Assembly (NCBI RefSeq): GCF_003610695.1
Contig: NZ_RAQH01000001.1
Span: 682,001 to 746,000, forward strand
DNA length: 64,000 bases
From: Epilithonimonas arachidiradicis
GTDB lineage: Bacteria > Bacteroidota > Bacteroidia > Flavobacteriales > Weeksellaceae
Reading direction: 5' to 3'
Below are positions 1 through 64,000 of this stretch, piece after piece (the first letter of the stretch is position 1; each line of letters opens with the position of its first letter). A model generated the notes under the pieces. The model was given only the letters and a program-made list of their open reading frames with translations, made no database searches and was not told where the DNA came from. A program made the translations under genes and the position numbers.

Positions 1-2058
1 CGTTAAAACAGACAATTCGAAATTTCTGAAGAAAACAATAATCGTAAGAATAATGGCTAAAAGTGAGTAATTGATTAGCGTATTAAAATCATTTTTAAGT
101 AAACCTAAAAAGTTCTCGTTCATCTGTTGGCGGTCGATTGCCAAAGCATCGTGATTTTTTTCAACATCTTTGATGAAAGCATCGCGTTTCTTTTCGTCCA
201 CTTTCACCACATTCGAAACGGTGTAAAATCCATTTTCGTTGCTTAGGAATTCTGAGATTTGAAGTGCTTTAATTTTTTCGTAATCTCTTAAACTTAAAGT
301 TGAATATGATTTATTTAAATTTTCATTAAACTGATCGAAAGCAGAAGCATTGAATCCGAATTTATTCCCATTTTGAGCCAATTCAGAGATTGTCTGATTT
401 TTTTTGTTCTGATTCCAGAACTGATTCCATTTTTCAAACTTTTTTTGTTGGTCTTCTTTCGATAAAACAACATTTCCAAGCGAATTATAGCTTAGGATTT
501 TTCCTTCCTGCTTTTCTTTTTCCAAAAACCGGCTCAGCTGAGAGTTTCTCGCCAAAGCTTCATTTTCAGAATTTCCATAAGAAATCGTGTAAATCGATTT
601 TGAAGTAAGGTCTGATAATTTTTCAAGTTTCGCTTCGCTGATTTTCAAATCTTTTGGAATGTAATTTAAATCACCAATGTCTTCATTAAAACCAACGTGA
701 CGGAAACCAAAAAGACACGCAATTATCATAATTGAACAACCAATAATCAACGGTTTGTTCTTTTCGTAAGGGTAATTTCCGATTTTATCGATGAAATTCG
801 TGCTAACTTTATCGGATTGTTCTTTCGGATGATACAGTTGTGGAACAATGATCAAAGCGGTAAAAGACGACAGGAAAACTGTAATCGCAGCGAAAAGTCC
901 GAGATCTTTCAACGCTTCTGAGCGGACGAAAACCAAGCACAAAAATGAAACCGCCGTTGTTGCGCTGCTCAGAATAATCGGTTGTGTAATTTCCTTGTAA
1001 AGCTCTTCAATATTGTTATTGTGCTTGTAATGCGTTAAAATATGAAGGGCATAATCGATGGTAATTCCAATTAAAATTGCTCCGACGCTGAGTGAAATTG
1101 CTGAGATTTTATCTTTAATAAAGTATAAAATCATCAGTGAAATGAAAACGGCAAAAACAGTCGGTAAAAAAACAATGAGTGGTGTAAAGAAATTCCTGAA
1201 GTAATACATCAGCAAAATCAACAGAACCGTCATCGAAATAATAACCGTATTCTGAATATCTTTTTTGATTTGTTGGGCATTGGCAACCGCAATTACCGGC
1301 GAACCAAAATAGCTGATTTCAGTTTTTCCTTTGAATTCTTTGTTGAGGTTGTCTTTAATTTCATTTAAATGATTGACGAAAACTTCGTTGTTTTTCGTGT
1401 CGTTGCTTTTATTTTTAGGATCGATGAAGAGCAGGAGGTTTTTGCCGTCTTTGGTAACAATGTAATTGTCTTCCAGCTTGAAATCTTTACCGATATTTAG
1501 AGCGTTGAGTTTTTTGATTCCGAGAAAAGTGATTCCGAGAGGATCTTTTTTGATAAATTCTTTGGTGACTAAACTTGTTGGCGAAACCAGCGAAACATAA
1601 TTGTTCTCTACCTGTTTTGCAATACTGTCTTTGTTAAGTTTTCTTTCAATTTCCTGATAATCGTTTTCATCCAGAAATAAAGGCAGATTCTGATTGACAA
1701 AATCAAAAGTTTCGGAAATTTCGTTGTCATTTACTTTTCCCTGAACCGAACTGATGTATTTTTGTAAAGGTTCGATTTTATGTAAAAAAGTATCTGCAGT
1801 TTCTGAAAGCTGGAAATTATCATCTTTCGATTTGTTCTCAATGATGACAATGATTTTGTCTGAAAAGTTCAATTGCTTTAGAACTTTTGCTGTCAAATCA
1901 GATTTGTCGTTTTTCGGAATAATCTGATTGATGTCTTCTTCAAAATTAATTTTAGAAGCAAAAAATCCACAAATGACAAGGATTCCCAATGCTGCTGCGA
2001 TGGAAATGAGCCGGTTCTTGACAATCAGATAATATAAATAAATGAAAAGACGATGCAT
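1..2058 (-). CDS. MMPL/RND-family membrane exporter, 3' end cut by window edge
   Basis: The minus frame stays open from an ATG at 2058 through base 1 (686 codons), so the C-terminus lies outside the window. There is one membrane segment near residues 14-32, a large periplasmic loop, a block of membrane helices at about 265-420 containing GITIDYALH near residue 330, a further helix near 434 and a second periplasmic loop ending in a helix near 672. This duplicated half-molecule layout is that of RND/MMPL exporters, which use proton flow to move lipids or other hydrophobic molecules out of the inner membrane. The substrate cannot be read from the sequence. In Bacteroidetes such genes often sit in flexirubin or aryl-polyene pigment clusters, but the neighbours that would show this are beyond the left edge. 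It is divergent from topA. Confidence 0.85.
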   Translation of the reverse strand, partial: MHRLFIYLYYLIVKNRLISIAAALGILVICGFFASKINFEEDINQIIPKNDKSDLTAKVLKQLNFSDKIIVIIENKSKDDNFQLSETADTFLHKIEPLQKYISSVQGKVNDNEISETFDFVNQNLPLFLDENDYQEIERKLNKDSIAKQVENNYVSLVSPTSLVTKEFIKKDPLGITFLGIKKLNALNIGKDFKLEDNYIVTKDGKNLLLFIDPKNKSNDTKNNEVFVNHLNEIKDNLNKEFKGKTEISYFGSPVIAVANAQQIKKDIQNTVIISMTVLLILLMYYFRNFFTPLIVFLPTVFAVFISLMILYFIKDKISAISLSVGAILIGITIDYALHILTHYKHNNNIEELYKEITQPIILSSATTAVSFLCLVFVRSEALKDLGLFAAITVFLSSFTALIIVPQLYHPKEQSDKVSTNFIDKIGNYPYEKNKPLIIGCSIMIIACLFGFRHVGFNEDIGDLNYIPKDLKISEAKLEKLSDLTSKSIYTISYGNSENEALARNSQLSRFLEKEKQEGKILSYNSLGNVVLSKEDQQKKFEKWNQFWNQNKKNQTISELAQNGNKFGFNASAFDQFNENLNKSYSTLSLRDYEKIKALQISEFLSNENGFYTVSNVVKVDEKKRDAFIKDVEKNHDALAIDRQQMNENFLGLLKNDFNTLINYSLLAIILTIIVFFRNFELSVLT

Positions 2059-2269
2059 TTTGATTAGACTGCAATAGTTCTGCAGTTTGATAAGGTTAAA
2101 GTTTTTTTTGTTATTCTTAGAACTTATTCATTTTCAATAGATAAAACTGATGTTTTTGTCAAATTGAGTCTGCGAATTTAGTAAAAAAGTTAGAATCCTG
2201 AGTTTAAAAAATATTATAAAATCAATAATATATATAAGGTATAGACAAGAGAAATGATTCTTAAAATGA

Positions 2270-2296
2270 TTGGTAATAAAAAAACTGCTACTTTTG
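2270..2296 (+). promoter_or_regulatory. Putative topA promoter
   Basis: TACTTTTG at 2289-2296 matches the Bacteroidetes -7 consensus TAnnTTTG. A TTG lies at 2270-2272, 16 nt upstream, which is slightly short. The transcript would begin just before the ATG at 2313. Confidence 0.45.
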
Positions 2297-2312
2297 CAAA
2301 AATTTTTCTAGG

Positions 2313-4871
2313 ATGCCAAAAAATTTAGTCATCGTCGAGTCTCCGGCAAAAGCAAAAACGATTCAGAAGTATTTAGGTAAGGATTACGAGGTCAAGTCCA
2401 GCTTTGGACACATCCGCGATTTGCCTAAAAAAGGGATGGGAATTGATTTATCCAATTTCACGCCCGACTATGAAGTTTCTGCTGACAAAAAGAAGCTGGT
2501 AGCGGAACTAAAGAGCGCTGTCAAAGGGGCTGAAATGGTTTGGCTGGCTTCCGATGAAGACCGCGAGGGAGAAGCGATTGCTTGGCATTTGGCAGAGGAA
2601 TTAAAGCTGAAGCCCGAGAACAGAAAAAGAATTGTCTTCCACGAGATTACCAAAAATGCGATCCTCAAAGCGATTGAAAATCCGAGAGATATTGATCAAA
2701 ACTTGGTTAACGCACAACAGGCCAGAAGAGTTTTGGACAGAATTGTTGGTTTCGAGATGTCGCCGGTGCTTTGGAAAAAAGTAAAAACCGGATTGTCGGC
2801 AGGTAGAGTCCAGTCGGTGGCGGTGAGATTAATTGTAGAGAGAGAAAAAGAGATCCGTGAATTTGTACCGAAGCCAAGCTTCAAAGTGGAAGGGATTTTC
2901 CTGAATGACGGGAAACAGGAGATTGCGGCCAAGCTTAAAAAGGATTTCGAAAAAGAATCGGACGCCGAGAAGTTCCTGGAAGAATCCAAAACGACAGACT
3001 TCAAAGTTCTAAACGTGGAAACCAAACCGGGGACCCGCACAGCATCTGCACCTTTTACAACGTCTACTTTGCAGCAGGAAGCTTCTTCCAGATTGGGTTA
3101 CAACGTAACGACTACAATGCGTTTGGCACAGCGACTTTATGAAGAAGGATTTATCACTTATATGAGAACGGACTCTGTGAATCTTTCTCAGGAAGCAATC
3201 AATGGTGCAAAAGCGCAAATTATTTCAGAATACGGCGAGAACTATTCCAAGCCGAGAAATTATACCACAAAATCTTCTTCCGCACAGGAAGCACACGAGG
3301 CGATCCGTCCGACAGATTTCTCAGTAAAATCAATCGGTGATGCGCAGTTGAACAAGCTATATCAGCTGATCTACAGAAGAACTCTGGCATCTCAAATGGA
3401 GAATGCGAAAATCGAGAAAACAGTGATCGAGATCGGGAATCCGAAATTACCACAGCATTTTGAAGCGCAGGGAGAAGTCATTATTTTTGATGGTTTCCTA
3501 AAAGCTTACGGCATTGTCAAAACAGAAGATGACGACGATGAAAGCAACGAAAAGCTGTTGCCAAAAGTAAAAGTTGGTGAAATCCTTGACTATAAAACAA
3601 TCACAGCTACAGAAAAGTTCACAAGACCGTCTGCGAGATTTACCGAAGCAGGATTGGTCAAGAAATTGGAAGAATTGGGAATCGGCCGTCCTTCGACATA
3701 CGCTCCTACGATCCAGACTATTCAGAACCGTGAGTATGTAGATAAAAGAGAAATAGAGCCGCAAACGAGAGAGATTGTCAAGATGACATTGGGCAAATCC
3801 GGTGTTAAGAAAGAAGTCCTCGAAGAGAAGTTTGGTGGCGATAAGAATAAATTTGTGCCGACGGATATCGGCGAGGTAGTTAACGACTTCCTGACGGATA
3901 ACTTTGCCGAAATCTTGGACTACGGCTTCACGGCACGCGTTGAGGAAGGCTTTGACGAGATTGCCAACGGCGACCAGAAGTGGAAGGAGATGATGACGGA
4001 TTTCTACTCCAAGTTCCACCCGAGAATCGAGGATGTGGAGGAGAACGCAGACCGCGCTACCGGCGAGCGAATCCTGGGTGTAGACCCGAAAACAGGCAAG
4101 AATGTCCACGCCAGAATCGGAAGATTCGGGCCGATGATCCAGATTGGGGAACAGGATGATGAGGAGAAACCGACATTTGCATCACTGATGTCCAACCAAA
4201 ATATCGCAACTATTACGCTGGAAGAGGCTTTGGAGCTGTTCAAGCTGCCTTTTGACCTTCAGGAGTTTGACGGTCAGCCGGTTTCTGTGGGTGTGGGAAG
4301 ATTCGGGCCATATGTGAAGTGGGGCGAAACATTTATCAGCATCCCAAAAGGCGAGGATCCATTGTCTGTGAACCAGGAAAGAGCAGAAGAGATCATCAAC
4401 GAAAAGAAAAAAGCAGACGCACCAATCGCGACTTATAAAGGTGAACCTGTGACCAAAGGAACGGGAAGATTCGGGCCGTTTATCAAATACCAAAGCATCT
4501 TTGTGAATGTGCCAAAGCGATATGACTTCGATAATCTTTCCCAAAGTGATATCAATGAACTGATTGATGCCAAGCTGGACAAAGAAGCCAACCGTTACAT
4601 CCAGCAATGGGAAAAAGAAAAAATTGCCATTGAAAACGGACGTTGGGGACCATTCATCAAGTTTGGAAAAGCGAATTTCAAGATTCCGAAAAAGAAAGAT
4701 GATTCTAAATATGAAGCCGACGAATTGAAAGACATCTCCCTGGATGAGGTGAAAAAGTGGATCAGCGCCCAAGATCCGAAAGCTTTTGCGGAGAAAAAGA
4801 AACCTGTCGCCAAGAAAACAGCAACTGCTAAAAAGCCTGCTGCGAAGAAGGCGCCGGCGAAGAAGAAGTAA
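2313..4871 (+). CDS. topA: DNA topoisomerase I (type IA)
   Basis: This enzyme relaxes negatively supercoiled DNA by cutting and passing single strands. The N-terminus opens with the TOPRIM signature NLVIVESPAKAKTIQKYLG, followed by the acidic SDEDREGEAIAWH motif. The nucleophilic tyrosine is Tyr283 in ITYMRTDS. After the core come several C-terminal repeats carrying RFGP motifs of the Toprim_C type, and a Lys/Ala-rich tail (AKKPAAKKAPAKKK) that probably binds DNA. At 852 residues it has normal length for the phylum. It is a single-gene unit followed by a strong terminator. In several Flavobacteriia topA sits next to a formimidoylglutamase-like gene and gldKLMN; here the formimidoylglutamase-like gene is 11 kb away. 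Confidence 0.97.
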   Translation: MPKNLVIVESPAKAKTIQKYLGKDYEVKSSFGHIRDLPKKGMGIDLSNFTPDYEVSADKKKLVAELKSAVKGAEMVWLASDEDREGEAIAWHLAEELKLKPENRKRIVFHEITKNAILKAIENPRDIDQNLVNAQQARRVLDRIVGFEMSPVLWKKVKTGLSAGRVQSVAVRLIVEREKEIREFVPKPSFKVEGIFLNDGKQEIAAKLKKDFEKESDAEKFLEESKTTDFKVLNVETKPGTRTASAPFTTSTLQQEASSRLGYNVTTTMRLAQRLYEEGFITYMRTDSVNLSQEAINGAKAQIISEYGENYSKPRNYTTKSSSAQEAHEAIRPTDFSVKSIGDAQLNKLYQLIYRRTLASQMENAKIEKTVIEIGNPKLPQHFEAQGEVIIFDGFLKAYGIVKTEDDDDESNEKLLPKVKVGEILDYKTITATEKFTRPSARFTEAGLVKKLEELGIGRPSTYAPTIQTIQNREYVDKREIEPQTREIVKMTLGKSGVKKEVLEEKFGGDKNKFVPTDIGEVVNDFLTDNFAEILDYGFTARVEEGFDEIANGDQKWKEMMTDFYSKFHPRIEDVEENADRATGERILGVDPKTGKNVHARIGRFGPMIQIGEQDDEEKPTFASLMSNQNIATITLEEALELFKLPFDLQEFDGQPVSVGVGRFGPYVKWGETFISIPKGEDPLSVNQERAEEIINEKKKADAPIATYKGEPVTKGTGRFGPFIKYQSIFVNVPKRYDFDNLSQSDINELIDAKLDKEANRYIQQWEKEKIAIENGRWGPFIKFGKANFKIPKKKDDSKYEADELKDISLDEVKKWISAQDPKAFAEKKKPVAKKTATAKKPAAKKAPAKKK

Positions 4872-4891
4872 ACTAATTGTTATAAATATTT

Positions 4892-4930
4892 AACCCTTTC
4901 AGAGTTTTAAAACTCTGAAAGGGTTTTTTG
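4892..4930 (+). terminator. Rho-independent terminator after topA
   Basis: A perfect 34-bp palindrome at 4892-4925 (17-bp arms beginning AACCCTTTCAGAG) runs into a T stretch. It lies 21 nt after the topA stop and could also stop transcription from the opposite direction. Confidence 0.85.
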
Positions 4931-5070
4931 TGTTGCTTTTGGATTTGAACCGCAACAATCATACTATTACTATTTATTATTCGGCAGAGATCTATACCGT
5001 ACAGATTCCTCACGTCACCCGTATGGCGCAAAACCAATGTAAAAGCAATTTTCTGTCTGTTGTCTGGAGG

Positions 5071-6673
<1,603 letters not shown>

Positions 6674-6707
6674 TAGGCAAAGTTAAAAATCGTTGCCTTT
6701 TAATTAT

Positions 6708-6721
6708 TTGTCATTTGGCAA
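6708..6721. promoter_or_regulatory. Candidate Crp/Fnr operator in front of the regulator gene
   Basis: TTGTCATTTGGCAA has the same geometry as the palindrome at 6082-6095 and one mismatched pair. It lies 35 bp upstream of the regulator start. TAACTTTG on the minus strand at 6678-6685 is a possible -7 element. Confidence 0.45.
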
Positions 6722-6760
6722 AAAAGGAGGAGGTCCAAACTATGATTGGCGATGTTTATA

Positions 6761-6778
6761 CAAAGTCGGGAGACTTTG
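6761..6778. repeat. Hairpin 3' of the small membrane protein gene
   Basis: CAAAGTC-ggga-GACTTTG is a perfect 7-bp stem with a 4-nt loop, 11 nt after the stop of the minus-strand gene at 6790-7047. No T run follows on the minus strand, so it is a weak terminator candidate. It is one of three hairpins in the same position relative to consecutive genes. Confidence 0.55.
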
Positions 6779-6789
6779 CGTAGCGTTTT

Positions 6790-7047
6790 TTACATATTGA
6801 AGTACCAGATGAGAATAAATATGTCAATGATTACCTCCGTTATATTAATGTAAAAATGCTTTGGAACAACATTTTGCAGTAGCCAGTCAAGTAAAAAATA
6901 AAGTGTACAGGCGATAAATATGACGTAAGCAAAGGCGTAGCCCCATCCTTCATAGCCAGGATTGAGGACAAAATAAATACCGATGATTAAACCAATTGCA
7001 GAGGTTGTATTACCAACCGTTAGCTTGTACTTCTTTTTGTCTATCAT
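6790..7047 (-). CDS. Small hypothetical membrane protein
   Basis: I do not recognise the family. The 85-residue product starts MIDKKKYKLTVGN and has about three hydrophobic segments: TSAIGLIIGIYFVLNP, YAFAYVIFIACTLYFLLDWLL and INITEVIIDIFILIWYF. An inner-membrane location is therefore likely. An upstream ATG at 7080 would add 11 residues but would run through the hairpin at 7072-7084, so 7047 is preferred. It lies downstream of a serine hydrolase gene and upstream of the Crp/Fnr gene on the same strand. No function can be assigned. Confidence 0.6.
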   Translation of the reverse strand: MIDKKKYKLTVGNTTSAIGLIIGIYFVLNPGYEGWGYAFAYVIFIACTLYFLLDWLLQNVVPKHFYINITEVIIDIFILIWYFNM

Positions 7048-7071
7048 TTTAATGTTAAGAATGAAAGTCTT

Positions 7072-7096
7072 GGATTTCAAATCCGCGACATCGGTG
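7072..7096. repeat. Palindromic repeat, copy A
   Basis: GGATTT-c-AAATCC followed by gcgacatcggtg. The 25 nt match 8213-8237 at 23 positions. It lies about 10 nt after the minus-strand stop of the serine hydrolase gene. It may be a REP-like or cassette-boundary element. Confidence 0.65.
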
Positions 7097-7104
7097 TAAC
7101 GTTT

Positions 7105-8139
7105 TTATTGCCAAAGTATATCTTCTAATATTTTTTTCATTCCATTACATTGGTCTGCATTTGTAAAAAAGACGTAACCGAATTTCTTTTCGGGATTAAT
7201 CATGAACGACGATGTAAATCCCAGATTATTTCCGCCATGCCAAAAATTGACTGAGTTTTTAATTTTTATCACTGCAAGTCCTGATGTCCAGGCTTCAATA
7301 CCAAATATTTCTTTTACTATATCGTTGCTTTCTAAATCAATTCTCGGCACAAACATATCGTTGAACAGGTCCTCTCGTTTCATGAGTTGAGTAAGGAATT
7401 TTGCATACGTTGAAGCGTTAGCGTAAAGACCGCCGGCAGAGTCAAAACGATTTCTGTCTCTGTCATCATAAACCACAGAACTATCTTGGTATCCTGTAGC
7501 AAGTTTATTTTTAATTGTTGGAGTGAGTATAAAATGAAAATCTTTTAAGCCAAATTTTTTAGCCAGCTCACTTTGGAAATAATTGTCCAGTGTTTCCAGC
7601 GTCAAATTGTTTTGCTTCGCAATTACTTTAGCCAGATAGGTGTAAGCTTCTCCGGAGTAAGAAAATTTTTCACCCGGATTGTATAAAAAGTTGATGGTGT
7701 CAGACTCGCTCCAGTTTGGTAAACCCGTAGTATGGCTTAACACCATTGCAGCATTTATTTTCTTATACCGTTCATCTATCATATTGGTTGGTGGCAGATA
7801 TTCATACAAAGGTTTATTCAAATCAATTTTGTTTTCGTTGGCTAATGTCAAAACAAAAGAAGCGAATACAGGTTTTGATAAAGAAGCTGCTTCAAAAAAA
7901 GTTCGATTGTCCACTCTCTCGGATTGCGCTACGTTTGAAAAACCATAACCTTTACAGTAAACAATTTTTCCATTGTTGATAACTGCTATAGACATCCCGT
8001 GAACGCCCAGGGAATCCATCGCTTTGCCTATCAGTGTGTCAAACTTTTTATTGCTAATGCTTTTACCCGAAAAAGTCCTAAACTGACCAAACACTGTCTG
8101 ACTAAAAAGGATGAAAAGAAAAATGAGTTTTGTATTCAT
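7105..8139 (-). CDS. Secreted serine hydrolase, class C beta-lactamase / AmpC-like fold
   Basis: It has 344 residues with an N-terminal signal peptide (MNTKLIFLFILFSQTVFG). The SxxK nucleophile motif is S86-L-S-K89 (AASLSKPVFA). A YSGEAY motif near residue 162 occupies the YxN position, and FWHGGNN near residue 300 supplies the third HxG-type motif. VLSHTTGLPNW is typical of the family. Members include D-aminopeptidases, esterases and penicillin-binding-like enzymes as well as beta-lactamases, so resistance should not be inferred. It is probably periplasmic. Related hairpins lie on both sides, and the gene could be an acquired single-gene unit. Confidence 0.88.
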   Translation of the reverse strand: MNTKLIFLFILFSQTVFGQFRTFSGKSISNKKFDTLIGKAMDSLGVHGMSIAVINNGKIVYCKGYGFSNVAQSERVDNRTFFEAASLSKPVFASFVLTLANENKIDLNKPLYEYLPPTNMIDERYKKINAAMVLSHTTGLPNWSESDTINFLYNPGEKFSYSGEAYTYLAKVIAKQNNLTLETLDNYFQSELAKKFGLKDFHFILTPTIKNKLATGYQDSSVVYDDRDRNRFDSAGGLYANASTYAKFLTQLMKREDLFNDMFVPRIDLESNDIVKEIFGIEAWTSGLAVIKIKNSVNFWHGGNNLGFTSSFMINPEKKFGYVFFTNADQCNGMKKILEDILWQ

Positions 8140-8176
8140 AATGGTTGTTTATAAAATGGTAGCGAGCAACTGGGTA

Positions 8177-8237
8177 GCGCGGATTTATAATGTGTGCTTT
8201 TGTATCAGTCACGGATTGCAAATCCGCGATATCGGTG
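8177..8237. repeat. Palindromic repeat, copy B, with an outer inverted arm
   Basis: CGGATT-gca-AATCCG at 8212-8226, with the tail through 8237, matches copy A at 7072-7096. In addition CGCGGATTT at 8178-8186 pairs perfectly with AAATCCGCG at 8220-8228, giving a larger two-arm fold. It lies between the stop of the 384-residue gene and the start of the serine hydrolase gene. Confidence 0.6.
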
Positions 8238-8257
8238 AGGTAAGTTTGGATATAGCT

Positions 8258-9412
8258 TTATTGAATTAATTTTAACGCTGGGAATAACATTAGTTGTACA
8301 ATATATGTGGGGTAATTTGATATTGTAACAGAATTATAATAATCATTTTTGTTCTTCAAATAAGAAATATATGTGGTATTCAATTTTGGATTAATTGTTA
8401 ATTGCTTTATTTCCCCAGCATATCTATTATTTTCAGTTGTTAATGTTATTTTGTCTACTATATATGTGTAAGAAGTGTCAACTGGATTACGAAAATCATT
8501 TTCCATCGTTTTCAGATATGCAACCAAAGTGTCACAAAGCATTTTGTTTCTTTTAAAACGTAAATTCTTTCTAATATCTTTATGTTTTGCTAGTTTTTCT
8601 ATCAGGCGTGTCTCGTACATAATGCTTTTTCTATGTTCACTAACGGCATTAGAAAAAATTGATGATAAGGAATCATTACTAAATGAATATACAATTGTAG
8701 GCTCATTTCTTAATATAATTAAGTATTTTGTTTTGGGAATGTCAAGAGTTAAACTGTCTAGGGGAGCAAGTTTTTCGTCAAATTCATTGAATATTTTATC
8801 TGAAAAAATTGGATTTTCAAATTGATATTGATACTTGTCGAATTTTAAAATGCTGATGCTTATTATAAAAAGATTATATAAGAGTAAGTTTATTACCACC
8901 GCTGTAATAATTTGCTTAAGATTGGGGTAAAAGAATTTAGGTGAATATACGAATAGAAAAAAGATTAATAATGATAGTATAGTGTTATGAATAAAAAGTA
9001 ATTCATACATTTCTGTCTTTTCAAATAAATAGATAAAAGTTATTTGAAGTGGGAGTGTGAATAATTTAGTAATTAATAAGAATAAAAAAATGTTTAATGT
9101 TTTGACTCTATAATTAAATATTTTGGATACTAAATAGCTTGAGGTGTTTAAAATTAATAAAGTAATGACTAATATTGATACTTCTAAAATGATAACTTTC
9201 GTAACATTTTTAAAAGTGTCATTCGAGAATATATATGTTAATCCAATTGTAATTAAAATGTAAAAAATTGAAATCGATAATTTTTCATCGTCATTTTTTC
9301 CAAATAGCTTTTTAAAAAATGACGATGGAGAGATGTAGAATTTTGGCATCTCTAATACCCATTCTGAAATTTTTTCTTTACCAAATAAATCAATTATCTC
9401 TTTTATAGACAT
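8258..9412 (-). CDS. Hypothetical membrane protein with C-terminal soluble domain
   Basis: It has 384 residues and I do not recognise it. The start is SIKEIIDLFGKEKISEWVLE, followed by a stretch containing FYISPSSFFKKLFG. That style of amphipathic N-terminus followed by helices recalls Yip1-type membrane proteins. About five or six hydrophobic segments lie between residues 45 and 200, and the last 180 residues are polar with no motif I can name. The gene is noticeably richer in A and T than the conserved genes nearby, which is consistent with recent acquisition. A palindromic repeat follows its stop by about 20 nt. Confidence 0.6.
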   Translation of the reverse strand: MSIKEIIDLFGKEKISEWVLEMPKFYISPSSFFKKLFGKNDDEKLSISIFYILITIGLTYIFSNDTFKNVTKVIILEVSILVITLLILNTSSYLVSKIFNYRVKTLNIFLFLLITKLFTLPLQITFIYLFEKTEMYELLFIHNTILSLLIFFLFVYSPKFFYPNLKQIITAVVINLLLYNLFIISISILKFDKYQYQFENPIFSDKIFNEFDEKLAPLDSLTLDIPKTKYLIILRNEPTIVYSFSNDSLSSIFSNAVSEHRKSIMYETRLIEKLAKHKDIRKNLRFKRNKMLCDTLVAYLKTMENDFRNPVDTSYTYIVDKITLTTENNRYAGEIKQLTINPKLNTTYISYLKNKNDYYNSVTISNYPTYIVQLMLFPALKLIQ

Positions 9413-9552
9413 AGTTATTTAATTTCAAGCTAACATATTAAAATTACTGCATATTATTAGTAATTTACTTAACATTAGTAATCAAACATTGATTATTTTC
9501 TTATATATAACATTTACTTAATTTACTAATCCACCCCAAAACTCTCACAAAC

Positions 9553-9722
9553 CAACTTTTTGCATCACCATCCATCCAATTAGCATCAAAAACCACCCTT
9601 TTTGCATCGTTTTCCATCCTTTTTGGTTTGTTGGTGAGCCTTTTGGGCTGGAAATCCACCCTTTTTGCATGACAAACGACCCTTTTTGGCTGGTTTTTGA
9701 GCCTAAAAGGATCGTTTTTGAA
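9553..9722. repeat. 21-bp minisatellite (eight units)
   Basis: A T-rich core (cctttttgcat, with variants) begins at 9557, 9578, 9599, 9620, 9641, 9662, 9683 and 9704, a strict 21-bp period. Read on the minus strand in one frame, the units become heptads of the form xxQKGWx. It starts right after the 158-residue gene. No convincing gene covers it. Confidence 0.8.
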
Positions 9723-9740
9723 ATTTGAAGCTTAAAATGA

Positions 9741-10217
9741 TTACTCTTTCGGCGCTGGTCTGTTGCCTTTTCGTGAAAATCTCTTGCTGAGGTCTTCGTA
9801 GATTGGTTTTGCCGTCGCAACACCTTTGCTGGATGCTTCTTTTACAGACCCGTAATATAGGAGAGCAGAGAGAAGAGCTTCATTTCCTGCCAGCATAATA
9901 GTGTCACTGAGATCTGATTCCAACTGGTTTGCCAAATTGCGAAGTGGGGAAAGACCATTGACCACGGCCACATCTTTGTGAAACTCCGGTTGATCCATAT
10001 AGCTGGGTGCAAATTCAGGATTCGTTTCTGTGTAATCTTCCACTTTTTGCACAGTAGCCACAGTTTTGTCTCCCATTTTGAAAATAGTTTCTCTTTGTTC
10101 AGGCGTTAATCCTTGTAGATAAGGCGCAAGCAGCGTTCTGGAGTTTTGTAGGTTTTCTGTTACTTGGTCTATAACAGATTGAGGAATTTCGATGCTGATT
10201 TGATTTTTTGTGCTCAT
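9741..10217 (-). CDS. Uncharacterised 158-residue protein
   Basis: The protein (MSTKNQISIEIPQSVIDQV...) is soluble, predicted mostly helical, with no signal peptide or membrane segment. It resembles a group of similar-sized uncharacterised proteins that I believe is widespread in Bacteroidetes, recognisable by an N-terminal half like LAPYLQGLTPEQRETIFKMGDK. The function is unknown. It stands alone: a 21-bp minisatellite begins about 20 nt beyond its stop, and an unrelated plus-strand gene lies upstream. Confidence 0.75.
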   Translation of the reverse strand: MSTKNQISIEIPQSVIDQVTENLQNSRTLLAPYLQGLTPEQRETIFKMGDKTVATVQKVEDYTETNPEFAPSYMDQPEFHKDVAVVNGLSPLRNLANQLESDLSDTIMLAGNEALLSALLYYGSVKEASSKGVATAKPIYEDLSKRFSRKGNRPAPKE

Positions 10218-10330
10218 CGTTTGTGATTTTTTTTGTTAAACAATCAAATGTAATGAATTTTGATATACGAAATGATGCTGTTGGTTGAATAATTTAATGG
10301 CATTGTTTACGAACTTTAATAAACATCAAA

Positions 10331-10372
10331 CCGCAGGACACTTCTTCAACCCAATTCCTATAACTTAGCTGA
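10331..10372. repeat. Short dispersed repeat, copy 1
   Basis: CCGCAGGACAC, 22 nt, CTTAGCTGA, just ahead of the glycoside-hydrolase-like gene. The same pair of blocks recurs at 31800-31840 with a 21-nt spacer. Confidence 0.45.
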
Positions 10373-10384
10373 AAATCATACAGA

Positions 10385-11473
10385 ATGAGTACATCCAAAA
10401 ACTTTAGCCGAAAAGATTTTCTCCAAACCTCAGCACTGGGAATGGCTGCGGTGTTTTTTGGTTCTTCATTTACAAGAGGATTTGATTTTTCTGAGAAGCC
10501 TTATTTCAATCTGAAGCCTATCGGACGGCAGTTGTCTCTGGACAGCTACTACATCTGGTGCAGCTCGCCCATCTGGGGAGATGATGGTAAGGTTCACCTT
10601 TTCTATTCCCGTTGGAAGAAGGAAAAAGGGATGGGCGGCTGGCTGAATGGCTCCGAGATTTGCCGTGCCGAGGCGGATTCGCCGTTTCATCCGTTCGAGC
10701 ATCAACAAGTGATTCTAAGTCCGAGAGGTGAAGGTTTTTGGGATGCTACGACTTGCCATAATCCATTGATCAAAAAAGTGGATGGCGAGTGGCTGTTGTT
10801 TTTTATGGGTAACTCTAATGGTAAAACCAATACGAAAAGGATTGGATTGGCAACTTCCAAAACGCTGGACGGCAACTGGACAAGACCTGACGAACCGCTG
10901 TTGCTTCCCGGCGAACCGGGCGCCTGGGACGACCATTGTACCACTAATCCTGCCTTCGTAAAAGGGAATGATGGTAAATACTGGCTGTTCTACAAATCCT
11001 GGAACACCCACGAGTATGAAACGCAAAAAGGCGCGGTGAGGGGCAACCGAAAATATGGATTAGCAAAATCGGATTCGCCAACCGGACCTTACGAAAAGGT
11101 TTCAGAACATCCCGTCATCGATTTTTCAGCTTTACCCAATAATGCACAACTGGAAGATGCTTTTGTTTGGGAACAAAATGGGAAGTTCCATTTGATAGCC
11201 CGTGATATGGGATTTTATAACCACGAATATGGTCTGCACCTCACTTCGAAAAATGGACTTAGCTGGACAAAACCAAAGATGGCCTATCTTGATATGAAGT
11301 CTTACATCACAGAACCAACGCCTCCCAAACATCTGAAACGATTTGGCAGACTGGAGCGCCCGATGCTTCTGATGAGCAAAGATGGTAAGAAGCCCCAGTT
11401 TTTATTCGGAGCCACGCAGGGTGGGGCGTTTGAGACTTCTACCACTTTTGTGTTTGAGATTCTGAATAAGTAG
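10385..11473 (+). CDS. Glycoside hydrolase-like protein, GH43/GH117-type five-bladed propeller
   Basis: It has 362 residues. The N-terminus (SRKDFLQTSALGMAAVFFGSS) resembles a Tat-type signal with RK instead of RR, followed by a hydrophobic core, so export is likely. The body has spaced propeller motifs seen in GH43, GH68 and GH117 relatives: HLFYSRWKK, WDATTCHNPLIKK, GAWDDHCTTNPAFVK, KYWLFYKSW and LEDAFVWEQNGKFHL. The acidic residues in WDATTCHNP, WDDHCTTNP and LEDAFVW are plausible active-site or ligand residues. The substrate is probably a glycan, and the exact activity is unknown. It is a single gene on the plus strand. Confidence 0.75.
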   Translation: MSTSKNFSRKDFLQTSALGMAAVFFGSSFTRGFDFSEKPYFNLKPIGRQLSLDSYYIWCSSPIWGDDGKVHLFYSRWKKEKGMGGWLNGSEICRAEADSPFHPFEHQQVILSPRGEGFWDATTCHNPLIKKVDGEWLLFFMGNSNGKTNTKRIGLATSKTLDGNWTRPDEPLLLPGEPGAWDDHCTTNPAFVKGNDGKYWLFYKSWNTHEYETQKGAVRGNRKYGLAKSDSPTGPYEKVSEHPVIDFSALPNNAQLEDAFVWEQNGKFHLIARDMGFYNHEYGLHLTSKNGLSWTKPKMAYLDMKSYITEPTPPKHLKRFGRLERPMLLMSKDGKKPQFLFGATQGGAFETSTTFVFEILNK

Positions 11474-11489
11474 TTTTAAAGCAAATACA

Positions 11490-11565
11490 AAATAGTACAT
11501 CATGAATTTTTGTGTGCTTTGTGATGTGCTTTGTGTCTTTGTGTTTAACCAAAATCACAAAAAAT
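11490..11565. repeat. Degenerate CTTTGTG-type repeat
   Basis: Between the glycoside hydrolase-like gene and the next gene, the block tttgtg/ctttgtg recurs about four times in around 45 nt (tttgtgtgctttgtgatgtg...). A related ctttgcg-rich stretch lies at 31850-31915. Such blocks seem to be common intergenic filler in Flavobacteriia. No function is evident. Confidence 0.4.
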
Positions 11566-11628
11566 TAATCAGCAGTCTGAAGTTTTATTAATATTTTTGC
11601 CCTTAAAACCAAGAAAACACATTTCCTG

Positions 11629-12978
11629 ATGGGTGGAAAATTACAATGGACGAATCTTAAAAACTTTCCCTGGCTGATTTTTTTTGTAGCAATCGTCATC
11701 TGGCTGGCTTTGGCTGGTGCTAACTACTATTACCAAAGCCAAGGCGGTTACACCGGGACAGGGATTTTGTTCCCGATTTCGGTTATCTATCCTAATCAGT
11801 TTTTGTGGAGTGGATTTGTGTTTGCGTTTTTGTTTTTGATTGTCGGGATTTTCGCTTTCCAATATTCTGAGAAACTGAATGTTTATCTCTTGTTTTTAAT
11901 TGCAATAGTTCTCGTTATTTTAGGTAATCTGAGTCAGGGGAACTTTGATATTGCTTTCCTGCAGCCGTTTTATCTGAAAGGCCGACAGTATTACACCGAT
12001 GCTCTTAACATTACCGACGGACAAATCTGGTTAAGGGATTTTGCGAAGAATCTGGAGCAGTTCCAGATGCACACCAAAACACATCCGCCATTTGTCACGC
12101 TTTTGCATTATTGGATTCTGAATATTTCTAATATCGAGACATTGGCAATTGTGTTTTTTGCGATTGGAAGTTTGTCCTTTCCATTGTTTTATAAGATTTT
12201 GGTGTACCTCGGTTTTGAGGAAACGAGAAGGAAATGGACTCTGCTTTTGTTGGCGGTAATTCCTTCTGTTAATATTTATCTCTTGGTATCGATTGATGCG
12301 TTGGTGTTGACGTCAACTTTGATTTTCCTGTTAGGATTTGCGAGAATTTTTCATCAGCATAAAATCGATTCTGTTTCATTTTTATTGATTTCTTCTGGAT
12401 TGATTCTGACCAATCTTTTGACATTTTCGGGATTATTTCTGTTTGCATTTCTTGGTTGTATCAGTTTCTATTTTGTAATCAAAGGAAAATGGAATTTCGT
12501 TTGGCTAAGTTTGATGACAGCTGCAGTTTTTGTTTTGACTTTTTCGATTATCTATGCAACAACAGGTTACGATCAATTAGATACATTTCTACTCGCGTCA
12601 GAATCCGAGAATCCGGATGGCTTCCGATTGTTTCATCAACCTTTTATCTACCTGATGACAAGACTGGAAGACATTGGCGAAATTTTTCTGTTTTTGTCTT
12701 TTGGATTCCTGGCGATATTTTTCTCAAAAAAATCAGGAACGGAAGTTTTTGACAACCGAAATATCAATATCCTGTTTTTCTCAGCGATCTCAGCAATCTC
12801 AGCAATGCTTTTGACAGGGGCTTACGGAACGGGCGAAACAGCAAGGGCTTGTTTGTTTTTGGTACCTTATTTTTTGATTTTGTTGAAGAATATTGGTTCA
12901 GAACAATTTAAAATCATGTTTTACCTCTGTCTTTTTCAAACGTTTGGAATGCAGATGATTGGGAATTTTTATTGGTAA
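11629..12978 (+). CDS. Polytopic membrane protein, GT-C glycosyltransferase-like
   Basis: It has 449 residues and about ten hydrophobic segments across its length. An extracytoplasmic loop after the second or third segment contains FQMHTKTHPPFVTLLHYW, which resembles the HPP loop of PMT/ArnT-type GT-C glycosyltransferases that use polyprenyl-phosphate sugars. If so, it would add a sugar on the periplasmic face. It starts a run of plus-strand surface-glycan genes. No specific sugar or acceptor can be named, and the family assignment rests on this loop and the topology. Confidence 0.6.
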   Translation: MGGKLQWTNLKNFPWLIFFVAIVIWLALAGANYYYQSQGGYTGTGILFPISVIYPNQFLWSGFVFAFLFLIVGIFAFQYSEKLNVYLLFLIAIVLVILGNLSQGNFDIAFLQPFYLKGRQYYTDALNITDGQIWLRDFAKNLEQFQMHTKTHPPFVTLLHYWILNISNIETLAIVFFAIGSLSFPLFYKILVYLGFEETRRKWTLLLLAVIPSVNIYLLVSIDALVLTSTLIFLLGFARIFHQHKIDSVSFLLISSGLILTNLLTFSGLFLFAFLGCISFYFVIKGKWNFVWLSLMTAAVFVLTFSIIYATTGYDQLDTFLLASESENPDGFRLFHQPFIYLMTRLEDIGEIFLFLSFGFLAIFFSKKSGTEVFDNRNINILFFSAISAISAMLLTGAYGTGETARACLFLVPYFLILLKNIGSEQFKIMFYLCLFQTFGMQMIGNFYW

Positions 12979-13005
12979 AGAGAATGTCTTTAATAACGCT
13001 TCTAC

Positions 13006-13037
13006 TTGATGTAATGTGTAAAATAAAATTATCTTTG
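13006..13037 (+). promoter_or_regulatory. Putative promoter for the EpsG-like gene
   Basis: TTG at 13006-13008 and TATCTTTG at 13030-13037 are separated by 21 nt, close to the Bacteroidetes consensus. The start codon at 13067 follows about 30 nt later. Confidence 0.5.
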
Positions 13038-13066
13038 TTAGATATAATTCCTCTTAACAGAATTTG

Positions 13067-14191
13067 ATGGCGTTCTTACATCCGGTATTTACGATTCTTT
13101 TTGTTTTTTTAGTTGTGTATAGCTTTTACGAAGTCTATGGCAACAAGAGTACGCCTAAGTTTCTGATTTGGCTGCTGGGAATTTACATGATCATCATTGT
13201 TGGATTCAGGCATTATGTTGGAGCAGATTATCCTGTATATATGGGAATGTATAATGAGTATTTTCCAACCATCAATTATTCTCAGCTTGTTGATAAAATG
13301 TTTTTTCGCGGAAGCAATCTTGATATAGAATGGCTATACGTGTTTCTGAATAAAATTGTCTATATCACGCGAGGCCCATTTTATTTTTTCACTTTAGTAA
13401 GTGCCATTATCACATTGGGCGGTAAACTTATATTTTTTTCCAAGAATTCTAAATATCCTGTTTTTGCGATTCTATTATTTTTGATACCGGCGTATTTTAT
13501 CGCTGATAGCGGGCATATGAGGCAGGCCTTGGGAATGACAGTCTGTGTGTTGTCTTTTAAATTTATCAAAGAGAGAAAGGTTTGGTGGTACTTGTTGTGT
13601 ATCTATTTAGCTTTCGGTTTTCACAAATCTGCAATAATATTTTTGCCGGCTTACTGGTTAGCGGTGATTCCAATGAACTCCAGCAGGATGTTCTACAGCA
13701 TATTGATTTGTATCATCCTTTCACCATTTCAGGTTTATAACCTTTTCTCAACTTTTCTGAACACATTGAATGTTCAGGATGTTTCAAACGGTTTCAACGG
13801 TTATGTCAACTATGAGGCAAAGTCTTCCAGTTTTATGGATGGACTGATACTGATGTACAGCTTTATTTTGATTAATTATGATAAAAAGGCGTGCGAGAAA
13901 ATATATTATTACGAGTATATGCGTAATATTCTGGTGTTCGGGGTATGTCTTTATTTTATAATGAGAAGTAATCCGGTGTTTTCGACAAGACTGGTAGGTC
14001 CTTATTTAGGATTTGCACCTCTGGTTATTACCAATGTGATTTTTTCAATTAATGCTAATGTAAAAAGAATGCTTCATCTGTTTTTTGTTTCATTTATGAT
14101 ATTTTATTATTTTGTTTTTGTGAAATATCAAGGCAATGCAGGACGTTTTACACCCGAAAAATACCAAAATATTCTCTGGCTCAATCAATAA
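13067..14191 (+). CDS. EpsG/Wzy-like polysaccharide polymerase
   Basis: It has 374 residues and about ten membrane segments. The short loop VGFRHYVGADYPVYMGMYNE after the second helix is the EpsG-family signature (R-x-x-x-G-x-D-Y-x-x-Y). Proteins of this group polymerise repeat units of exopolysaccharide or O-antigen at the periplasmic face of the inner membrane. ADSGHMRQALGMTVC in the middle is also typical. A TTG at 13064 immediately precedes the ATG; the ATG at 13067 is preferred. The next gene begins 2 nt after the stop, so the two are probably co-transcribed. Confidence 0.8.
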   Translation: MAFLHPVFTILFVFLVVYSFYEVYGNKSTPKFLIWLLGIYMIIIVGFRHYVGADYPVYMGMYNEYFPTINYSQLVDKMFFRGSNLDIEWLYVFLNKIVYITRGPFYFFTLVSAIITLGGKLIFFSKNSKYPVFAILLFLIPAYFIADSGHMRQALGMTVCVLSFKFIKERKVWWYLLCIYLAFGFHKSAIIFLPAYWLAVIPMNSSRMFYSILICIILSPFQVYNLFSTFLNTLNVQDVSNGFNGYVNYEAKSSSFMDGLILMYSFILINYDKKACEKIYYYEYMRNILVFGVCLYFIMRSNPVFSTRLVGPYLGFAPLVITNVIFSINANVKRMLHLFFVSFMIFYYFVFVKYQGNAGRFTPEKYQNILWLNQ

Positions 14192-14193
14192 TT

Positions 14194-15759
14194 ATGAATA
14201 ACAAAATCGTCCTTTTATTAATATTTATAATTCTTGGATTATTGATTTTTTTCAATATTCAGGTCGTAACAGATTTTGCAGGAAAATATATTTATCCCTT
14301 GGATGACACTTATATCCATCTTTCGATGGCGAAGAATTTTGCTGAATTTCAAACGTGGGGAATTACCCAATATGAGTTTTCTTCCACAACATCGTCTCCA
14401 CTTTTCACATTTTTATTAGCAATTTTAATTAAGGTTTTTGGAAATTGGGAATATCTACCACTGGTTGTCAATAGCGTAGCTGGCTTTGCATTAATATTGG
14501 TTTTTAATCGGTATCTGAAACAATTTTCTAAGGCAACCTATAGCGTTATTTTATTTTCTGTTGTTTTGCTGATGCCTTTGCACCTGATGATAATGACAGG
14601 AATGGAACATGTTTTCCATACGCTGGCGATGATTCTAGTTTTGCGTGGATTTCAAAAATATCTTGAGGATAAAACGCCGAGACATTTCTCCAATCTAGCT
14701 TTGCTCTCAATCATTGCGGTCGGTTTCCGGTATGAGAGTTTGTTTTTTGTTTTCTTCATCTGTGTTTATCTGTTTTTCATTAAGAAAGATTATGTTATCA
14801 GCATTGCATTGGGCCTTTTCGCCGTCACTCCGGTCGTAGTTTATGGATTGATTTCTATAGATAACGCCTCGTTTTTTCTGCCCAATTCTTTGATTCTGAA
14901 AGGAAATACTAACGATGGTATTGTAGGGTTTTTCACCAGAGTCGCAGGGAATGCTTACCGTGGAATTTCAGTTTTGATATTGATAATTATTCTGTCGATT
15001 CAGATTCTTCGAAACCCAAAAAATCAAAATCTCAAAATCTCTCAAACGCTACAACTTACCAAAAATGCTATTCCACTTGTTGTGTTTTGCGGGTTTATCG
15101 TTCATCTTTTATTTGCTAATTTTGGTTGGCTGATCCGGTATGAAGCTTATCTTGTGGTGATTGTCTTATTTGCAATAACGCCTTTTATTAATGAGGTTTT
15201 CAATAAAAATGCGACAAACAAAATTCTGAAATTCGGAACTGTTTTTCTTTTACTGGTTACATTGTATATGCGGTTTGGGACAATGCTGGAAAAACAGAAA
15301 GTTGCTTCTAAAAATATCTTTGACCAGCAGATTCAGCTGGCAGGTTTTCTCCATCAATATTATAGAAACTCGAAAGTTATTGCCAATGATATCGGGGCGA
15401 TTACTTATTTCAATAATATTCATCTTTTGGACACCTACGGTTTAGGAAGTATAGGAGTGGCGAAGCTCAGAAAAAGTGACCACGGAAAATTTACCGATAA
15501 CAAGGCTTTGCAACAATATGTTTATGATACGGCAAAAAACCAGAATTTTGATGTGGCTTTGGTTTTTGAAGAATGGGTAAAAATGCCGGATTATTTTTCA
15601 AAAGTCGGAACTTTAACTATTCCTGATAATTATATGGCTGGCGGAAAAACTGTTTCTTTTTATTCTGTACAGAAAGAGAATACCCAGAGACTTAGAAATC
15701 AGTTAATTCAATTTTCTAAACAAACACCAAAAGACGTTATCATAAAAATTGTAGATTAG
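14194..15759 (+). CDS. Polytopic membrane protein, GT-C glycosyltransferase-like
   Basis: It has 521 residues. After the first helix the loop YIYPLDDTYIHLSMAKNFAE carries adjacent Asp residues, which is the classic position of the catalytic acid in GT-C glycosyltransferases. About ten more hydrophobic segments follow, and then a C-terminal soluble part from about residue 380 (VIANDIGAITYFNNIHLLDTYG) that resembles the periplasmic domain of PMT-like membrane glycosyltransferases. It is probably an integral inner-membrane enzyme using a lipid-linked sugar. It is tightly packed between the EpsG-like gene and the arginase-fold gene. Confidence 0.6.
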   Translation: MNNKIVLLLIFIILGLLIFFNIQVVTDFAGKYIYPLDDTYIHLSMAKNFAEFQTWGITQYEFSSTTSSPLFTFLLAILIKVFGNWEYLPLVVNSVAGFALILVFNRYLKQFSKATYSVILFSVVLLMPLHLMIMTGMEHVFHTLAMILVLRGFQKYLEDKTPRHFSNLALLSIIAVGFRYESLFFVFFICVYLFFIKKDYVISIALGLFAVTPVVVYGLISIDNASFFLPNSLILKGNTNDGIVGFFTRVAGNAYRGISVLILIIILSIQILRNPKNQNLKISQTLQLTKNAIPLVVFCGFIVHLLFANFGWLIRYEAYLVVIVLFAITPFINEVFNKNATNKILKFGTVFLLLVTLYMRFGTMLEKQKVASKNIFDQQIQLAGFLHQYYRNSKVIANDIGAITYFNNIHLLDTYGLGSIGVAKLRKSDHGKFTDNKALQQYVYDTAKNQNFDVALVFEEWVKMPDYFSKVGTLTIPDNYMAGGKTVSFYSVQKENTQRLRNQLIQFSKQTPKDVIIKIVD

Positions 15760-15763
15760 AACT

Positions 15764-16834
15764 ATGGAATTCGAAGACTTTATTATTGCGCCCAGAAAAA
15801 TCCGAACCGAGAAATGGCAAATCGGAGACAGAATCACCAACGACATCAAAGAAGACAGCATCGTTCTGCTATTTGTATCAGATTACCGTGGTGCTGACGG
15901 CGAAGCGGAAAGTCAGGATTTTACAGGTGTACGAAAAGAATTTTATAAACTGTCTCAACTGGATTTTGAGATTCCGCTTGTAGATTTAGGAGATTTGGTT
16001 TCCGGAAGGACACCGCAGGATTCGCATTATATTCTGCAGGAAGTTTTGTCGGCTTGTCATTACAAAGGTGCGATTCCGGTGATTGTTGGCGGAAGTAATG
16101 ACTTCGCATTTTCACTTTTTTCTGCGCTCAATTTTCATCAACAAAATATCAATTATACCCAAATTAGCAACGTGGTGTCACTGAAGCAGCAGGACGAGAT
16201 CCACGAGTCTAATTTTCTGAGTAAAATCTTAGGTTCCAAAAATTTCTCTATCAAAAATTACCATCATCTGGGCTATCAGAAACATCTGAACGAAATGGAT
16301 TCTGTAAAGCTCATCAAAGAAGTTCAGTTTGATATAATCCGATTGGCAGAGATGATGAATTCTACAGAGAAAACTGAGCCTTACTTCCGGAAAGCAGATT
16401 TGGTAACGATTAACTGCGATGCGATTGAAAGTTTTGGTGAGGCTTTTTCTATGAATCCGCAAGTGAATGGACTTAACAGAAGGGAGATTTGTGCTTATAT
16501 GAAAGAAATTGGTTTGAGCGAAAGACTGAAATCTGTCGGGATTTTCAATTACAATATCTATTCGGATTCGCAGCTCAATCATCAGCTTTTAGCACAAATG
16601 ATCTGGTATCTAATTGAAGGAATTAATATCCAAAAATCTCATCCGAAGGAGAAATCTTACGAGACTTTTTATGTTTTGATTAATGACGAGCAATATGCTT
16701 TCAAAAGAGAGGTTTTCAGTAATCTCTGGTATTTTGGAGATGATGAGGATATCGATAATTGTATCCCTTGTTCACGTTCGGATTTTGATGAGGCTAAAAA
16801 AGGATTTTTAGGACCGAGATTTACCAGAAATTAA
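15764..16834 (+). CDS. Formimidoylglutamase/arginase-fold protein with degenerate active site
   Basis: It has 356 residues. The fold is recognisable from VIVGGSNDFAFSLF (residues 107-120) and VTINCDAIESF (around 217-222), which occupy the places of the arginase motifs GGDH and SxDxD. The Mn-binding His of the first motif, the DAHxD motif and the first Asp of the third are not seen. A metal-dependent ureohydrolase reaction therefore looks unlikely, and the protein may have a structural or regulatory role. I recall that Flavobacteriia carry such a gene beside topA and gldK; here it is 4 nt downstream of a GT-C-like gene, and a GT2 gene follows. Confidence 0.75.
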   Translation: MEFEDFIIAPRKIRTEKWQIGDRITNDIKEDSIVLLFVSDYRGADGEAESQDFTGVRKEFYKLSQLDFEIPLVDLGDLVSGRTPQDSHYILQEVLSACHYKGAIPVIVGGSNDFAFSLFSALNFHQQNINYTQISNVVSLKQQDEIHESNFLSKILGSKNFSIKNYHHLGYQKHLNEMDSVKLIKEVQFDIIRLAEMMNSTEKTEPYFRKADLVTINCDAIESFGEAFSMNPQVNGLNRREICAYMKEIGLSERLKSVGIFNYNIYSDSQLNHQLLAQMIWYLIEGINIQKSHPKEKSYETFYVLINDEQYAFKREVFSNLWYFGDDEDIDNCIPCSRSDFDEAKKGFLGPRFTRN

Positions 16835-16890
16835 ATATTTAATAATGCTGTATTAAAACTACTGTTCAAAAGAAGAAAGGTGCAAGAAGA

Positions 16891-16955
16891 AAAGCTCCGT
16901 AGGAGCGTAATGTTTTTAGAAAAAAGCAACAGGTAAAGCTCCAGAGGAGCTACAT
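16891..16955. repeat. Two copies of a GCTCC...GGAGC hairpin repeat
   Basis: AAAGCTCCGTAGGAGCGTAAT at 16891-16911 and AAAGCTCCAGAGGAGCTACAT at 16935-16955 are near copies, each able to form a short hairpin (GCTCC/GGAGC). They lie between the arginase-fold gene and the GT2 gene. This kind of repeat is frequent between genes in Bacteroidetes. Confidence 0.6.
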
Positions 16956-16963
16956 ATTTTGTA

Positions 16964-17971
16964 ATGTCTGAAAAATTAAATATCAAAGTTTCAATCATCG
17001 TTCCGGTTTATAATGTCGAATTATATCTGGAAAAATGCTTGTTGTCATTAGTCAACCAAACTTTAAAAGACATCGAAATTCTGGTGGTGAATGACGGAAG
17101 TAAAGACCAATCTCAACAAATCATCGAAAAATTCCAGCAAGAATATCCGGGTAGGATTTTTGGTTTCATAAAAGAAAACGGCGGACTCAGCGATGCGCGC
17201 AATTTCGGTATCGACAGAGCAAAAGGGGAATTTATCGGTTTTGTGGACAGCGACGATTATGTTTCGGAAACTATGTTTGAGGAAATGTATGACTTAGCTT
17301 TAAAACATCAGGCAGAAATGACGATTTGTAATCTTCAAAAGGTTGATGAAAATGGTAATGTCACTCAAAAACTGACGCAACTTCCAGGATTTCCGGAGAA
17401 AATTCTCTTGGAACAGAACCTTTCGGTTTTTTCTGACATCTCTTATTTCGCATGTAACAAATTATTTAAAAAGGAATTATTTCAAAATAAGAGGTTCAAA
17501 AAAGGCATTCATTTCGAAGATATTGAACTGATTCCACAGCTCTTGCTTCAGTGCAAGACTTTGGCTTTCACTCCGAATTATCATTATCAATATCTGGAAA
17601 GAAAAGATTCAATCAGTAAAAGTCATACAACAAAAGGTTTGGATATTCTGAGAGCTGTAGAAACGGTGAGCGAACGTTTTAAAAAAAGCCGGTTTGCCGA
17701 CCGACCAAAAGCTTTGAAGGATTTTCAGATTTTGGAAGGCGTTTATACTTTTTTGGCTTATTTGGCATTTGTAAAAAAAGAGGAGGATTTTTATCTGATG
17801 TCACAAAAATTGGATGATTTTGTAAAAATAAATGCTTTGAAGACTAAAGATATATTGCAATATAAGCGGTTTGGTAAGAATTATCTATTATCTTTGCCCT
17901 TGAGAAAAAAAATTTATTATATCCTTAGTCTTTTAAAGTTGAGGAGACTTGTCAGGAAATTAACCCGCTAA
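16964..17971 (+). CDS. Family 2 glycosyltransferase
   Basis: It has 335 residues. The GT-A fold starts at once with VSIIVPVYNVELYLEKCLLS. It continues with VVNDGSKDQS (nucleotide-sugar binding Asp), NGGLSDARNFGI and the DXD-type metal site FVDSDDYVS. FEDIELIPQLLLQC is the usual acidic motif before the acceptor region. It is cytoplasmic or membrane-associated and transfers a sugar from a nucleotide donor to the growing repeat unit; the donor is unknown. It is followed 25 nt later by the WecA-type gene. Confidence 0.92.
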   Translation: MSEKLNIKVSIIVPVYNVELYLEKCLLSLVNQTLKDIEILVVNDGSKDQSQQIIEKFQQEYPGRIFGFIKENGGLSDARNFGIDRAKGEFIGFVDSDDYVSETMFEEMYDLALKHQAEMTICNLQKVDENGNVTQKLTQLPGFPEKILLEQNLSVFSDISYFACNKLFKKELFQNKRFKKGIHFEDIELIPQLLLQCKTLAFTPNYHYQYLERKDSISKSHTTKGLDILRAVETVSERFKKSRFADRPKALKDFQILEGVYTFLAYLAFVKKEEDFYLMSQKLDDFVKINALKTKDILQYKRFGKNYLLSLPLRKKIYYILSLLKLRRLVRKLTR

Positions 17972-17996
17972 TAATACCATAAGCCAAAAACACTAA

Positions 17997-19106
17997 ATGA
18001 ATAATAATTTCGAAACTTTTTTAGAAAGCACCGGAATATCTTTCTTTTACTTTAAGCTAGTGCTTGGCTTTGTATTTTCGTTTCTTATTACTTATATCGC
18101 CATTCCTACGATTATAAAAATTTCCAGAAGAAAAAATCTGATGGATGAGCCCGGCGCAAGAAGTTCACACCTCAGGAAGATACCTAATCTTGGCGGAATC
18201 GCTATCTTTTTTTCATTAGGTGTCTGCGCGCCCATCTTTGCATACGAACTGTTTGACCGATACAAGTTCCTGTTCGCATCTTTTATTATCCTGTTTTTTG
18301 TAGGTGTGATGGATGATATTATGGTTTTGAGGGCTTATAAAAAATTATTGGCTCAAATATTAGTTTCCGCATTGATGGTAATCGGTTCCGATGTCCGCAT
18401 ACGTAGTCTTTTTGGCGTGTTTGGCATCTATGAGATCAATTATTATATCAGTATTGCCTTTAGTATTTTAACATTCATTATTTTAATTAATGCTTTTAAT
18501 CTGATCGACGGTATTGATGGACTGGCAGGGAGTTACACTATAGTAACCAGCGCTTTGTTTGGTGTCAGCTTTTTCAGGTTGGGCAGCCATAATGATCCGT
18601 TGGTGGTCCTTTGCTCGATTTTAATAGCAGCTTCTTTAGGTTTTCTGTTTTATAATTTATCGAATAAAAGAAGTACCAAGATTTTTATGGGAGATACCGG
18701 CTCTATGATATTGGGTTTTCTTCTTGCTTTTACAGGAATCTCTTTTATAGAAATTTTTATTGCAAAAAGAGATGAGGTTTTTTATCATTTGCAGTCAGCG
18801 CCAGTCATAGCTGTTGCAATCCTGATTTTACCAATCGTTGATACCTTAACAGTTATTATAACAAGGATTTATCATAAAAAATCGGTGTTGTCTCCGGATA
18901 AAAATCACATTCATCATAAATTGTTGAATTTAGGTTTAACCCATAGAAGATCAACAGCTTATATTATAGCTTATTATTTATTAATCATAGTCGCAGCCTA
19001 TTTTTTCAGGCATTTGAGCGTTAATCAGCTATTAGTTCTTATAATGGTTCTTGGATTTTTTGGCGCTTATTTGCCGATATTTTTATTGCGATTCAAAAAA
19101 GATTAA
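17997..19106 (+). CDS. MraY/WecA-family polyprenyl-phosphate sugar-1-phosphate transferase
   Basis: It has 369 residues and about ten membrane helices. Family motifs appear in order: DEPGARSSHLRKIPNLGG, VGVMDDIMVL (the Asp pair near residue 105), INAFNLIDGIDGLAGS, FMGDTGSMILGF and the cytoplasmic DKNHIHHKLLNLGL. It starts glycan synthesis by placing a sugar-1-phosphate, commonly GlcNAc-1-P, on undecaprenyl phosphate in the inner membrane. The WecA-like HIHH loop and the surrounding polysaccharide genes argue for WecA/TagO-type function rather than MraY. Confidence 0.92.
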   Translation: MNNNFETFLESTGISFFYFKLVLGFVFSFLITYIAIPTIIKISRRKNLMDEPGARSSHLRKIPNLGGIAIFFSLGVCAPIFAYELFDRYKFLFASFIILFFVGVMDDIMVLRAYKKLLAQILVSALMVIGSDVRIRSLFGVFGIYEINYYISIAFSILTFIILINAFNLIDGIDGLAGSYTIVTSALFGVSFFRLGSHNDPLVVLCSILIAASLGFLFYNLSNKRSTKIFMGDTGSMILGFLLAFTGISFIEIFIAKRDEVFYHLQSAPVIAVAILILPIVDTLTVIITRIYHKKSVLSPDKNHIHHKLLNLGLTHRRSTAYIIAYYLLIIVAAYFFRHLSVNQLLVLIMVLGFFGAYLPIFLLRFKKD

Positions 19107-19135
19107 AATTATTATATTTTTGTAAAAAACTATTG

Positions 19136-20011
19136 ATGACAAAACGTTATTTTTTTAATATATTTTTTTTACTCATTCTTGTTGGGGTAAGTTCATCTTG
19201 TATTTCTAAAAAAGATGTTCGTTATCTGCAACCCAGCGAAAGCCTTACAATAAATGAGGAAGGCTTAGTCCCTTATAATGTCCCGGAATACAGAGTAACA
19301 AAAGGTGATATTTTAAGCCTCAATGTAGTGACAACTCCGAAAGGAGATGCAGCTCAATTTTATTCTTCACTCAACTCTTCCAATACGGGTTCTAATAGTC
19401 AGGCAATGAGTAACAATGCCAACCAAATGGGGAACAATCAGATGAATAGTGGCTCAGGAGGTAATGCAACCTTTTATTTTAATGGGCTGAAAGTTGATTC
19501 GAAAGGAGATGTTAATATCTTTGGCATTGGTTACATCAAAGCAGAGGGTAGGACACTTGAGGATATGACAAAAGAGATCCAGGAAAAAGTTAACGAAAAT
19601 TTTTTGCAAGGGAAATCGGAAGTTAGACTAAACTTAGATGGAATCCGGTATTACATCTTGGGTGACATGGAAAATGTCGCTATAACAGGCGAAAAAACGG
19701 CATATGTTACTCAGCTCAATATTATGCAGGCGCTAGCGATGAATGGCGGGCTCAACAGAACCGTTGACCGTAAAAACATAATGATCCATAGAAAGTATCC
19801 GGAAGGTATAAAAACAGCAAGGCTGGATCTTACAAGAGAAGATGCTATGAATTCTCCTTACTACTGGTTGCAGAATGGTGATATTATTTATCTCAATACG
19901 AATAGTAAGATTATCAATGGATTCGGAAAAGAACCTGTTCAGACTTTGACGACTGGCGTCTCTGTTCTTACAACAGTAATGTCTATTTATTTAATTCTTA
20001 CTAGACTATAA
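19136..20011 (+). CDS. Wza-like polysaccharide export lipoprotein
   Basis: It has 291 residues. The signal peptide ends in a lipobox with Cys22 (LILVGVSSSC). The region starting VPEYRVTKGDILSLNVV is the Poly_export domain, followed by SLBB-like sections (YYILGDMENVAITG). It probably forms the outer-membrane export channel for the polysaccharide. A Ser/Asn-rich insertion lies around residues 80-110, and the C-terminus ends in a hydrophobic helix that may span the outer membrane. A TTG at 19133 precedes the ATG by one codon. The stop overlaps the next gene's start (TAATG). Confidence 0.9.
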   Translation: MTKRYFFNIFFLLILVGVSSSCISKKDVRYLQPSESLTINEEGLVPYNVPEYRVTKGDILSLNVVTTPKGDAAQFYSSLNSSNTGSNSQAMSNNANQMGNNQMNSGSGGNATFYFNGLKVDSKGDVNIFGIGYIKAEGRTLEDMTKEIQEKVNENFLQGKSEVRLNLDGIRYYILGDMENVAITGEKTAYVTQLNIMQALAMNGGLNRTVDRKNIMIHRKYPEGIKTARLDLTREDAMNSPYYWLQNGDIIYLNTNSKIINGFGKEPVQTLTTGVSVLTTVMSIYLILTRL

Positions 20012-22524
20012 TGATTCCTGATAAAAACGGAAAAAAATCACAAGATACAGCACTGGCTGAAAAAATGGGAGCTTTCAATTTGTTTGATCCTGCTCATTTT
20101 TTGCAAAGAGTTATTCGCAATTGGTATTGGTTTGTTATTCTGGGCTTTATAGGTTATTGTATTTCGTATGTATATAGTAAATACTATGCTCAGAGAGTTT
20201 ATGCCTCCAGCCTATCATTAAGCATATCTAACAATACGGCTAGCTATTTTACACCCAATCAGTCAATTAACTTCATTTGGGGGCAGGGTGGAAATCAGGA
20301 TGGTGTTTATTTGAAAAAGATCTTATTATCAAGAAGTCATAACGAGTTTCTGGTAAAAAAACTTAATTTAATCACTAATTATACAACCAAAGGATTAATT
20401 AAGACAACTTATTTGGATCAGGAAGATAGTCCGGTATTTTTGGAGATTGATACGAATCATCTGCAGCAGGTGAACTATCCCATAACCTTGATACCAAAAG
20501 AGAAGAATAAATATGAAGTTGTTTTACCAGAAGAAGGGCAGTCGCCGTATCTCTATAATTATGAGACAGAAAGTATGGAGACTATCACTTCATACCCAAG
20601 ACCAAAAAATAAAATTTTAGGAATTAATGAATGGTACGAGACGCCAAATCTTAAATTCAAACTGGTTCCAAACCCTACACCAAGCAATTTAGGCCTTGAT
20701 AATATTATTATAACTCTTATTCCTGTAAATCAGGCGGTTAATGGAATAATAGGAAGTTTAACGGTAGATTTTGATAAAGAACTACCGTCAATTATGGTTA
20801 TAACTAAGTCGGGTTATAATCTTAATAATACGGTGAGTTTCCTTAATAATTCTGTTGATGAATTAATCAAGAAAAGATTGTTGGATCAAAATATGGTAGA
20901 TAAAAATACTGTAGAATATCTTAACGAAAATCTTTCTCTAATCAGGAAAAAATTAGATTCCAGCGGAACAGTTCTTAATAATCTGAAAATCAACAATCGT
21001 CTTTTCGATATGGAGAATATCGATTCTAAGACATTGGAAAAACTCACTGCATTAGAAACTCAAAAAGCTGAATTAGCGACCAAAATTAATTCTCTGGATC
21101 AGATCAGAAATTCTGTCGGGACGAATAATATAGAAAAAATAATCAGTCTCAATATTGCAGGGATAGAGGATGGGAGCTTTAATGCTTCTGTGTCAGAACT
21201 GAAACAGCTCTATGCAAAACGGAGAGAAATGGCTCAGATCTACACCCCTAATTCTGAACCAATGCGGGAAATCAACAGGTTGATTAACGAAGCAAAATAT
21301 ACTTCACAAGATGGTCTGAAAAAATATTTTCAAAGCTATTATGACCGGCTTGCTGATGTTAATTCACAGATTGCAAAAATTGATAAGGAGTTAATTACAT
21401 TACCAGAAAAGCAAAGGATTTTCCTGGATGCACAAAGGGGATATGATATTATTGAAAGTACTTATAATACATTACTTACAGAACAGGCAAAATCTCAAAT
21501 GCGTGTTGCGACCAATCAAAGTAATCTAAACGTTATAGACAGAGCAAAAAATCTGGGACAAGGACCCATTGCTCCGGATGTAAACGCTACGAAAATGCAG
21601 ATTATGGGGGGGCTGTTACTGATTCCTCTTATATTTTTGCTGGTAGGTGAATTGCTGGATAACAAGATCCGAAATCTGAAAGAATTGTTGACGGCCACCA
21701 GAATTCCGTTATTGGGTGTAATAGGACATAACAGCTACGACAATAATCTGACGGTTCTAGAAGAACCGAAATCATCAATATCGGAAGCATTCAGGGCTGT
21801 AAGAGCCAACCTGCGCTTCCTGTTTGATGAGGAGCAGAAAAGCAAAGTTATCCTGGTTACATCTTCTATCAGTGGAGAAGGTAAAACTTATGTGTCTATC
21901 AATATAGCTTCTGTCTTAGGGCTTAGTGGGAAGAAGGCAGTCTTGTTAGGTATGGATCTTCGGAAGCCAAAAATTTTCGGAGATTTCAAAATCAATAATA
22001 AAAACGGAATTTCCAATTATCTCACAGGTCAGGTAGAACTGGAAGAGATTATTAATCATACCAGTATTCCCGGTTTGGATGTAATAACATCGGGGCCTAT
22101 TCCACCGAATCCTTCAGAATTGCTGATGAGTGATAATAATATGAAGTTCATAGAAAGACTGAAAGAGATCTATGAATATGTTATTATAGATTCGCCGCCT
22201 GTAGGCTTGGTTGCCGATTCGTTTGAACTGATCAAAAAAGCTGATACCACCATCTATGTTGTCCGCCACGAGTACACAGAAAAGCATATGGTGAGAATGA
22301 TCACAGAAAAGTATTTTAATAAAGAAGTTTCCAATCTTGGATTGGTTTATAATGATTTTGTTGTTAAGCAGGGTTATGGTTACGGGTATGGCTATGGTTA
22401 CGGGTACGGCTATGGTTACGGGTACGGCTATGGTTACGGTTACTTTGATGAAGACAAAAATTATAAAGAACCAACAATCATAAAAATCAGGAACAAGCTG
22501 AAAATGTTTTTTAATAGAAAATAG
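20011..22524 (+). CDS. Wzc-like polysaccharide co-polymerase with BY-kinase domain
   Basis: It has 837 residues. The N-terminal Wzz region has one helix at about 35-52 and a second at about 530-548, with a long periplasmic coiled-coil part between. The cytoplasmic tyrosine-kinase domain shows Walker A (SGEGKT, residues 621-626), Walker A' (LLGMDLRKP) and Walker B (VIIDSPPVG). The C-terminus has a (Gly-Tyr)12 run at residues 788-811, the autophosphorylated tyrosine cluster, which is unusually regular. The protein controls chain length and couples synthesis to export through the Wza-like protein encoded just upstream. Confidence 0.93.
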   Translation: MIPDKNGKKSQDTALAEKMGAFNLFDPAHFLQRVIRNWYWFVILGFIGYCISYVYSKYYAQRVYASSLSLSISNNTASYFTPNQSINFIWGQGGNQDGVYLKKILLSRSHNEFLVKKLNLITNYTTKGLIKTTYLDQEDSPVFLEIDTNHLQQVNYPITLIPKEKNKYEVVLPEEGQSPYLYNYETESMETITSYPRPKNKILGINEWYETPNLKFKLVPNPTPSNLGLDNIIITLIPVNQAVNGIIGSLTVDFDKELPSIMVITKSGYNLNNTVSFLNNSVDELIKKRLLDQNMVDKNTVEYLNENLSLIRKKLDSSGTVLNNLKINNRLFDMENIDSKTLEKLTALETQKAELATKINSLDQIRNSVGTNNIEKIISLNIAGIEDGSFNASVSELKQLYAKRREMAQIYTPNSEPMREINRLINEAKYTSQDGLKKYFQSYYDRLADVNSQIAKIDKELITLPEKQRIFLDAQRGYDIIESTYNTLLTEQAKSQMRVATNQSNLNVIDRAKNLGQGPIAPDVNATKMQIMGGLLLIPLIFLLVGELLDNKIRNLKELLTATRIPLLGVIGHNSYDNNLTVLEEPKSSISEAFRAVRANLRFLFDEEQKSKVILVTSSISGEGKTYVSINIASVLGLSGKKAVLLGMDLRKPKIFGDFKINNKNGISNYLTGQVELEEIINHTSIPGLDVITSGPIPPNPSELLMSDNNMKFIERLKEIYEYVIIDSPPVGLVADSFELIKKADTTIYVVRHEYTEKHMVRMITEKYFNKEVSNLGLVYNDFVVKQGYGYGYGYGYGYGYGYGYGYGYGYFDEDKNYKEPTIIKIRNKLKMFFNRK
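22372..22443 (+). repeat. Gly-Tyr hexanucleotide repeat inside the kinase gene
   Basis: Seventy-two bases encode twelve Gly-Tyr dipeptides. The hexamers group into near-identical 18-bp units (ggctatggttacgggtac). It is in frame, so slippage in steps of 6 bp would change the number of tyrosines without a frameshift. Confidence 0.85.
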
Positions 22525-22552
22525 AAGCCTTTGTCAAGGCTTTTATTTTTTT
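22525..22552 (+). terminator. Terminator after the kinase gene
   Basis: AAGCCTT-tgtc-AAGGCTT (22525-22542) followed by a T-rich run, immediately after the stop codon. It closes the polysaccharide unit. Confidence 0.85.
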
Positions 22553-22653
22553 ATAGACTATTTTGACAATAAGTTCGTTTTTATAACAATAAATTATATT
22601 TTTTTGTTTTTATTTAACTAAACTTTAAGAAGTTCCTTAATCTAAAAATGTTT

Positions 22654-22661
22654 TATATTTG
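22654..22661 (+). promoter_or_regulatory. Promoter -7 element ahead of DUF6089-uppS-bamA
   Basis: TATATTTG, followed by CACC, fits the TAnnTTTG consensus. It lies 40 nt before the preferred start at 22702 and inside the upstream extension of the reading frame, which argues against a start at 22648. Confidence 0.55.
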
Positions 22662-22701
22662 CACCAAATTTTTGAGTAATAGACGTTTCAGTATATTGAA
22701 A

Positions 22702-23493
22702 ATGAAGAGAGAATTAACTTATGCCTTTATCGCTATTTTTTGTTTTTTGAGTTTTGCAAAAGCTCAGAGACATGAGATAGGAGTACAATTGGGTATGAGT
22801 AATCTCGTGGGAGATATTGGCAGGACAAATTATATTCTTCAGAAACCTCTCGGAAATGTATCGGAAAACGGCCTTCCATTTTATGGAGGCGTAATGTACA
22901 GGATGAATTTTAATCCTTATCAGACGGTCAGGCTTAATGTAGGATTTAGCAACATTCAGTTTGATGACAGGTATGCGAAAGAAAATTATAGAAGAATGAG
23001 GCAGTTGAGAGGCACCAACTCGGTGATATCAGCGGACTTGCTTTTCGAATATAATTTTTTACCGGTTAATGAGGAGCAAACCAGTATGATAAGTCCGTAT
23101 ATATTTGCCGGTGTTTCCGGTTTGTATATGGATGCAGTGAAGGCAGAACTGACCATTACAAATACCAGCGTACAAGCTAAGTACAAGCAGGAAAAAGCTT
23201 TTACAATGGGATTGCCATTTGGTGTAGGGCTTAAATATAAATTTAATTACAACTGGGCATTGTCCGGGGAATTCACTTTCCGTCCGACTTTCTCGGATCA
23301 GGTGGATTATAGTATGTTGAAAGATGGTGATGTTACAGTGAAGAGTTCTTTAGGAAAAGACCAAACAGCTGCTATTGTACAAGGATTTATGGATCAAAGG
23401 AATATTGGTAATCTGAATTCTAAAGATTGGGTTAATTCTGCAACATTGATTTTGTCCTATTCTTTTGGGAGACCACCTTGTTATTGCAAATAA
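22702..23493 (+). CDS. DUF6089 family outer-membrane beta-barrel-like protein
   Basis: It has 263 residues with a clear signal peptide (MKRELTYAFIAIFCFLSFAKAQ). The body is beta-rich (HEIGVQLGMSNLVGDIG, FGVGLKYKFNYNWALSGEFTFRPTFSDQVDY) and ends in an aromatic-containing segment, as expected for a small outer-membrane barrel. The family name comes from its conserved position immediately before uppS and bamA in Flavobacteriia. Its role is unknown but probably linked to outer-membrane biogenesis. The stop overlaps the ATG of uppS (TAATG). A longer frame from 22648 exists but contains the promoter element. Confidence 0.8.
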   Translation: MKRELTYAFIAIFCFLSFAKAQRHEIGVQLGMSNLVGDIGRTNYILQKPLGNVSENGLPFYGGVMYRMNFNPYQTVRLNVGFSNIQFDDRYAKENYRRMRQLRGTNSVISADLLFEYNFLPVNEEQTSMISPYIFAGVSGLYMDAVKAELTITNTSVQAKYKQEKAFTMGLPFGVGLKYKFNYNWALSGEFTFRPTFSDQVDYSMLKDGDVTVKSSLGKDQTAAIVQGFMDQRNIGNLNSKDWVNSATLILSYSFGRPPCYCK

Positions 23494-24242
23494 TGATTAT
23501 GCAGGATTTAAAAAAGCTTATAAATAAAGATAAATTACCGAAGCATGTTGCTGTAATTATGGATGGCAACGGAAGATGGGCAAAATCCAGAGGAGAAGAG
23601 AGAACCTTTGGGCACAAGAACGCTATCACTGCTGTTCGTAATGTTATCAATGCTTGTAATGAGATCCATATCCCATATCTTACACTTTACACATTCTCCT
23701 CAGAAAACTGGAACCGTCCAAAGGATGAAGTAGATACGCTGATGAATCTTTTGTCAGAGACACTACTTCTGGAAGCGGAAGAGATCTTCACAAAAGGCTT
23801 GAGAATGCACGTTGTCGGCGATATTACAAAACTCCCGGAACTGGTGAGAGATCAATTATTAAATGTAATTGAGCTGACTAAAAATAACGATAAAGGAAAT
23901 CTGATTCTGGCACTGAATTATGGTTCGCAAAAAGAAATCCTCAAAGCGATCAAAGAAATCAGCCAGGAAGTGAAAGATGGGAAAATAGATGTTGATGATA
24001 TTAATGAAAAAGTATTCGAAGATCATCTTTATACAAAAGATTTTCCGCCGGTTGATCTGATGATCAGAACCAGTGGGGAAGTGAGGATCAGTAACTTTTT
24101 GCTTTGGCAGATTGCTTATGCAGAGCTTCAGTTTCTGGATGTGCTTTGGCCGGACTTTACAAAAGATACCTTTTTCCAATGTATCATAGATTATCAAAAT
24201 AAGGAAAGGAGATACGGAATGACAAGCGAGCAGCTTTCATAA
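23493..24242 (+). CDS. uppS: Isoprenyl transferase (undecaprenyl diphosphate synthase)
   Basis: It has 249 residues from the ATG that overlaps the previous stop. It condenses isopentenyl diphosphate onto farnesyl diphosphate to make the C55 lipid carrier for peptidoglycan and glycans. The cis-prenyltransferase motifs are visible: HVAVIMDGNGRWAKSRG with catalytic Asp24, LTLYTFSSENWNRP, LILALNYGSQKEI, DLMIRTSGEVRISNFLLWQ and YAELQFLDVLWPDF. A TTG at 23478 and an ATG at 23499 are alternative starts. It is cytoplasmic and membrane-associated. Confidence 0.95.
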   Translation: MIMQDLKKLINKDKLPKHVAVIMDGNGRWAKSRGEERTFGHKNAITAVRNVINACNEIHIPYLTLYTFSSENWNRPKDEVDTLMNLLSETLLLEAEEIFTKGLRMHVVGDITKLPELVRDQLLNVIELTKNNDKGNLILALNYGSQKEILKAIKEISQEVKDGKIDVDDINEKVFEDHLYTKDFPPVDLMIRTSGEVRISNFLLWQIAYAELQFLDVLWPDFTKDTFFQCIIDYQNKERRYGMTSEQLS

Positions 24243-24276
24243 AAAATATATAGAAAAGAGAACAACTTCAATAAGA

Positions 24277-26811
24277 ATGAAATTAAGATTTATACCCATT
24301 ATTTTGTTAACAGCTTCCGTGTATTTCCACGCTCAGGTTGTTCCACAGGGTAACAATGCAGAAAACACAGAACTTGCAGCAAACCAAAACCAAGAGTATG
24401 TTCTGAAGGATATCGTTGTAGACGGTGTCAAAAGATACACCCCAGCTCAGATTTTGCGTTTTACAGGTCTTGTGAAAGGAGAGAAGTTAGAAATTCCCGG
24501 CCAGAGAGTCAGCTCAGCTGTTAAGAAACTTTGGGAAACACAATCTTTTTCGAAAGTAGAGGTCTATGTACAGGATGTAGAAGGTCAAAACGTGATCTTA
24601 CAATTCCAGTTACAGGACTTAAAAGAATTGGGAGAGATCAAATTCACAGGTAAAGGAATCGGTAAGTCCAAAAACGAAAAGCTGATCAAGGATAATAATT
24701 TGAAGCCTGGGACTAAAATCAATAACAATTTGGTTTCCAGCTTACAAAATAAGATTCCTCAGGAGTATGTTGCAAAAGGATTTGCTGACGCTAAGATTAA
24801 TATCCAGGAAAAAGCTAATGCAGGAGACCCGAATTTGGTAGACTGGACCATTGAAGTAGCCAAGGGTAAAAAAGTTAAAATTGACAAAATTACTTTTGAT
24901 GGTAATAATGAAGTGTCTGACAGAAAACTGAGAAAGAAAGGTTTCAAAGATACTAAGCAGAAAAGATTTTTGTTGGGAATCCTTAAGCCGTCAAAATTTG
25001 TTCAGGACAAATATGATGAGGATAAGAGAAACCTGATCAGTTATTATAACTCTCTGGGCTTCCGTGATGCGGTAATTGTTTCAGATTCTGTCACCAGAAA
25101 TGAAAAAGGTTATAACATCAATGTAAAACTTAATGAGGGTAAAAAATATTACATCGGTGATATCAATTTTGTTGGTAATACAACTTTCACAACCGAGTTC
25201 TTACAAAAGATTTTAGGGTATAAAACAGGCGATATCTACGATGCTGTAGGATTCAACAAGAAAGTTGGAGAAGATGGAGGTAAAGAAGATGACTCTGACC
25301 TTAAGTCTCTATACATGAACAATGGTTTCTTGTTCTCTAATGTGACACCAATTGAGAAATCAATCAAAGGTGATTCTATTAATTTGGAAATCAGAATCAA
25401 TGAAGGTGAAAAAGCGACTTGGAACCGTGTAACCTGGTCTGGGAATACAACAACGCACGACCACGTTATCCTGAGAGCGCTTAGAACAAAACCGGGAACT
25501 TTATTTGCAAAATCAGACATCAAGAGAACTTATTTCGAATTGGCTGGGATGCAGTTTTTCGATCCTCAGCAGATTGGTACAGATGTGAAACCAAATCCAC
25601 AAGATAACACGGTTAATATGCACTGGACTTTGGTTGAGAAAGGTTCATCGCAGGTTCAGTTGCAAGCGGGTTACGGTGGAGGATCTTTCATCGGAACTTT
25701 GGGATTGACTTTCAATAACTTCTCTTTGAGAAACTTCCTGAAATTCAAAGATTTCAAACCTGTTCCTCAGGGTGACGGACAAACATTGTCACTTCAGGCA
25801 CAAGCAGGACAATATTTTACCAATTATGGAGTTTCATTTACAGAGCCATGGTTATTTGGAACAAGGCCTACAGCTTTGAGTGTTGGATTAAACTATTCCA
25901 GAGTTAACTATTCTTACTCCACTGGAGATCAAACGATGAATATTTTCTCTGCAACAGCAGGCTTAACAAGACTGTTGAGATGGCCGGATGATTATTTCTC
26001 GCTCTATACCGGGATACAGTTTCAGAGCTATAATTTCAGTAACTATCCGTTCTATTTCGGAGATGCGCTGGAATATAACGGAAGTACGAAATCATTCAGT
26101 TTCAATATTGGTTTGAGTAGAAACTCGGCTGGTTTGGATCCTGTTTTCCCAACTTATGGTTCTAATATAGAAGCGTCATTGAAGTTCACGCCGCCTTATT
26201 CCTGGTTCAGTAACAAAGATTACTCCACTATGAATACGTTGGACAAATATAAGTGGATGGAGTTCTACAAAGTGAAGTTAAAAGCTGATTTCTATAACGA
26301 AGTTATTGGAAAATTGGTTCTTAGAACAACCGGTGAAATGGGATTCTTAAGCGGATACAGCAAAGAATTGGGTCCACCGCCATTTGAAAGATATTATGTA
26401 GGAGGTGTTGGATTGTTCAATGGTAGATTTGATGGTAGAGAATTGGTGCCGTTAAGAGGTTATGAGAATGCATCTTCTACAGGTTTCAGTTCTTCATCAA
26501 CATATGATATAACACCATATGGTGGGGCAACAATTTATAACAGATTTGCTGCGGAATTAAGATATCCAATTTCTATGAATCAAACAGCGAAGATTTTTGC
26601 TTTGACGTTTGTGGAAGGCGGTAACGCTTGGAACAGCTTCGGAACTTATAACCCTTTCAAATTGAAAAGATCAGCGGGTATAGGTATCAGGGTGTCAATG
26701 TCGGCATTTGGTTTAATTGGATTTGACTTTGCCTATGGATTTGACAGAACGTTAGGAAGTGCGGATCCTTCAGGATGGCAGACCCACTTCTTGATGAACC
26801 AACCATTATAA
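24277..26811 (+). CDS. bamA: Outer membrane protein assembly factor BamA
   Basis: It has 844 residues with a signal peptide (MKLRFIPIILLTASVYFHAQ). Residues about 45-430 contain consecutive POTRA domains (VLKDIVVDGVKRYTPAQILRFTG, KIDKITFDGNNEVSDRKLR, KYYIGDINFVGNTTFTTEF). The C-terminal half is the Omp85 beta-barrel, with YVGGVGLFNGRFDGRELVPLRG, of which the final RGY corresponds to the conserved VRGF/Y motif. It inserts barrel proteins into the outer membrane. The two Skp-like chaperone genes follow within about 700 nt, forming a functional operon. Confidence 0.96.
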   Translation: MKLRFIPIILLTASVYFHAQVVPQGNNAENTELAANQNQEYVLKDIVVDGVKRYTPAQILRFTGLVKGEKLEIPGQRVSSAVKKLWETQSFSKVEVYVQDVEGQNVILQFQLQDLKELGEIKFTGKGIGKSKNEKLIKDNNLKPGTKINNNLVSSLQNKIPQEYVAKGFADAKINIQEKANAGDPNLVDWTIEVAKGKKVKIDKITFDGNNEVSDRKLRKKGFKDTKQKRFLLGILKPSKFVQDKYDEDKRNLISYYNSLGFRDAVIVSDSVTRNEKGYNINVKLNEGKKYYIGDINFVGNTTFTTEFLQKILGYKTGDIYDAVGFNKKVGEDGGKEDDSDLKSLYMNNGFLFSNVTPIEKSIKGDSINLEIRINEGEKATWNRVTWSGNTTTHDHVILRALRTKPGTLFAKSDIKRTYFELAGMQFFDPQQIGTDVKPNPQDNTVNMHWTLVEKGSSQVQLQAGYGGGSFIGTLGLTFNNFSLRNFLKFKDFKPVPQGDGQTLSLQAQAGQYFTNYGVSFTEPWLFGTRPTALSVGLNYSRVNYSYSTGDQTMNIFSATAGLTRLLRWPDDYFSLYTGIQFQSYNFSNYPFYFGDALEYNGSTKSFSFNIGLSRNSAGLDPVFPTYGSNIEASLKFTPPYSWFSNKDYSTMNTLDKYKWMEFYKVKLKADFYNEVIGKLVLRTTGEMGFLSGYSKELGPPPFERYYVGGVGLFNGRFDGRELVPLRGYENASSTGFSSSSTYDITPYGGATIYNRFAAELRYPISMNQTAKIFALTFVEGGNAWNSFGTYNPFKLKRSAGIGIRVSMSAFGLIGFDFAYGFDRTLGSADPSGWQTHFLMNQPL

Positions 26812-26833
26812 AATAAAATACTATTTTTATAGG

Positions 26834-27484
26834 ATGAAAAAATTAGCATTCATTGTAACAATTCTTTTTACCACTACACACATCTATGCACAAAAGATTG
26901 GTGTTGTAGATACCAATTATGTTTTGAGCAAATTGCCTCAATATAAAGAAGCAGAGAACAGGCTTAATACCCAGGTGACTCAGTGGCAGGCCGATTTGCA
27001 GAAGCTGCAGGCTGAGTATGAGAGAAAAAGAGAAGCTTTTGAAAACGAAAAAGTTCTTTTGGTAGGTGAACAGTTGAAACTGAGAGAAAAAGAAGTTGTA
27101 GATATGGAAGCGAGCATCCGTAATACAATTGGTGCGAGATTTGGTACAAATGGTGAAGTTAATCAGTTAAGATCCAATCTTACAAAACCTTATCAGGATC
27201 AGATCTGGAATGCAATACAAACAGTATCTACGAAGAATAATCTGGGCATAGTTTTGGATAAAACCACGAACAATGTTCTTTTTCTGGATAAGAAATATGA
27301 TTATACCGAGGCTGTTTTAAACCTACTTGTAAAAAATCTTCCTAAGGCTGAAGAATCAAAAAATAATTCTTTGCCTAATAGGGGAGGTGTTAAAAGTGGG
27401 AGAGAAAGTCTGAAAGGTAAAGCAGGTAATATGCTTAAAAAAGCTACATCATCTGTCAGCAAAGGCGAAATCAAAGCAGATTAA
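26834..27484 (+). CDS. OmpH/Skp family periplasmic chaperone (first copy)
   Basis: It has 216 residues with signal peptide MKKLAFIVTILFTTTHIYA. A short beta segment (KIGVVDTNYVLSKLPQYKEA) is followed by a long charged coiled coil (residues about 45-95) and a C-terminal beta return (NNLGIVLDKTTNNVLFLDKK), the Skp jellyfish arrangement. A basic Ser/Lys tail extends beyond the usual family end. It probably delivers unfolded outer-membrane proteins to BamA. Confidence 0.88.
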   Translation: MKKLAFIVTILFTTTHIYAQKIGVVDTNYVLSKLPQYKEAENRLNTQVTQWQADLQKLQAEYERKREAFENEKVLLVGEQLKLREKEVVDMEASIRNTIGARFGTNGEVNQLRSNLTKPYQDQIWNAIQTVSTKNNLGIVLDKTTNNVLFLDKKYDYTEAVLNLLVKNLPKAEESKNNSLPNRGGVKSGRESLKGKAGNMLKKATSSVSKGEIKAD

Positions 27485-27518
27485 AATTAATTTAAATATA
27501 TAAACATAACTTTTTAAA

Positions 27519-28019
27519 ATGAACAAATTAAATGTATTATTAGTAGCGGTTGTAATGGTTTTTGCTACAGGATTTGCAAACGCACAGAAATTAGCATATG
27601 TAGATGTAAATTCAATTTTTACAGCTATGCCGGAAATGAAAGCGTTGGATCAGCAATTACAAACCTTACAGACTTCTAAACAAAGCGAATTAGAAAAGCA
27701 AGGAAAATCTCTTCAAGATATGATGGCAAAATATCAAAAAGAAGCTGCTACTCAAACTCAGGCTATCAATGAGCAAAGAAGCCAGGAGGTTCAAAAACTT
27801 CAGGATAACTTGCAACAGTTATATGCTGCTGCTCAGAAAGATATCGCTGAAAAAAGAGATGCAGGTTTAGCTCCAATTGAGAAAAAAATCAATGATGCTA
27901 TTACTAAAGTTTCTAAAGCTGCAGGGTATGAATATGTTTTCGACGCTTCTAGCCCGGCTTTAGTTTACAAAGCAGGAACAGACGCTACACCAGCGGTTAA
28001 AAAAGAATTAGGTCTTTAA
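27519..28019 (+). CDS. OmpH/Skp family periplasmic chaperone (second copy)
   Basis: It has 166 residues with signal peptide MNKLNVLLVAVVMVFATGFANA. It shares the KLAYVDVNSIFTAMPEM start, a coiled coil rich in Gln and Lys (residues about 40-110) and the closing YEYVFDASSPALVYKAG segment. It lies 34 nt after the first copy and ends at a strong terminator. The paired Skp-like genes after bamA are usual in Flavobacteriia. Confidence 0.9.
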   Translation: MNKLNVLLVAVVMVFATGFANAQKLAYVDVNSIFTAMPEMKALDQQLQTLQTSKQSELEKQGKSLQDMMAKYQKEAATQTQAINEQRSQEVQKLQDNLQQLYAAAQKDIAEKRDAGLAPIEKKINDAITKVSKAAGYEYVFDASSPALVYKAGTDATPAVKKELGL

Positions 28020-28037
28020 TAGAATCCAAATCATTAA

Positions 28038-28066
28038 AACCGCTCTTTTTCGGAGCGGTTTTTTTA
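28038..28066 (+). terminator. Terminator of the bamA-ompH unit
   Basis: AACCGCTC, a short loop, then GAGCGGTT and a run of T. A TATTTTTG box at 28065-28072 follows at once and may be the promoter of the thioesterase gene. Confidence 0.85.
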
Positions 28067-28076
28067 TTTTTGTATT

Positions 28077-28556
28077 ATGGAAAAAGAATTCTCTTCTACG
28101 GTTAAAATCCGTTTTGCAGATTGTGATCCAATCGGTCATCTCAATAATGTCAAATATCTGGAATATATGCTCAACGCCAGAGAAGATCACGTGGAGCAGA
28201 ATTACGGATTTACCTACGAACAATATACCAGAGAAACAGGCTGCACCTGGGTTACTGTCCAGAATGAGATCGCTTATTTAAAAGAAGTTAGATACAATTC
28301 TACTGTTGAAATCACCAGCAAAACCATTTTCGTTGATGATCTTACAGCAGTGGTTGAGTTGCTGATGAAGGATGAAAATGGAGTGGTCCACGCTGTTTTT
28401 TGGCTCACGGTCATTTATTTTAATATGAAAACCAGAAGAGCAGAAAAAATGCCTGAAGAAACTCTTACCAAATTCGCTCATTTTCTGGTGGAGGTAGACC
28501 AGAAAACATTTAAAGAAAGAGTTGGATTTTTAAGAAGCCAGAATAAAACAAAATAA
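28077..28556 (+). CDS. Acyl-CoA thioesterase, hotdog fold (4HBT type)
   Basis: It has 159 residues. IRFADCDPIGHLNNVKYLEY (residues 11-30) is the 4-hydroxybenzoyl-CoA-thioesterase motif with the catalytic Asp17. It probably hydrolyses acyl-CoA or a related thioester in the cytoplasm; the substrate is unknown. The possible -7 element at 28065-28072 would give a leaderless or nearly leaderless transcript. rfbD begins 2 nt after its stop. Confidence 0.85.
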   Translation: MEKEFSSTVKIRFADCDPIGHLNNVKYLEYMLNAREDHVEQNYGFTYEQYTRETGCTWVTVQNEIAYLKEVRYNSTVEITSKTIFVDDLTAVVELLMKDENGVVHAVFWLTVIYFNMKTRRAEKMPEETLTKFAHFLVEVDQKTFKERVGFLRSQNKTK

Positions 28557-28557
28557 T

Positions 28558-29427
28558 ATGAGAAGAATACTTGTTATCGGAGGAAATGGCCAGTTAGGAC
28601 ACTGCCTGCAGAAATTAGCTCCAAAATACCACGATCTGTATGATTTTAATTTTACAGGATCATCGGTTCTGGATATTACAAATGACGAGCAGGTAGATAC
28701 TGTTTTTGCAGAATATCGACCGGATTTTGTGATTAATGCTTCAGCTTATACGGCAGTTGATTTAGCTGAGAAAGAAGTCGAAAAAGCTTTTGCTGTCAAT
28801 GGAGATGCTGTGGGTAATTTAGCTCAGGTTTGTAAAGATAACAACGCAATCTTGATCCACGTTTCTACAGATTATGTTTTTGATGGAGAAACTAATCTTA
28901 GCTATTCGGAAGACGATTTTACCAATCCAATTGGTGTTTATGGTGCTTCCAAAAGAAAAGGCGAAGAATTGGCTTTGGAAAACAATCCTGAGACTGTTAT
29001 TTTGAGGACATCCTGGCTATATTCTGAGTTTAACAAGAACTTTGTCAAGACAATGCTTCATTTATTCGAAATTAAGGATGAATTGGGAATTGTGGGTGAT
29101 CAGTTTGGTCAGCCGACCAATGCGAATGATCTTGCCGAAGCGATTATGGAAATCATTGGTGCTGAAAAGAAGACTTTCGGAATCTATCATTTTTCCAATT
29201 ATCCGGAAACCACTTGGTTTGATTTTGCAAGTAAGATAAAAGAATTTTCGGATTCTTCCGTTCAATTAAAAGCGATTACAACAGAAGAATTTCCAACACC
29301 GGCAAAACGCCCAAAGAGAAGCACAATGTCTCTGGACAAAATCGAAAAAGATTATCATATCGAACCAAAGCATTGGGAAAATAGTCTGAGAGATTGCATC
29401 GAAATATTAAAATTAACGAATGCGTAA
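28558..29427 (+). CDS. rfbD: dTDP-4-dehydrorhamnose reductase
   Basis: It has 289 residues. The Rossmann nucleotide motif is GGNGQLG (residues 8-14). VINASAYTAVDLAEKE, HVSTDYVFDG and the active-site YGASKRKGE (YxxxK) are all typical of RmlD. It reduces dTDP-4-keto-L-rhamnose to dTDP-L-rhamnose with NAD(P)H, for surface glycans. The other rml genes are not in this window. It overlaps the next gene by 8 bp. Confidence 0.93.
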   Translation: MRRILVIGGNGQLGHCLQKLAPKYHDLYDFNFTGSSVLDITNDEQVDTVFAEYRPDFVINASAYTAVDLAEKEVEKAFAVNGDAVGNLAQVCKDNNAILIHVSTDYVFDGETNLSYSEDDFTNPIGVYGASKRKGEELALENNPETVILRTSWLYSEFNKNFVKTMLHLFEIKDELGIVGDQFGQPTNANDLAEAIMEIIGAEKKTFGIYHFSNYPETTWFDFASKIKEFSDSSVQLKAITTEEFPTPAKRPKRSTMSLDKIEKDYHIEPKHWENSLRDCIEILKLTNA

Positions 29428-30100
29428 ATTATTATTTTTAATTAGTGTTTTTTGTTTTCAGTTATTTTACCTTCAGATGGTTACATTGAATAAGGTTGAA
29501 AAAACAAATGATAACAAAGACAAGTTTTTTTACAAAATAACGGAACCGTCGAAATCTGAATTCCTGGGTGAAATTCTTGTGAACGGATTTTCGAATGACG
29601 ATGTAGCCATTTTCGGTGATATTTATAAAAAGGCAAAACAGGTTGGAGCCAATTCATTTTCATTAAAACCGATTGAAAATGTGGATGGGACTTTTCAAAG
29701 CTTCAATCCGGCTTATTATATTTTGAATCTTTATTATACTCAGCCGGATAATATTACTGATGAACAAAATGTCGTTTATCTGGTTTCGGCATCAGAAAAA
29801 AATCAGAAAATCAATATTAATAACCAAACCACCGAGATAAAACCAAGAAGCTTTCTGAGATTGGAACTGATTGATAATGAAGTTTTGACAGTTTCTACAA
29901 GAAAATTATTAGGTTCAGCGGTAAAATTGTCAGGAAAAAAAGATCAGCCGTCTTTGTACTTTTCTTTGACAGATTTCAAAATTCGTAGTAACGACAGTAT
30001 TTACGGAGGAATCAACTTAAAATCAGGCGATATCACAGGATTAGAGAAATCGTTTGGTATGTTTTTGACTACAATATATTCTGAACAGAAAAAGGATTAA
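29420..30100 (+). CDS. Hypothetical secreted protein
   Basis: It has 226 residues with a signal peptide (MRKLLFLISVFCFQLFYLQM). The rest is soluble and beta-rich with no motif that I recognise. It overlaps rfbD by 8 bp and so is probably co-expressed with it. It is likely periplasmic or surface-exposed; the function is unknown. Confidence 0.75.
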   Translation: MRKLLFLISVFCFQLFYLQMVTLNKVEKTNDNKDKFFYKITEPSKSEFLGEILVNGFSNDDVAIFGDIYKKAKQVGANSFSLKPIENVDGTFQSFNPAYYILNLYYTQPDNITDEQNVVYLVSASEKNQKININNQTTEIKPRSFLRLELIDNEVLTVSTRKLLGSAVKLSGKKDQPSLYFSLTDFKIRSNDSIYGGINLKSGDITGLEKSFGMFLTTIYSEQKKD

Positions 30101-30262
30101 TGTTAATAAGTTATAATGCTTATATGACTTATTTTCAGAATAAAATTGATTAACTTTATACAAGAAGATTTAAGAACCCGGCTAATTGTAATTCATTTAC
30201 AGACCTCACTTGGAATTATTTCTAACTGAGCGGAGCTAAATCTCAAATCTAAATCACACATA

Positions 30263-31633
30263 TTGGAAGAATTTTTTGAAAACGAACTTGCAAAAAAGTT
30301 CGAAGAAATGATAGAGAATAATGAAGAGTTATACTTCGACACAGAAGAATATGTTGATATCATTATTTATTACTTGGAGTTGGGAGATTTCAGCTACGCA
30401 GAACTTGCTGTGAATCATGCCCTGAAAATTCATCCGAACTCTCTGGAGATCAAAACCAAACAACTGGAAGTTTTCTTGGAATTGGAACGTTATGCGAAAG
30501 CAAAAGAACTGATTGATGAGTTACACCAGTCGTCTTTGGAAGACACAGACTTTTTAGTTTGTTGTGCTAAATACTATTCTAACCTTGGAAATCCGAAAAA
30601 ATCTATAGAGTACTGTTTGAAAGCCTTGGAACTGGAAGAGGAAGAAAACTTCCTTCACAATTTCATCGCCGACGAATATGTCAATCTGGATGATCCTTTC
30701 AACGCGCTTAAACATTACACATCTGCTCTGGAGCACGATCCTTATGATGATTATTCTTTGGAGAATGTAATGCTATGTTACAGCAAACTGAATCGTCCAC
30801 AAGAAGCTTTAGATTTCTTGAATCAATATCTTGACAGGTTTCCATTTTCCGAAACCGCTTGGTACGAATATGGGCAGTTTTTCTTTAATAAGAAAAATTA
30901 TGAAGAAGCTATCAGAGGATTTGATTATCTATTAGCGATTAATTCTGGTGCAGTTGGTGTTTATGCGAACAAAGCATCCTGCTATGAAGCGATGAGCGAG
31001 TGGGACAAAGCGATTGAAGTTTACGAAGAGATGCTGGAGTTGGAATATACCAAAGCATTTACCTTCTACAAAATAGGCTTATGTTATAAAGAAGCTAAGA
31101 AATTGGTTCCGGCTTTAACCTCTTTCCAAAAATCATTGAGAGAAGATCCTCAGTTTTATTTGGCAATGATGGAGCAATCTCAGATCTATGAGGAAATGGG
31201 GAACCCTAAGGAAGCGCTTTATTTCGCACAAGAAGCAGTCGCTTTGAATGAGGGTAACCTGGAATATCAAAAACGTTTAGCCTTTCTTTATATCACTTGT
31301 GGAGAATACGAGGAGAGTTTAACTTGTTTGAAAAAATTAGTAGAAACAGAACCAAGTAGATTCTATAATTGGTATGCTTATTCAGAAGTTTTGATGCTGA
31401 TAGGAGAGTATGAGGAGGCGATTACAGTTTTGGAAAAAGCGTTGCAGACGCATCAACGAGCAGAATTGTATTATCAGTTGAGTAACTGCTATTTCAATCT
31501 GAAAAATGATTCGGAGGGAATCCAAAAACTGGAAAAAGCTTTGGAACTAGATCCGTCGCTCAGCAAGGATATGCAGCAGAAATATCCGTTCATCAAAGAA
31601 CAGGTCAAAAAAATAAAGACCAAAAAGAAATAA
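30263..31633 (+). CDS. Tetratricopeptide-repeat protein
   Basis: It has 456 residues with about ten TPR units along its length (for example AWYEYGQFFFNKKNYEEAI and AFTFYKIGLCYKEAKKL). It has no signal peptide and is acidic, so it is probably a cytoplasmic scaffold. The frame starts with TTG at 30263; the next ATG is 16 codons in and would remove EEFFENELAKKFEEM, which appears to be part of the conserved N-terminus, so the TTG is preferred. It ends at a terminator. Confidence 0.85.
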   Translation: MEEFFENELAKKFEEMIENNEELYFDTEEYVDIIIYYLELGDFSYAELAVNHALKIHPNSLEIKTKQLEVFLELERYAKAKELIDELHQSSLEDTDFLVCCAKYYSNLGNPKKSIEYCLKALELEEEENFLHNFIADEYVNLDDPFNALKHYTSALEHDPYDDYSLENVMLCYSKLNRPQEALDFLNQYLDRFPFSETAWYEYGQFFFNKKNYEEAIRGFDYLLAINSGAVGVYANKASCYEAMSEWDKAIEVYEEMLELEYTKAFTFYKIGLCYKEAKKLVPALTSFQKSLREDPQFYLAMMEQSQIYEEMGNPKEALYFAQEAVALNEGNLEYQKRLAFLYITCGEYEESLTCLKKLVETEPSRFYNWYAYSEVLMLIGEYEEAITVLEKALQTHQRAELYYQLSNCYFNLKNDSEGIQKLEKALELDPSLSKDMQQKYPFIKEQVKKIKTKKK

Positions 31634-31636
31634 ACG

Positions 31637-31668
31637 AAAGCTCAGAGTCATCTGAGCTTTTTAATTTT
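31637..31668 (+). terminator. Terminator after the TPR gene
   Basis: AAAGCTCAG-agtcat-CTGAGCTTT at 31637-31660, then TTAATTTTT. Confidence 0.85.
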
Positions 31669-31669
31669 T

Positions 31670-31770
31670 AGGAGCCGGGAACCTGCTTTCCACTATATCT
31701 TTTGCTCTTCGTTCCTCATCACAAAAGGATGCCGTTGCAATCAGGGCTATGGGTTTTGTAATCCAATCAA
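31670..31770. repeat. Candidate dispersed Flavobacteriia intergenic repeat
   Basis: The stretch ggagccgggaacctgctttc...atatctttt, a variable hairpin region, then aaaaggatgccgttgcaatc resembles a structured intergenic repeat that I recall from many Flavobacteriia genomes (TATATCTTTT, stem, AAAAGGATGCCG). Only one copy is in the window, so this is recognition from memory. Confidence 0.35.
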
Positions 31771-31799
31771 CATTAAACCAAAACTACAATATTATCATT

Positions 31800-31840
31800 C
31801 CGCAGGACACAAACTAATCCTTTATCTATTTCTTAGCTGA
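31800..31840. repeat. Short dispersed repeat, copy 2
   Basis: CCGCAGGACAC, 21 nt, CTTAGCTGA. It is the partner of 10331-10372. A ctttgcg-rich stretch follows, up to the end of the EamA gene. Confidence 0.45.
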
Positions 31841-31917
31841 GTTTTACGCCTTTGCGAACCTTAAAGATATTTTCAATAAGTTCAATAAAATCTTTGCGCG
31901 CTTCGCGTTCAAAAAAA

Positions 31918-32799
31918 TTATGCAGCCTTTGGCTTACTTCTCAAAAATATCAATCCAGCTAAAATAATTAATGCGCCGATAGACTGCATTGTTGTCAAAG
32001 TTTCACCGTCCAAAATTCCCCAAATAATCGCAACAATTGGCATTAGCAAAGTCACAGTTGATGCAAATAGCGGTGTAGAAATACTCAGTAATTTATAATT
32101 CATCATCATTGCCAAGCCGGTTCCAAAGATGGATAACATCGCTACAAAACCAAGTCCTTCAAACGTACTTTGATTAAATTCTAAATCCTGGAAAAATCCG
32201 GAAAATACCAATGCAATTAAAGACGGTAAAGACAAAACAAAAGAAAAAATAAAGGCTGACATCAGAATCGGCGGAACTTCCTGTAGTTTCGATTTTATCG
32301 TCGTGGTGCTGATCGCATACATTAGGACGGCTAAAACTAATAATAGAATGGGATAGATTTTAATTTCACCGCTTTCGCCACTTCCCAAAGCCAAAATACA
32401 AGCGCCAATAAAACTGATTAAAACGCCGATTATTTGTCTTTTGGTAGTAGAGAATTTCCATACCAAAGATCCAACTATAATCACGAATATTGGCATCATA
32501 GAATTAATAATTCCTGCAATGCTGCTGCTGATCTCAGTTTCTGCTAATGGAAACAGAAACATAGGAATAAAGCTTCCGCTCAAAGCAGCTAAAATCAACC
32601 ATTTGGTGTGTTGCTTCGGAAATTGTTTGATTTTAGTAATGGCATAAGGCATTAATACAATTCCGGATATGAGAACACGTAACGCACCAACTTCATAAGG
32701 ATTGAAATGTTCCAGAGATTTTTTTATCAATATGAAGGATGATCCCCAAATCACAGATAATACGATGAGAAGAATCCATTTAAGTTTTTCGGTATTCAA
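31918..32799 (-). CDS. EamA/DMT-family transporter
   Basis: It has 293 residues with ten predicted helices arranged as two EamA repeats (first WILLIVLSVIWGSSFILIKK, second PILLLVLAVLMYAISTTT). It is an inner-membrane metabolite exporter of unknown substrate. The start is TTG at 32799, in a TTGA overlap with the stop of aat. The next in-frame ATG would remove the first helix and its conserved WGSSFI motif, so the TTG is real. It is translationally coupled to aat. Confidence 0.9.
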   Translation of the reverse strand: MNTEKLKWILLIVLSVIWGSSFILIKKSLEHFNPYEVGALRVLISGIVLMPYAITKIKQFPKQHTKWLILAALSGSFIPMFLFPLAETEISSSIAGIINSMMPIFVIIVGSLVWKFSTTKRQIIGVLISFIGACILALGSGESGEIKIYPILLLVLAVLMYAISTTTIKSKLQEVPPILMSAFIFSFVLSLPSLIALVFSGFFQDLEFNQSTFEGLGFVAMLSIFGTGLAMMMNYKLLSISTPLFASTVTLLMPIVAIIWGILDGETLTTMQSIGALIILAGLIFLRSKPKAA

Positions 32800-33443
32800 G
32801 GCTTTTGTTGTTTTAAGATATTTAAATAATCAATTTTTGGAATCATCTTGCCCCCCAGACTTTCCAGGTGCTCAGAGTAGATCTGGCAATCAATCAATTC
32901 CCATACATTTTTATATTTTGTAGTAAAGTAGATAAAGCCGGCTTTGGAGGCATTGGAAACTTTGGAAAACATACTTTCGCCGCAGAAAACATTCCCAACC
33001 TGAACACCATAAAAGCCACCAACCAATTCGCTGTTTTGCCAGACTTCAAAACTTTTAGCTTTTCCATAATGGTGTAGTTTTATAAAGGATTTGATGAGCT
33101 GTTCATTAATCCATGTCCCGTCTTGTCCTTTCCTTTCCAATGTTTTGCAGTTTCTCATCACTTCTTCGAAGCATTGGTTTTCGGTAAATTCAAAAACCTC
33201 ATCTCGCAGAATTTTCCTCATCGATTTTGAAACCTTAATTTCATTTGGGAAAAGAACAAATCTCGGATCCGGACACCACCAGAGTATTTCTTCGCCTTCA
33301 TTATACCAGGGAAATAATCCTAATTGATAAGCAAACCAAAGCCGTTCTGGTTTCAGATCACCGCCAATGGCAATTAATCCGTCTTCAGAATCATAGAATT
33401 CCGGATCGGGAAAAGAAATGTCTTCAGAATCTAGCCTGATCAT
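32796..33443 (-). CDS. aat: Leucyl/phenylalanyl-tRNA--protein transferase
   Basis: It has 215 residues. It adds Leu or Phe to proteins with N-terminal Arg or Lys, marking them for the ClpS/ClpAP N-end rule pathway. FPDPEFYDSEDGLIAIGGDL at the start, GLFPWYNEGEEILWWCPDPR and GGFYGVQVGNVFCGESMFS are the characteristic conserved blocks. It overlaps the EamA gene by 4 bp. Confidence 0.95.
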   Translation of the reverse strand: MIRLDSEDISFPDPEFYDSEDGLIAIGGDLKPERLWFAYQLGLFPWYNEGEEILWWCPDPRFVLFPNEIKVSKSMRKILRDEVFEFTENQCFEEVMRNCKTLERKGQDGTWINEQLIKSFIKLHHYGKAKSFEVWQNSELVGGFYGVQVGNVFCGESMFSKVSNASKAGFIYFTTKYKNVWELIDCQIYSEHLESLGGKMIPKIDYLNILKQQKP

Positions 33444-33523
33444 TGTATTAACTATTGATTACAAAAATAATCCCCGCACTTTAATAGAATGCAGGGACTT
33501 ATGTGATAATTTTTTATTGTCGA

Positions 33524-33904
33524 TTAGAAAGGTAAATCATCATCTTCATCCTCAGAAAAAACATTTTTGTTTTCTGTTGCAGGCGAATTCTGAGAAGGCG
33601 TAGCTTCGGTTGGCTCGTTGAAATCGGATGAACCATCTTTTTCCATTCTCCATCCCAGGATAGAATTGAAATACTTCACTTCTCCTTGCGGGCTTGTCCA
33701 CTCTCTACCTCGGATGTTGATATAAACTTTTACTTTGTCACCAACTTTATATTGATTTAAAAGGTCAACTTTTTCTGATAAAAATTCGATATTAATAGGT
33801 TGTGGATACTGCTCTTCTGTTAAAAGAACCAATTCTTTCTTTTGAAATCCACTTGCAAAAGTTTGTAAATCAGAAATTTTCTTAATTGTTCCTGTTAATT
33901 CCAT
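33524..33904 (-). CDS. DUF3127 protein with SSB-like acidic tail
   Basis: It has 126 residues. Residues 1-90 match DUF3127 of Bacteroidetes, a predicted OB-fold (MELTGTIKKISDLQTFASGF, VYINIRGREW, YFNSILGWRMEKDG). A flexible Pro/Ser/Asn linker leads to the terminal EDEDDDLPF. That end resembles the C-terminal tip of single-strand DNA-binding protein (DDDIPF), through which SSB binds repair and replication partners. A DNA-linked role is therefore inferred but not established. Confidence 0.88.
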   Translation of the reverse strand: MELTGTIKKISDLQTFASGFQKKELVLLTEEQYPQPINIEFLSEKVDLLNQYKVGDKVKVYINIRGREWTSPQGEVKYFNSILGWRMEKDGSSDFNEPTEATPSQNSPATENKNVFSEDEDDDLPF

Positions 33905-34001
33905 ATGTTGAAAAATGTTTTAAGTCTGTAAAGGTAATAAAAGTATTAATGTTATTCAAAAATCCGACGATGAAAAAACTTTAAAAAAATGTTGTTTTTA
34001 T

Positions 34002-34033
34002 TTTGGAGAGAATACAAAAGAGTTATATATTTG
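34002..34033 (+). promoter_or_regulatory. Promoter of the tRNA cluster
   Basis: TTTG at 34002-34005 and TATATTTG at 34026-34033 are separated by 20 nt. The first tRNA begins about 38 nt further on. Confidence 0.6.
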
Positions 34034-34071
34034 CACTCACCAAAACGAAAGAAAAGAAGTTCTTCAATAAT

Positions 34072-34153
34072 GCGGATGTGGTGTAATTGGTAGCCACGCC
34101 AGACTTAGGATCTGGTGCCGTGAGGCGTGGGGGTTCGAGTCCCTTCATCCGCA
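34072..34153 (+). tRNA. tRNA-Leu (anticodon TAG)
   Basis: The acceptor stem gcggatg pairs with catccgc. The anticodon stem ccaga/tctgg encloses cttagga, giving TAG. The variable arm is long, as in class II tRNAs, and the T loop is ttcgagt. CCA is not encoded. Confidence 0.93.
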
Positions 34154-34192
34154 CAACGAAAAAATTTCTAAGTAATTAGGAATTTTTTTTAT

Positions 34193-34265
34193 GCGAAAAT
34201 AGCTCAGCTGGTAGAGCACAACCTTGCCAAGGTTGGGGTCGCGGGTTCGAATCCCGTTTTTCGCT
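34193..34265 (+). tRNA. tRNA-Gly (anticodon GCC)
   Basis: The acceptor stem gcgaaaa pairs with ttttcgc. The anticodon stem caacc/ggttg encloses ttgccaa, giving GCC. The D loop agctcagctggtagagc and T loop ttcgaat are normal. CCA is not encoded. Confidence 0.94.
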
Positions 34266-34278
34266 CAAGTTCTACTTT

Positions 34279-34362
34279 GCCCTGGTGGTGGAATTGGTAG
34301 ACACGCAGGACTTAAAATCCTGTGTCCGCAAGGACGTACGGGTTCAAGTCCCGTCTGGGGTA
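34279..34362 (+). tRNA. tRNA-Leu (anticodon TAA)
   Basis: The acceptor stem gccctgg pairs with ctggggt, including wobble pairs. The anticodon stem cagga/tcctg encloses cttaaaa, giving TAA. The variable arm is long (tgtccgcaaggacg) and the T loop is ttcaagt. CCA is not encoded. Confidence 0.93.
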
Positions 34363-34365
34363 CTT

Positions 34366-34406
34366 AAAAACTCTCTGTCAACAATAGTAACAGAGAGTTT
34401 TTATTT
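34366..34406 (+). terminator. Terminator of the tRNA cluster
   Basis: The 11-bp arms AAAACTCTCTGT and ACAGAGAGTTTT flank a short loop and are followed by TTATTTT. Confidence 0.85.
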
Positions 34407-34738
34407 TAAGGATGGCTAAAGATGAATACTGTTATTAACCATTACTATCAGTGGTAGGGCTCAGGCTTGCATAGAATAGTAAGCGTTTATTGATCCTGTC
34501 CTAAATAAGAGGTTGCATCATTCCCATCCGGATCTACGAACAATACCGTTTGTTAAAAGCATAGTTTTACGGAGAGTGTTTGTGTTTCTCAAATGAAGCA
34601 TTGACAACACGTCATCTTGCAATGTCTTACATATAGATCCTCGACCATAATTATACATCGCAATTTCTTGCAACTCTTTAATATTGTACATGTAATTCCT
34701 GTAAGTTGCTGATAGATGATTTCAGTTTATCTATAGAT
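34407..34738. other. Non-coding stretch between tRNAs and SnoaL-like gene
   Basis: No gene is supported. A 57-codon minus-strand frame (34518-34691, MYNIKELQEIAMYNYGRG...) is open but has no recognisable family and no promoter; it may be a remnant. Otherwise I see nothing. Confidence 0.5.
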
Positions 34739-35194
34739 TTAATGGGCTTGCCCGATGTCCAAACGGTCGAATTTGCCATCAGAATTCTGATGAAATTTGA
34801 AGAAAACCTTGAAAGTTCCCCATTTTCCAGCCTTGAAATTTCCGGTAATATCTTTTCCATCATTTTCTACAGAGTCTATCGTCAGAAACTTCTCTTCGCC
34901 ACACGCTTCCTTTACAAATCCCTGAAAACTTCTCGGGCTGCCATCATCCGTCATTGTGGGATTGGCTGTAAAATAAGATAAGAAAGTTTTGCTGTCGCCG
35001 TTTTGCCAAGCTGTCATTGCAGCATTGACTGTCGGGTTGGTGATTTTTGATAATTCCATAGTTTGTTGTGTTTTTTTAAGGGTTAAATGTTTAGTTTCAG
35101 ATATATTCTGTGTTTTTTCTGTCTTAGTCTGTGCGCAGGCCGTTACAGAACACAGCACCAATGCTGAAAGGTTTGCAAATAATATTTTTCTCAT
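34739..35194 (-). CDS. Small lipoprotein with SnoaL/NTF2-like domain
   Basis: It has 151 residues from MRKILFANLSALVLCSVTAC; the Cys20 lipobox (CSVTAC) makes it a likely lipoprotein. Residues about 50-150 (VNAAMTAWQNGDSKTFLSYF, KWGTFKVFFKFHQNSDGKFD) form the alpha+beta cone of SnoaL/NTF2-like proteins. The molecular function is unknown. It begins a row of minus-strand genes downstream of a DoxX-like gene. Upstream ATGs at 35197 and 35215 are possible starts but do not improve the signal peptide. Confidence 0.75.
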   Translation of the reverse strand: MRKILFANLSALVLCSVTACAQTKTEKTQNISETKHLTLKKTQQTMELSKITNPTVNAAMTAWQNGDSKTFLSYFTANPTMTDDGSPRSFQGFVKEACGEEKFLTIDSVENDGKDITGNFKAGKWGTFKVFFKFHQNSDGKFDRLDIGQAH

Positions 35195-35218
35195 CATTTG
35201 TGTTTTTAGAATCATTAA

Positions 35219-35569
35219 TTAAGCACTCTTTAAAGGATGCTGAAGATAGATAATCAACAGATTAAGCAACAGAAATGGAAGCTCAACCATTACACCTTTG
35301 AAGTCTTTATCTAATAAATGAAAACAGATAATCAGCAAAATTCCCGCTGCCATCAGAAAATTTCCCCAGACAAAAGTTTTTGGAAAAAGAATTAATACTG
35401 CTGCAAGAATAGTAACAGCTCCGTTAATCATCAGTCCGGTTTTTCCAAAACCCCATTTTCCGAACATCTCCATCATTTCAGGCTTTCCGGAAAACATAGC
35501 ATATCCTTGTTTGAAGCCCATAAAAACGGCAACCAGAATCAGAATTCCATTTATAATTTTAAGTATCAT
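35219..35569 (-). CDS. DoxX-like membrane protein
   Basis: It has 116 residues and four hydrophobic segments. MFGKWGFGKTGLMINGAVTI is the usual DoxX-like loop followed by a helix. Such small inner-membrane proteins occur near redox and stress genes. Its role is unknown. It follows the methyltransferase gene closely on the same strand. Confidence 0.8.
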   Translation of the reverse strand: MILKIINGILILVAVFMGFKQGYAMFSGKPEMMEMFGKWGFGKTGLMINGAVTILAAVLILFPKTFVWGNFLMAAGILLIICFHLLDKDFKGVMVELPFLLLNLLIIYLQHPLKSA

Positions 35570-35583
35570 CGTAATTAATTTTT

Positions 35584-36099
35584 TTAAGTTTTAGTAATGA
35601 AAGCCGAATACATTGTTCCGCCAAAAACAGACTTTCTTTCGCCTATTTTTTCAATTTTTGAATAACCAAATTGACTGAATAACAACTTCAACTGAACAAA
35701 AGGAATTGGATACGGCTCCCACTGGTTCGGAACCGAATGATCATATTCTACAATAATCCATTTTCCGTTTTCTTGCTCAAAATACATTTCAAATTTTTGA
35801 ATTAATCTTGCTTTATCTTTTACAAAATGCAAGGCATTGGCTAAAAGAACCCCATCCAGAGAAGAAATATTCAAATCATCATTTTCAAAATCAGCTTGTA
35901 TGAAATCAATCTTTGCCTGGTCATATCGTCCTGAAAATTTTTGTCGGATTCTGTCAACAGCAAATATTTTACTCTCCCTTGATAATTTTTCGGCTAAAGC
36001 ATAAGTAAAGATTCCGCTTCCACAACCTAAGTCTGCCCATATTTCAGGCTGGATTGAGGTTAATTCTGGTAGCAATAATTTAGCTTCGCTGATCTCCAT
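35584..36099 (-). CDS. SAM-dependent methyltransferase
   Basis: It has 171 residues from MEISEAKLLLPEL. Motif I is clear (WADLGCGSGIFTYALAEKL), followed by an acidic strand end (KIFAVDRIRQK) and LDGVLLANALHFVKDK. This is a class I methyltransferase fold of ordinary small size. The substrate is unknown. A start at 36138 would add 13 residues that do not look conserved. It is close to the SDR gene on the same strand. Confidence 0.8.
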   Translation of the reverse strand: MEISEAKLLLPELTSIQPEIWADLGCGSGIFTYALAEKLSRESKIFAVDRIRQKFSGRYDQAKIDFIQADFENDDLNISSLDGVLLANALHFVKDKARLIQKFEMYFEQENGKWIIVEYDHSVPNQWEPYPIPFVQLKLLFSQFGYSKIEKIGERKSVFGGTMYSAFITKT

Positions 36100-36164
36100 A
36101 AAATAAAAATTGGGAATTGAAGCTTTTCCAATTCCCAACTTTGAAAGAGCTTATGAATACTCTA

Positions 36165-36920
36165 TTACCTCGTCGTGTATCCGCCGTTAGCGAAAATAGT
36201 CTGACCAGTGATCCACCATCCGTCAGTCACTAAAAACTCTACCAATGGAGCAATATCTTTGATGTCGGTAAGACCACCTAATGCAGAAGCAGACTTGTGA
36301 TAAGCCACGGCATCGTCAGCTTCCTGGCCATAGAAAAACGGCGTATCCATTGGTCCGGGCGCAACTGCTGTTACAGAAATACCTCTCGCCCCGAATTCTT
36401 TAGAAGCTGCTCTTGTGAAATGCTCAACAGGCGCTTTCATTCCCGCATAAGTCGAGTAAAGCCCTGTGTAAGCCGCAAGAAGAGACGTTACAATTGTGCA
36501 AATTTTCCCGTGGTCAGCTACTTTTTTACCGGCTTCCTGCAAGAAGAAATAGGCAACCTTCGAGTTGATATCAGACATTGTATCGTATTCTTTCTCTGTA
36601 GTTTCTGTAAAAGGCTTTTTCAATACCATCCCAACCGTATTGATGGCGATATCAATAGTTCCGAACTTGCTGATGGTTTCATCAAAGAATTTAGTAATGT
36701 TTTCAACTTTCGTAAGGTCAGCCTGAAACAAAAATGCTTCTGCACCCAGAGCCTGAACATCAGCCAAAGTTTTTTCACTTTCTGCTCTCGAGCTCTCACT
36801 GTTGTAATGAATCGCTAATTTTGCACCTTTTGCAGCAAAATCTCTGCTTAATAATCCGCCAAGGTTTTTACCTCCTCCGGCAATAAGGATCACTTTCCCT
36901 TTCACATCGTGTTTTGACAT
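36165..36920 (-). CDS. Short-chain dehydrogenase/reductase
   Basis: It has 251 residues. The nucleotide motif is VILIAGGGKNLGG, NTVGM occupies the NNAG position, and the active-site YAGMKAP gives YxxxK. VTAVAPGPMDTPFF is the usual PG motif. It is an NAD(P)H-dependent oxidoreductase of unknown substrate, cytoplasmic, and the most upstream gene of the minus-strand set. Confidence 0.92.
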   Translation of the reverse strand: MSKHDVKGKVILIAGGGKNLGGLLSRDFAAKGAKLAIHYNSESSRAESEKTLADVQALGAEAFLFQADLTKVENITKFFDETISKFGTIDIAINTVGMVLKKPFTETTEKEYDTMSDINSKVAYFFLQEAGKKVADHGKICTIVTSLLAAYTGLYSTYAGMKAPVEHFTRAASKEFGARGISVTAVAPGPMDTPFFYGQEADDAVAYHKSASALGGLTDIKDIAPLVEFLVTDGWWITGQTIFANGGYTTR

Positions 36921-37173
36921 ATTTGTATTTTTTTAATTATTCTATACAAATATGTCAATTTGCAGACATTAATCAGCTATAAGCAATTAATTCCTACGAA
37001 GGATTACAGAATTTATTCTATCAAAAAGGCTATTCAATTATTTGATTAATAGAATTTTAGTTGTTTGAATGAAATTTTTTTAGAAAATTTTGATTTAACT
37101 GAATTTAAGCCTTTTTATGTATGGTTCTTAGTTTTCTATTGTGTTGGAAAATGCGAAATGTTAATTATTGTAG

Positions 37174-37407
37174 TTAAAATATCCCAATGTAATAGTCTCT
37201 TAATCGCCCTTCATAAAAATAAAGATGAAGTTTTTTTGAAAAAATCCCGAAACAATATGTCTTCAAAATGTAGGTTCTTTCATTCTCATTTATGATATCC
37301 GCAGGTCTGCCAAGAAATTTTTGAGTCTCGCGATGTGATTTTCCAATCATTTTTTCTTCAAGTATTTTATCGAGCATTTCTGATTTCAATGTATTGCATT
37401 TTATCAT
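37174..37407 (-). CDS. Small hypothetical protein
   Basis: It has 77 residues and is basic. MIGKSHRETQKFLGRPADI followed by YILKTYCFGIFSKKLHLYFYEGRLRDYY has the layout of small Bacteroidetes proteins resembling the SmpA/OmlA fold, without a signal peptide. It may be the C-terminal part of a once longer lipoprotein. It is isolated between non-coding stretches. Confidence 0.5.
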   Translation of the reverse strand: MIKCNTLKSEMLDKILEEKMIGKSHRETQKFLGRPADIINENERTYILKTYCFGIFSKKLHLYFYEGRLRDYYIGIF

Positions 37408-37672
37408 AGCTTTTTTGTTAAAGGTTCCCTGAATGATAATACGATCTCTGTATGTGGAAGCTCATGTCTTTTATAGAAAGTCATTATCAAATGTATGATT
37501 TGATATTTATCTCTACTATATTGCAAGCACGCTAATATTTACCAATAAATGTTCTGTATTATTGTTTGGTCAAGAGTTATTGCTACCCGGTCTTTGTTCT
37601 GTACAAATGGAGTTTTTGATCACTCTGGTAATAGAATAATTCCTTTTAATTTGTAACCATTTATTTTTTAAT

Positions 37673-38185
37673 TTATGGTTTCCAAAAGGACCAAACTGTT
37701 CCGTTGTAGACAGCAAGTTGTTTTTTTACGGTGTCATAAGCCATCATTCCGGGGGCCGGATTAATAATATTAATATGAGGGCTTGCAACTTTTGGTAAAA
37801 TCATGGCCTTATTGCTATCAGAAAGAACCAAAATCCCGGTACTTGTATCAGACGTATTATTACCAATTATTGTTTTAGCAGTGGTCATTTCTGACTTCGA
37901 TTGCTGGATCGAGATGTCGGATTGCCCGGTGGTGTCAATACTCAAATCAAACCAGCTTCCGTTTTTCAGGTATTTCATTTTGTGGTCGGTAACATCGTAG
38001 ATGACTGTTCCGTTCTCTGTAATACCTGTTTTTGTTTCTACATAAGGAATTATTAATCCTTTGTTTTCGGTATCGGCAAATTCCAGCGATACTGAGTTAT
38101 TGGTAACGCTGGTTTTCCCAATGGCTACTTGAGATTTAATAACGATTGTTATAAAAATCAATACTACTCCTAAATTTTTTTTCAT
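37673..38185 (-). CDS. Small secreted protein with two GL..V/GxxxYDT modules
   Basis: It has 170 residues with signal peptide MKKNLGVVLIFITIVIKSQVA. Two related segments follow: NKGLIIPYVE...GTVIYDVTDHKMKYLKNGSWF (around 36-82) and AMILPKVASPH...GMMAYDTVKKQLAVYNGTVWSFW, the C-terminus. It is a clear paralogue of the 172-residue protein at 45158-45676. The same motif also ends the two largest proteins in this locus. It is the last gene downstream of the 1980-residue protein. An ATG at 38218 would place 11 extra residues before the signal peptide, so 38185 is preferred. Confidence 0.8.
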   Translation of the reverse strand: MKKNLGVVLIFITIVIKSQVAIGKTSVTNNSVSLEFADTENKGLIIPYVETKTGITENGTVIYDVTDHKMKYLKNGSWFDLSIDTTGQSDISIQQSKSEMTTAKTIIGNNTSDTSTGILVLSDSNKAMILPKVASPHINIINPAPGMMAYDTVKKQLAVYNGTVWSFWKP

Positions 38186-38248
38186 TGTACTGTTTTTAGA
38201 ATCTGTTATTTTCATCACACTGTTTTTATCATAATTAATTGTGTTTAT

Positions 38249-41200
38249 TTAATCCGGGCATGTTTGTGTTGAGATACAATACCAATGATAGCTGACGCCA
38301 TTATCTGTAGAGGTGTACATTTTCAAACAATGATTAGTAGTATCATAAACTACCATTCCTTCTACAAAGTCCGTTGACGGTATTCCTGTAGGAACATCTG
38401 GCGTTGAAGGGTTGCCATCAGCATCGCTGAACGCAACTCTGTTCACAACCAATCCTTTTGTTTTAGCTTCTAATGCTATCCAGCCTCCTTTTCTTACCAT
38501 TGGCCAATTGTCTGCGTCTGTTTCACCGGCTCTTGCCAGAGAAGTTATACCGACTTTGGTATCTAATAGGGTTCCGCCAGTTATTGCACCAGGTTTATAG
38601 CAAGCACAGGACGCACCACCCGCAATTACTATTGGATCGGAGGTGTATAAACAACCATTGGTATTAGTATAAGCTACGGTATAGCTGCCAAGAGCGGTAG
38701 CAATATAATTTTGTGAAGTAGCTCCCGGGATGACAGCATTATCTTTGTACCATTGTATGTTTGAAGCCAATGATGAGGTTAATGTCACAGATATAGGATT
38801 AGTAGAGCAAACCGTAACCGTTCCATTAACAGCCGCAGGATTAGAGGCTATCACTGGAGTCTGGACTCCAAAAGCTTCCTGAAGGCTGGTCATTCCATAG
38901 ACCTGCCCCGAGGTAGGAGCATTCAATACATTAGCTGATAGAGACATTGTACCGGCTGAGAATGTAAGTTTTCTTACGGTATTATCGGTGAATCCACCAT
39001 AAATATCGCCCCCAACTTGTGCCATTCCAAACATTAGTTCGGAAACACCGGACGCGTCAGCATAGATGTTTTGAATACCAGTAACATTGTAAGAACCATC
39101 TAATGCAAGTTCATAGATATAATTTTCATAAGAACTATTCAGCATTGAGGCATATACTTTTCCTTCAAAAAGAATAAAGTCTCCACCAGAAATTGCTGCA
39201 TTAGGATCAACAATGTTATACCAATTGCTCAGAGTGTAATTATTACCCGTTATTGTAACTCTTTGTATTAGTGTATTGAAATTATTTCCTAATAAGCCGG
39301 TACCATCCGGTAAGAAAGAAAGAGAATTGCTACCTGCAGATAATTCTGTGGTTCCGGTATTTGTAAGCCTCGTAAAAGTACAATTAGCAGTATTGAATCT
39401 ATAAAAATATGATTTTCCCTCGGTATAATTATAATTAACGGTATACATAGTGCCATTGGTGTCATAGCCAATATCAAAGACACCTTCGTCTACGGTATAA
39501 AAATTATCACAAATCAATCTAGCTACTCCTGTGTTAACATCCGCTGCATATAGTTTGTCGTCATCAGTATGATACCAAACGACAGGATCACAGGCAGTTA
39601 TTGCTTTTATGTCGGTGTCTGTAGCAGTATTATTGCTCAGGTTAGTGTCCGATGTTGAAGCAGGTGCAGTTATTGTTGCGGTATTAGTCAAGTTCCCGGT
39701 AAATGTAAGAGGAATAGTAATCGTTACGGTGTAAGTTACGGTACCACCTACTGGTAATGATACAATATCGTTGATAGCTCCTGTTCCTGCTCCTGTAATG
39801 TTAGTTACGCTTCCGCTGGATGCAACAGCCGTGTAAGTCATATTGGCATTAGGAATGCCGGTTGGTATGGCATCAGTAACGGTTGCATTCTGAACACCAA
39901 AAGGTCCGTTATTACCTACAACTACTGTATAAACGGTACTGGATCCTGGTGTGTAAAACTGTGTATTGTCAGTTTTTGTAACATAGAGATCGGCATCAAA
40001 AGTGATAGGTGCAGTAACACAATGTGCACCATCATTTGTGCCACTGGATGGTGAATCTGATATTCTGAATCTTGCACCGGTAACGGTGTCTATTCTATAA
40101 AAACCGCCGTTATTATCGGCGCCAAAAATACCATTTGGGCTACCGAACATAGCACCGAAAGCTACAGTTCCTGTTGCGGGTCCTATAAATGTAACTACAC
40201 CTGTAGAAGGATCGATAGATACTGTTCTTCCATCAATATTTACGGCGTACAGTTTTCCATCATTTACGTTATAAGCCAGATCGGAGATTTGTAACCCTTG
40301 AGATAACGTAACTGTAGTGGCGGTTCTGGTTGTGACATTGACTTTATACATAATAGTGACACCTGATCCTGTAGGGGTTACATAGTAATTTCCCTGATCA
40401 TCAAATTCTCCTGTGTTATAAGAGATGGTTGTACTTGCCGGCATTCCTGTGATATCTCCCAATTCAGCATAGGTTCCATCATTATTGATTTTGATCAATG
40501 TTCTGGATCCGTTTTTCATGCCATACATGCCTCCGCCTACAGGATCGATTCCAATACCATTATATTGTATTGCGGAAGCGACTCCAATTGGAGGATAGGT
40601 AAATGGATTGGTCGATTTATCTATAAGATAAAGCTGCGTATTGCTATTCTGAGACAGATAGAGATTAGTGTTACAGCTTATAGAGAGATCAGGACATCCT
40701 GTATTCACAATATTGACCTGGGCGGTATTGGATCTCGCAGTACATCCGGCTGTTGTTATCTGAACAAAATAATACAATGTTCCAAGTGTGCTGGATGGTG
40801 GGATGTATGTAGATGTAGTTGCTCCACTGATTAGAGTTCCGCCAACATTGGTATTGGTCGTGTTATAATACCATTGATAAGCTGTAGCAGCAGGAGATGT
40901 AATCACACCTAATGTGTTAGCCGGTGTGTTCTGGCATACGGTCTGTGCATTTAGATTTTCTACTGATATCCCATTGACAACAACAGATCTTACATTGGAT
41001 GGTGTGGAACAGCCTGTAGTAGTACTGGTAATAACAGCATAGTAATAAGTTGTGCCTCCCTTTGTGGATGGAGGGGTAAAAGTGGCTGAAGTTGCTCCCG
41101 CTATTGGTGTTCCTCCCGTATTACTGTTAGTGGTATTGCTGTACCATTGATAAGTAACGCCTGTTCCCGCTACACTAAGGGATGTTGTTGCAGCATTTTG

Positions 41201-44191
41201 ACAAACAGTTTGAGAGCTTGCTGCCGGATTACTTGTAAACGTAGGATTGGCATTGACTGTCACAGGCGTCCTAGGGGATGATGTAACTGTACAGGTACCA
41301 TTCCCAACTGTCACATAATAGTATCGTGTAGCAAACGCAGTTGTTGTAGGGATGGTATAAGAAGCAGAAGTAGCTCCGGTGACTGTAGTTATAGTACCAC
41401 CTGTAGCTGCATTGCTGTAAAACCATTGGTATGTAGTTGCACCTGTTGCAGTAACTGTTAATGTTGCGCCAGAGCTGTTCAGGCAAAGGTTTTGTGGTGT
41501 AGAATTTGGCTGTGTAGTAATGGCAAGTTCCGGAAGTACGTTAACTCCTCTTACATTGGAAGCCGCTGTACATCCGGTAGTCGTATTGGTAATAACAGCG
41601 TAATAGTAAGTTGTCCCGGCAGTCGTAGAAGACGGTGTGTAGGATGCGGATGTTGCTCCGGAAATAGGAGTTCCTCCCACATTACTATTAGTAGTGTTAC
41701 GATACCATTGGTAAGTGTTTCCTGCTGCAGCGGCTACGGTTAGTGTAGTCACTGTACCATTAAGACAGACTGTCTGTGTACCAGCTGTTAGGTTAGTCGT
41801 AAAAGTAGGATTGGCATTGACTGTCACAGGTGTTCTAGGTGACGATGTAACTGTACAGGTACCATTACCAACTGTCACGTAATAATATCGTGTAGCAAAT
41901 GCAGTCGTTGTAGGGATTGTATAAGAAGCAGAAGTAGCTCCGGTTACGGTTGTTAAAGTTCCGCCTGTAGCTGCGTTGCTGTAAAACCATTGGTATGTAG
42001 TTGCGCCTGCTGCAGTAACGGTTAACGTTGGTCCGATACTGTTCACACAAAGATTCTGTGGTGTAGAATTGGGCTGTGTTGTGATAGCCAATTCCGGAAG
42101 TACAATCACGCCCCTCACATTGGATGTAGCAGTACACCCGGTAGTTGTATTGGTAATAACAGCGTAATAGTAAGTTGTTCCGGTAGTTGTAGATGGCGGT
42201 GTGTAGGATGCGGATGTTGCTCCGGAAATAGGAGTTCCGCCTGTATTACTGTTGGTAGTGTTGCTGTACCATTGGTAAGTGTTTCCTGCCGGAGCTGCAA
42301 CGGTTAATGCAGTCACTGTACCATTAAGGCAGACTGTTTGTGTGCCGGCTGTTAGGTTGGTCGTAAAAGTAGGATTCGCATTGACTGTCACAGGTGTTCT
42401 GGGGTTTGATGTAACCGTACAGGTTCCATTGCCTACTGTCACATAATAATATCGTGTAGCAAATGCTGTCGTTGTAGGGATGGTATAAGAAGCGGAAGTA
42501 GCGCCTGTTACTGTAGTTATAGTACCACCTGTAGCAGCATTACTGTAAAACCATTGGTAAGTGGTTGCTCCCGTTGCAGTAACGGTTAATGTTGGTCCGG
42601 TACTGTTCACACAAAGATTCTGTGGTGTAGAATTGGGCTGTGTGGTAATAGCCAATTCCGGAAGTACAGTAACGCCTCTCACATTGGATGTGGCAGTACA
42701 CCCGGTAGTTGTATTGGTAATAACGGCATAATAGTAGGTGGTTCCTGCAACATTTGTAGGAGGAGTGAAGGTTCCTGAAGTTGCACCTGCTATTAGTGTT
42801 CCTCCTGTATTAGAGTTTGTAGTGTTGCTATACCATTGGTAGGTATTTCCTGCCGCTGCTGCTACTGTTAAGTTGGTCGGTGTGCCATTGAGACAAACGG
42901 TTTGTGTACTGGCCGCAGGATTACTTGTAAATGTAGGATTAGCATTAACAGTTACAGGCGTTCTGGGATAGGTGCTTGCCGTACCACACGAAGTTTCCAC
43001 AGTCACGAAATAGTAGCGGGTGGCAAATGTTGCAGTTGTAGGCGGAGTGTAGCTGGCAGATGTCGCACCGGCAACTGTGGTAATCGTTCCGCCATCGGCG
43101 GCATCGCTGTAATACCATTGGTAGGATGTAGCTCCCGTTGCGGTAACACTTAGAGGTGCTGGAGTCACATTCTGACATAGATTTCTTGGCGTACTGCCTG
43201 GTTGTGAAGTGATACAGCTGGTTGAGGTATTTCCTAATGAAAAGCTTAATGTAACGACATCTGCTTCCACAGCAGAGGTGTTAGAAGCTGCCCAGGCAGT
43301 AGTAGCAGGGTCACCTCCGTCACCTTTCAGGTAGACCCTAAATGTCAATGTTGTGATACCAGTACCATTGATTCTTACCGAACCACTTCCCGAGTTATCA
43401 GTTCCTGATGAATTAAAAACTGTAGCTGTATTGTTGATATTGGTACCGCTGACAGCAAAAACATTAGAACCGGATAATCGGGTTAAGGTTACGGGAGTAT
43501 TCGAGGATATAAGATCATATTGTTGCGAAAAACCCAGGGCACCATAAAAGCCTCCCATTCCCCCAATATGTAGGGTAGGATTATTGACAGCTTGACTAAA
43601 GGTCACTACAAGATCAGTCATCCGATATGTACCATTTGTGGCTAAAGCTGCGGCACGCAATGGGGATGTGTTGGTAGCAAAAATGACCCCATAGTTATTG
43701 GCAGGATCGATACCGGTACCTGTAGCTGCATTACTAGATGTAAACCAATTAGATGAAGGGGCCCCGTAGCTATTTAATGCTTGTAATATAGGCGTGGCAC
43801 CAGTAGTAGTATGTCCAAAGTTGGCAGCCTGGTTGGTTGAAATGGTTGATAATGTGTACTGCTGATTGATCAATTGGAAAGATGCTGTAACAGCAGGGGT
43901 ATAGGTCTGGAAAGTATTCCCATTAGGGTTATCAATATTATACCGGAATCTGATACTCGTATTTTGAGCAGGTCCATTAGTTGCGGTAGGGTTACTATCC
44001 CCAGCAGCGAATTCTAAAGATTGAGTTTGGGCAGAAGACCAAATACCTAGCGTAAGGAAGAGTAGGACATATATTTTATTATGGTTATTATATGCTTTTG
44101 TGACAGCTTTTGCTGTATCACGGCCAAATACCATTAGTAATACCATTCGGAATGCTGCAAATCGGAATAGTGCAGAATAGATTTTAACCAT
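38249..44191 (-). CDS. Giant secreted Ig-like repeat protein (1980 aa)
   Basis: The long N-terminal extension ends in a hydrophobic export segment (KIYVLLFLTLGIWSSAQ). A beta-rich head follows, then paired Ig-like modules at about 330-1090, including three 188-residue tandem units. Next come a further Ig-like part, a propeller-like region at about 1160-1395 (GGGMYGMKNGSRTLIKIN), a DUF11 domain at about 1400-1520 (YTPGSSTVYTVVVGNNGP), a second propeller-like segment and a final Ig-like domain. The last ~120 residues (CACYKPGA... to the terminal CPD) are shared with the 2255-residue protein. It is probably a surface adhesin. No T9SS CTD is visible. I recognise domains, not a function. Confidence 0.85.
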   Translation of the reverse strand: MVKIYSALFRFAAFRMVLLMVFGRDTAKAVTKAYNNHNKIYVLLFLTLGIWSSAQTQSLEFAAGDSNPTATNGPAQNTSIRFRYNIDNPNGNTFQTYTPAVTASFQLINQQYTLSTISTNQAANFGHTTTGATPILQALNSYGAPSSNWFTSSNAATGTGIDPANNYGVIFATNTSPLRAAALATNGTYRMTDLVVTFSQAVNNPTLHIGGMGGFYGALGFSQQYDLISSNTPVTLTRLSGSNVFAVSGTNINNTATVFNSSGTDNSGSGSVRINGTGITTLTFRVYLKGDGGDPATTAWAASNTSAVEADVVTLSFSLGNTSTSCITSQPGSTPRNLCQNVTPAPLSVTATGATSYQWYYSDAADGGTITTVAGATSASYTPPTTATFATRYYFVTVETSCGTASTYPRTPVTVNANPTFTSNPAASTQTVCLNGTPTNLTVAAAAGNTYQWYSNTTNSNTGGTLIAGATSGTFTPPTNVAGTTYYYAVITNTTTGCTATSNVRGVTVLPELAITTQPNSTPQNLCVNSTGPTLTVTATGATTYQWFYSNAATGGTITTVTGATSASYTIPTTTAFATRYYYVTVGNGTCTVTSNPRTPVTVNANPTFTTNLTAGTQTVCLNGTVTALTVAAPAGNTYQWYSNTTNSNTGGTPISGATSASYTPPSTTTGTTYYYAVITNTTTGCTATSNVRGVIVLPELAITTQPNSTPQNLCVNSIGPTLTVTAAGATTYQWFYSNAATGGTLTTVTGATSASYTIPTTTAFATRYYYVTVGNGTCTVTSSPRTPVTVNANPTFTTNLTAGTQTVCLNGTVTTLTVAAAAGNTYQWYRNTTNSNVGGTPISGATSASYTPSSTTAGTTYYYAVITNTTTGCTAASNVRGVNVLPELAITTQPNSTPQNLCLNSSGATLTVTATGATTYQWFYSNAATGGTITTVTGATSASYTIPTTTAFATRYYYVTVGNGTCTVTSSPRTPVTVNANPTFTSNPAASSQTVCQNAATTSLSVAGTGVTYQWYSNTTNSNTGGTPIAGATSATFTPPSTKGGTTYYYAVITSTTTGCSTPSNVRSVVVNGISVENLNAQTVCQNTPANTLGVITSPAATAYQWYYNTTNTNVGGTLISGATTSTYIPPSSTLGTLYYFVQITTAGCTARSNTAQVNIVNTGCPDLSISCNTNLYLSQNSNTQLYLIDKSTNPFTYPPIGVASAIQYNGIGIDPVGGGMYGMKNGSRTLIKINNDGTYAELGDITGMPASTTISYNTGEFDDQGNYYVTPTGSGVTIMYKVNVTTRTATTVTLSQGLQISDLAYNVNDGKLYAVNIDGRTVSIDPSTGVVTFIGPATGTVAFGAMFGSPNGIFGADNNGGFYRIDTVTGARFRISDSPSSGTNDGAHCVTAPITFDADLYVTKTDNTQFYTPGSSTVYTVVVGNNGPFGVQNATVTDAIPTGIPNANMTYTAVASSGSVTNITGAGTGAINDIVSLPVGGTVTYTVTITIPLTFTGNLTNTATITAPASTSDTNLSNNTATDTDIKAITACDPVVWYHTDDDKLYAADVNTGVARLICDNFYTVDEGVFDIGYDTNGTMYTVNYNYTEGKSYFYRFNTANCTFTRLTNTGTTELSAGSNSLSFLPDGTGLLGNNFNTLIQRVTITGNNYTLSNWYNIVDPNAAISGGDFILFEGKVYASMLNSSYENYIYELALDGSYNVTGIQNIYADASGVSELMFGMAQVGGDIYGGFTDNTVRKLTFSAGTMSLSANVLNAPTSGQVYGMTSLQEAFGVQTPVIASNPAAVNGTVTVCSTNPISVTLTSSLASNIQWYKDNAVIPGATSQNYIATALGSYTVAYTNTNGCLYTSDPIVIAGGASCACYKPGAITGGTLLDTKVGITSLARAGETDADNWPMVRKGGWIALEAKTKGLVVNRVAFSDADGNPSTPDVPTGIPSTDFVEGMVVYDTTNHCLKMYTSTDNGVSYHWYCISTQTCPD
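41241..42933 (-). repeat. Three 564-bp tandem repeats in the 1980-residue gene
   Basis: The landmark gtagga...gcattgactgtcacagg occurs at 41241, 41805 and 42369, and a slightly more divergent copy at 42933; each spacing is exactly 564 bp (188 codons). The units differ mostly at scattered bases. Each encodes two Ig-like domains with the motifs QWYSNTTNSNTGG and YQWFYSNAATGG. Confidence 0.9.
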
Positions 44192-44724
44192 AATTATTTT
44201 TTTTAACAGTATAATTGGGAAAAAGATATGAAGGTAGCCCTTCTGCTATTTCATAGTTCGGACAAAAATTAGAGATAAGAAAAGATAATTTGAATCCATT
44301 CAGTATCCTAAAGCTAATAACGACAGTAGCAATAATCTATCTAAAATATAGACCTGCCTAGCCTATAAAATATTTTCGTAAAAAGTCTGGGGAGCGGGTG
44401 GAGAATTAACTCCCTTTTGATGGGTTGAGTAGTTGTTTGTCCATTGTGATTCGTTTTTTCAAGTTATTTTTTGTTTGTATTAATGGTAGTTTTTTAGAAA
44501 GCGTTTTGTACAGCACAACAAGCACTATGATGAAAGAAAGTTGGATCTACCTTCAGTTTAGAAACGAGATCCAACTTAAAGTATTGATCACTTGTGTTTT
44601 CATTATTTTGATTTTTGATCATTGTGCAATTAGAACAGTCATTTTATGGTATACAAATATTACTATAAGAAGCGATAAAATACAATTAATGTATAGAAGA
44701 ATTACGGAATTTATTCGTCTAAAA

Positions 44725-44761
44725 TAGAAGCCATTTTTTGCAACGCAAAAAATGGCTTCTA
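44725..44761. repeat. Perfect 17-bp hairpin
   Basis: The arms TAGAAGCCATTTTTTGC and GCAAAAAATGGCTTCTA are separated by aac. No T run follows on either side. It could be a transcription stop or a structured element. Confidence 0.6.
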
Positions 44762-45000
44762 CAAATAAGTTGTACTGATTATTAACTAGTTATGTTAAAT
44801 TGAAATAGTGATTTTAGAGGTGTTGTTTTTGGGAATTTCACATTAAAAAAATGATATGATTATGGATGTGAAAAAAAATGTGAAATATAGTTGTAATTAT
44901 ATTGAATTAATCGTTATATGTGTGCTTAATAGAAGAATTTGAAATATTAGATATCCACAGTTCCAAAGCTTTATTCTGATATGAAAATAACAAATAAGAC

Positions 45001-45113
45001 GCTTCGATTCCGCTTTTCTCTATTCATAAAGTTATATCTGTCTTGAAAAGAGAAAGTTATACTGAGCTAAATTAATGAGATCTCTCACAAATTTGACATC
45101 GCAGAATCGAAGC
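45001..45113. repeat. Inverted-repeat element, MITE-like
   Basis: Perfect 10-bp terminal arms (gcttcgattc / gaatcgaagc), extending to about 13 bp with one mismatch, enclose 113 bp. A nested cttttctct...agagaaag pairing and a doubled aaagttata lie inside. There is no coding capacity. It could be a non-autonomous mobile element or a structured RNA. Confidence 0.4.
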
Positions 45114-45157
45114 ATCGAGGTTTTATAATTTAGATTTGGATTAAGCAGAAATGGTTC

Positions 45158-45676
45158 CTAGGGCTTCCAAAAGGACCAGACTGTCCCGTTATACACGGCA
45201 AGCTGCTTCTTGGTGGTGTCATAAACCATCATTCCCGGTGCAGGATTGATGATATTAAGGTGCGGGCTGGCTACTCTTGGAAGGATCATGGCTTTGTTGG
45301 CATCAGACAAAACCAGAATACCATTGCTATCCATTGCCGTATTGGTTCCAATGGTCGTTTTAGCGGTAGTAAGTTCCGTTTTGGTGGTTTGGATGGCGAT
45401 ATCAGATTTTCCCGTAGTATCTACTGACAGATCAAACCAGCTGTTATCCTTTAAATATTTTACTTTATGATCACTGTTGTCAAAGATGACAGATCCGTTT
45501 TCTGTAATACCCGATTTGTTTTCTATGTATGGGAGTATCAGTCCCTTGTTTTCAGCATCCGAGAATTCCAGAGAAACAGAATTGTTGGTGACACTGGCTT
45601 TTCCAATGGCGACTTGCGATTTAATCCCAATAGCCGCTGCCATCAATAATAATGAAGTTAGAATATTTGTTTTCAT
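45158..45676 (-). CDS. Small secreted protein, paralogue of the 37673-38185 product
   Basis: It has 172 residues with signal peptide MKTNILTSLLLMAAAIGIKSQVA. Its two modules mirror the other small protein closely (NKGLILPYIENKSGITENG, GMMVYDTTKKQLAVYNGTVW). It starts 17 nt after the stop of the 805-residue protein gene, so the two are very likely co-expressed. One reading is that it supplies in trans the C-terminal type of domain missing from that protein. Confidence 0.82.
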   Translation of the reverse strand: MKTNILTSLLLMAAAIGIKSQVAIGKASVTNNSVSLEFSDAENKGLILPYIENKSGITENGSVIFDNSDHKVKYLKDNSWFDLSVDTTGKSDIAIQTTKTELTTAKTTIGTNTAMDSNGILVLSDANKAMILPRVASPHLNIINPAPGMMVYDTTKKQLAVYNGTVWSFWKP

Positions 45677-45693
45677 TTTGTGTTTTATATTGA

Positions 45694-48111
45694 TTAATTG
45701 GTTCTTTGATCAAAAATAGGCGGAGTAGTACCTGCTGCACAAGCTTTGATACCAAAATTATAATTGGTAAAGCTTGAATTAGTTACCGTAGCAGATAGTG
45801 TCCCGTCAGGGGTTCCGTCTCCACTTCCTGTATTATTGTTTTTATTTTCACCAGTCGTTACCCATCCTGCGATGTTATGGTTAATTGGTGTTGTTGCAGT
45901 ATTAGTTCCTATTGGATAAACGTTAGGTGACAACTGCAAGGTGTAATTTTTATTCGCCCCTACATTGATAATGTAAGTTCCATTAGAATTAACAGGTGTG
46001 CTGTTAGCGATGATACCGCTGCTATCTACCAGATAGATATAGCTTCCTCCTGCAGAAGTACCAGCTTCACCACTGTCGATTACAGTATTGCTATTCGCAT
46101 CATTAAAAACCGTACCGGAAATGGTAAGACAAGCCTGGATGGTAACGGTAACATCATCTGTACTTACACAGTCGCCAGTAGTAATAGTCCATCGGAAGGT
46201 GTATGTTCCTGCTGCGCTCAGAGCTGATACGGATGTATTAGGTGATGAGGCATTAGAAAAGACAGGCGATGTTCCTGAAGGTGAGGATACAACTGACCAA
46301 GTTCCCGTTCCTGCCCCAGGGTTGTTCCCCGCCAATGATACGGTAGCATTACATATCACATCCTGATCGCTTCCGGCATTGGAATTAATCTGAGGTGATA
46401 CAGTAACAGTGAAAGTACTTTCCATGGAAGCTCCTGAGCAAGCATATTCCTGATCTAAAAATGCGCCTACACCGCTAGTATTTGGGGCTAATTTAATTTT
46501 GAAGGTATAGACACCGGGAGTCGTCAGGTTACCAATTACTGTAGATGTGGAAGTAAAAGATCTTAGATTGGCAGCCTCAAATGTTGGAGTAGCAGCTCCG
46601 TTTGGCGTAGAAAGGGTTGTGAAATCATACCTTCCCACAAAGTCCTGGAAGTAGCTGCTGTTAACCACGCCTTTATATACAGCGGGCAATTGAACGGTAG
46701 CTGTTACAACGCCTGAACCCGGATAGCAAACCACAGTATTGTTAACACTTACATTAGAACGTGCACCATCGGAAATATGAATATAGTAAGATTGATTTGG
46801 ACCATTACATGTTCCATTATATGTATAAATTGAAAATTTATAAGTTCCTACACGCCATCCGCCTGATGGTGGGGTTACAGTCACACTTCGGTTGGCCGTA
46901 CCTGCCCCGCCTGTTACATAAGTTGGTGCCCCACCCGGAGGAGTTATACCAGAGACAGATACATTAGAAGTATTGGTAACAGGATCAGATGGATCTAGTG
47001 TATAACGGAAAGTGATAGGTGTGCTGCTGCCTGCAATACCACAATGTACTTCTCCACCACTATTGGAGCTAAAGTAGACCATCATCTGTTCCGGGTCAGA
47101 AGGTACCAGGAAGGAGACTACATTAGGTGGCGTGCCTGAATTAATATAAGTAATTTCTGGCGTAGTATAAGTTCCTGCAGCATTTGTAACAGTAATTGTA
47201 AATTTATAAGTTCCAGGTGTATTGGCTCCTGTGAAATAAAATAATCCATCAAAAATTCTCCAATATGTCATATTAGCTCCGGAAGGCTGGCTGGTAACGT
47301 TCATTGATATATTGGTTCCGTAAGTAGGGTTACCAGCGGAACCTGTAGTTGTCGTACCAAAAATTGGAGAAGTACTACTTAAAGCAATAAAGGTATTGCC
47401 TGTTGGAGTAACACAATTACTCGTACTTAGAGGTAATACGATTTGTGGATTTGGGATAAACCGGACTATGGCTGTATCCTCGTAGAAACAGTTGGGGTTA
47501 TAAATGGATGTAATTCTTAAAGTAACAACATAGGCAGGATCAATATCGTGATCAGCCTTTTTAATCAGACTGAATGTGGTAGAAGCAGAATTAGGGGATC
47601 CAAAGGTTGAGTTTTGAGATGTTTTTACTCCACTTGATCTTTCGTATCGCCATATATTGTATGCGCTCCATTGTGCTGTATAACCTGCGGGTACCACACC
47701 ATTTAGATTTACGATACCCACTGTTGCATTAACATTGGTAATATCCGGGCCTGCCGTAAAAGTAGAGACATCACCAGGAGCTGTAATTGTTACCTGCGAT
47801 GTTACACTGCCCGTGGTACAGTTTTGTGCAATCTGGAACACATAATCTCCTGGGAACGTCATCCCCGTTACATTCGGTGTATAAGAATTGATATTACTGA
47901 TGACCGGGTCAGGAGCGCCTGCGGGTTTAGATACAATCGTCCAGGTTGGATTACCAGATATAGAATTATTCGCACTGCCTTGCAGCGTATAGCTGGTTCC
48001 ACATATTTTAGTAGTCCCGCCGGCATTCACAGTACAGTCCTGTGCTGATGTCATAGACGATCCTACTAACAGAAATACGAAGAATAAAATATATGTATTA
48101 AAAAATTTCAT
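45694..48111 (-). CDS. Large secreted Ig/SdrD-B protein (805 aa), lacks the shared C-terminal domain
   Basis: The signal peptide is MKFFNTYILFFVFLLVGSSMTSAQ. Several PKD/Ig-like domains follow (for example SLAGNNPGAGTGTWSVVSSPSG near residue 600). An SdrD-B-like domain near the end carries ISGTVFNDANSNTVIDSGEAG, as in the 2255-residue protein. The protein stops at YNFGIKACAAGTTPPIFDQRTN, just where the 2255-residue paralogue continues after AGTTPAVNTS into further domains and the shared C-terminus. It therefore looks C-terminally shortened. It is the second gene after the 2255-residue gene (54 nt apart). Confidence 0.85.
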   Translation of the reverse strand: MKFFNTYILFFVFLLVGSSMTSAQDCTVNAGGTTKICGTSYTLQGSANNSISGNPTWTIVSKPAGAPDPVISNINSYTPNVTGMTFPGDYVFQIAQNCTTGSVTSQVTITAPGDVSTFTAGPDITNVNATVGIVNLNGVVPAGYTAQWSAYNIWRYERSSGVKTSQNSTFGSPNSASTTFSLIKKADHDIDPAYVVTLRITSIYNPNCFYEDTAIVRFIPNPQIVLPLSTSNCVTPTGNTFIALSSTSPIFGTTTTGSAGNPTYGTNISMNVTSQPSGANMTYWRIFDGLFYFTGANTPGTYKFTITVTNAAGTYTTPEITYINSGTPPNVVSFLVPSDPEQMMVYFSSNSGGEVHCGIAGSSTPITFRYTLDPSDPVTNTSNVSVSGITPPGGAPTYVTGGAGTANRSVTVTPPSGGWRVGTYKFSIYTYNGTCNGPNQSYYIHISDGARSNVSVNNTVVCYPGSGVVTATVQLPAVYKGVVNSSYFQDFVGRYDFTTLSTPNGAATPTFEAANLRSFTSTSTVIGNLTTPGVYTFKIKLAPNTSGVGAFLDQEYACSGASMESTFTVTVSPQINSNAGSDQDVICNATVSLAGNNPGAGTGTWSVVSSPSGTSPVFSNASSPNTSVSALSAAGTYTFRWTITTGDCVSTDDVTVTIQACLTISGTVFNDANSNTVIDSGEAGTSAGGSYIYLVDSSGIIANSTPVNSNGTYIINVGANKNYTLQLSPNVYPIGTNTATTPINHNIAGWVTTGENKNNNTGSGDGTPDGTLSATVTNSSFTNYNFGIKACAAGTTPPIFDQRTN

Positions 48112-48165
48112 TGTGTTGTGTTTTAATAATAAAATAAACGGTTATTTCTATAATTAGAATCTCTA

Positions 48166-51100
48166 TTAATCCGGACAAGTTGGGGTAGAGATACAATACC
48201 ATGCGTAGCTCAAACCATTATCCATAGTAGTATATAGCTTCATACATTTGTTGGTGGTGTCATACACCATCATTCCTTCTACAAAGTTAGCAGGAGCTAT
48301 ACCCACTGGAACGTCCGGTGTAAAAGGATCATTATCCGCATCCGAGAATGCTACACGGTTTGGTACAAAAGCTTTGGTCTTAGATTCCAGAGCTATGTGT
48401 CCACCTTTACGGGTCATTGGCCAGTTATCAGCATCGTTTGTGCCAGCTCTTCCCAAAGCTGAGATACCTACCTTGGTGTCTAGCACAGTGCCTCCGGTTG
48501 TTGCTCCCGGCTTGTAACAAGCACACAGATCGTCAATCGCAACTAATACAGGCGCACCCGCCATAGTGTACGTGTTGGTAGAAGCATTGAAGAAGTAAGG
48601 CCAATAAACGCCTTCACCTACAGCCGCAGAATTATTGACAAGTGTTCCATTCAAATGGTTTCTTGTACTGTACCATACCAATGTAGAACCATCTGGTGGT
48701 GCAGCATATTGTGTCGTGTTAAGATTAACCGTAGGGATATTACAACAAATATTAGTCACCGTAATCAATTTGCTTCCAGGGCTGTAGCAATTGGTAGAAG
48801 TGTTGTAATAGTACACCCAATATTCTGTAGGAGTAGAGGTTACAGATATGTTGGTATTGCTCAACAAGCTAGTTGAAGAAGGTGTTGCTGAAGTATGCCA
48901 TTGGATCACAGAACCTGATGGTGCTGCATTGACATTAAATACTGAGTTCAAATCTCTTGGCTGCGGATCGGCTGGCGCTGTACACGTTGAACATACAGCA
49001 GCTATAACGTTAACTGGGCTGGATGCTGGTGAATAGCAATTACCTGCGGTACTGTAATAGAACGCATAATAGACTCCGGCACCTACAGCGGTAGGATTGG
49101 ATACTGGATCTGTATGGGCTGTATCTCTGAACCATACCAGGCTTGCGTTGGCAGGTATAGTTCCTGTATGCGCATTGTTTAGATTGGCTACTCCACTTGG
49201 ACAAGATGTGAACAGAGGCGAACTTACTGCAGGAGCTATGCTACCTACTGTACAAGCTGCTGTTACATTAACTTGAACAGTTGCTGATGTTGTACCACAT
49301 CCTGAACCGCTGCTTGCCACAACATAGTAGTATAAAGTGCCTAAAGCATTAGTTGGTGGTGTGTAAGTAGAGGATGTAGCTCCAATTATCAGAGTCCCTC
49401 CGGTATTACTATTGTTTGTATTGCTATACCATTGGTAAGTAGTAGCACCTGTTGCTGTAGCTGTAAGATTAGTAGGAGTACTATTAAGGGTTACAGTCTG
49501 CGTTGTCGGGCTTATCGATACAGAAGTAGGATAGGCATTAACTGTAACCGGCGTACGCGGCGATGAGGTTACAGAACCACAAGTTCCCGTTACGATCACG
49601 AAATAATATCTTGTAGCAAAAGCTGCAACAGTAGGCGGTGTGTAAGTGAATGACGTAGCACCAGTAACTGTTGTTACAGATCCGCCTGTTGCGGCATTAC
49701 TGTAATACCATTGATAACTTATTGCATTATTAGCTGTAACGCTTAATTGGGTAGCCGTACCATTCACACAAATGTTTTGCGGCGTGCTATCTGGCTGTGC
49801 AGTAATGGTTGTTGTGTCTACCGTTACATTCACAGGTTGTGATGGCGCAGAATAGCAATTGCCACCCGAGCTATAATAGAAAGCGTAATATGTTCCTGGT
49901 CCTACCGCTGTAGGATCAACTACAGCTGTAGTATGTGTTGCATCTGTAAACCACAATAAAGTACTACCTGATGGTATTGCACCTGTATGTGCTTGTGTAT
50001 TAAGGTTAACAGTACCAGAAGAACAGTTTGCCATTACAGAAGTGTTCACAGCTGGCGTTGTTCCTGCTGCGGAACAAGTCGCAAGCCCAAAGTTATTTGA
50101 ACAGCTGGTTTTATAACCGCTAAATGCTACTGCATAACCTTTCTGTGGCGATACAGGCAAAGTCTGGTAACTGTTAGCAGGCAGAGGTTCTGCAAGCTGT
50201 ACAATATAATTAACAGTTGGTATAGACTGTATTGCTACATTATCGATATAAAAGAAGTGATTGCCAGCTCCTGTTGTTCTGAAACGAATGGTCGTACCTG
50301 CAGTCACAACCGAAGCCGGGATATTATAAACCTTTTTCCCGTTTGTGTATCCTGTAGTACTATATAATGAACCGAGAGTTGTCCAAGGTCCTGTAGCGCT
50401 TGGTGCTACCTCTACTAACAGTGTTTTATATGGAAGGCCATCCAGGTTGGCAGTTCTGTAATCAAATGACAACAAGGCATTAGTAACAGGTGCACTCACA
50501 GATCTTCTGATGGCTACGGCAGTATTTCCTGTAATACGAAGCTCGCCCGTAACTATCTGGATGTTTCCTGCAGTTGCAGATGTTGTTTCACCTTCTTCTA
50601 TCCAGTTGGTAGACCATCCTGTTCCTGCACTGTAGCTGGCCGTAGCAAAATCATGGGAAGCCTGGGTAGTTGGTGTAGGTGTAGCACGATCAAAAACGTA
50701 TGCGCCGGTATTAGTGGTAGTTACAGATTCTACGGGAGTGTTCTCAGAAGTGTCTAATACACCATTACCATTAGCATCAAGATATAGATTAACCGTATGG
50801 GCAATTCCGCCTTCTCCGTTGTCGTTAGCACCATTCTTGTTGGCATCGTCAAATATTTTACCTGTCAGGATATGCTTCATCTCAGCATCAAGACAGCCTA
50901 CGTTTACAGTTACAACAGCGGTGCTGCATAATGATCTGTCAGAATTACAAACCTGGTAGTTAAAAGTATCGGTTCCAGAGAACCCAGGGTTTGGTGTATA
51001 AGTTACCGTTCCGTCCGGGTTGACTACTACTGTTCCATTTGTTGGTTGAGACACTATAGTAACAGTAGTTGGAGATACTCTTCCTACATCATTGTTCAGG

Positions 51101-54100
51101 ATATCTATAGTTACTGGGATGTTAGGATAGGTTTGAGATTGGTCGTCGTTTGCAAATATTACAAAATCTACACATTGAGGATCCAATGTAAATCCTGCAT
51201 CCAATGTAGTAGCTCCACTTACTGCAGCAACAGATGAATCCTGGCCATAAACAGCGGAGATTGGTGTCCCGTCACAAGTAAAGAAGGACATACCTCCGTT
51301 TCCTGTGCTGGTAAAAACCTTTTGTGCTTGTAGCTCCGAGAGCGTGTAGGCCGCATCATACTTCAGACCGCAAGGACTTGTCGATCCTGGCGCTGTACTT
51401 ATGACACTGCCAGTATATTTAACATATACTGTGGTACTCTTGGTAGGAGTGATCCATACCGGATTAGCAGCTCCGGCAGAAGCCATGCCTGGTGCCCAAG
51501 CTGTCGTTGTAAAGTTCGTCAGTTGTTCTCCAGGAATCATATTAAATGCCCAGTCATAAGCTAAACCATTAGCATCAGCATCTACGATTGTGACAGCTGT
51601 ATAGCTTTTCCCGTTAGCGCTCTCAAACTTATAAGCAGTGGCTTGATTCATCTCCAAAGATGTATAACCCTTGGCTGGAATTATGATGCTGCCATTGCCT
51701 CCAAGTCCATTTTTCCAATTCACTGTTATATCTTCATTTAAACTGTTTGTGAATACTGCGTATACAGGTGCAGTAGTCAAGGTTGTGTAAACAGGAGAGT
51801 AGTAGGTGCTTCCATAAAAGTTACCTGGCAGCAATGGAATATTTCTGGTTCCATAGTTATCTATCCCCCCAAAAACAAGATCTACACCCACCGGTTTGTT
51901 ACTGGTGATCACAGCTCCGGATTTTATATCATTTGACTTGTTTGTATCTCTGGTTTTATTACCTGGGGGTGGGCCAGCTGTTCCTTCATAGAACCATACC
52001 ATTCCTTCTGCAAGTGTTGGCGATGTAACATCTACCACGCCATCTCCATTATAATCCAGTTGTACTATAGTACCGTTCTCTGACGCTCTTACAAATAGAG
52101 AAGTATAGTCGAAAACTGTAGTCGCAATATTAGGATTTAATAGAGAGCTAATATTCTCTCCAAAAGGAACTACGAACAATCGCCCGAATTTGTTGGTATC
52201 GATCACATTACCTTTGGTATTTTGTACAGCAAAAGTGGCATCACTACCTGTAACTTTGGTGAGGGTCAGTAGTTTGGTAGAATATATTTTGTCTCTACCA
52301 TCATATTGTATTGTGGTTTCGGTAGGGGTTCTGCCATCTCCTGTTCTGTAGGGATTGTTATTATCTAATGTAATGATAGCCCCTTCCGGAAAAATATCTG
52401 TCGGATATCCGGGAGCAACACCGTTGGAGGTGTTTCCGTCTCCCCAGATTTCCGTAGTAGTTTGTGTACGCGTTCCTGCTGTAGGCTCATAACCATCTTC
52501 CCAATGGTCATAATAAATAAGTGTGTTAGAGTAATTGGCTCTGATACCAATAATCCTTCTGGCATTGGTAGTATTATTACTTACTGCATCACTTCCCGCA
52601 CTCATTAGTGCTTTTTTCAGTTCCGCATTTTCCGGGAAAGGCAGATAAAACGTTTTAGGTAAGCCGGCGGTACTACATACGTCAGTCAGGTTGGCCTCAA
52701 TAGTAACTGTTACCGTAGCCTGACTGCATGCGCCTGAAGGACCAGTACATACCCTATAGACAAATGTATCCGTTCCTGCAAAATCACCATTAGGTAAATA
52801 GGTCACTATTCCTCCTGCACCAATCTGTACACTACCGTTTGCAGGTTGTGTTGCAATGGTTAATGTAGTAGGATCAGGGCTGCAAAGGTCATTGGTTAAA
52901 ACATTGATCACTAATGGTGTAGCAGACGGTCCCGTAGCAGCATCTGCTACTGCTTGGATTGCTGCTGTGCTTACTGTGAAAGTAGAAGAGGCTGTTGTAC
53001 TACATCCGCTTGCTATTGCAGTTATCGTTGAGGTTCCGATCCAGTTGGCGGCATAGGTTACCTCACCTGTTGCAGGGTTGATGGTTGGCTGCGTTCCTGT
53101 ACCGGTATTTGTAATAGTGTATGTTATACTGTCTGCGTTGGTAGATGTAGCGGTATAAGTTACCGTGTCTGCTCCTGTACATCTTTGAGTTGACAAAGAG
53201 CTATTAAATACCGGAGTAGCAGGCGCAGGAGCTACAGTTACTGTAAACGTTGCTGTTCCTGGTGTACCGCAACCGCCATTATCAGTTGCTGTTATAACAG
53301 CAGTCCCTGACCAGGACGCATTATACGTAACAGCACCCGTGGCACTATCGATCGTTCCTGCTGCAGCAGGTGTAAGGCTATAAGAAACACTTCCTCCGGA
53401 AGACGTAGCTGTGTAGGTTACCGTTCCAGCACCTTGACATCTATTGGTTGGTAAACCTGTATTAAACACAGGTGTTCCAGCTGTTGTAATGGCATTAGCT
53501 CCACATACATTAACAGGGGCAGTGGTATAATAATAAGGTACTCTTGTTGCATTGACAGTATTAGAACCATCTCCTGCATTGCCATAATATTGATTTCCTG
53601 CAAAGCCAAAATTCTGTGTACAGGCTTTGATAACAATAGTAAAGTTGGCACCAGATTCTATTGCCAGCATTCGATCTGTGTTAGGGCTTCCCGGATCAAT
53701 ACCTACATTCGGGGCGCTACTGATACCAGTCGAACGTAGCTTACCTTGATAATTGGTTCCCCAGTTATATACCTGCCCGGTTGTTGTAAGAACATTGATT
53801 GCCTGATAAGAATCATAATGTTCTGAAGGGGAAATCCAACGAATATTATTCATCGCAGCACCCGATGCGGAAGTGTATTTGGGTTGTATCCATGATGTTC
53901 GGGTGGCGGTTGTCCAATCCCCTAGTTGTCTGTTTGCATTATCTCCCATAGCATAAAGATTGCCATCAGTATATAATACATAATAACTACCAATAAAGCT
54001 TGTCATTCCTATCATTTTGATAACGCCTGCAGGGTTAGGCAAAGTCATTTTGGTTGCCCTGTTTCTGGTCGCATAGGCTGTACCATCACCCAAATAAGTG

Positions 54101-54933
54101 TAGCTTCCCCAAGTCCATAGTGTACCATCACCAAGCAAGGCAATAAGATTGTTTGGTCCACCTCTTAGGGCTGCCACATTGTTCAAAGTAGGATTGCCAG
54201 ACTCTGCGGTAGTTACGCGGTTCCAGGTATGGTTTGCGGTCGACAAACCAACACCTGCTACGCTGGCAGTTTGTGTTAATACCCATGCTTCCCCGTTACA
54301 AGTCAGCAATGCCAATGTATCGGAAGTACCAAATAAACTCTTAACGTTTCCTGGCTCCACCCCTTGTGGTAGACCATAAGTATTACTCCCTGCTATGGTC
54401 ACTGGCCCCATAGAGGCAGTTGATTTTACAGTGGTAGATAGCATGGAACCAGTATTACCCCAGGCATATAAACCTTGTGTTGTTAGTACAACGGCCTGGT
54501 TACCTCCAATAGCAGCTTTTAAAACTGTACCTTGCAGACCGGGAAAGTTAGTGCTATTAATTATTAAAGGACTGAGTACATTACTGAAACCATCGCTGGC
54601 CATACCATAGCCAAATACTTTGAATGTACCATCAGATTCCTTAATGATTGTATTATTATTGCCAGAAATTATATTATCATACTCAATACTAGCAGCGTCA
54701 TTATTAGAGTTAAGCCCATAATTACTGTTACATCCCGTGACACACTGTGCTTGGGCATACGGAATACCAGCAAAAAGCATCATCGAGAATAATAGCAATT
54801 GTAATTTCGGGATATCACGATCTTTGCGATGAAACCATCGGAATAATTCAAGCGCCAGAAAAAAGAGATTCTCCAACCCTTTATTTGTGCTTTTTAAATG
54901 TTTTATCATCATAGTGTTATTGTTTGTCATCAT
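48166..54933 (-). CDS. Giant secreted multidomain protein (2255 aa) with RCC1-like head
   Basis: A long N-terminal extension precedes the signal segment (LQLLLFSMMLFAGIPYAQAQ). An RCC1-like propeller at about 80-460 shows LYAWGNTG, LWTWGSYTYLGDGT, LYAMGDNANRQLGDWT and VYNWGTNYQGKL. Then come Ig-like and cadherin-like domains (VTIDILNNDVGRVSPTTVTI) and a large middle region. An SdrD-B-like domain follows (TGKIFDDANKNGANDNGEGG), then paired Ig modules like those of the 1980-residue protein. Four degenerate units resembling LLWFTDATHT...YYAFYY...NCYS come next. The end is the ~120-residue Cys-bounded domain CACYKPGAT... to CPD. It is the first gene of the minus-strand locus and probably a surface adhesin. 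No T9SS CTD is seen. Confidence 0.85.
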   Translation of the reverse strand: MMTNNNTMMIKHLKSTNKGLENLFFLALELFRWFHRKDRDIPKLQLLLFSMMLFAGIPYAQAQCVTGCNSNYGLNSNNDAASIEYDNIISGNNNTIIKESDGTFKVFGYGMASDGFSNVLSPLIINSTNFPGLQGTVLKAAIGGNQAVVLTTQGLYAWGNTGSMLSTTVKSTASMGPVTIAGSNTYGLPQGVEPGNVKSLFGTSDTLALLTCNGEAWVLTQTASVAGVGLSTANHTWNRVTTAESGNPTLNNVAALRGGPNNLIALLGDGTLWTWGSYTYLGDGTAYATRNRATKMTLPNPAGVIKMIGMTSFIGSYYVLYTDGNLYAMGDNANRQLGDWTTATRTSWIQPKYTSASGAAMNNIRWISPSEHYDSYQAINVLTTTGQVYNWGTNYQGKLRSTGISSAPNVGIDPGSPNTDRMLAIESGANFTIVIKACTQNFGFAGNQYYGNAGDGSNTVNATRVPYYYTTAPVNVCGANAITTAGTPVFNTGLPTNRCQGAGTVTYTATSSGGSVSYSLTPAAAGTIDSATGAVTYNASWSGTAVITATDNGGCGTPGTATFTVTVAPAPATPVFNSSLSTQRCTGADTVTYTATSTNADSITYTITNTGTGTQPTINPATGEVTYAANWIGTSTITAIASGCSTTASSTFTVSTAAIQAVADAATGPSATPLVINVLTNDLCSPDPTTLTIATQPANGSVQIGAGGIVTYLPNGDFAGTDTFVYRVCTGPSGACSQATVTVTIEANLTDVCSTAGLPKTFYLPFPENAELKKALMSAGSDAVSNNTTNARRIIGIRANYSNTLIYYDHWEDGYEPTAGTRTQTTTEIWGDGNTSNGVAPGYPTDIFPEGAIITLDNNNPYRTGDGRTPTETTIQYDGRDKIYSTKLLTLTKVTGSDATFAVQNTKGNVIDTNKFGRLFVVPFGENISSLLNPNIATTVFDYTSLFVRASENGTIVQLDYNGDGVVDVTSPTLAEGMVWFYEGTAGPPPGNKTRDTNKSNDIKSGAVITSNKPVGVDLVFGGIDNYGTRNIPLLPGNFYGSTYYSPVYTTLTTAPVYAVFTNSLNEDITVNWKNGLGGNGSIIIPAKGYTSLEMNQATAYKFESANGKSYTAVTIVDADANGLAYDWAFNMIPGEQLTNFTTTAWAPGMASAGAANPVWITPTKSTTVYVKYTGSVISTAPGSTSPCGLKYDAAYTLSELQAQKVFTSTGNGGMSFFTCDGTPISAVYGQDSSVAAVSGATTLDAGFTLDPQCVDFVIFANDDQSQTYPNIPVTIDILNNDVGRVSPTTVTIVSQPTNGTVVVNPDGTVTYTPNPGFSGTDTFNYQVCNSDRSLCSTAVVTVNVGCLDAEMKHILTGKIFDDANKNGANDNGEGGIAHTVNLYLDANGNGVLDTSENTPVESVTTTNTGAYVFDRATPTPTTQASHDFATASYSAGTGWSTNWIEEGETTSATAGNIQIVTGELRITGNTAVAIRRSVSAPVTNALLSFDYRTANLDGLPYKTLLVEVAPSATGPWTTLGSLYSTTGYTNGKKVYNIPASVVTAGTTIRFRTTGAGNHFFYIDNVAIQSIPTVNYIVQLAEPLPANSYQTLPVSPQKGYAVAFSGYKTSCSNNFGLATCSAAGTTPAVNTSVMANCSSGTVNLNTQAHTGAIPSGSTLLWFTDATHTTAVVDPTAVGPGTYYAFYYSSGGNCYSAPSQPVNVTVDTTTITAQPDSTPQNICVNGTATQLSVTANNAISYQWYYSNAATGGSVTTVTGATSFTYTPPTVAAFATRYYFVIVTGTCGSVTSSPRTPVTVNAYPTSVSISPTTQTVTLNSTPTNLTATATGATTYQWYSNTNNSNTGGTLIIGATSSTYTPPTNALGTLYYYVVASSGSGCGTTSATVQVNVTAACTVGSIAPAVSSPLFTSCPSGVANLNNAHTGTIPANASLVWFRDTAHTDPVSNPTAVGAGVYYAFYYSTAGNCYSPASSPVNVIAAVCSTCTAPADPQPRDLNSVFNVNAAPSGSVIQWHTSATPSSTSLLSNTNISVTSTPTEYWVYYYNTSTNCYSPGSKLITVTNICCNIPTVNLNTTQYAAPPDGSTLVWYSTRNHLNGTLVNNSAAVGEGVYWPYFFNASTNTYTMAGAPVLVAIDDLCACYKPGATTGGTVLDTKVGISALGRAGTNDADNWPMTRKGGHIALESKTKAFVPNRVAFSDADNDPFTPDVPVGIAPANFVEGMMVYDTTNKCMKLYTTMDNGLSYAWYCISTPTCPD

Positions 54934-55473
54934 TTATTGTAGATATTACCACCTTTAATTATTATACTTAATGTAAAATAATTTAGATTTTGCAATAATG
55001 GAGGGATAGAAATCCCCCCAAAAAATAGTCGTAGGATTTATCTCATTCCGATAGAATAAGATATTGGCAATTAAGCAGTCTTAGAGATGCCGCTTGAATA
55101 AATTTTCGAAGAAAAAATAGTGATTAATCATTTGCGTGTGTTTTTTGTGTTTTTTATTACTAATGATTTTAACAATTTTCGATATTGTTAAACAAAAGCG
55201 TACAAAGAAACTTAGATTATAGAAATCTATATAACTTGTAGTGTGTTTTTTTCTGGAAATTCTAACTGCAGAATAGCTGTAGATAAGGCTTTTATTATCA
55301 TTTGTGTTTGTTTTTTGTTGTGTTTTTATGTAAATCTATTAAATAACTTGATTTTATAAAATGATTTATTCAATGCAAAGATAAATATATCTACGGATTG
55401 GACAATACTTTTTTTAATAAAAAATATTTTTTTTATCAGTTTATTGTTTGACTATTAAACGAGTAGGCATTTT
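54934..55473. other. Long 5' leader region upstream of the giant-protein genes
   Basis: 540 bp without a gene, between the 2255-residue gene and the AraC-type gene, both on the minus strand. It holds the promoter described at 55376-55405 and therefore a leader of about 440 nt. A hairpin lies at about 55166-55191 (TTTAACAAT...ATTGTTAAA). A GGGAT/ATCCC hairpin lies near 55000. No small gene is supported. Confidence 0.5.
55376..55405 (-). promoter_or_regulatory. Putative promoter of the giant-protein operon
   Basis: On the minus strand TTG, exactly 19 nt, then TATCTTTG: a very good match to the Bacteroidetes sigma-A consensus. It reads towards the 2255-residue gene, about 440 nt away. Confidence 0.6.
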
Positions 55474-56439
55474 TTATGTCTGATTATCGGAGTTATTTTC
55501 TTTTTTGAGATGAGCAATGAAGTAGGATGGCGATATGCCTGTTTCTTTTTTGAATGCTAAGACGAATTCTTCTCGGGATGAGAAACCGCATTCTTTTGCC
55601 AGTGAGCTGATCTTGTATTCTCTGTAGACAGAATTTTTATAGATCATTTCTGTGATGTAAGCGATGCGTAATCCATTGATGTAATCCACAAATCTTTTGT
55701 CCTTATGCAGCTCCAATATTTCAGAAAGGTATATTTTGTTGGTATCGACATCATTTGCCAATTCTGATAAGCTGATATCTGATCTAAGATATTTTTGTGT
55801 TTTTTCAAATTGTGCAAGCCCTGACAATACTTGGCTTACCGTTTCTTCAGGAATGAGCATTGGTTTAGAGTGATCATCAGAATCTTTTGTTTCTTCCTTG
55901 TAATTATCATCGGTAGATTCTGTTGGGTAATTTTTAGTATCCTCTGCTGTTGACTTATTTTTTCTAAAGAAAAATATTAATAATATAATAGGCAGGGTAA
56001 TACTTAGAAATAATAAAAATGGTAGGAAGTATTCTTTTGGATAACCGTTGTGAGTTTTTAGATCTGCGTCACTATTGGTTGTCAGTCCGGGCTGATCTTT
56101 GGATTCAGAGAATATAATTTGATAATTGGAGCTTAACCCTTTTTCAAGTCTGCTTTTATTGATCGCCTTCAAAAGATTCTTATTGGCCAGGATTTGTTTT
56201 GATTTTTCCTGATCAACAACCGTAACAAAAACATGCGTTTCTGTAATGATAAGCAAGGTATCTTTTTTAAGGATAGGTTTTACATGATTGTTATTTCCGG
56301 CTCCGGAAGATTTCGGATGTTCTTTGTCCGAATTTAGATACGGAGTGGCTTCGAGAGCGCCGAAAGTAAAGAGTAGAATAATGCTGAACAAGACTTTCCT
56401 GTCTAAAAGATTCAAGATCTTATTTCCCATTTTCTCCAA
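55474..56439 (-). CDS. Membrane-anchored AraC-type regulator (321 aa)
   Basis: The N-terminal hydrophobic segment (VLFSIILLFTFGALEATPYL) is followed by a polar domain of about 95 residues, probably periplasmic. A helix at about 136-158 (YFLPFLLFLSITLPIILLIFFF) and a charged linker come next. The C-terminal AraC-type double helix-turn-helix is at about 220-315 (SELANDVDTNKIYLSEILEL, SSLAKECGFSSREEFVLAFK). It probably senses an envelope signal and binds DNA from the membrane. It is a paralogue of the divergent 56663-57367 gene. It lies upstream of the giant-protein genes on the same strand, so it is the best candidate for their regulator. Confidence 0.85.
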   Translation of the reverse strand: MEKMGNKILNLLDRKVLFSIILLFTFGALEATPYLNSDKEHPKSSGAGNNNHVKPILKKDTLLIITETHVFVTVVDQEKSKQILANKNLLKAINKSRLEKGLSSNYQIIFSESKDQPGLTTNSDADLKTHNGYPKEYFLPFLLFLSITLPIILLIFFFRKNKSTAEDTKNYPTESTDDNYKEETKDSDDHSKPMLIPEETVSQVLSGLAQFEKTQKYLRSDISLSELANDVDTNKIYLSEILELHKDKRFVDYINGLRIAYITEMIYKNSVYREYKISSLAKECGFSSREEFVLAFKKETGISPSYFIAHLKKENNSDNQT

Positions 56440-56647
56440 CCTACTTGTGTTTTTTTTTCAATATTATTGTAACAAAACGGATGTCACAATTGTATTATAG
56501 AATGATTACGGAAATAATGCTGTTATAAAACGAACACTGATTTATAGTTTGTACAAGTAAAGGATATTGATTATCAATGGTATATGTAAGGAGTAATTAT
56601 TGTAAGAAATAAAGTAATGTTTTGAATGCTTTTTTTTTCAGATTTCA

Positions 56648-56655
56648 TATTTTTG
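56648..56655 (+). promoter_or_regulatory. Putative -7 element of the 234-residue regulator gene
   Basis: TATTTTTG, 7 nt before the ATG at 56663; the transcript would be nearly leaderless. The upstream TTTG at 56621-56624 is a little far for a -33 element. Confidence 0.4.
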
Positions 56656-56662
56656 TATTGTT

Positions 56663-57367
56663 ATGGATCTGAAAAAAGTGCTTTTCTTAATTTATTTTCT
56701 TACAACGCCATTTTCTCTAGGAGGGCAAACTGTTATTTCAGAGTTTGGTGAGGCGGATGAAAATTCAGAGAAAACGATGATGATCGCTTTTGTTGCGATT
56801 GTAATTTTTTTAGCCCTAATATTATTGATACTGATCATAAAACGAAATAAAAAAAATACAGCGAATTATAATAAGCTTATTGAACGGCTAAAAACTAATG
56901 AAGCGAATTCGGATTCAGACATTAAAATGGACTTTGCTGATGATGAAGATCACGCAGAAAGTAAAAGCCAGGATCAGTCAAAAATTGTTAACATATCTAC
57001 AGATACGGAGAAGAAGCTTCTGAAAAAGCTTGCTGTTTTCGAAGAATCAGAAAGATTTTTGAGAAAAGATATCAGCCTGACTTCTATGTCACATTCAAAG
57101 GGGACTAATCCGAAATATCTGTCAAAAATTATCCGTACCCATAAGAATAACAATTTCAGCGGTTATATTAATAGCTTAAGAATTAATTACATTGTTCAGA
57201 AGCTATATAATGACCCAAAATACAGAGAGTATAAAATCAGTTACCTGGCTGATGAATGTGGTTATACGTCTTCTCAGGTTTTTGTTATTGCTTTCAAAAA
57301 AGAAACAGGGTTTACACCTTCTTATTTTATAGAGCAAATCAAATTGGAACAAATAGTATATAAATAA
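56663..57367 (+). CDS. Membrane-anchored AraC-type regulator (234 aa)
   Basis: The N-terminal hydrophobic segment is MDLKKVLFLIYFLTTPFSLG. Only a short polar stretch (about 25 residues) precedes the helix at about 38-60 (MMIAFVAIVIFLALILLILI). A charged linker leads to the AraC-type helix-turn-helix at about 130-230 (MSHSKGTNPKYLSKIIRT, SYLADECGYTSSQVFVIAF). Its C-terminal domain closely matches that of the divergent 321-residue regulator (YREYKIS..LA.ECG, FKKETG.PSYFI). With almost no periplasmic part it may act as a partner or modulator of the longer one. Confidence 0.85.
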   Translation: MDLKKVLFLIYFLTTPFSLGGQTVISEFGEADENSEKTMMIAFVAIVIFLALILLILIIKRNKKNTANYNKLIERLKTNEANSDSDIKMDFADDEDHAESKSQDQSKIVNISTDTEKKLLKKLAVFEESERFLRKDISLTSMSHSKGTNPKYLSKIIRTHKNNNFSGYINSLRINYIVQKLYNDPKYREYKISYLADECGYTSSQVFVIAFKKETGFTPSYFIEQIKLEQIVYK

Positions 57368-57388
57368 AGCTCAGCGTGAACTGAGCTT
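57367..57388. terminator. Hairpin after the 234-residue regulator gene
   Basis: AAGCTCAG-cgtgaa-CTGAGCTT, right at the stop codon, without a clear T run on the plus strand. It could be a terminator shared with the convergent metallopeptidase gene. Confidence 0.5.
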
Positions 57389-57421
57389 GAAGTTTATTGT
57401 GTAATGGTTTGTAGCTTGTAC

Positions 57422-58276
57422 TTATTTCAATAACGCATTAAAGGTATCTCCCTGTCTGATGTCTCCGGTGTTATAACCTTTCATAAACCATTCTTCTCTT
57501 TGAGCTGAGGAACCGTGGGTAAAGCTTTCCTGATTCACGTAACCTTGGCCTCTTTTCTGGATATTGTCATCACCGACAGCTGCTGCTGCGCTCATAGCTT
57601 CCTGGATATCACCTGGTTCCAATATCTTTTCCCGGCTATCGGTTTGCTTGGCCCATAATCCTGCGTAGAAATCAGCTTGTAGCTCGTTGGCTACAGAAAC
57701 TCTGTTCATATCCGTTTCAGAATATCTGCCGCTTTGTCGCAGCTGATCCACTTTATCTAATGTTCCTAAAAGGTTTTGGATGTGATGTCCATATTCGTGG
57801 CCAAGAACATAGGCGACTGTAAATTGGCCGACTTTAGCTCCGAATTTCTGTTGCAGCTCGTTAAAGAAACTCATATCCATATAGATCGTTTGATCATTAG
57901 GGCAATAGAAAGGACCCATTTCTGATTGAGCAGTTCCACATCCTGACCGGGTTACGCTTTCAAACAAAACAACTTTTGCCGGTCTGAACTGGATTCCGTT
58001 TTGGTTAAAAATATTTGTCCACGTCTTTTCATTTTCCTTAGTCAGCATTCTCACAAATTCTCTGATGTTGAGCTCTTCTTTAGAAAGTTGTCTCTGTTCG
58101 GTCTGTTGTGGCGCAGAATTACTTCCGTTATTGAGAATTGCCGAAGGGTCGCCTCCAAGAAAGAAAACTATTGCTGCGATAATGATGGTTCCCAGGCCGC
58201 CGCCAACAAGCATTCCGCTGCCGCCCGAGCCGCGTCTGTCGTCAACATTGTCACTTCTATCGTTTGTCCATTTCAT
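57422..58276 (-). CDS. Neutral zinc metallopeptidase, YpfJ/KPN_02809 family
   Basis: It has 284 residues. A Gly-rich N-terminus leads to one membrane helix at about 26-44 (LGTIIIAAIVFFLGG), then a protease domain with VLGHEYGHHIQNLLG near residues 157-171 (the HExxH zinc site) and NELQADFYAGLWAK further on. It is anchored in the inner membrane with the protease domain probably periplasmic. The substrate is unknown. Confidence 0.92.
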   Translation of the reverse strand: MKWTNDRSDNVDDRRGSGGSGMLVGGGLGTIIIAAIVFFLGGDPSAILNNGSNSAPQQTEQRQLSKEELNIREFVRMLTKENEKTWTNIFNQNGIQFRPAKVVLFESVTRSGCGTAQSEMGPFYCPNDQTIYMDMSFFNELQQKFGAKVGQFTVAYVLGHEYGHHIQNLLGTLDKVDQLRQSGRYSETDMNRVSVANELQADFYAGLWAKQTDSREKILEPGDIQEAMSAAAAVGDDNIQKRGQGYVNQESFTHGSSAQREEWFMKGYNTGDIRQGDTFNALLK

Positions 58277-58329
58277 AATTGATGTTTTGTGTTTTTAAAA
58301 TTAAGAAATTCTTTTGTAGCCATAACGAA

Positions 58330-58450
58330 AAATTATGCCTTTGTTTGCCAATAGCCATATAGTACCGGCGACCCTTTTCTTGTTCTCTTTTTGATCTGAA
58401 AAAACAAAAGAAAGCACTCTTCGACTAAACTACCAGCGGGATTAAGCTTC
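58330..58450. repeat. Candidate structured intergenic repeat
   Basis: The stretch cgaccctttt...aaaacaaaagaaagcactctt...actaaactacc...gggattaagc contains an imperfect U-rich/A-rich hairpin (cttttcttg...caaaagaaag). It resembles intergenic repeats I recall from Flavobacteriia, but only this copy is seen here. Confidence 0.3.
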
Positions 58451-58461
58451 TGGAAATTTTA

Positions 58462-58950
58462 TTATAAAGAAACTTTTGTATTGAAGTCAATCATTTTCAA
58501 TGCCGTAACAGCTGCTTCTACGCCTTTGTTACCAAGATTTCCTCCACTTCTGGCAATCGATTGTTCTTTGGTGTCGTCTGTCAAAACACAGAAAATCGCA
58601 GGTGTATCTGTCAATATGTTGCAATCTTTGATTCCTTGCGTTACGCCTGAACAAACGTATTCGAAATGTGGCGTTTCTCCACGGATCACGTTGCCAATTG
58701 CAATCACTGCGGCAAACTTGTTGGAGCGGCAAAGTTTCATGGTTGCAAAGCTCAGTTCGAAAGCACCGGGAACGTAATAGATATGAATGTTTTCTTCCTT
58801 GATGCCTTCTGCTTTCAGCGTTTCGACTGCGCCGTTTCTCAGGTTATAGGTTACAAAATCGTTCCACTCAGAAACAACAATGCCGATAGAATATTCATCG
58901 GCATTGGATATGTTGAGCGGCTTATAATCTGATAGATTAGTTGTTGCCAT
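58462..58950 (-). CDS. ribH: 6,7-dimethyl-8-ribityllumazine synthase
   Basis: It has 162 residues. It makes the direct riboflavin precursor from 5-amino-6-ribitylaminouracil and 3,4-dihydroxy-2-butanone 4-phosphate. YYVPGAFELSFATMKL, AVIAIGNVIRGETPHFEYVC and ARSGGNLGNKGVEAA are the family motifs. It normally assembles into large particles in the cytoplasm. It begins 3 nt after the stop of the next gene upstream, so they are co-transcribed. Confidence 0.96.
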   Translation of the reverse strand: MATTNLSDYKPLNISNADEYSIGIVVSEWNDFVTYNLRNGAVETLKAEGIKEENIHIYYVPGAFELSFATMKLCRSNKFAAVIAIGNVIRGETPHFEYVCSGVTQGIKDCNILTDTPAIFCVLTDDTKEQSIARSGGNLGNKGVEAAVTALKMIDFNTKVSL

Positions 58951-58953
58951 TGT

Positions 58954-59658
58954 TTAGTAATATTTTGTCATTTCTATGAAGGCATCGGATTGCCCGTTGT
59001 CATAGTCCTGATATTTTTCGTCGATTGTAGCGAAATATTTTTTAGCATCAGCATTTTTCTTAAGAGCCAAAGCTAACATTCCCGCTTTTTTTGTGAAATA
59101 ATAAGATGTGTAAGCATCATCTGAAGCAGAAGAAGCTTTGTCAGCCATTGCTAATGCATCATCAGCTTTGTTAAGGTTGGATAGGCAATCTGCCATTGCG
59201 CCATATTTAAGCGCTACCAAAACCTTATTGTCTGAACTGAATTTGTCTAACAGATCGTAAGCCTTCTGATAATTTCCTTTTTTGAATTCGATAAGACCAG
59301 CATTGTAAGCAGATAATTTACCAGCTTTTGTACTTCCATATTCTTCATAAGTTCCGATAAAACCAGGGTTTGCAACAGATTTTCCGCCAAGAGCAAGATC
59401 TTCTTTGCCTTCAGCCAGATTTTTCTGTGCAGCCAGGTAGCTTTTTGTTGCTTCTTCATTTTTTGGACCTAAAATGAACTGCTGATACCCGAACCAGCCC
59501 AAAACTGCAACGATCAAAATACCGAAACCGATACTTAATGCTCTTGCATTTTTTTCTAAAAATGATTCGATGTTAAGCGCTTCTTTATCAAGGTCTTTGA
59601 AGAATTCTACAGTTTCTTTTCCTTCCTGTTCGTTTTTTTTGTTATGCAGGTCTGCCAT
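58954..59658 (-). CDS. TPR-like inner-membrane protein, YfgM-type
   Basis: It has 234 residues. An acidic N-terminal segment is followed by one helix at about 40-58 (LSIGFGILIVAVLGWFGYQQ) and a periplasmic part with TPR-like helices (KAGKLSAYNAGLIEFKKGNYQ, DALAMADKASSAS). This is the layout of YfgM-like ancillary SecYEG/chaperone-linked proteins, though other TPR membrane proteins look the same. It is co-transcribed with ribH. Confidence 0.8.
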   Translation of the reverse strand: MADLHNKKNEQEGKETVEFFKDLDKEALNIESFLEKNARALSIGFGILIVAVLGWFGYQQFILGPKNEEATKSYLAAQKNLAEGKEDLALGGKSVANPGFIGTYEEYGSTKAGKLSAYNAGLIEFKKGNYQKAYDLLDKFSSDNKVLVALKYGAMADCLSNLNKADDALAMADKASSASDDAYTSYYFTKKAGMLALALKKNADAKKYFATIDEKYQDYDNGQSDAFIEMTKYY

Positions 59659-59771
59659 AATTTTTTTAATAAATAGAGTGCAAATTTAATGTTTTCCTTT
59701 TGATATGCAAAAACTTCTTTTTCTGAGGGTTAAAAATTATTTTATCGACTATCCATTTTTACTAATAAAGG

Positions 59772-59845
59772 CTTCGACAGGCTCAGCCTGACAATGCTTA
59801 AATATTGTGGTTAGTATTCGAGATGTCACCCTGAGTTTGTCGAAG
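59772..59845. repeat. Inverted repeat with 22-nt arms
   Basis: cttcgacaggctcagcctga (59772 on) and tgtcaccctgagtttgtcga (59824 on) match as an inverted pair at 18 of 22 positions, 30 nt apart. It lies between apt and the YfgM-like gene, both on the minus strand. Such elements are common in Bacteroidetes genomes. Confidence 0.6.
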
Positions 59846-59914
59846 GGTTTACGCTATACAAACATTTATTAATCGTGGTTTTGAAATATTAATTAAAGGG
59901 ATAGGTCAATTGTT

Positions 59915-60451
59915 TTAATATTTCAGAATCGAATAAACTTCTGCGTTAAATTTTTTGAGTCTTTCTACACCATTCAAATTTTTTAAATCAATCAAAAAAC
60001 TGAATTGTGCAGGAATTGCTCCTTGCTTTGAAACTAACTTCGCTGCAGCTTCCGTAGTTCCGCCTGTTGCCAGTAGGTCGTCGTGGATCAGAACGCGTTG
60101 TCCGGGTTTAAGATGACCTGTTTTCATTTCGATTTCTGCAGAGCCATATTCCAGATCATATTTTTCTCCGACAAACGGCGGCGGTAATTTCCCTGCTTTT
60201 CTTATTAAAACAAATGGAACATCCAAAGCAACCGCAATGGCAATCCCGAAGAGATAACCGCGGCTTTCGATTCCGCAAACGACATCTATTTTACCACGGC
60301 TGAAATTAGCCAAATCTGCAATTACTTCTTCATATAACTTTGGCTGGAGAAAAATCGGACAAATATCTTTGAACTGAATCCCCGGAATTGGAAAATCAGG
60401 AATATTTTCTATTGTGTCTTCTAATTTTTTAATCAATTCTGCGGATGCCAT
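59915..60451 (-). CDS. apt: Adenine phosphoribosyltransferase
   Basis: It has 178 residues. It makes AMP from adenine and PRPP (purine salvage, cytoplasm). FPIPGIQFKDICPIF, GIESRGYLFGIAIA and the PRPP-binding VLIHDDLLATGGTTEAA are characteristic. It lies 8 nt after the stop of the lipoprotein gene. Confidence 0.97.
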   Translation of the reverse strand: MASAELIKKLEDTIENIPDFPIPGIQFKDICPIFLQPKLYEEVIADLANFSRGKIDVVCGIESRGYLFGIAIAVALDVPFVLIRKAGKLPPPFVGEKYDLEYGSAEIEMKTGHLKPGQRVLIHDDLLATGGTTEAAAKLVSKQGAIPAQFSFLIDLKNLNGVERLKKFNAEVYSILKY

Positions 60452-60459
60452 CTTCTGTT

Positions 60460-61626
60460 TTAATTGTTGATTTTATAAGTGGTAATTTTCCAGTTGTTAT
60501 TAACAGCTTTCAGTCCGTAAGTGACATTGAGTGAAGTGGTTTTCCCGTTTTTGTCGGTCACATCATACGTTACGTTAACATTAGCAGAATTATCTTTGTT
60601 GTAAGGAACAGAGATGTTTTTAACACTGATATTCTTAACCGAACCAAAACCTGAATTAGGATTGGAAAATTTGTCATATGATCCCCAGTTTGGATTATCA
60701 GCGGATTCATAGGCCGCTTTGAAATTCTGCGAGGATAAATTATTAAGGAACTTTGTTACCGTTGCTTTTGGATCAGCGGAGGCTGGTTTTGGAGCTGGCG
60801 GCGGTGTTGTTATTGTTTCGCCTGTTTGCGGATCAACTGTAGAAGTAGGAACTTGGAGCGAATCCACAACAACTGGAGGTGGTGGCGTGTAAAGCGCTTG
60901 CCCATTCACAGCGATTCCTGTTTTTATCATCTGTAACAATTTCTTCGTGGTTTTAACACTCAATTTGATATCGATTTTTTCTTCGAAGATTTTATCCTTT
61001 GGAAGTTTAGCATACAGTACTGTGAATCCTCTGAAAGCAGGATCCTGCATCAGATTCTTGGAGGTGGAAATCTTGTTGCCGCCACTGGAAATTTCCATAA
61101 TAGTTTCCAGAGCCGCACCTTCGAACTCAACTTTTTTTCCGTTGTTATCTAATAATTGTGGTGTGATGATCAAACCTTTTGAGCCGGTCAAGCTATCGCC
61201 GGCAATATTTCTTACATTGATGCTAAGACTTGCAGCGTCAACATCATTCGGGTCTTTTTCAGAAGCGGCTGTATCGCCAAAGATGTTCATCTCGCCAAGA
61301 CTTGGCGGCGCAGTACTGCTCCACGTGATTCCGTTTTTCTGAGCAACCTGGTCTGCCAGTGCAAAAATCTCATTCGTTTTTTTACCATCCAGGAGTTTTC
61401 CAAGTGCAGCGATTTCTGCGATATCGCCATCGGCTTCTACACCAAAAGTTTTCAGGATATACAACGCTTCGTTGAATTTCACTTGTTTCAATGTAGGCAG
61501 GCTGGAAGCCATATCGTTGATGCTTTCCTGGAAGCTCTTGCGGCTGCTCCCGTCAACACTTGTTTTTTTGCAACCTACCATAAGGAATAATAAAGTTGCT
61601 AAGAGACAGTATTTTATAAATTTCAT
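60460..61626 (-). CDS. Lipoprotein, NTF2-like C-terminal domain, uncharacterised
   Basis: It has 388 residues. The signal peptide ends in a lipobox with Cys19 (LLFLMVGCKK). The middle part is beta-rich. A Pro/Thr-rich linker near 240-275 is followed by a C-terminal domain of about 100 residues (DPKATVTKFLNNLSSQNFKA... to the end) shaped like NTF2/DUF4878-type domains. I do not recognise the full architecture. The placement before apt suggests only shared transcription. Confidence 0.75.
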   Translation of the reverse strand: MKFIKYCLLATLLFLMVGCKKTSVDGSSRKSFQESINDMASSLPTLKQVKFNEALYILKTFGVEADGDIAEIAALGKLLDGKKTNEIFALADQVAQKNGITWSSTAPPSLGEMNIFGDTAASEKDPNDVDAASLSINVRNIAGDSLTGSKGLIITPQLLDNNGKKVEFEGAALETIMEISSGGNKISTSKNLMQDPAFRGFTVLYAKLPKDKIFEEKIDIKLSVKTTKKLLQMIKTGIAVNGQALYTPPPPVVVDSLQVPTSTVDPQTGETITTPPPAPKPASADPKATVTKFLNNLSSQNFKAAYESADNPNWGSYDKFSNPNSGFGSVKNISVKNISVPYNKDNSANVNVTYDVTDKNGKTTSLNVTYGLKAVNNNWKITTYKINN

Positions 61627-62026
61627 TTTGTGTGATTTATTTCTAAAAATAAGGAATATGTTTGATTCGCAAACCTTTATATCAATTAATATGCAAAATT
61701 AAATTTAAAATCCGTAAAATCCCTATTTGATCTGATTTTTTCCGACTTTAAGTTTTAGTAATTTTTCAGAAAAAGAAATCAGAATAAAATGAACATTTAA
61801 ATTAAATTTTGTTAAGAAATTTCTATAAAAATTTAATTTTAATTAATATCTATTCAGTGTGCTTAGGGCGAACAAAGGACGAAGATAGGATATACAAACA
61901 ACGAACAAAGGCAAGTGAAAAATTTACACTTGGGTTTTATTCTAATTAAATCAAAAATATGACTTAAACTAATCAAATTTTTTCAAAGAAAATTAAAAAG
62001 GGTAACTTTACGGAAAATTAAAGTTA
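61627..62026. other. Non-coding stretch between divergent genes
   Basis: 400 bp, very AT-rich, with two gaacaaagg blocks at about 61870 and 61901. TAACTTTA lies near 62003, a weak -7 match for the plus-strand gene. No gene is supported. Confidence 0.5.
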
Positions 62027-62458
62027 ATGCAGAACAAATTGGTTATTGATATTCACAGTTTTTCTTATAAAAAGAAAGGAATTCCCAAAGATGATTCCGG
62101 AAACGGCGGTGGTTTCGTTTTCGATTGCAGAGGAATCCTGAATCCCGGAAGAATTGAGGAATACAAATCACAGACAGGGAATGATATTGGTGTGCAGGAA
62201 TTTTTGGAAACAAAAACAGAAATGCCTCAGTTTTTAAAATCGGTTCAGAGTCTTATTTCCATCAGTATCAGAAACTATCTGGACAGAGGTTTTGAAAATC
62301 TGCAAATCAATTTTGGCTGTACCGGCGGACAACACCGTTCGGTTTATTCTGCTATTAAAACGGCTGAATTCATCAGACAGAATTTCCCGGATGCGGAAGT
62401 GAGAATCCATCACGATGAGCAATTGCACCTCAATCTGTCATCGATAAGTGATAATTAA
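62027..62458 (+). CDS. Stand-alone RapZ C-terminal domain protein
   Basis: It has 143 residues. The motifs GGGFVFDCRGILNPGRIEEY and NFGCTGGQHRSVYSA are those of the RapZ C-terminal domain. In E. coli that domain binds GlcNAc-6-P-related RNA regulators. In Bacteroidetes it occurs beside the MurNAc recycling genes. The kinase domain of full RapZ is absent. The MurU-like gene follows 41 nt later, so a role in cell-wall sugar recycling is inferred. Confidence 0.85.
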   Translation: MQNKLVIDIHSFSYKKKGIPKDDSGNGGGFVFDCRGILNPGRIEEYKSQTGNDIGVQEFLETKTEMPQFLKSVQSLISISIRNYLDRGFENLQINFGCTGGQHRSVYSAIKTAEFIRQNFPDAEVRIHHDEQLHLNLSSISDN

Positions 62459-62499
62459 GATCTATCATCCATCATTTACCAAATTATCACTTATAAATT

Positions 62500-63213
62500 A
62501 TGAAGGCATTACTATTTGCTGCGGGGATGGGAACCCGACTAAAACCTTTCACAGACAATCATCCGAAAGCTTTGGCGCAAGTCAATGGCGTTGCGCTTTT
62601 GGAAAGAAATATAAAGTATCTCCAGAGTTATGGGATTAATGATTTTGTCATTAATATTCATCATTTTGGAGGACAGATTTTGGCATTTTTAGCTGAAAAT
62701 GATAACTTCGGTGCTAATATCGAAATCTCCAACGAGTCCGAAGAGCTTCTGGAAACCGGCGGCGGTCTTTTATTTGCTAAAAGATTCTTGGAAAACGAGA
62801 AGACATTTCTGATCATGAATGTCGATATCCTGACAGATCTTAATATCACCAATTTTATCAAAATCCACGCACTCAAAGGGGGGATGATTACCTTGGCGGT
62901 TTCGGATAGAGACAGTTCCAGAAAACTGATGTTCAATGACAAAATGTATCTCAAAGGCTGGAAAAACCTGAAGGACAATAAAAAGAAAGTCGTTGGTGGG
63001 ATTTTTAAACTAAGAGAACTGGCGTTCAGTGGTGTCCATTGCGTCAACTCAGAGATATTTGACAAGATGACCAGAACGGGGAAATTCTCTATTATGGATG
63101 AGTATATGGACCTGATGCAAGAAGATATTATTATTGGCTATCAGCATACTTCTAACTTGATAGATGTGGGTAAACCCGAATCGATTGCTGAAGCAGAAAA
63201 ATTATTCAAATGA
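62500..63213 (+). CDS. Nucleotidyltransferase, MurU-like (N-acetylmuramate-1-phosphate uridylyltransferase)
   Basis: It has 237 residues. The glycosyl-1-P nucleotidyltransferase signature AAGMGTRLKPFTDNHPKALA opens the protein. FLIMNVDILTDLN holds the metal Asp, and the C-terminal YQHTSNLIDVGKPESI closes the fold. The size and N-terminus match MurU. The partner kinase AmgK is not in the window, so mannose-1-P guanylyltransferase remains an alternative. It overlaps the LOG-family gene by 4 bp. Confidence 0.8.
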   Translation: MKALLFAAGMGTRLKPFTDNHPKALAQVNGVALLERNIKYLQSYGINDFVINIHHFGGQILAFLAENDNFGANIEISNESEELLETGGGLLFAKRFLENEKTFLIMNVDILTDLNITNFIKIHALKGGMITLAVSDRDSSRKLMFNDKMYLKGWKNLKDNKKKVVGGIFKLRELAFSGVHCVNSEIFDKMTRTGKFSIMDEYMDLMQEDIIIGYQHTSNLIDVGKPESIAEAEKLFK

Positions 63214-63920
63214 CACAACAAGACGAAGAAAAAAGACTGCACGACAGTCTCAGACAAAAAACCTGGGACGAGACCATTACCAAGGACAGTTGGATGGTTT
63301 TCAGAATTATGTCAGAATTTGTAGATGGCTATGAGAAAATGGTTCGTATTGGGCCTTGCGTTTCCATATTCGGTTCTGCGCGGCTGAAAGAAGACAGCTA
63401 TTATTATAAAATGGCTTCAGAGATTGCGAAAAAAATTACGGAAATCGGATTTGGAGTAATCACGGGCGGCGGGCCGGGAATTATGGAAGCCGGAAACAGA
63501 GGCGCCAGCGGACACGGAAAATCAATCGGTTTGAATATCGAACTGCCTTTTGAGCAACACTTTAATCCATATGTTGACAAAGGTTATAATATCAATTTTG
63601 ATTATTTTTTCGTTAGAAAAGTAATGTTCGTAAAATATTCTCAAGGTTTTGTCGTAATGCCAGGAGGTTTCGGAACATTGGATGAATTATCGGAAGCCTT
63701 GACATTAATCCAAACCAATAAAATAGGGAAATTCCCAATTGTTTTAGTCGGAAGCGAGTTCTGGAGCGGCTTATTGGACTGGTTCAAAGGAACGTTACTG
63801 AAAGAGGGATTGATCGCAGAGCAGGATCTTTCGCTTTTCAGAGTGGTGGATACTGCGGAAGATGCAGTGGCACACATCAAGGCATTTTATGATAAATATT
63901 CGGTGAGTGTCAACTTTTAG
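63210..63920 (+). CDS. LOG-family protein (TIGR00730)
   Basis: It has 236 residues. GGGPGIMEAGNRGA and MPGGFGTLDELSEALT are the hallmark motifs of the LOG family (once called lysine decarboxylase). Known members are cytokinin riboside 5'-phosphate phosphoribohydrolases or nucleotide nucleosidases. It is cytoplasmic, and its exact nucleotide is unknown here. It is translationally coupled to the MurU-like gene (ATGA overlap). Confidence 0.9.
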   Translation: MTQQDEEKRLHDSLRQKTWDETITKDSWMVFRIMSEFVDGYEKMVRIGPCVSIFGSARLKEDSYYYKMASEIAKKITEIGFGVITGGGPGIMEAGNRGASGHGKSIGLNIELPFEQHFNPYVDKGYNINFDYFFVRKVMFVKYSQGFVVMPGGFGTLDELSEALTLIQTNKIGKFPIVLVGSEFWSGLLDWFKGTLLKEGLIAEQDLSLFRVVDTAEDAVAHIKAFYDKYSVSVNF

Positions 63921-63978
63921 CATCTGGCATATAATTTGACCAACATCTTTACTAAAGTTATTAAAATATTACAAAAAA

Positions 63979-64000
63979 ATGAAAAAATCATTATTCATAT
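63979..64000 (+). CDS. Start of a secreted protein, cut by the window edge
   Basis: ATG and the codons MKKSLFI at the very end look like the beginning of a signal peptide. It is too short to name. Confidence 0.4.

Follow-up and report, generated by a model that had tools for sequence, protein, structure and literature searches.

Genes and Features of the Locus

The window analyzed here comprises 64,000 nucleotides of the Epilithonimonas arachidiradicis genome (contig NZ_RAQH01000001.1, positions 682,001 to 746,000). It contains genes for two giant proteins (E and B), a further export-type protein (D), two small proteins (C and A) and two regulators (R1 and R2), as summarized in Table 1. The original prediction described five consecutive genes for secreted proteins, and all five open reading frames indeed lie on one strand. 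Their N-termini resemble signal peptides by eye, and both giants also pass a hydrophobicity rule, with the hydrophobic core beginning only at residue ~45 and ~39, in agreement with the predicted export. The description of three of these proteins as very large fits the 2255- and 1980-aa products but is generous for the 805-aa D. Intergenic gaps of 54 bp (E-D), 17 bp (D-C) and 30 bp (B-A) suggest two transcription units, E-D-C and B-A, which are 966 bp apart. For A, the likelier start, by eye, is an in-frame ATG located 11 codons further along, near position 38185.

Table 1. Features of the locus, with positions in the window.
Feature	Position	Strand	Basis
R2, 234-aa shorter paralogue of R1, with AraC domain and membrane helix but next to no periplasmic part	56663..57367	+	HTH_18
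R1, 321-aa AraC-type regulator: ~100-aa periplasmic stretch, one membrane helix (by eye)	55474..56439	-	HTH_18
24-bp direct repeat, copy 2	55295..55318	+	genome-wide consensus pattern match
24-bp direct repeat, copy 1, within R1-E gap	55125..55148	+	genome-wide consensus pattern match
E, 2255-aa giant: RCC1-like region, two Big_9 stretches, CTD at end	48166..54933	-	ORF and domain matches
CTD of E: 119 aa, four conserved Cys	48169..48525	-	260.8 bits
D, 805 aa, export-type, PKD-like, without CTD	45694..48111	-	domain matches
C, 172-aa predicted partner: signal peptide and two tandem modules	45158..45676	-	ORF and module homology
B, 1980-aa giant: nine Ig_7 stretches, DUF6923, DUF11, CTD at end	38249..44191	-	ORF and domain matches
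CTD of B	38252..38608	-	261.6 bits
A, 181-aa predicted partner of B	37673..38218	-	ORF called from GTG

The C-Terminal Tail Domain

Both giants terminate in a tail domain of ~119 aa (here referred to as CTD) that is 75% identical between them. The predicted sharing of modules and end motifs was borne out for these ends and for the two small proteins, which are 74% identical to each other and homologous to the giant ends, but not for D, which has no such end and was rejected as a CTD family member. In 10 named Chryseobacterium loci, the homologue of D forms part of a CTD-bearing protein (774-2504 aa). Four cysteines of the CTD are near-invariant, each being missing from at most one of 51 family members, and in the genus CTD-bearing reading frames reach 3680 aa. 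Among the tail proteins of 40 regions and the window, the match to the CTD ends at most 21 residues before the stop, with the exception of L047, which has 112 further residues beyond it; alignment A5 is without L047, L079 and one L075 row. A signal-peptide rule, based on hydrophobicity and cleavage criteria rather than on a trained predictor, was passed by 44 of 46 complete CTD members of at least 300 aa (L061 and L065 fail), a count that omits L079, open reading frames running off a locus and those below 300 aa.

The 51 C-terminal members scanned reached the cut-off of no Pfam or NCBIfam model and, at E<=0.1, matched none of the models for known type A or type B T9SS tails (0/51); at E<=0.01 whole E and B matched neither TIGR04183 or PF18962 (type A) nor TIGR04131 or PF13585 (type B). 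Because of this absence of model matches, the CTD was ruled out as a T9SS domain of type A or type B. No NCBIfam match to a ChiA-type tail (type C, cl41395) was obtained in the 51 members either, from a library that may hold no type C model.

Small Partner Proteins Encoded Beside the Tail

Partners A and C consist of a signal peptide followed by two copies of the module that forms the second half of the CTD, leaving a mature protein of ~150 aa. The apparent invariance of a Gln at the mature N-terminus carries no weight, as the rows of alignment A4 begin at that residue by construction. Homology is detected between the two partner halves (E 3e-9) and between the CTD and the first (7.7e-7) or second half (1.9e-16). 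The partners reached no Pfam or NCBIfam model cut-off in the copies searched, and PorP-family matches were absent from 50 partners (0/50) and, in the window, from D, C, A, R1, R2 and three flanking genes.

Tail and partner are tightly paired. Among the matches listed for 23 genomes of the genus, a same-strand partner lies within 6 kb downstream of 122 of 125 CTDs and within 300 bp for 113 of them (matches under about 55 bits, mostly one model matching the other family, were dropped, and one of the 125 tails is a 51-codon remnant); a crude estimate puts the chance of such pairing at ~2e-4 per CTD. These genomes hold 1-12 copies of the giant and partner pair. Outside the genus, the partner is the next gene downstream in 7/7 loci of the family (5 genomes, 2 genera), a count from which L081 and L098, both repeats of the window, are omitted. 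When named genomes were searched from the partner, the CTD alignment lacking a conserved stretch, a CTD was found upstream in the flank of 62 of 80 named loci (the best 80 of 271), rising to 74 once the misses were followed, with no CTD shown nearby for the other 6; the pairing also persists where the order of tail and partner is inverted. Tails and partners diverged together over 49 pairs (Mantel r 0.77, against a largest value of 0.34 in 5000 permutations; L079, one L075 row and unpaired tails omitted), a correlation that would also arise from joint duplication without binding. By its sequence, the locus carries two copies of a recurrent two-gene cassette, made up of a giant with a CTD and a cognate partner of two modules.

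Regulators and the Upstream Repeat

The regulators R1 and R2 are, as originally described, two paralogous membrane-anchored proteins of AraC type, with 42% identity over 185 residues, HTH_18 matches above cut-off and, by eye, a membrane helix following the N-terminus. They share the AraC domain and membrane helix with the TPR-membrane-AraC regulators of Flavobacteriales found at L046 and L048, but have no TPR match at E<=0.01, and R2 has almost no periplasmic part; in the L048 regulator itself, TPR_12 is matched below threshold (E 4.3e-5). The gene order R2-R1-E-D-C is kept in the close relatives G021 and G022, where the counterparts of E are 90 and 96% identical, respectively. To this extent the idea of a dedicated, regulated 20-kb system stands, but what is conserved is the pair of giant and partner, which frequently has no regulator of this kind nearby. 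In G020 and G009 (the giant of G009 being broken), the corresponding giant has a longer TPR-membrane-AraC regulator upstream of it, and for relatives of E in G006 and G002 (identities of 85 and 81%, respectively, both over 1603 aa) no such regulator was found within the 20 kb examined. Nor did the locus prove to be a single system: in G022 the counterpart of the B-A pair lies across an SDR gene cluster, on its other side, and the repeated promoter element precedes only E.

Regulators of AraC or LuxR type were denser close to such genes (22 in 232 kb) than at a greater distance (6 in 368 kb), in a count whose models derive from regulators in the vicinity of tail genes, in which orthologous loci enter more than once and some matches are short fragments. 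Such a regulator was present in 17 of 80 named loci (~3.5 kb either side; the best 80 of 271). Regulators are a recurrent, not an obligatory, neighbour of the CTD cassettes.

The consensus of the 24-bp repeat has two zero-mismatch sites genome-wide, both in the gap between R1 and E, while a third site differs from it by 2 mismatches; with E alone preceded by it, the repeat was rejected as a mark of all cassettes in the genome. Related copies precede the counterparts of E in G021 and G022, and L040 and L055 likewise contain a 14-bp core. Judging by position, R1 and R2 probably control E-D-C by way of the repeats ahead of E. Scans of the window for a Bacteroidota-type promoter pattern gave six sites vs. 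3.4 expected, none of them before E or B; 53 sigma-70 promoter-like sites were found vs. 58.1 expected, and 18 terminator-like sites vs. 13.6. Rfam matches were three tRNAs and one Flavo-1 RNA, all outside the locus.

Distribution and Association With the T9SS

The CTD was found in 150 of 197 genomes of the family and, outside the order, in at least one genome, that of Sphingobacterium psychroaquaticum, which also has SprA. E. arachidiradicis itself encodes SprA. The distribution of the CTD follows this T9SS core gene: among near-complete genomes of the family it was present in 143 of 180 SprA-positive vs. 0 of 7 SprA-negative ones, and as the latter represent two genera only, shared ancestry may explain the association. 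The CTD is carried by two incomplete SprA-negative genomes, G012 (73% complete) and G386 (76% complete). It is not a core feature, since 37 SprA-positive near-complete genomes are without it.

Comparison With Known Systems and Predicted Structures

The closest functional parallel is the type B T9SS tail with a PorP/SprF-like shuttle, for which PMC12618676 and PMC9143113 give the precedents SprB-SprF and Fjoh_3952-Fjoh_3951. The two arrangements have in common large adhesin-like substrates, a C-terminal signal domain of ~100 aa, a cognate partner gene commonly directly downstream and matched substrate-partner pairs. They differ in that the CTD matches no type B model and has four conserved cysteines, and in that its partner has no PorP-family match and is a small two-module protein whose modules share homology with the tail. 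Type A tails (TIGR04183, PF18962) are likewise C-terminal and abundant in the same genome (114 matches), but show no sequence match to the CTD; according to PMC12618676 they are all served by one shuttle, PorV, whereas each tail described here has its own neighbouring partner. The CTD tail and its partner are undescribed in the excerpts of open-access literature among the matches listed.

Structure models of partner and CTD (the latter poor, pLDDT 62.5) had no match at E<=0.001 in a Foldseek search of the PDB, with weak best E-values of 0.18 and 0.38. Against known structures, VIA gave weak best Z-scores of 3.7 and 3.9, mostly to trimerisation modules, and the partner model had 16 matches among predicted viral proteins at E<=0.001, the best at 4.5e-6, their TM-scores being low. 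Each partner half and the second half of the CTD align over ~45 residues with modules such as the N-terminus of Mtd, CBA120 TSP3/TSP4 and collagen XV/XVIII, with Z of only 2-4. The known modules are homotrimers, whereas in this case one chain contains a pair of copies and the other a single one. CTD and partner may, speculatively, assemble a 2+1 pseudo-trimer with a trimerisation-type fold.

Possible Roles of the Cassette

In each cassette, as the sequence shows, a long export-type protein ends in an uncatalogued CTD, with a small cognate partner encoded beside it. The reading we lean towards, and hold to be somewhat probable, is that the CTD is a T9SS-dependent tail with its own partner, functionally like type B/SprF and unrelated to it in sequence, export and binding both being predicted. 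A counter-point is that the passage of a soluble partner across the outer membrane is not explained by this reading. A more specific proposal, put forward tentatively, is a further T9SS signal for export or anchoring, mainly in one family, in which a 2+1 pseudo-trimer of phage-fibre trimerisation fold, and not a beta-barrel shuttle, would be recognised for export or surface retention.

The resemblance of both models, weak as it is, to the modules by which phage spikes, Mtd and collagens trimerise, and of the partner model to viral proteins, would suit a trimer-type structural cap that terminates and joins extracellular fibres and plays no part in outer-membrane passage, with export directed by another signal. 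No other export signal was found at the ends of E, B or the 51 family members, however, and both the fixed position of the CTD at the C-terminus and its absence from the 7 SprA-negative near-complete genomes argue against such a cap, which we regard as rather unlikely. A separate signal peptide, two modules homologous to the client and tight pairing in cis could also point to the partner being a periplasmic chaperone that completes the CTD fold and is left behind, in the manner of a pilus chaperone. That each substrate has one partner, and that the two co-diverge, fits a stoichiometric subunit equally well, and we consider the chaperone improbable; no known chaperone stands out among the weak fold matches listed, which in itself excludes nothing. 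Ordinary secreted repeat proteins that duplicate, carrying along a small gene with no functional link, would account for giants built from common modules (Ig_7, DUF11, Big_9, RCC1-like) and for the variable number of cassettes among genomes of the genus. The pairing, however, holds for proteins that differ widely in length and content among the matches listed and survives inversion, which makes such passive carriage very improbable.

Under the favoured reading of a T9SS-dependent tail with a cognate partner, the cassette may be an unrecognised route by which these bacteria deliver giant proteins to the cell surface. Of the family genomes sampled, roughly three quarters carry the tail, and genomes of the genus have between 1 and 12 copies each; if it is an export signal, these proteins would form a class of surface proteins that is invisible to model-based prediction of T9SS substrates.

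The Giant Proteins Share a C-Terminal Tail

The five export-type ORFs of the window, here referred to as E, D, C, B and A, are listed below with the AraC-type, membrane-helix-bearing regulators R1 and R2 and neighboring features.

Features of the window locus and its surroundings.
Feature	Position in window	Strand and order	Length	Content
R2		plus, upstream of E		AraC-type HTH domain
R1		minus, upstream of E		AraC-type HTH domain
E		minus, first in transcription order	2255 aa	RCC1-like region, two Big_9 stretches
E N-terminus	54745–54933			unusually long N-terminal region; hydrophobic core of the signal peptide begins only at about residue 45
D	45694–48111	minus, second	805 aa	PKD-like domain; tail-less
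C		minus, third	172 aa	partner
B		minus, after a 966-bp gap separating it from C	1980 aa	nine Ig_7 stretches, DUF6923, DUF11
B N-terminus	44030–44191			unusually long N-terminal region; hydrophobic core of the signal peptide begins only at about residue 39
A		minus, last	181 aa	partner
tRNA cluster	34072–34363			Leu-Gly-Leu; lies roughly 3.3 kb away from the cassettes
Flavo-1 small RNA	31675–31752	minus		53.7 bits

E and B are 75% identical across their final 119 residues, here referred to as the tail. A profile built from both tails had 6 matches in the source genome and, in the genus, matched 23/23 genomes (1 to 12 matches in each), the longest matching open frame being 3680 aa; the ORFs of 49 paired tails spanned 154 to 3349 aa, the extremes being fragments or cut by the locus end. 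In 40 fetched regions and the window the match ended within 21 residues of the stop, with the sole exception of locus L047, where 112 residues follow. Each of four cysteines in the 51-member tail alignment was present in 50 or 51 members. No T9SS tail model matched any of these 51 tails at E ≤ 0.1 (NCBIfam, Pfam), the few matches obtained being scattered over one or two members apiece, and none matched E, D, C, B, A, R1 or R2 at E ≤ 0.01. Type A tail matches number 114 in the source genome, so that this tail forms a second, smaller class there. At the other end, in the long N-terminal region, a related HRK..IPKL stretch is present in the E relatives at L050 and L051.

The small proteins C and A (74% identity), here referred to as partners, carry a signal-peptide-like N-terminus, and two similar halves were found in each of 50 partner relatives (alignment A4). 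Profile comparisons (half 1 against half 2, E 3e-9; half 1 against tail, 7.7e-7; half 2 against tail, 1.9e-16) show both halves and the tail to share one module, corresponding to the tail's second half. The sole Pfam match of partners was DUF2793, in 36/50 and below cut-off in the member shown, and NCBIfam gave nothing consistent for the 50. Weak PHROGs matches were to families of unknown function, less often to tail fibre or virion families.

Tail and Partner Genes Are Paired

Both profiles were searched genome-wide without regard to position, giving 125 tails and 128 partners among the matches listed (23 genomes, weak rows dropped). A same-strand partner lay within 6 kb downstream of 122/125 tails and within 300 bp of 113, with 9 of the 122 farther than 300 bp, E-D-C loci included; within 6 kb, 9 partners lay upstream on the same strand and 6 on the opposite strand. 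At the three exceptions (L053, L055, L069) the partner was upstream of the tail, and in L053 and L055 it also stands downstream of another tail gene. At family loci outside the genus the partner came next downstream in 7/7 (5 genomes, genera g2 and g3), one of these tails being weak (54 bits).

From the partner side, 62/80 loci of named genomes (best 80 of 271 relatives) had a tail upstream inside the 3.5-kb flank. Among the 18 misses, a D-like giant with the tail at its far end lay downstream of the partner at L118, L120, L122, L123, L128, L129, L153 and L161, and a tail protein directly downstream at L159 and L160; in genome G020 (L107) the tail was 3.8 kb upstream, and at L182 a tail gene stops just ahead of the partner, whose frame had been mis-called. 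Six are without explanation (L104, L105, L106, L148, L170 at a contig edge, and L181 with its giant in pieces). Homologues of D form parts of 774–2504-aa tail-bearing Chryseobacterium proteins, and a partner gene stands in front of such proteins at the eight D-like loci and at L159 and L160. The E-like giant of L048 (genome G009) and the D-like giant of L181 are each split over several ORFs, decayed or mis-assembled.

Partner and tail distances were correlated (Mantel r 0.77, 49 pairs; permutation maximum 0.34; r 0.57 for distant pairs alone), which would also be expected from joint duplication alone. Sequence analysis establishes the tail, the partner, their module homology and their pairing.

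Distribution and Co-occurrence With SprA

Among 296 genomes of the phylum, tail matches above 100 bits were confined to the window's family. Out-of-family matches scored 31–41 bits and covered a half-module, which lay near the C-terminus in 2/11 fetched loci (L086, L090) and elsewhere in the other nine. L086, from the same class, encodes a 197-aa export-type protein ending in the half-module (CVKIYNG..WKC), possibly distantly related to the tail; next comes a 492-aa export-type ORF that runs off the end of the locus.

The family includes Elizabethkingia. Tails were present in 150/197 family genomes and SprA, our T9SS marker, in 188/197. All seven near-complete SprA-negative genomes (G337, G338, G357, G358, G372, G382, G390) lacked the tail, both incomplete ones (G012, G386) had it, and 37 near-complete genomes with SprA also lacked it. 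Within its limits the survey shows co-distribution of tail and SprA genes (Fisher p 2.7e-5 if genomes are independent, the near-complete negatives representing two genera only, g160 and g161). According to one report (PMC4961963), Elizabethkingia lacks T9SS.

In Sphingobacterium psychroaquaticum (L139), a member of another order, a tail gene and a partner (65% identity) are separated by 732 bp, which suggests probable horizontal transfer of the cassette into a T9SS-bearing host. SprA is present; since T9SS is common in that order, this co-occurrence carries little weight.

Predicted Structures

The partner model was fair (pLDDT 79.7; 91–94 at residues 111–150) and the tail model poor (62.5) save for its second half. 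Neither had a confident PDB match. Among the weak matches of a second structural comparison, what we take to be trimerisation modules or their carriers (Mtd N-terminus, TSP3, TSP4, collagen XV/XVIII, P22 tailspike, a trivalent nanobody) made up 18/24 partner and 18/31 tail rows, many being variants of one protein, with unrelated folds of similar Z interspersed; the Mtd match had Z 3.7 over 42 residues. At E ≤ 0.001 the partner also matched 16 predicted viral proteins, the best at 4.5e-6, with TM-scores near 0.3. As two partner modules and one tail module make three, we speculate that they could form a 2+1 pseudo-trimer.

Regulators and a Proposed Mechanism

The order R2-R1-E-D-C is conserved in genomes G021 and G022, where E is 90–96% and R1 42–43% identical to its counterparts. 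In G020 the E counterpart is preceded by a longer TPR-membrane-AraC-like regulator, and two more stand past the partner; in G009 one such regulator is found ahead of the broken counterpart. AraC- or LuxR-type regulators occurred in 17/80 named loci (best 80 of 271) and were commoner near tail genes (22 in 232 kb vs 6 in 368 kb farther off), a count biased by models built from regulators near tail genes, recounted orthologous loci and some short fragments. Upstream of E stand two 24-bp repeats, spaced by 170 bp, with no further mismatch-free match in the source genome. Their 14-bp core also lies upstream of LuxR-linked tail clusters (L040, L055; G021 and G020).

The type B tail is the nearest working precedent; the gene of its cognate SprF-like shuttle commonly follows directly downstream, according to two papers (PMC12618676, PMC9143113). 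The present tails matched neither the type A nor the type B sequence models, and the partner falls outside the PorP family, unlike the type B shuttle; the tail-partner system is therefore not a member of type B. It would operate likewise. The partner would bind the tail, the tail-bearing giant would be exported T9SS-dependently and retained at the surface, and R1 and R2 may control the locus.
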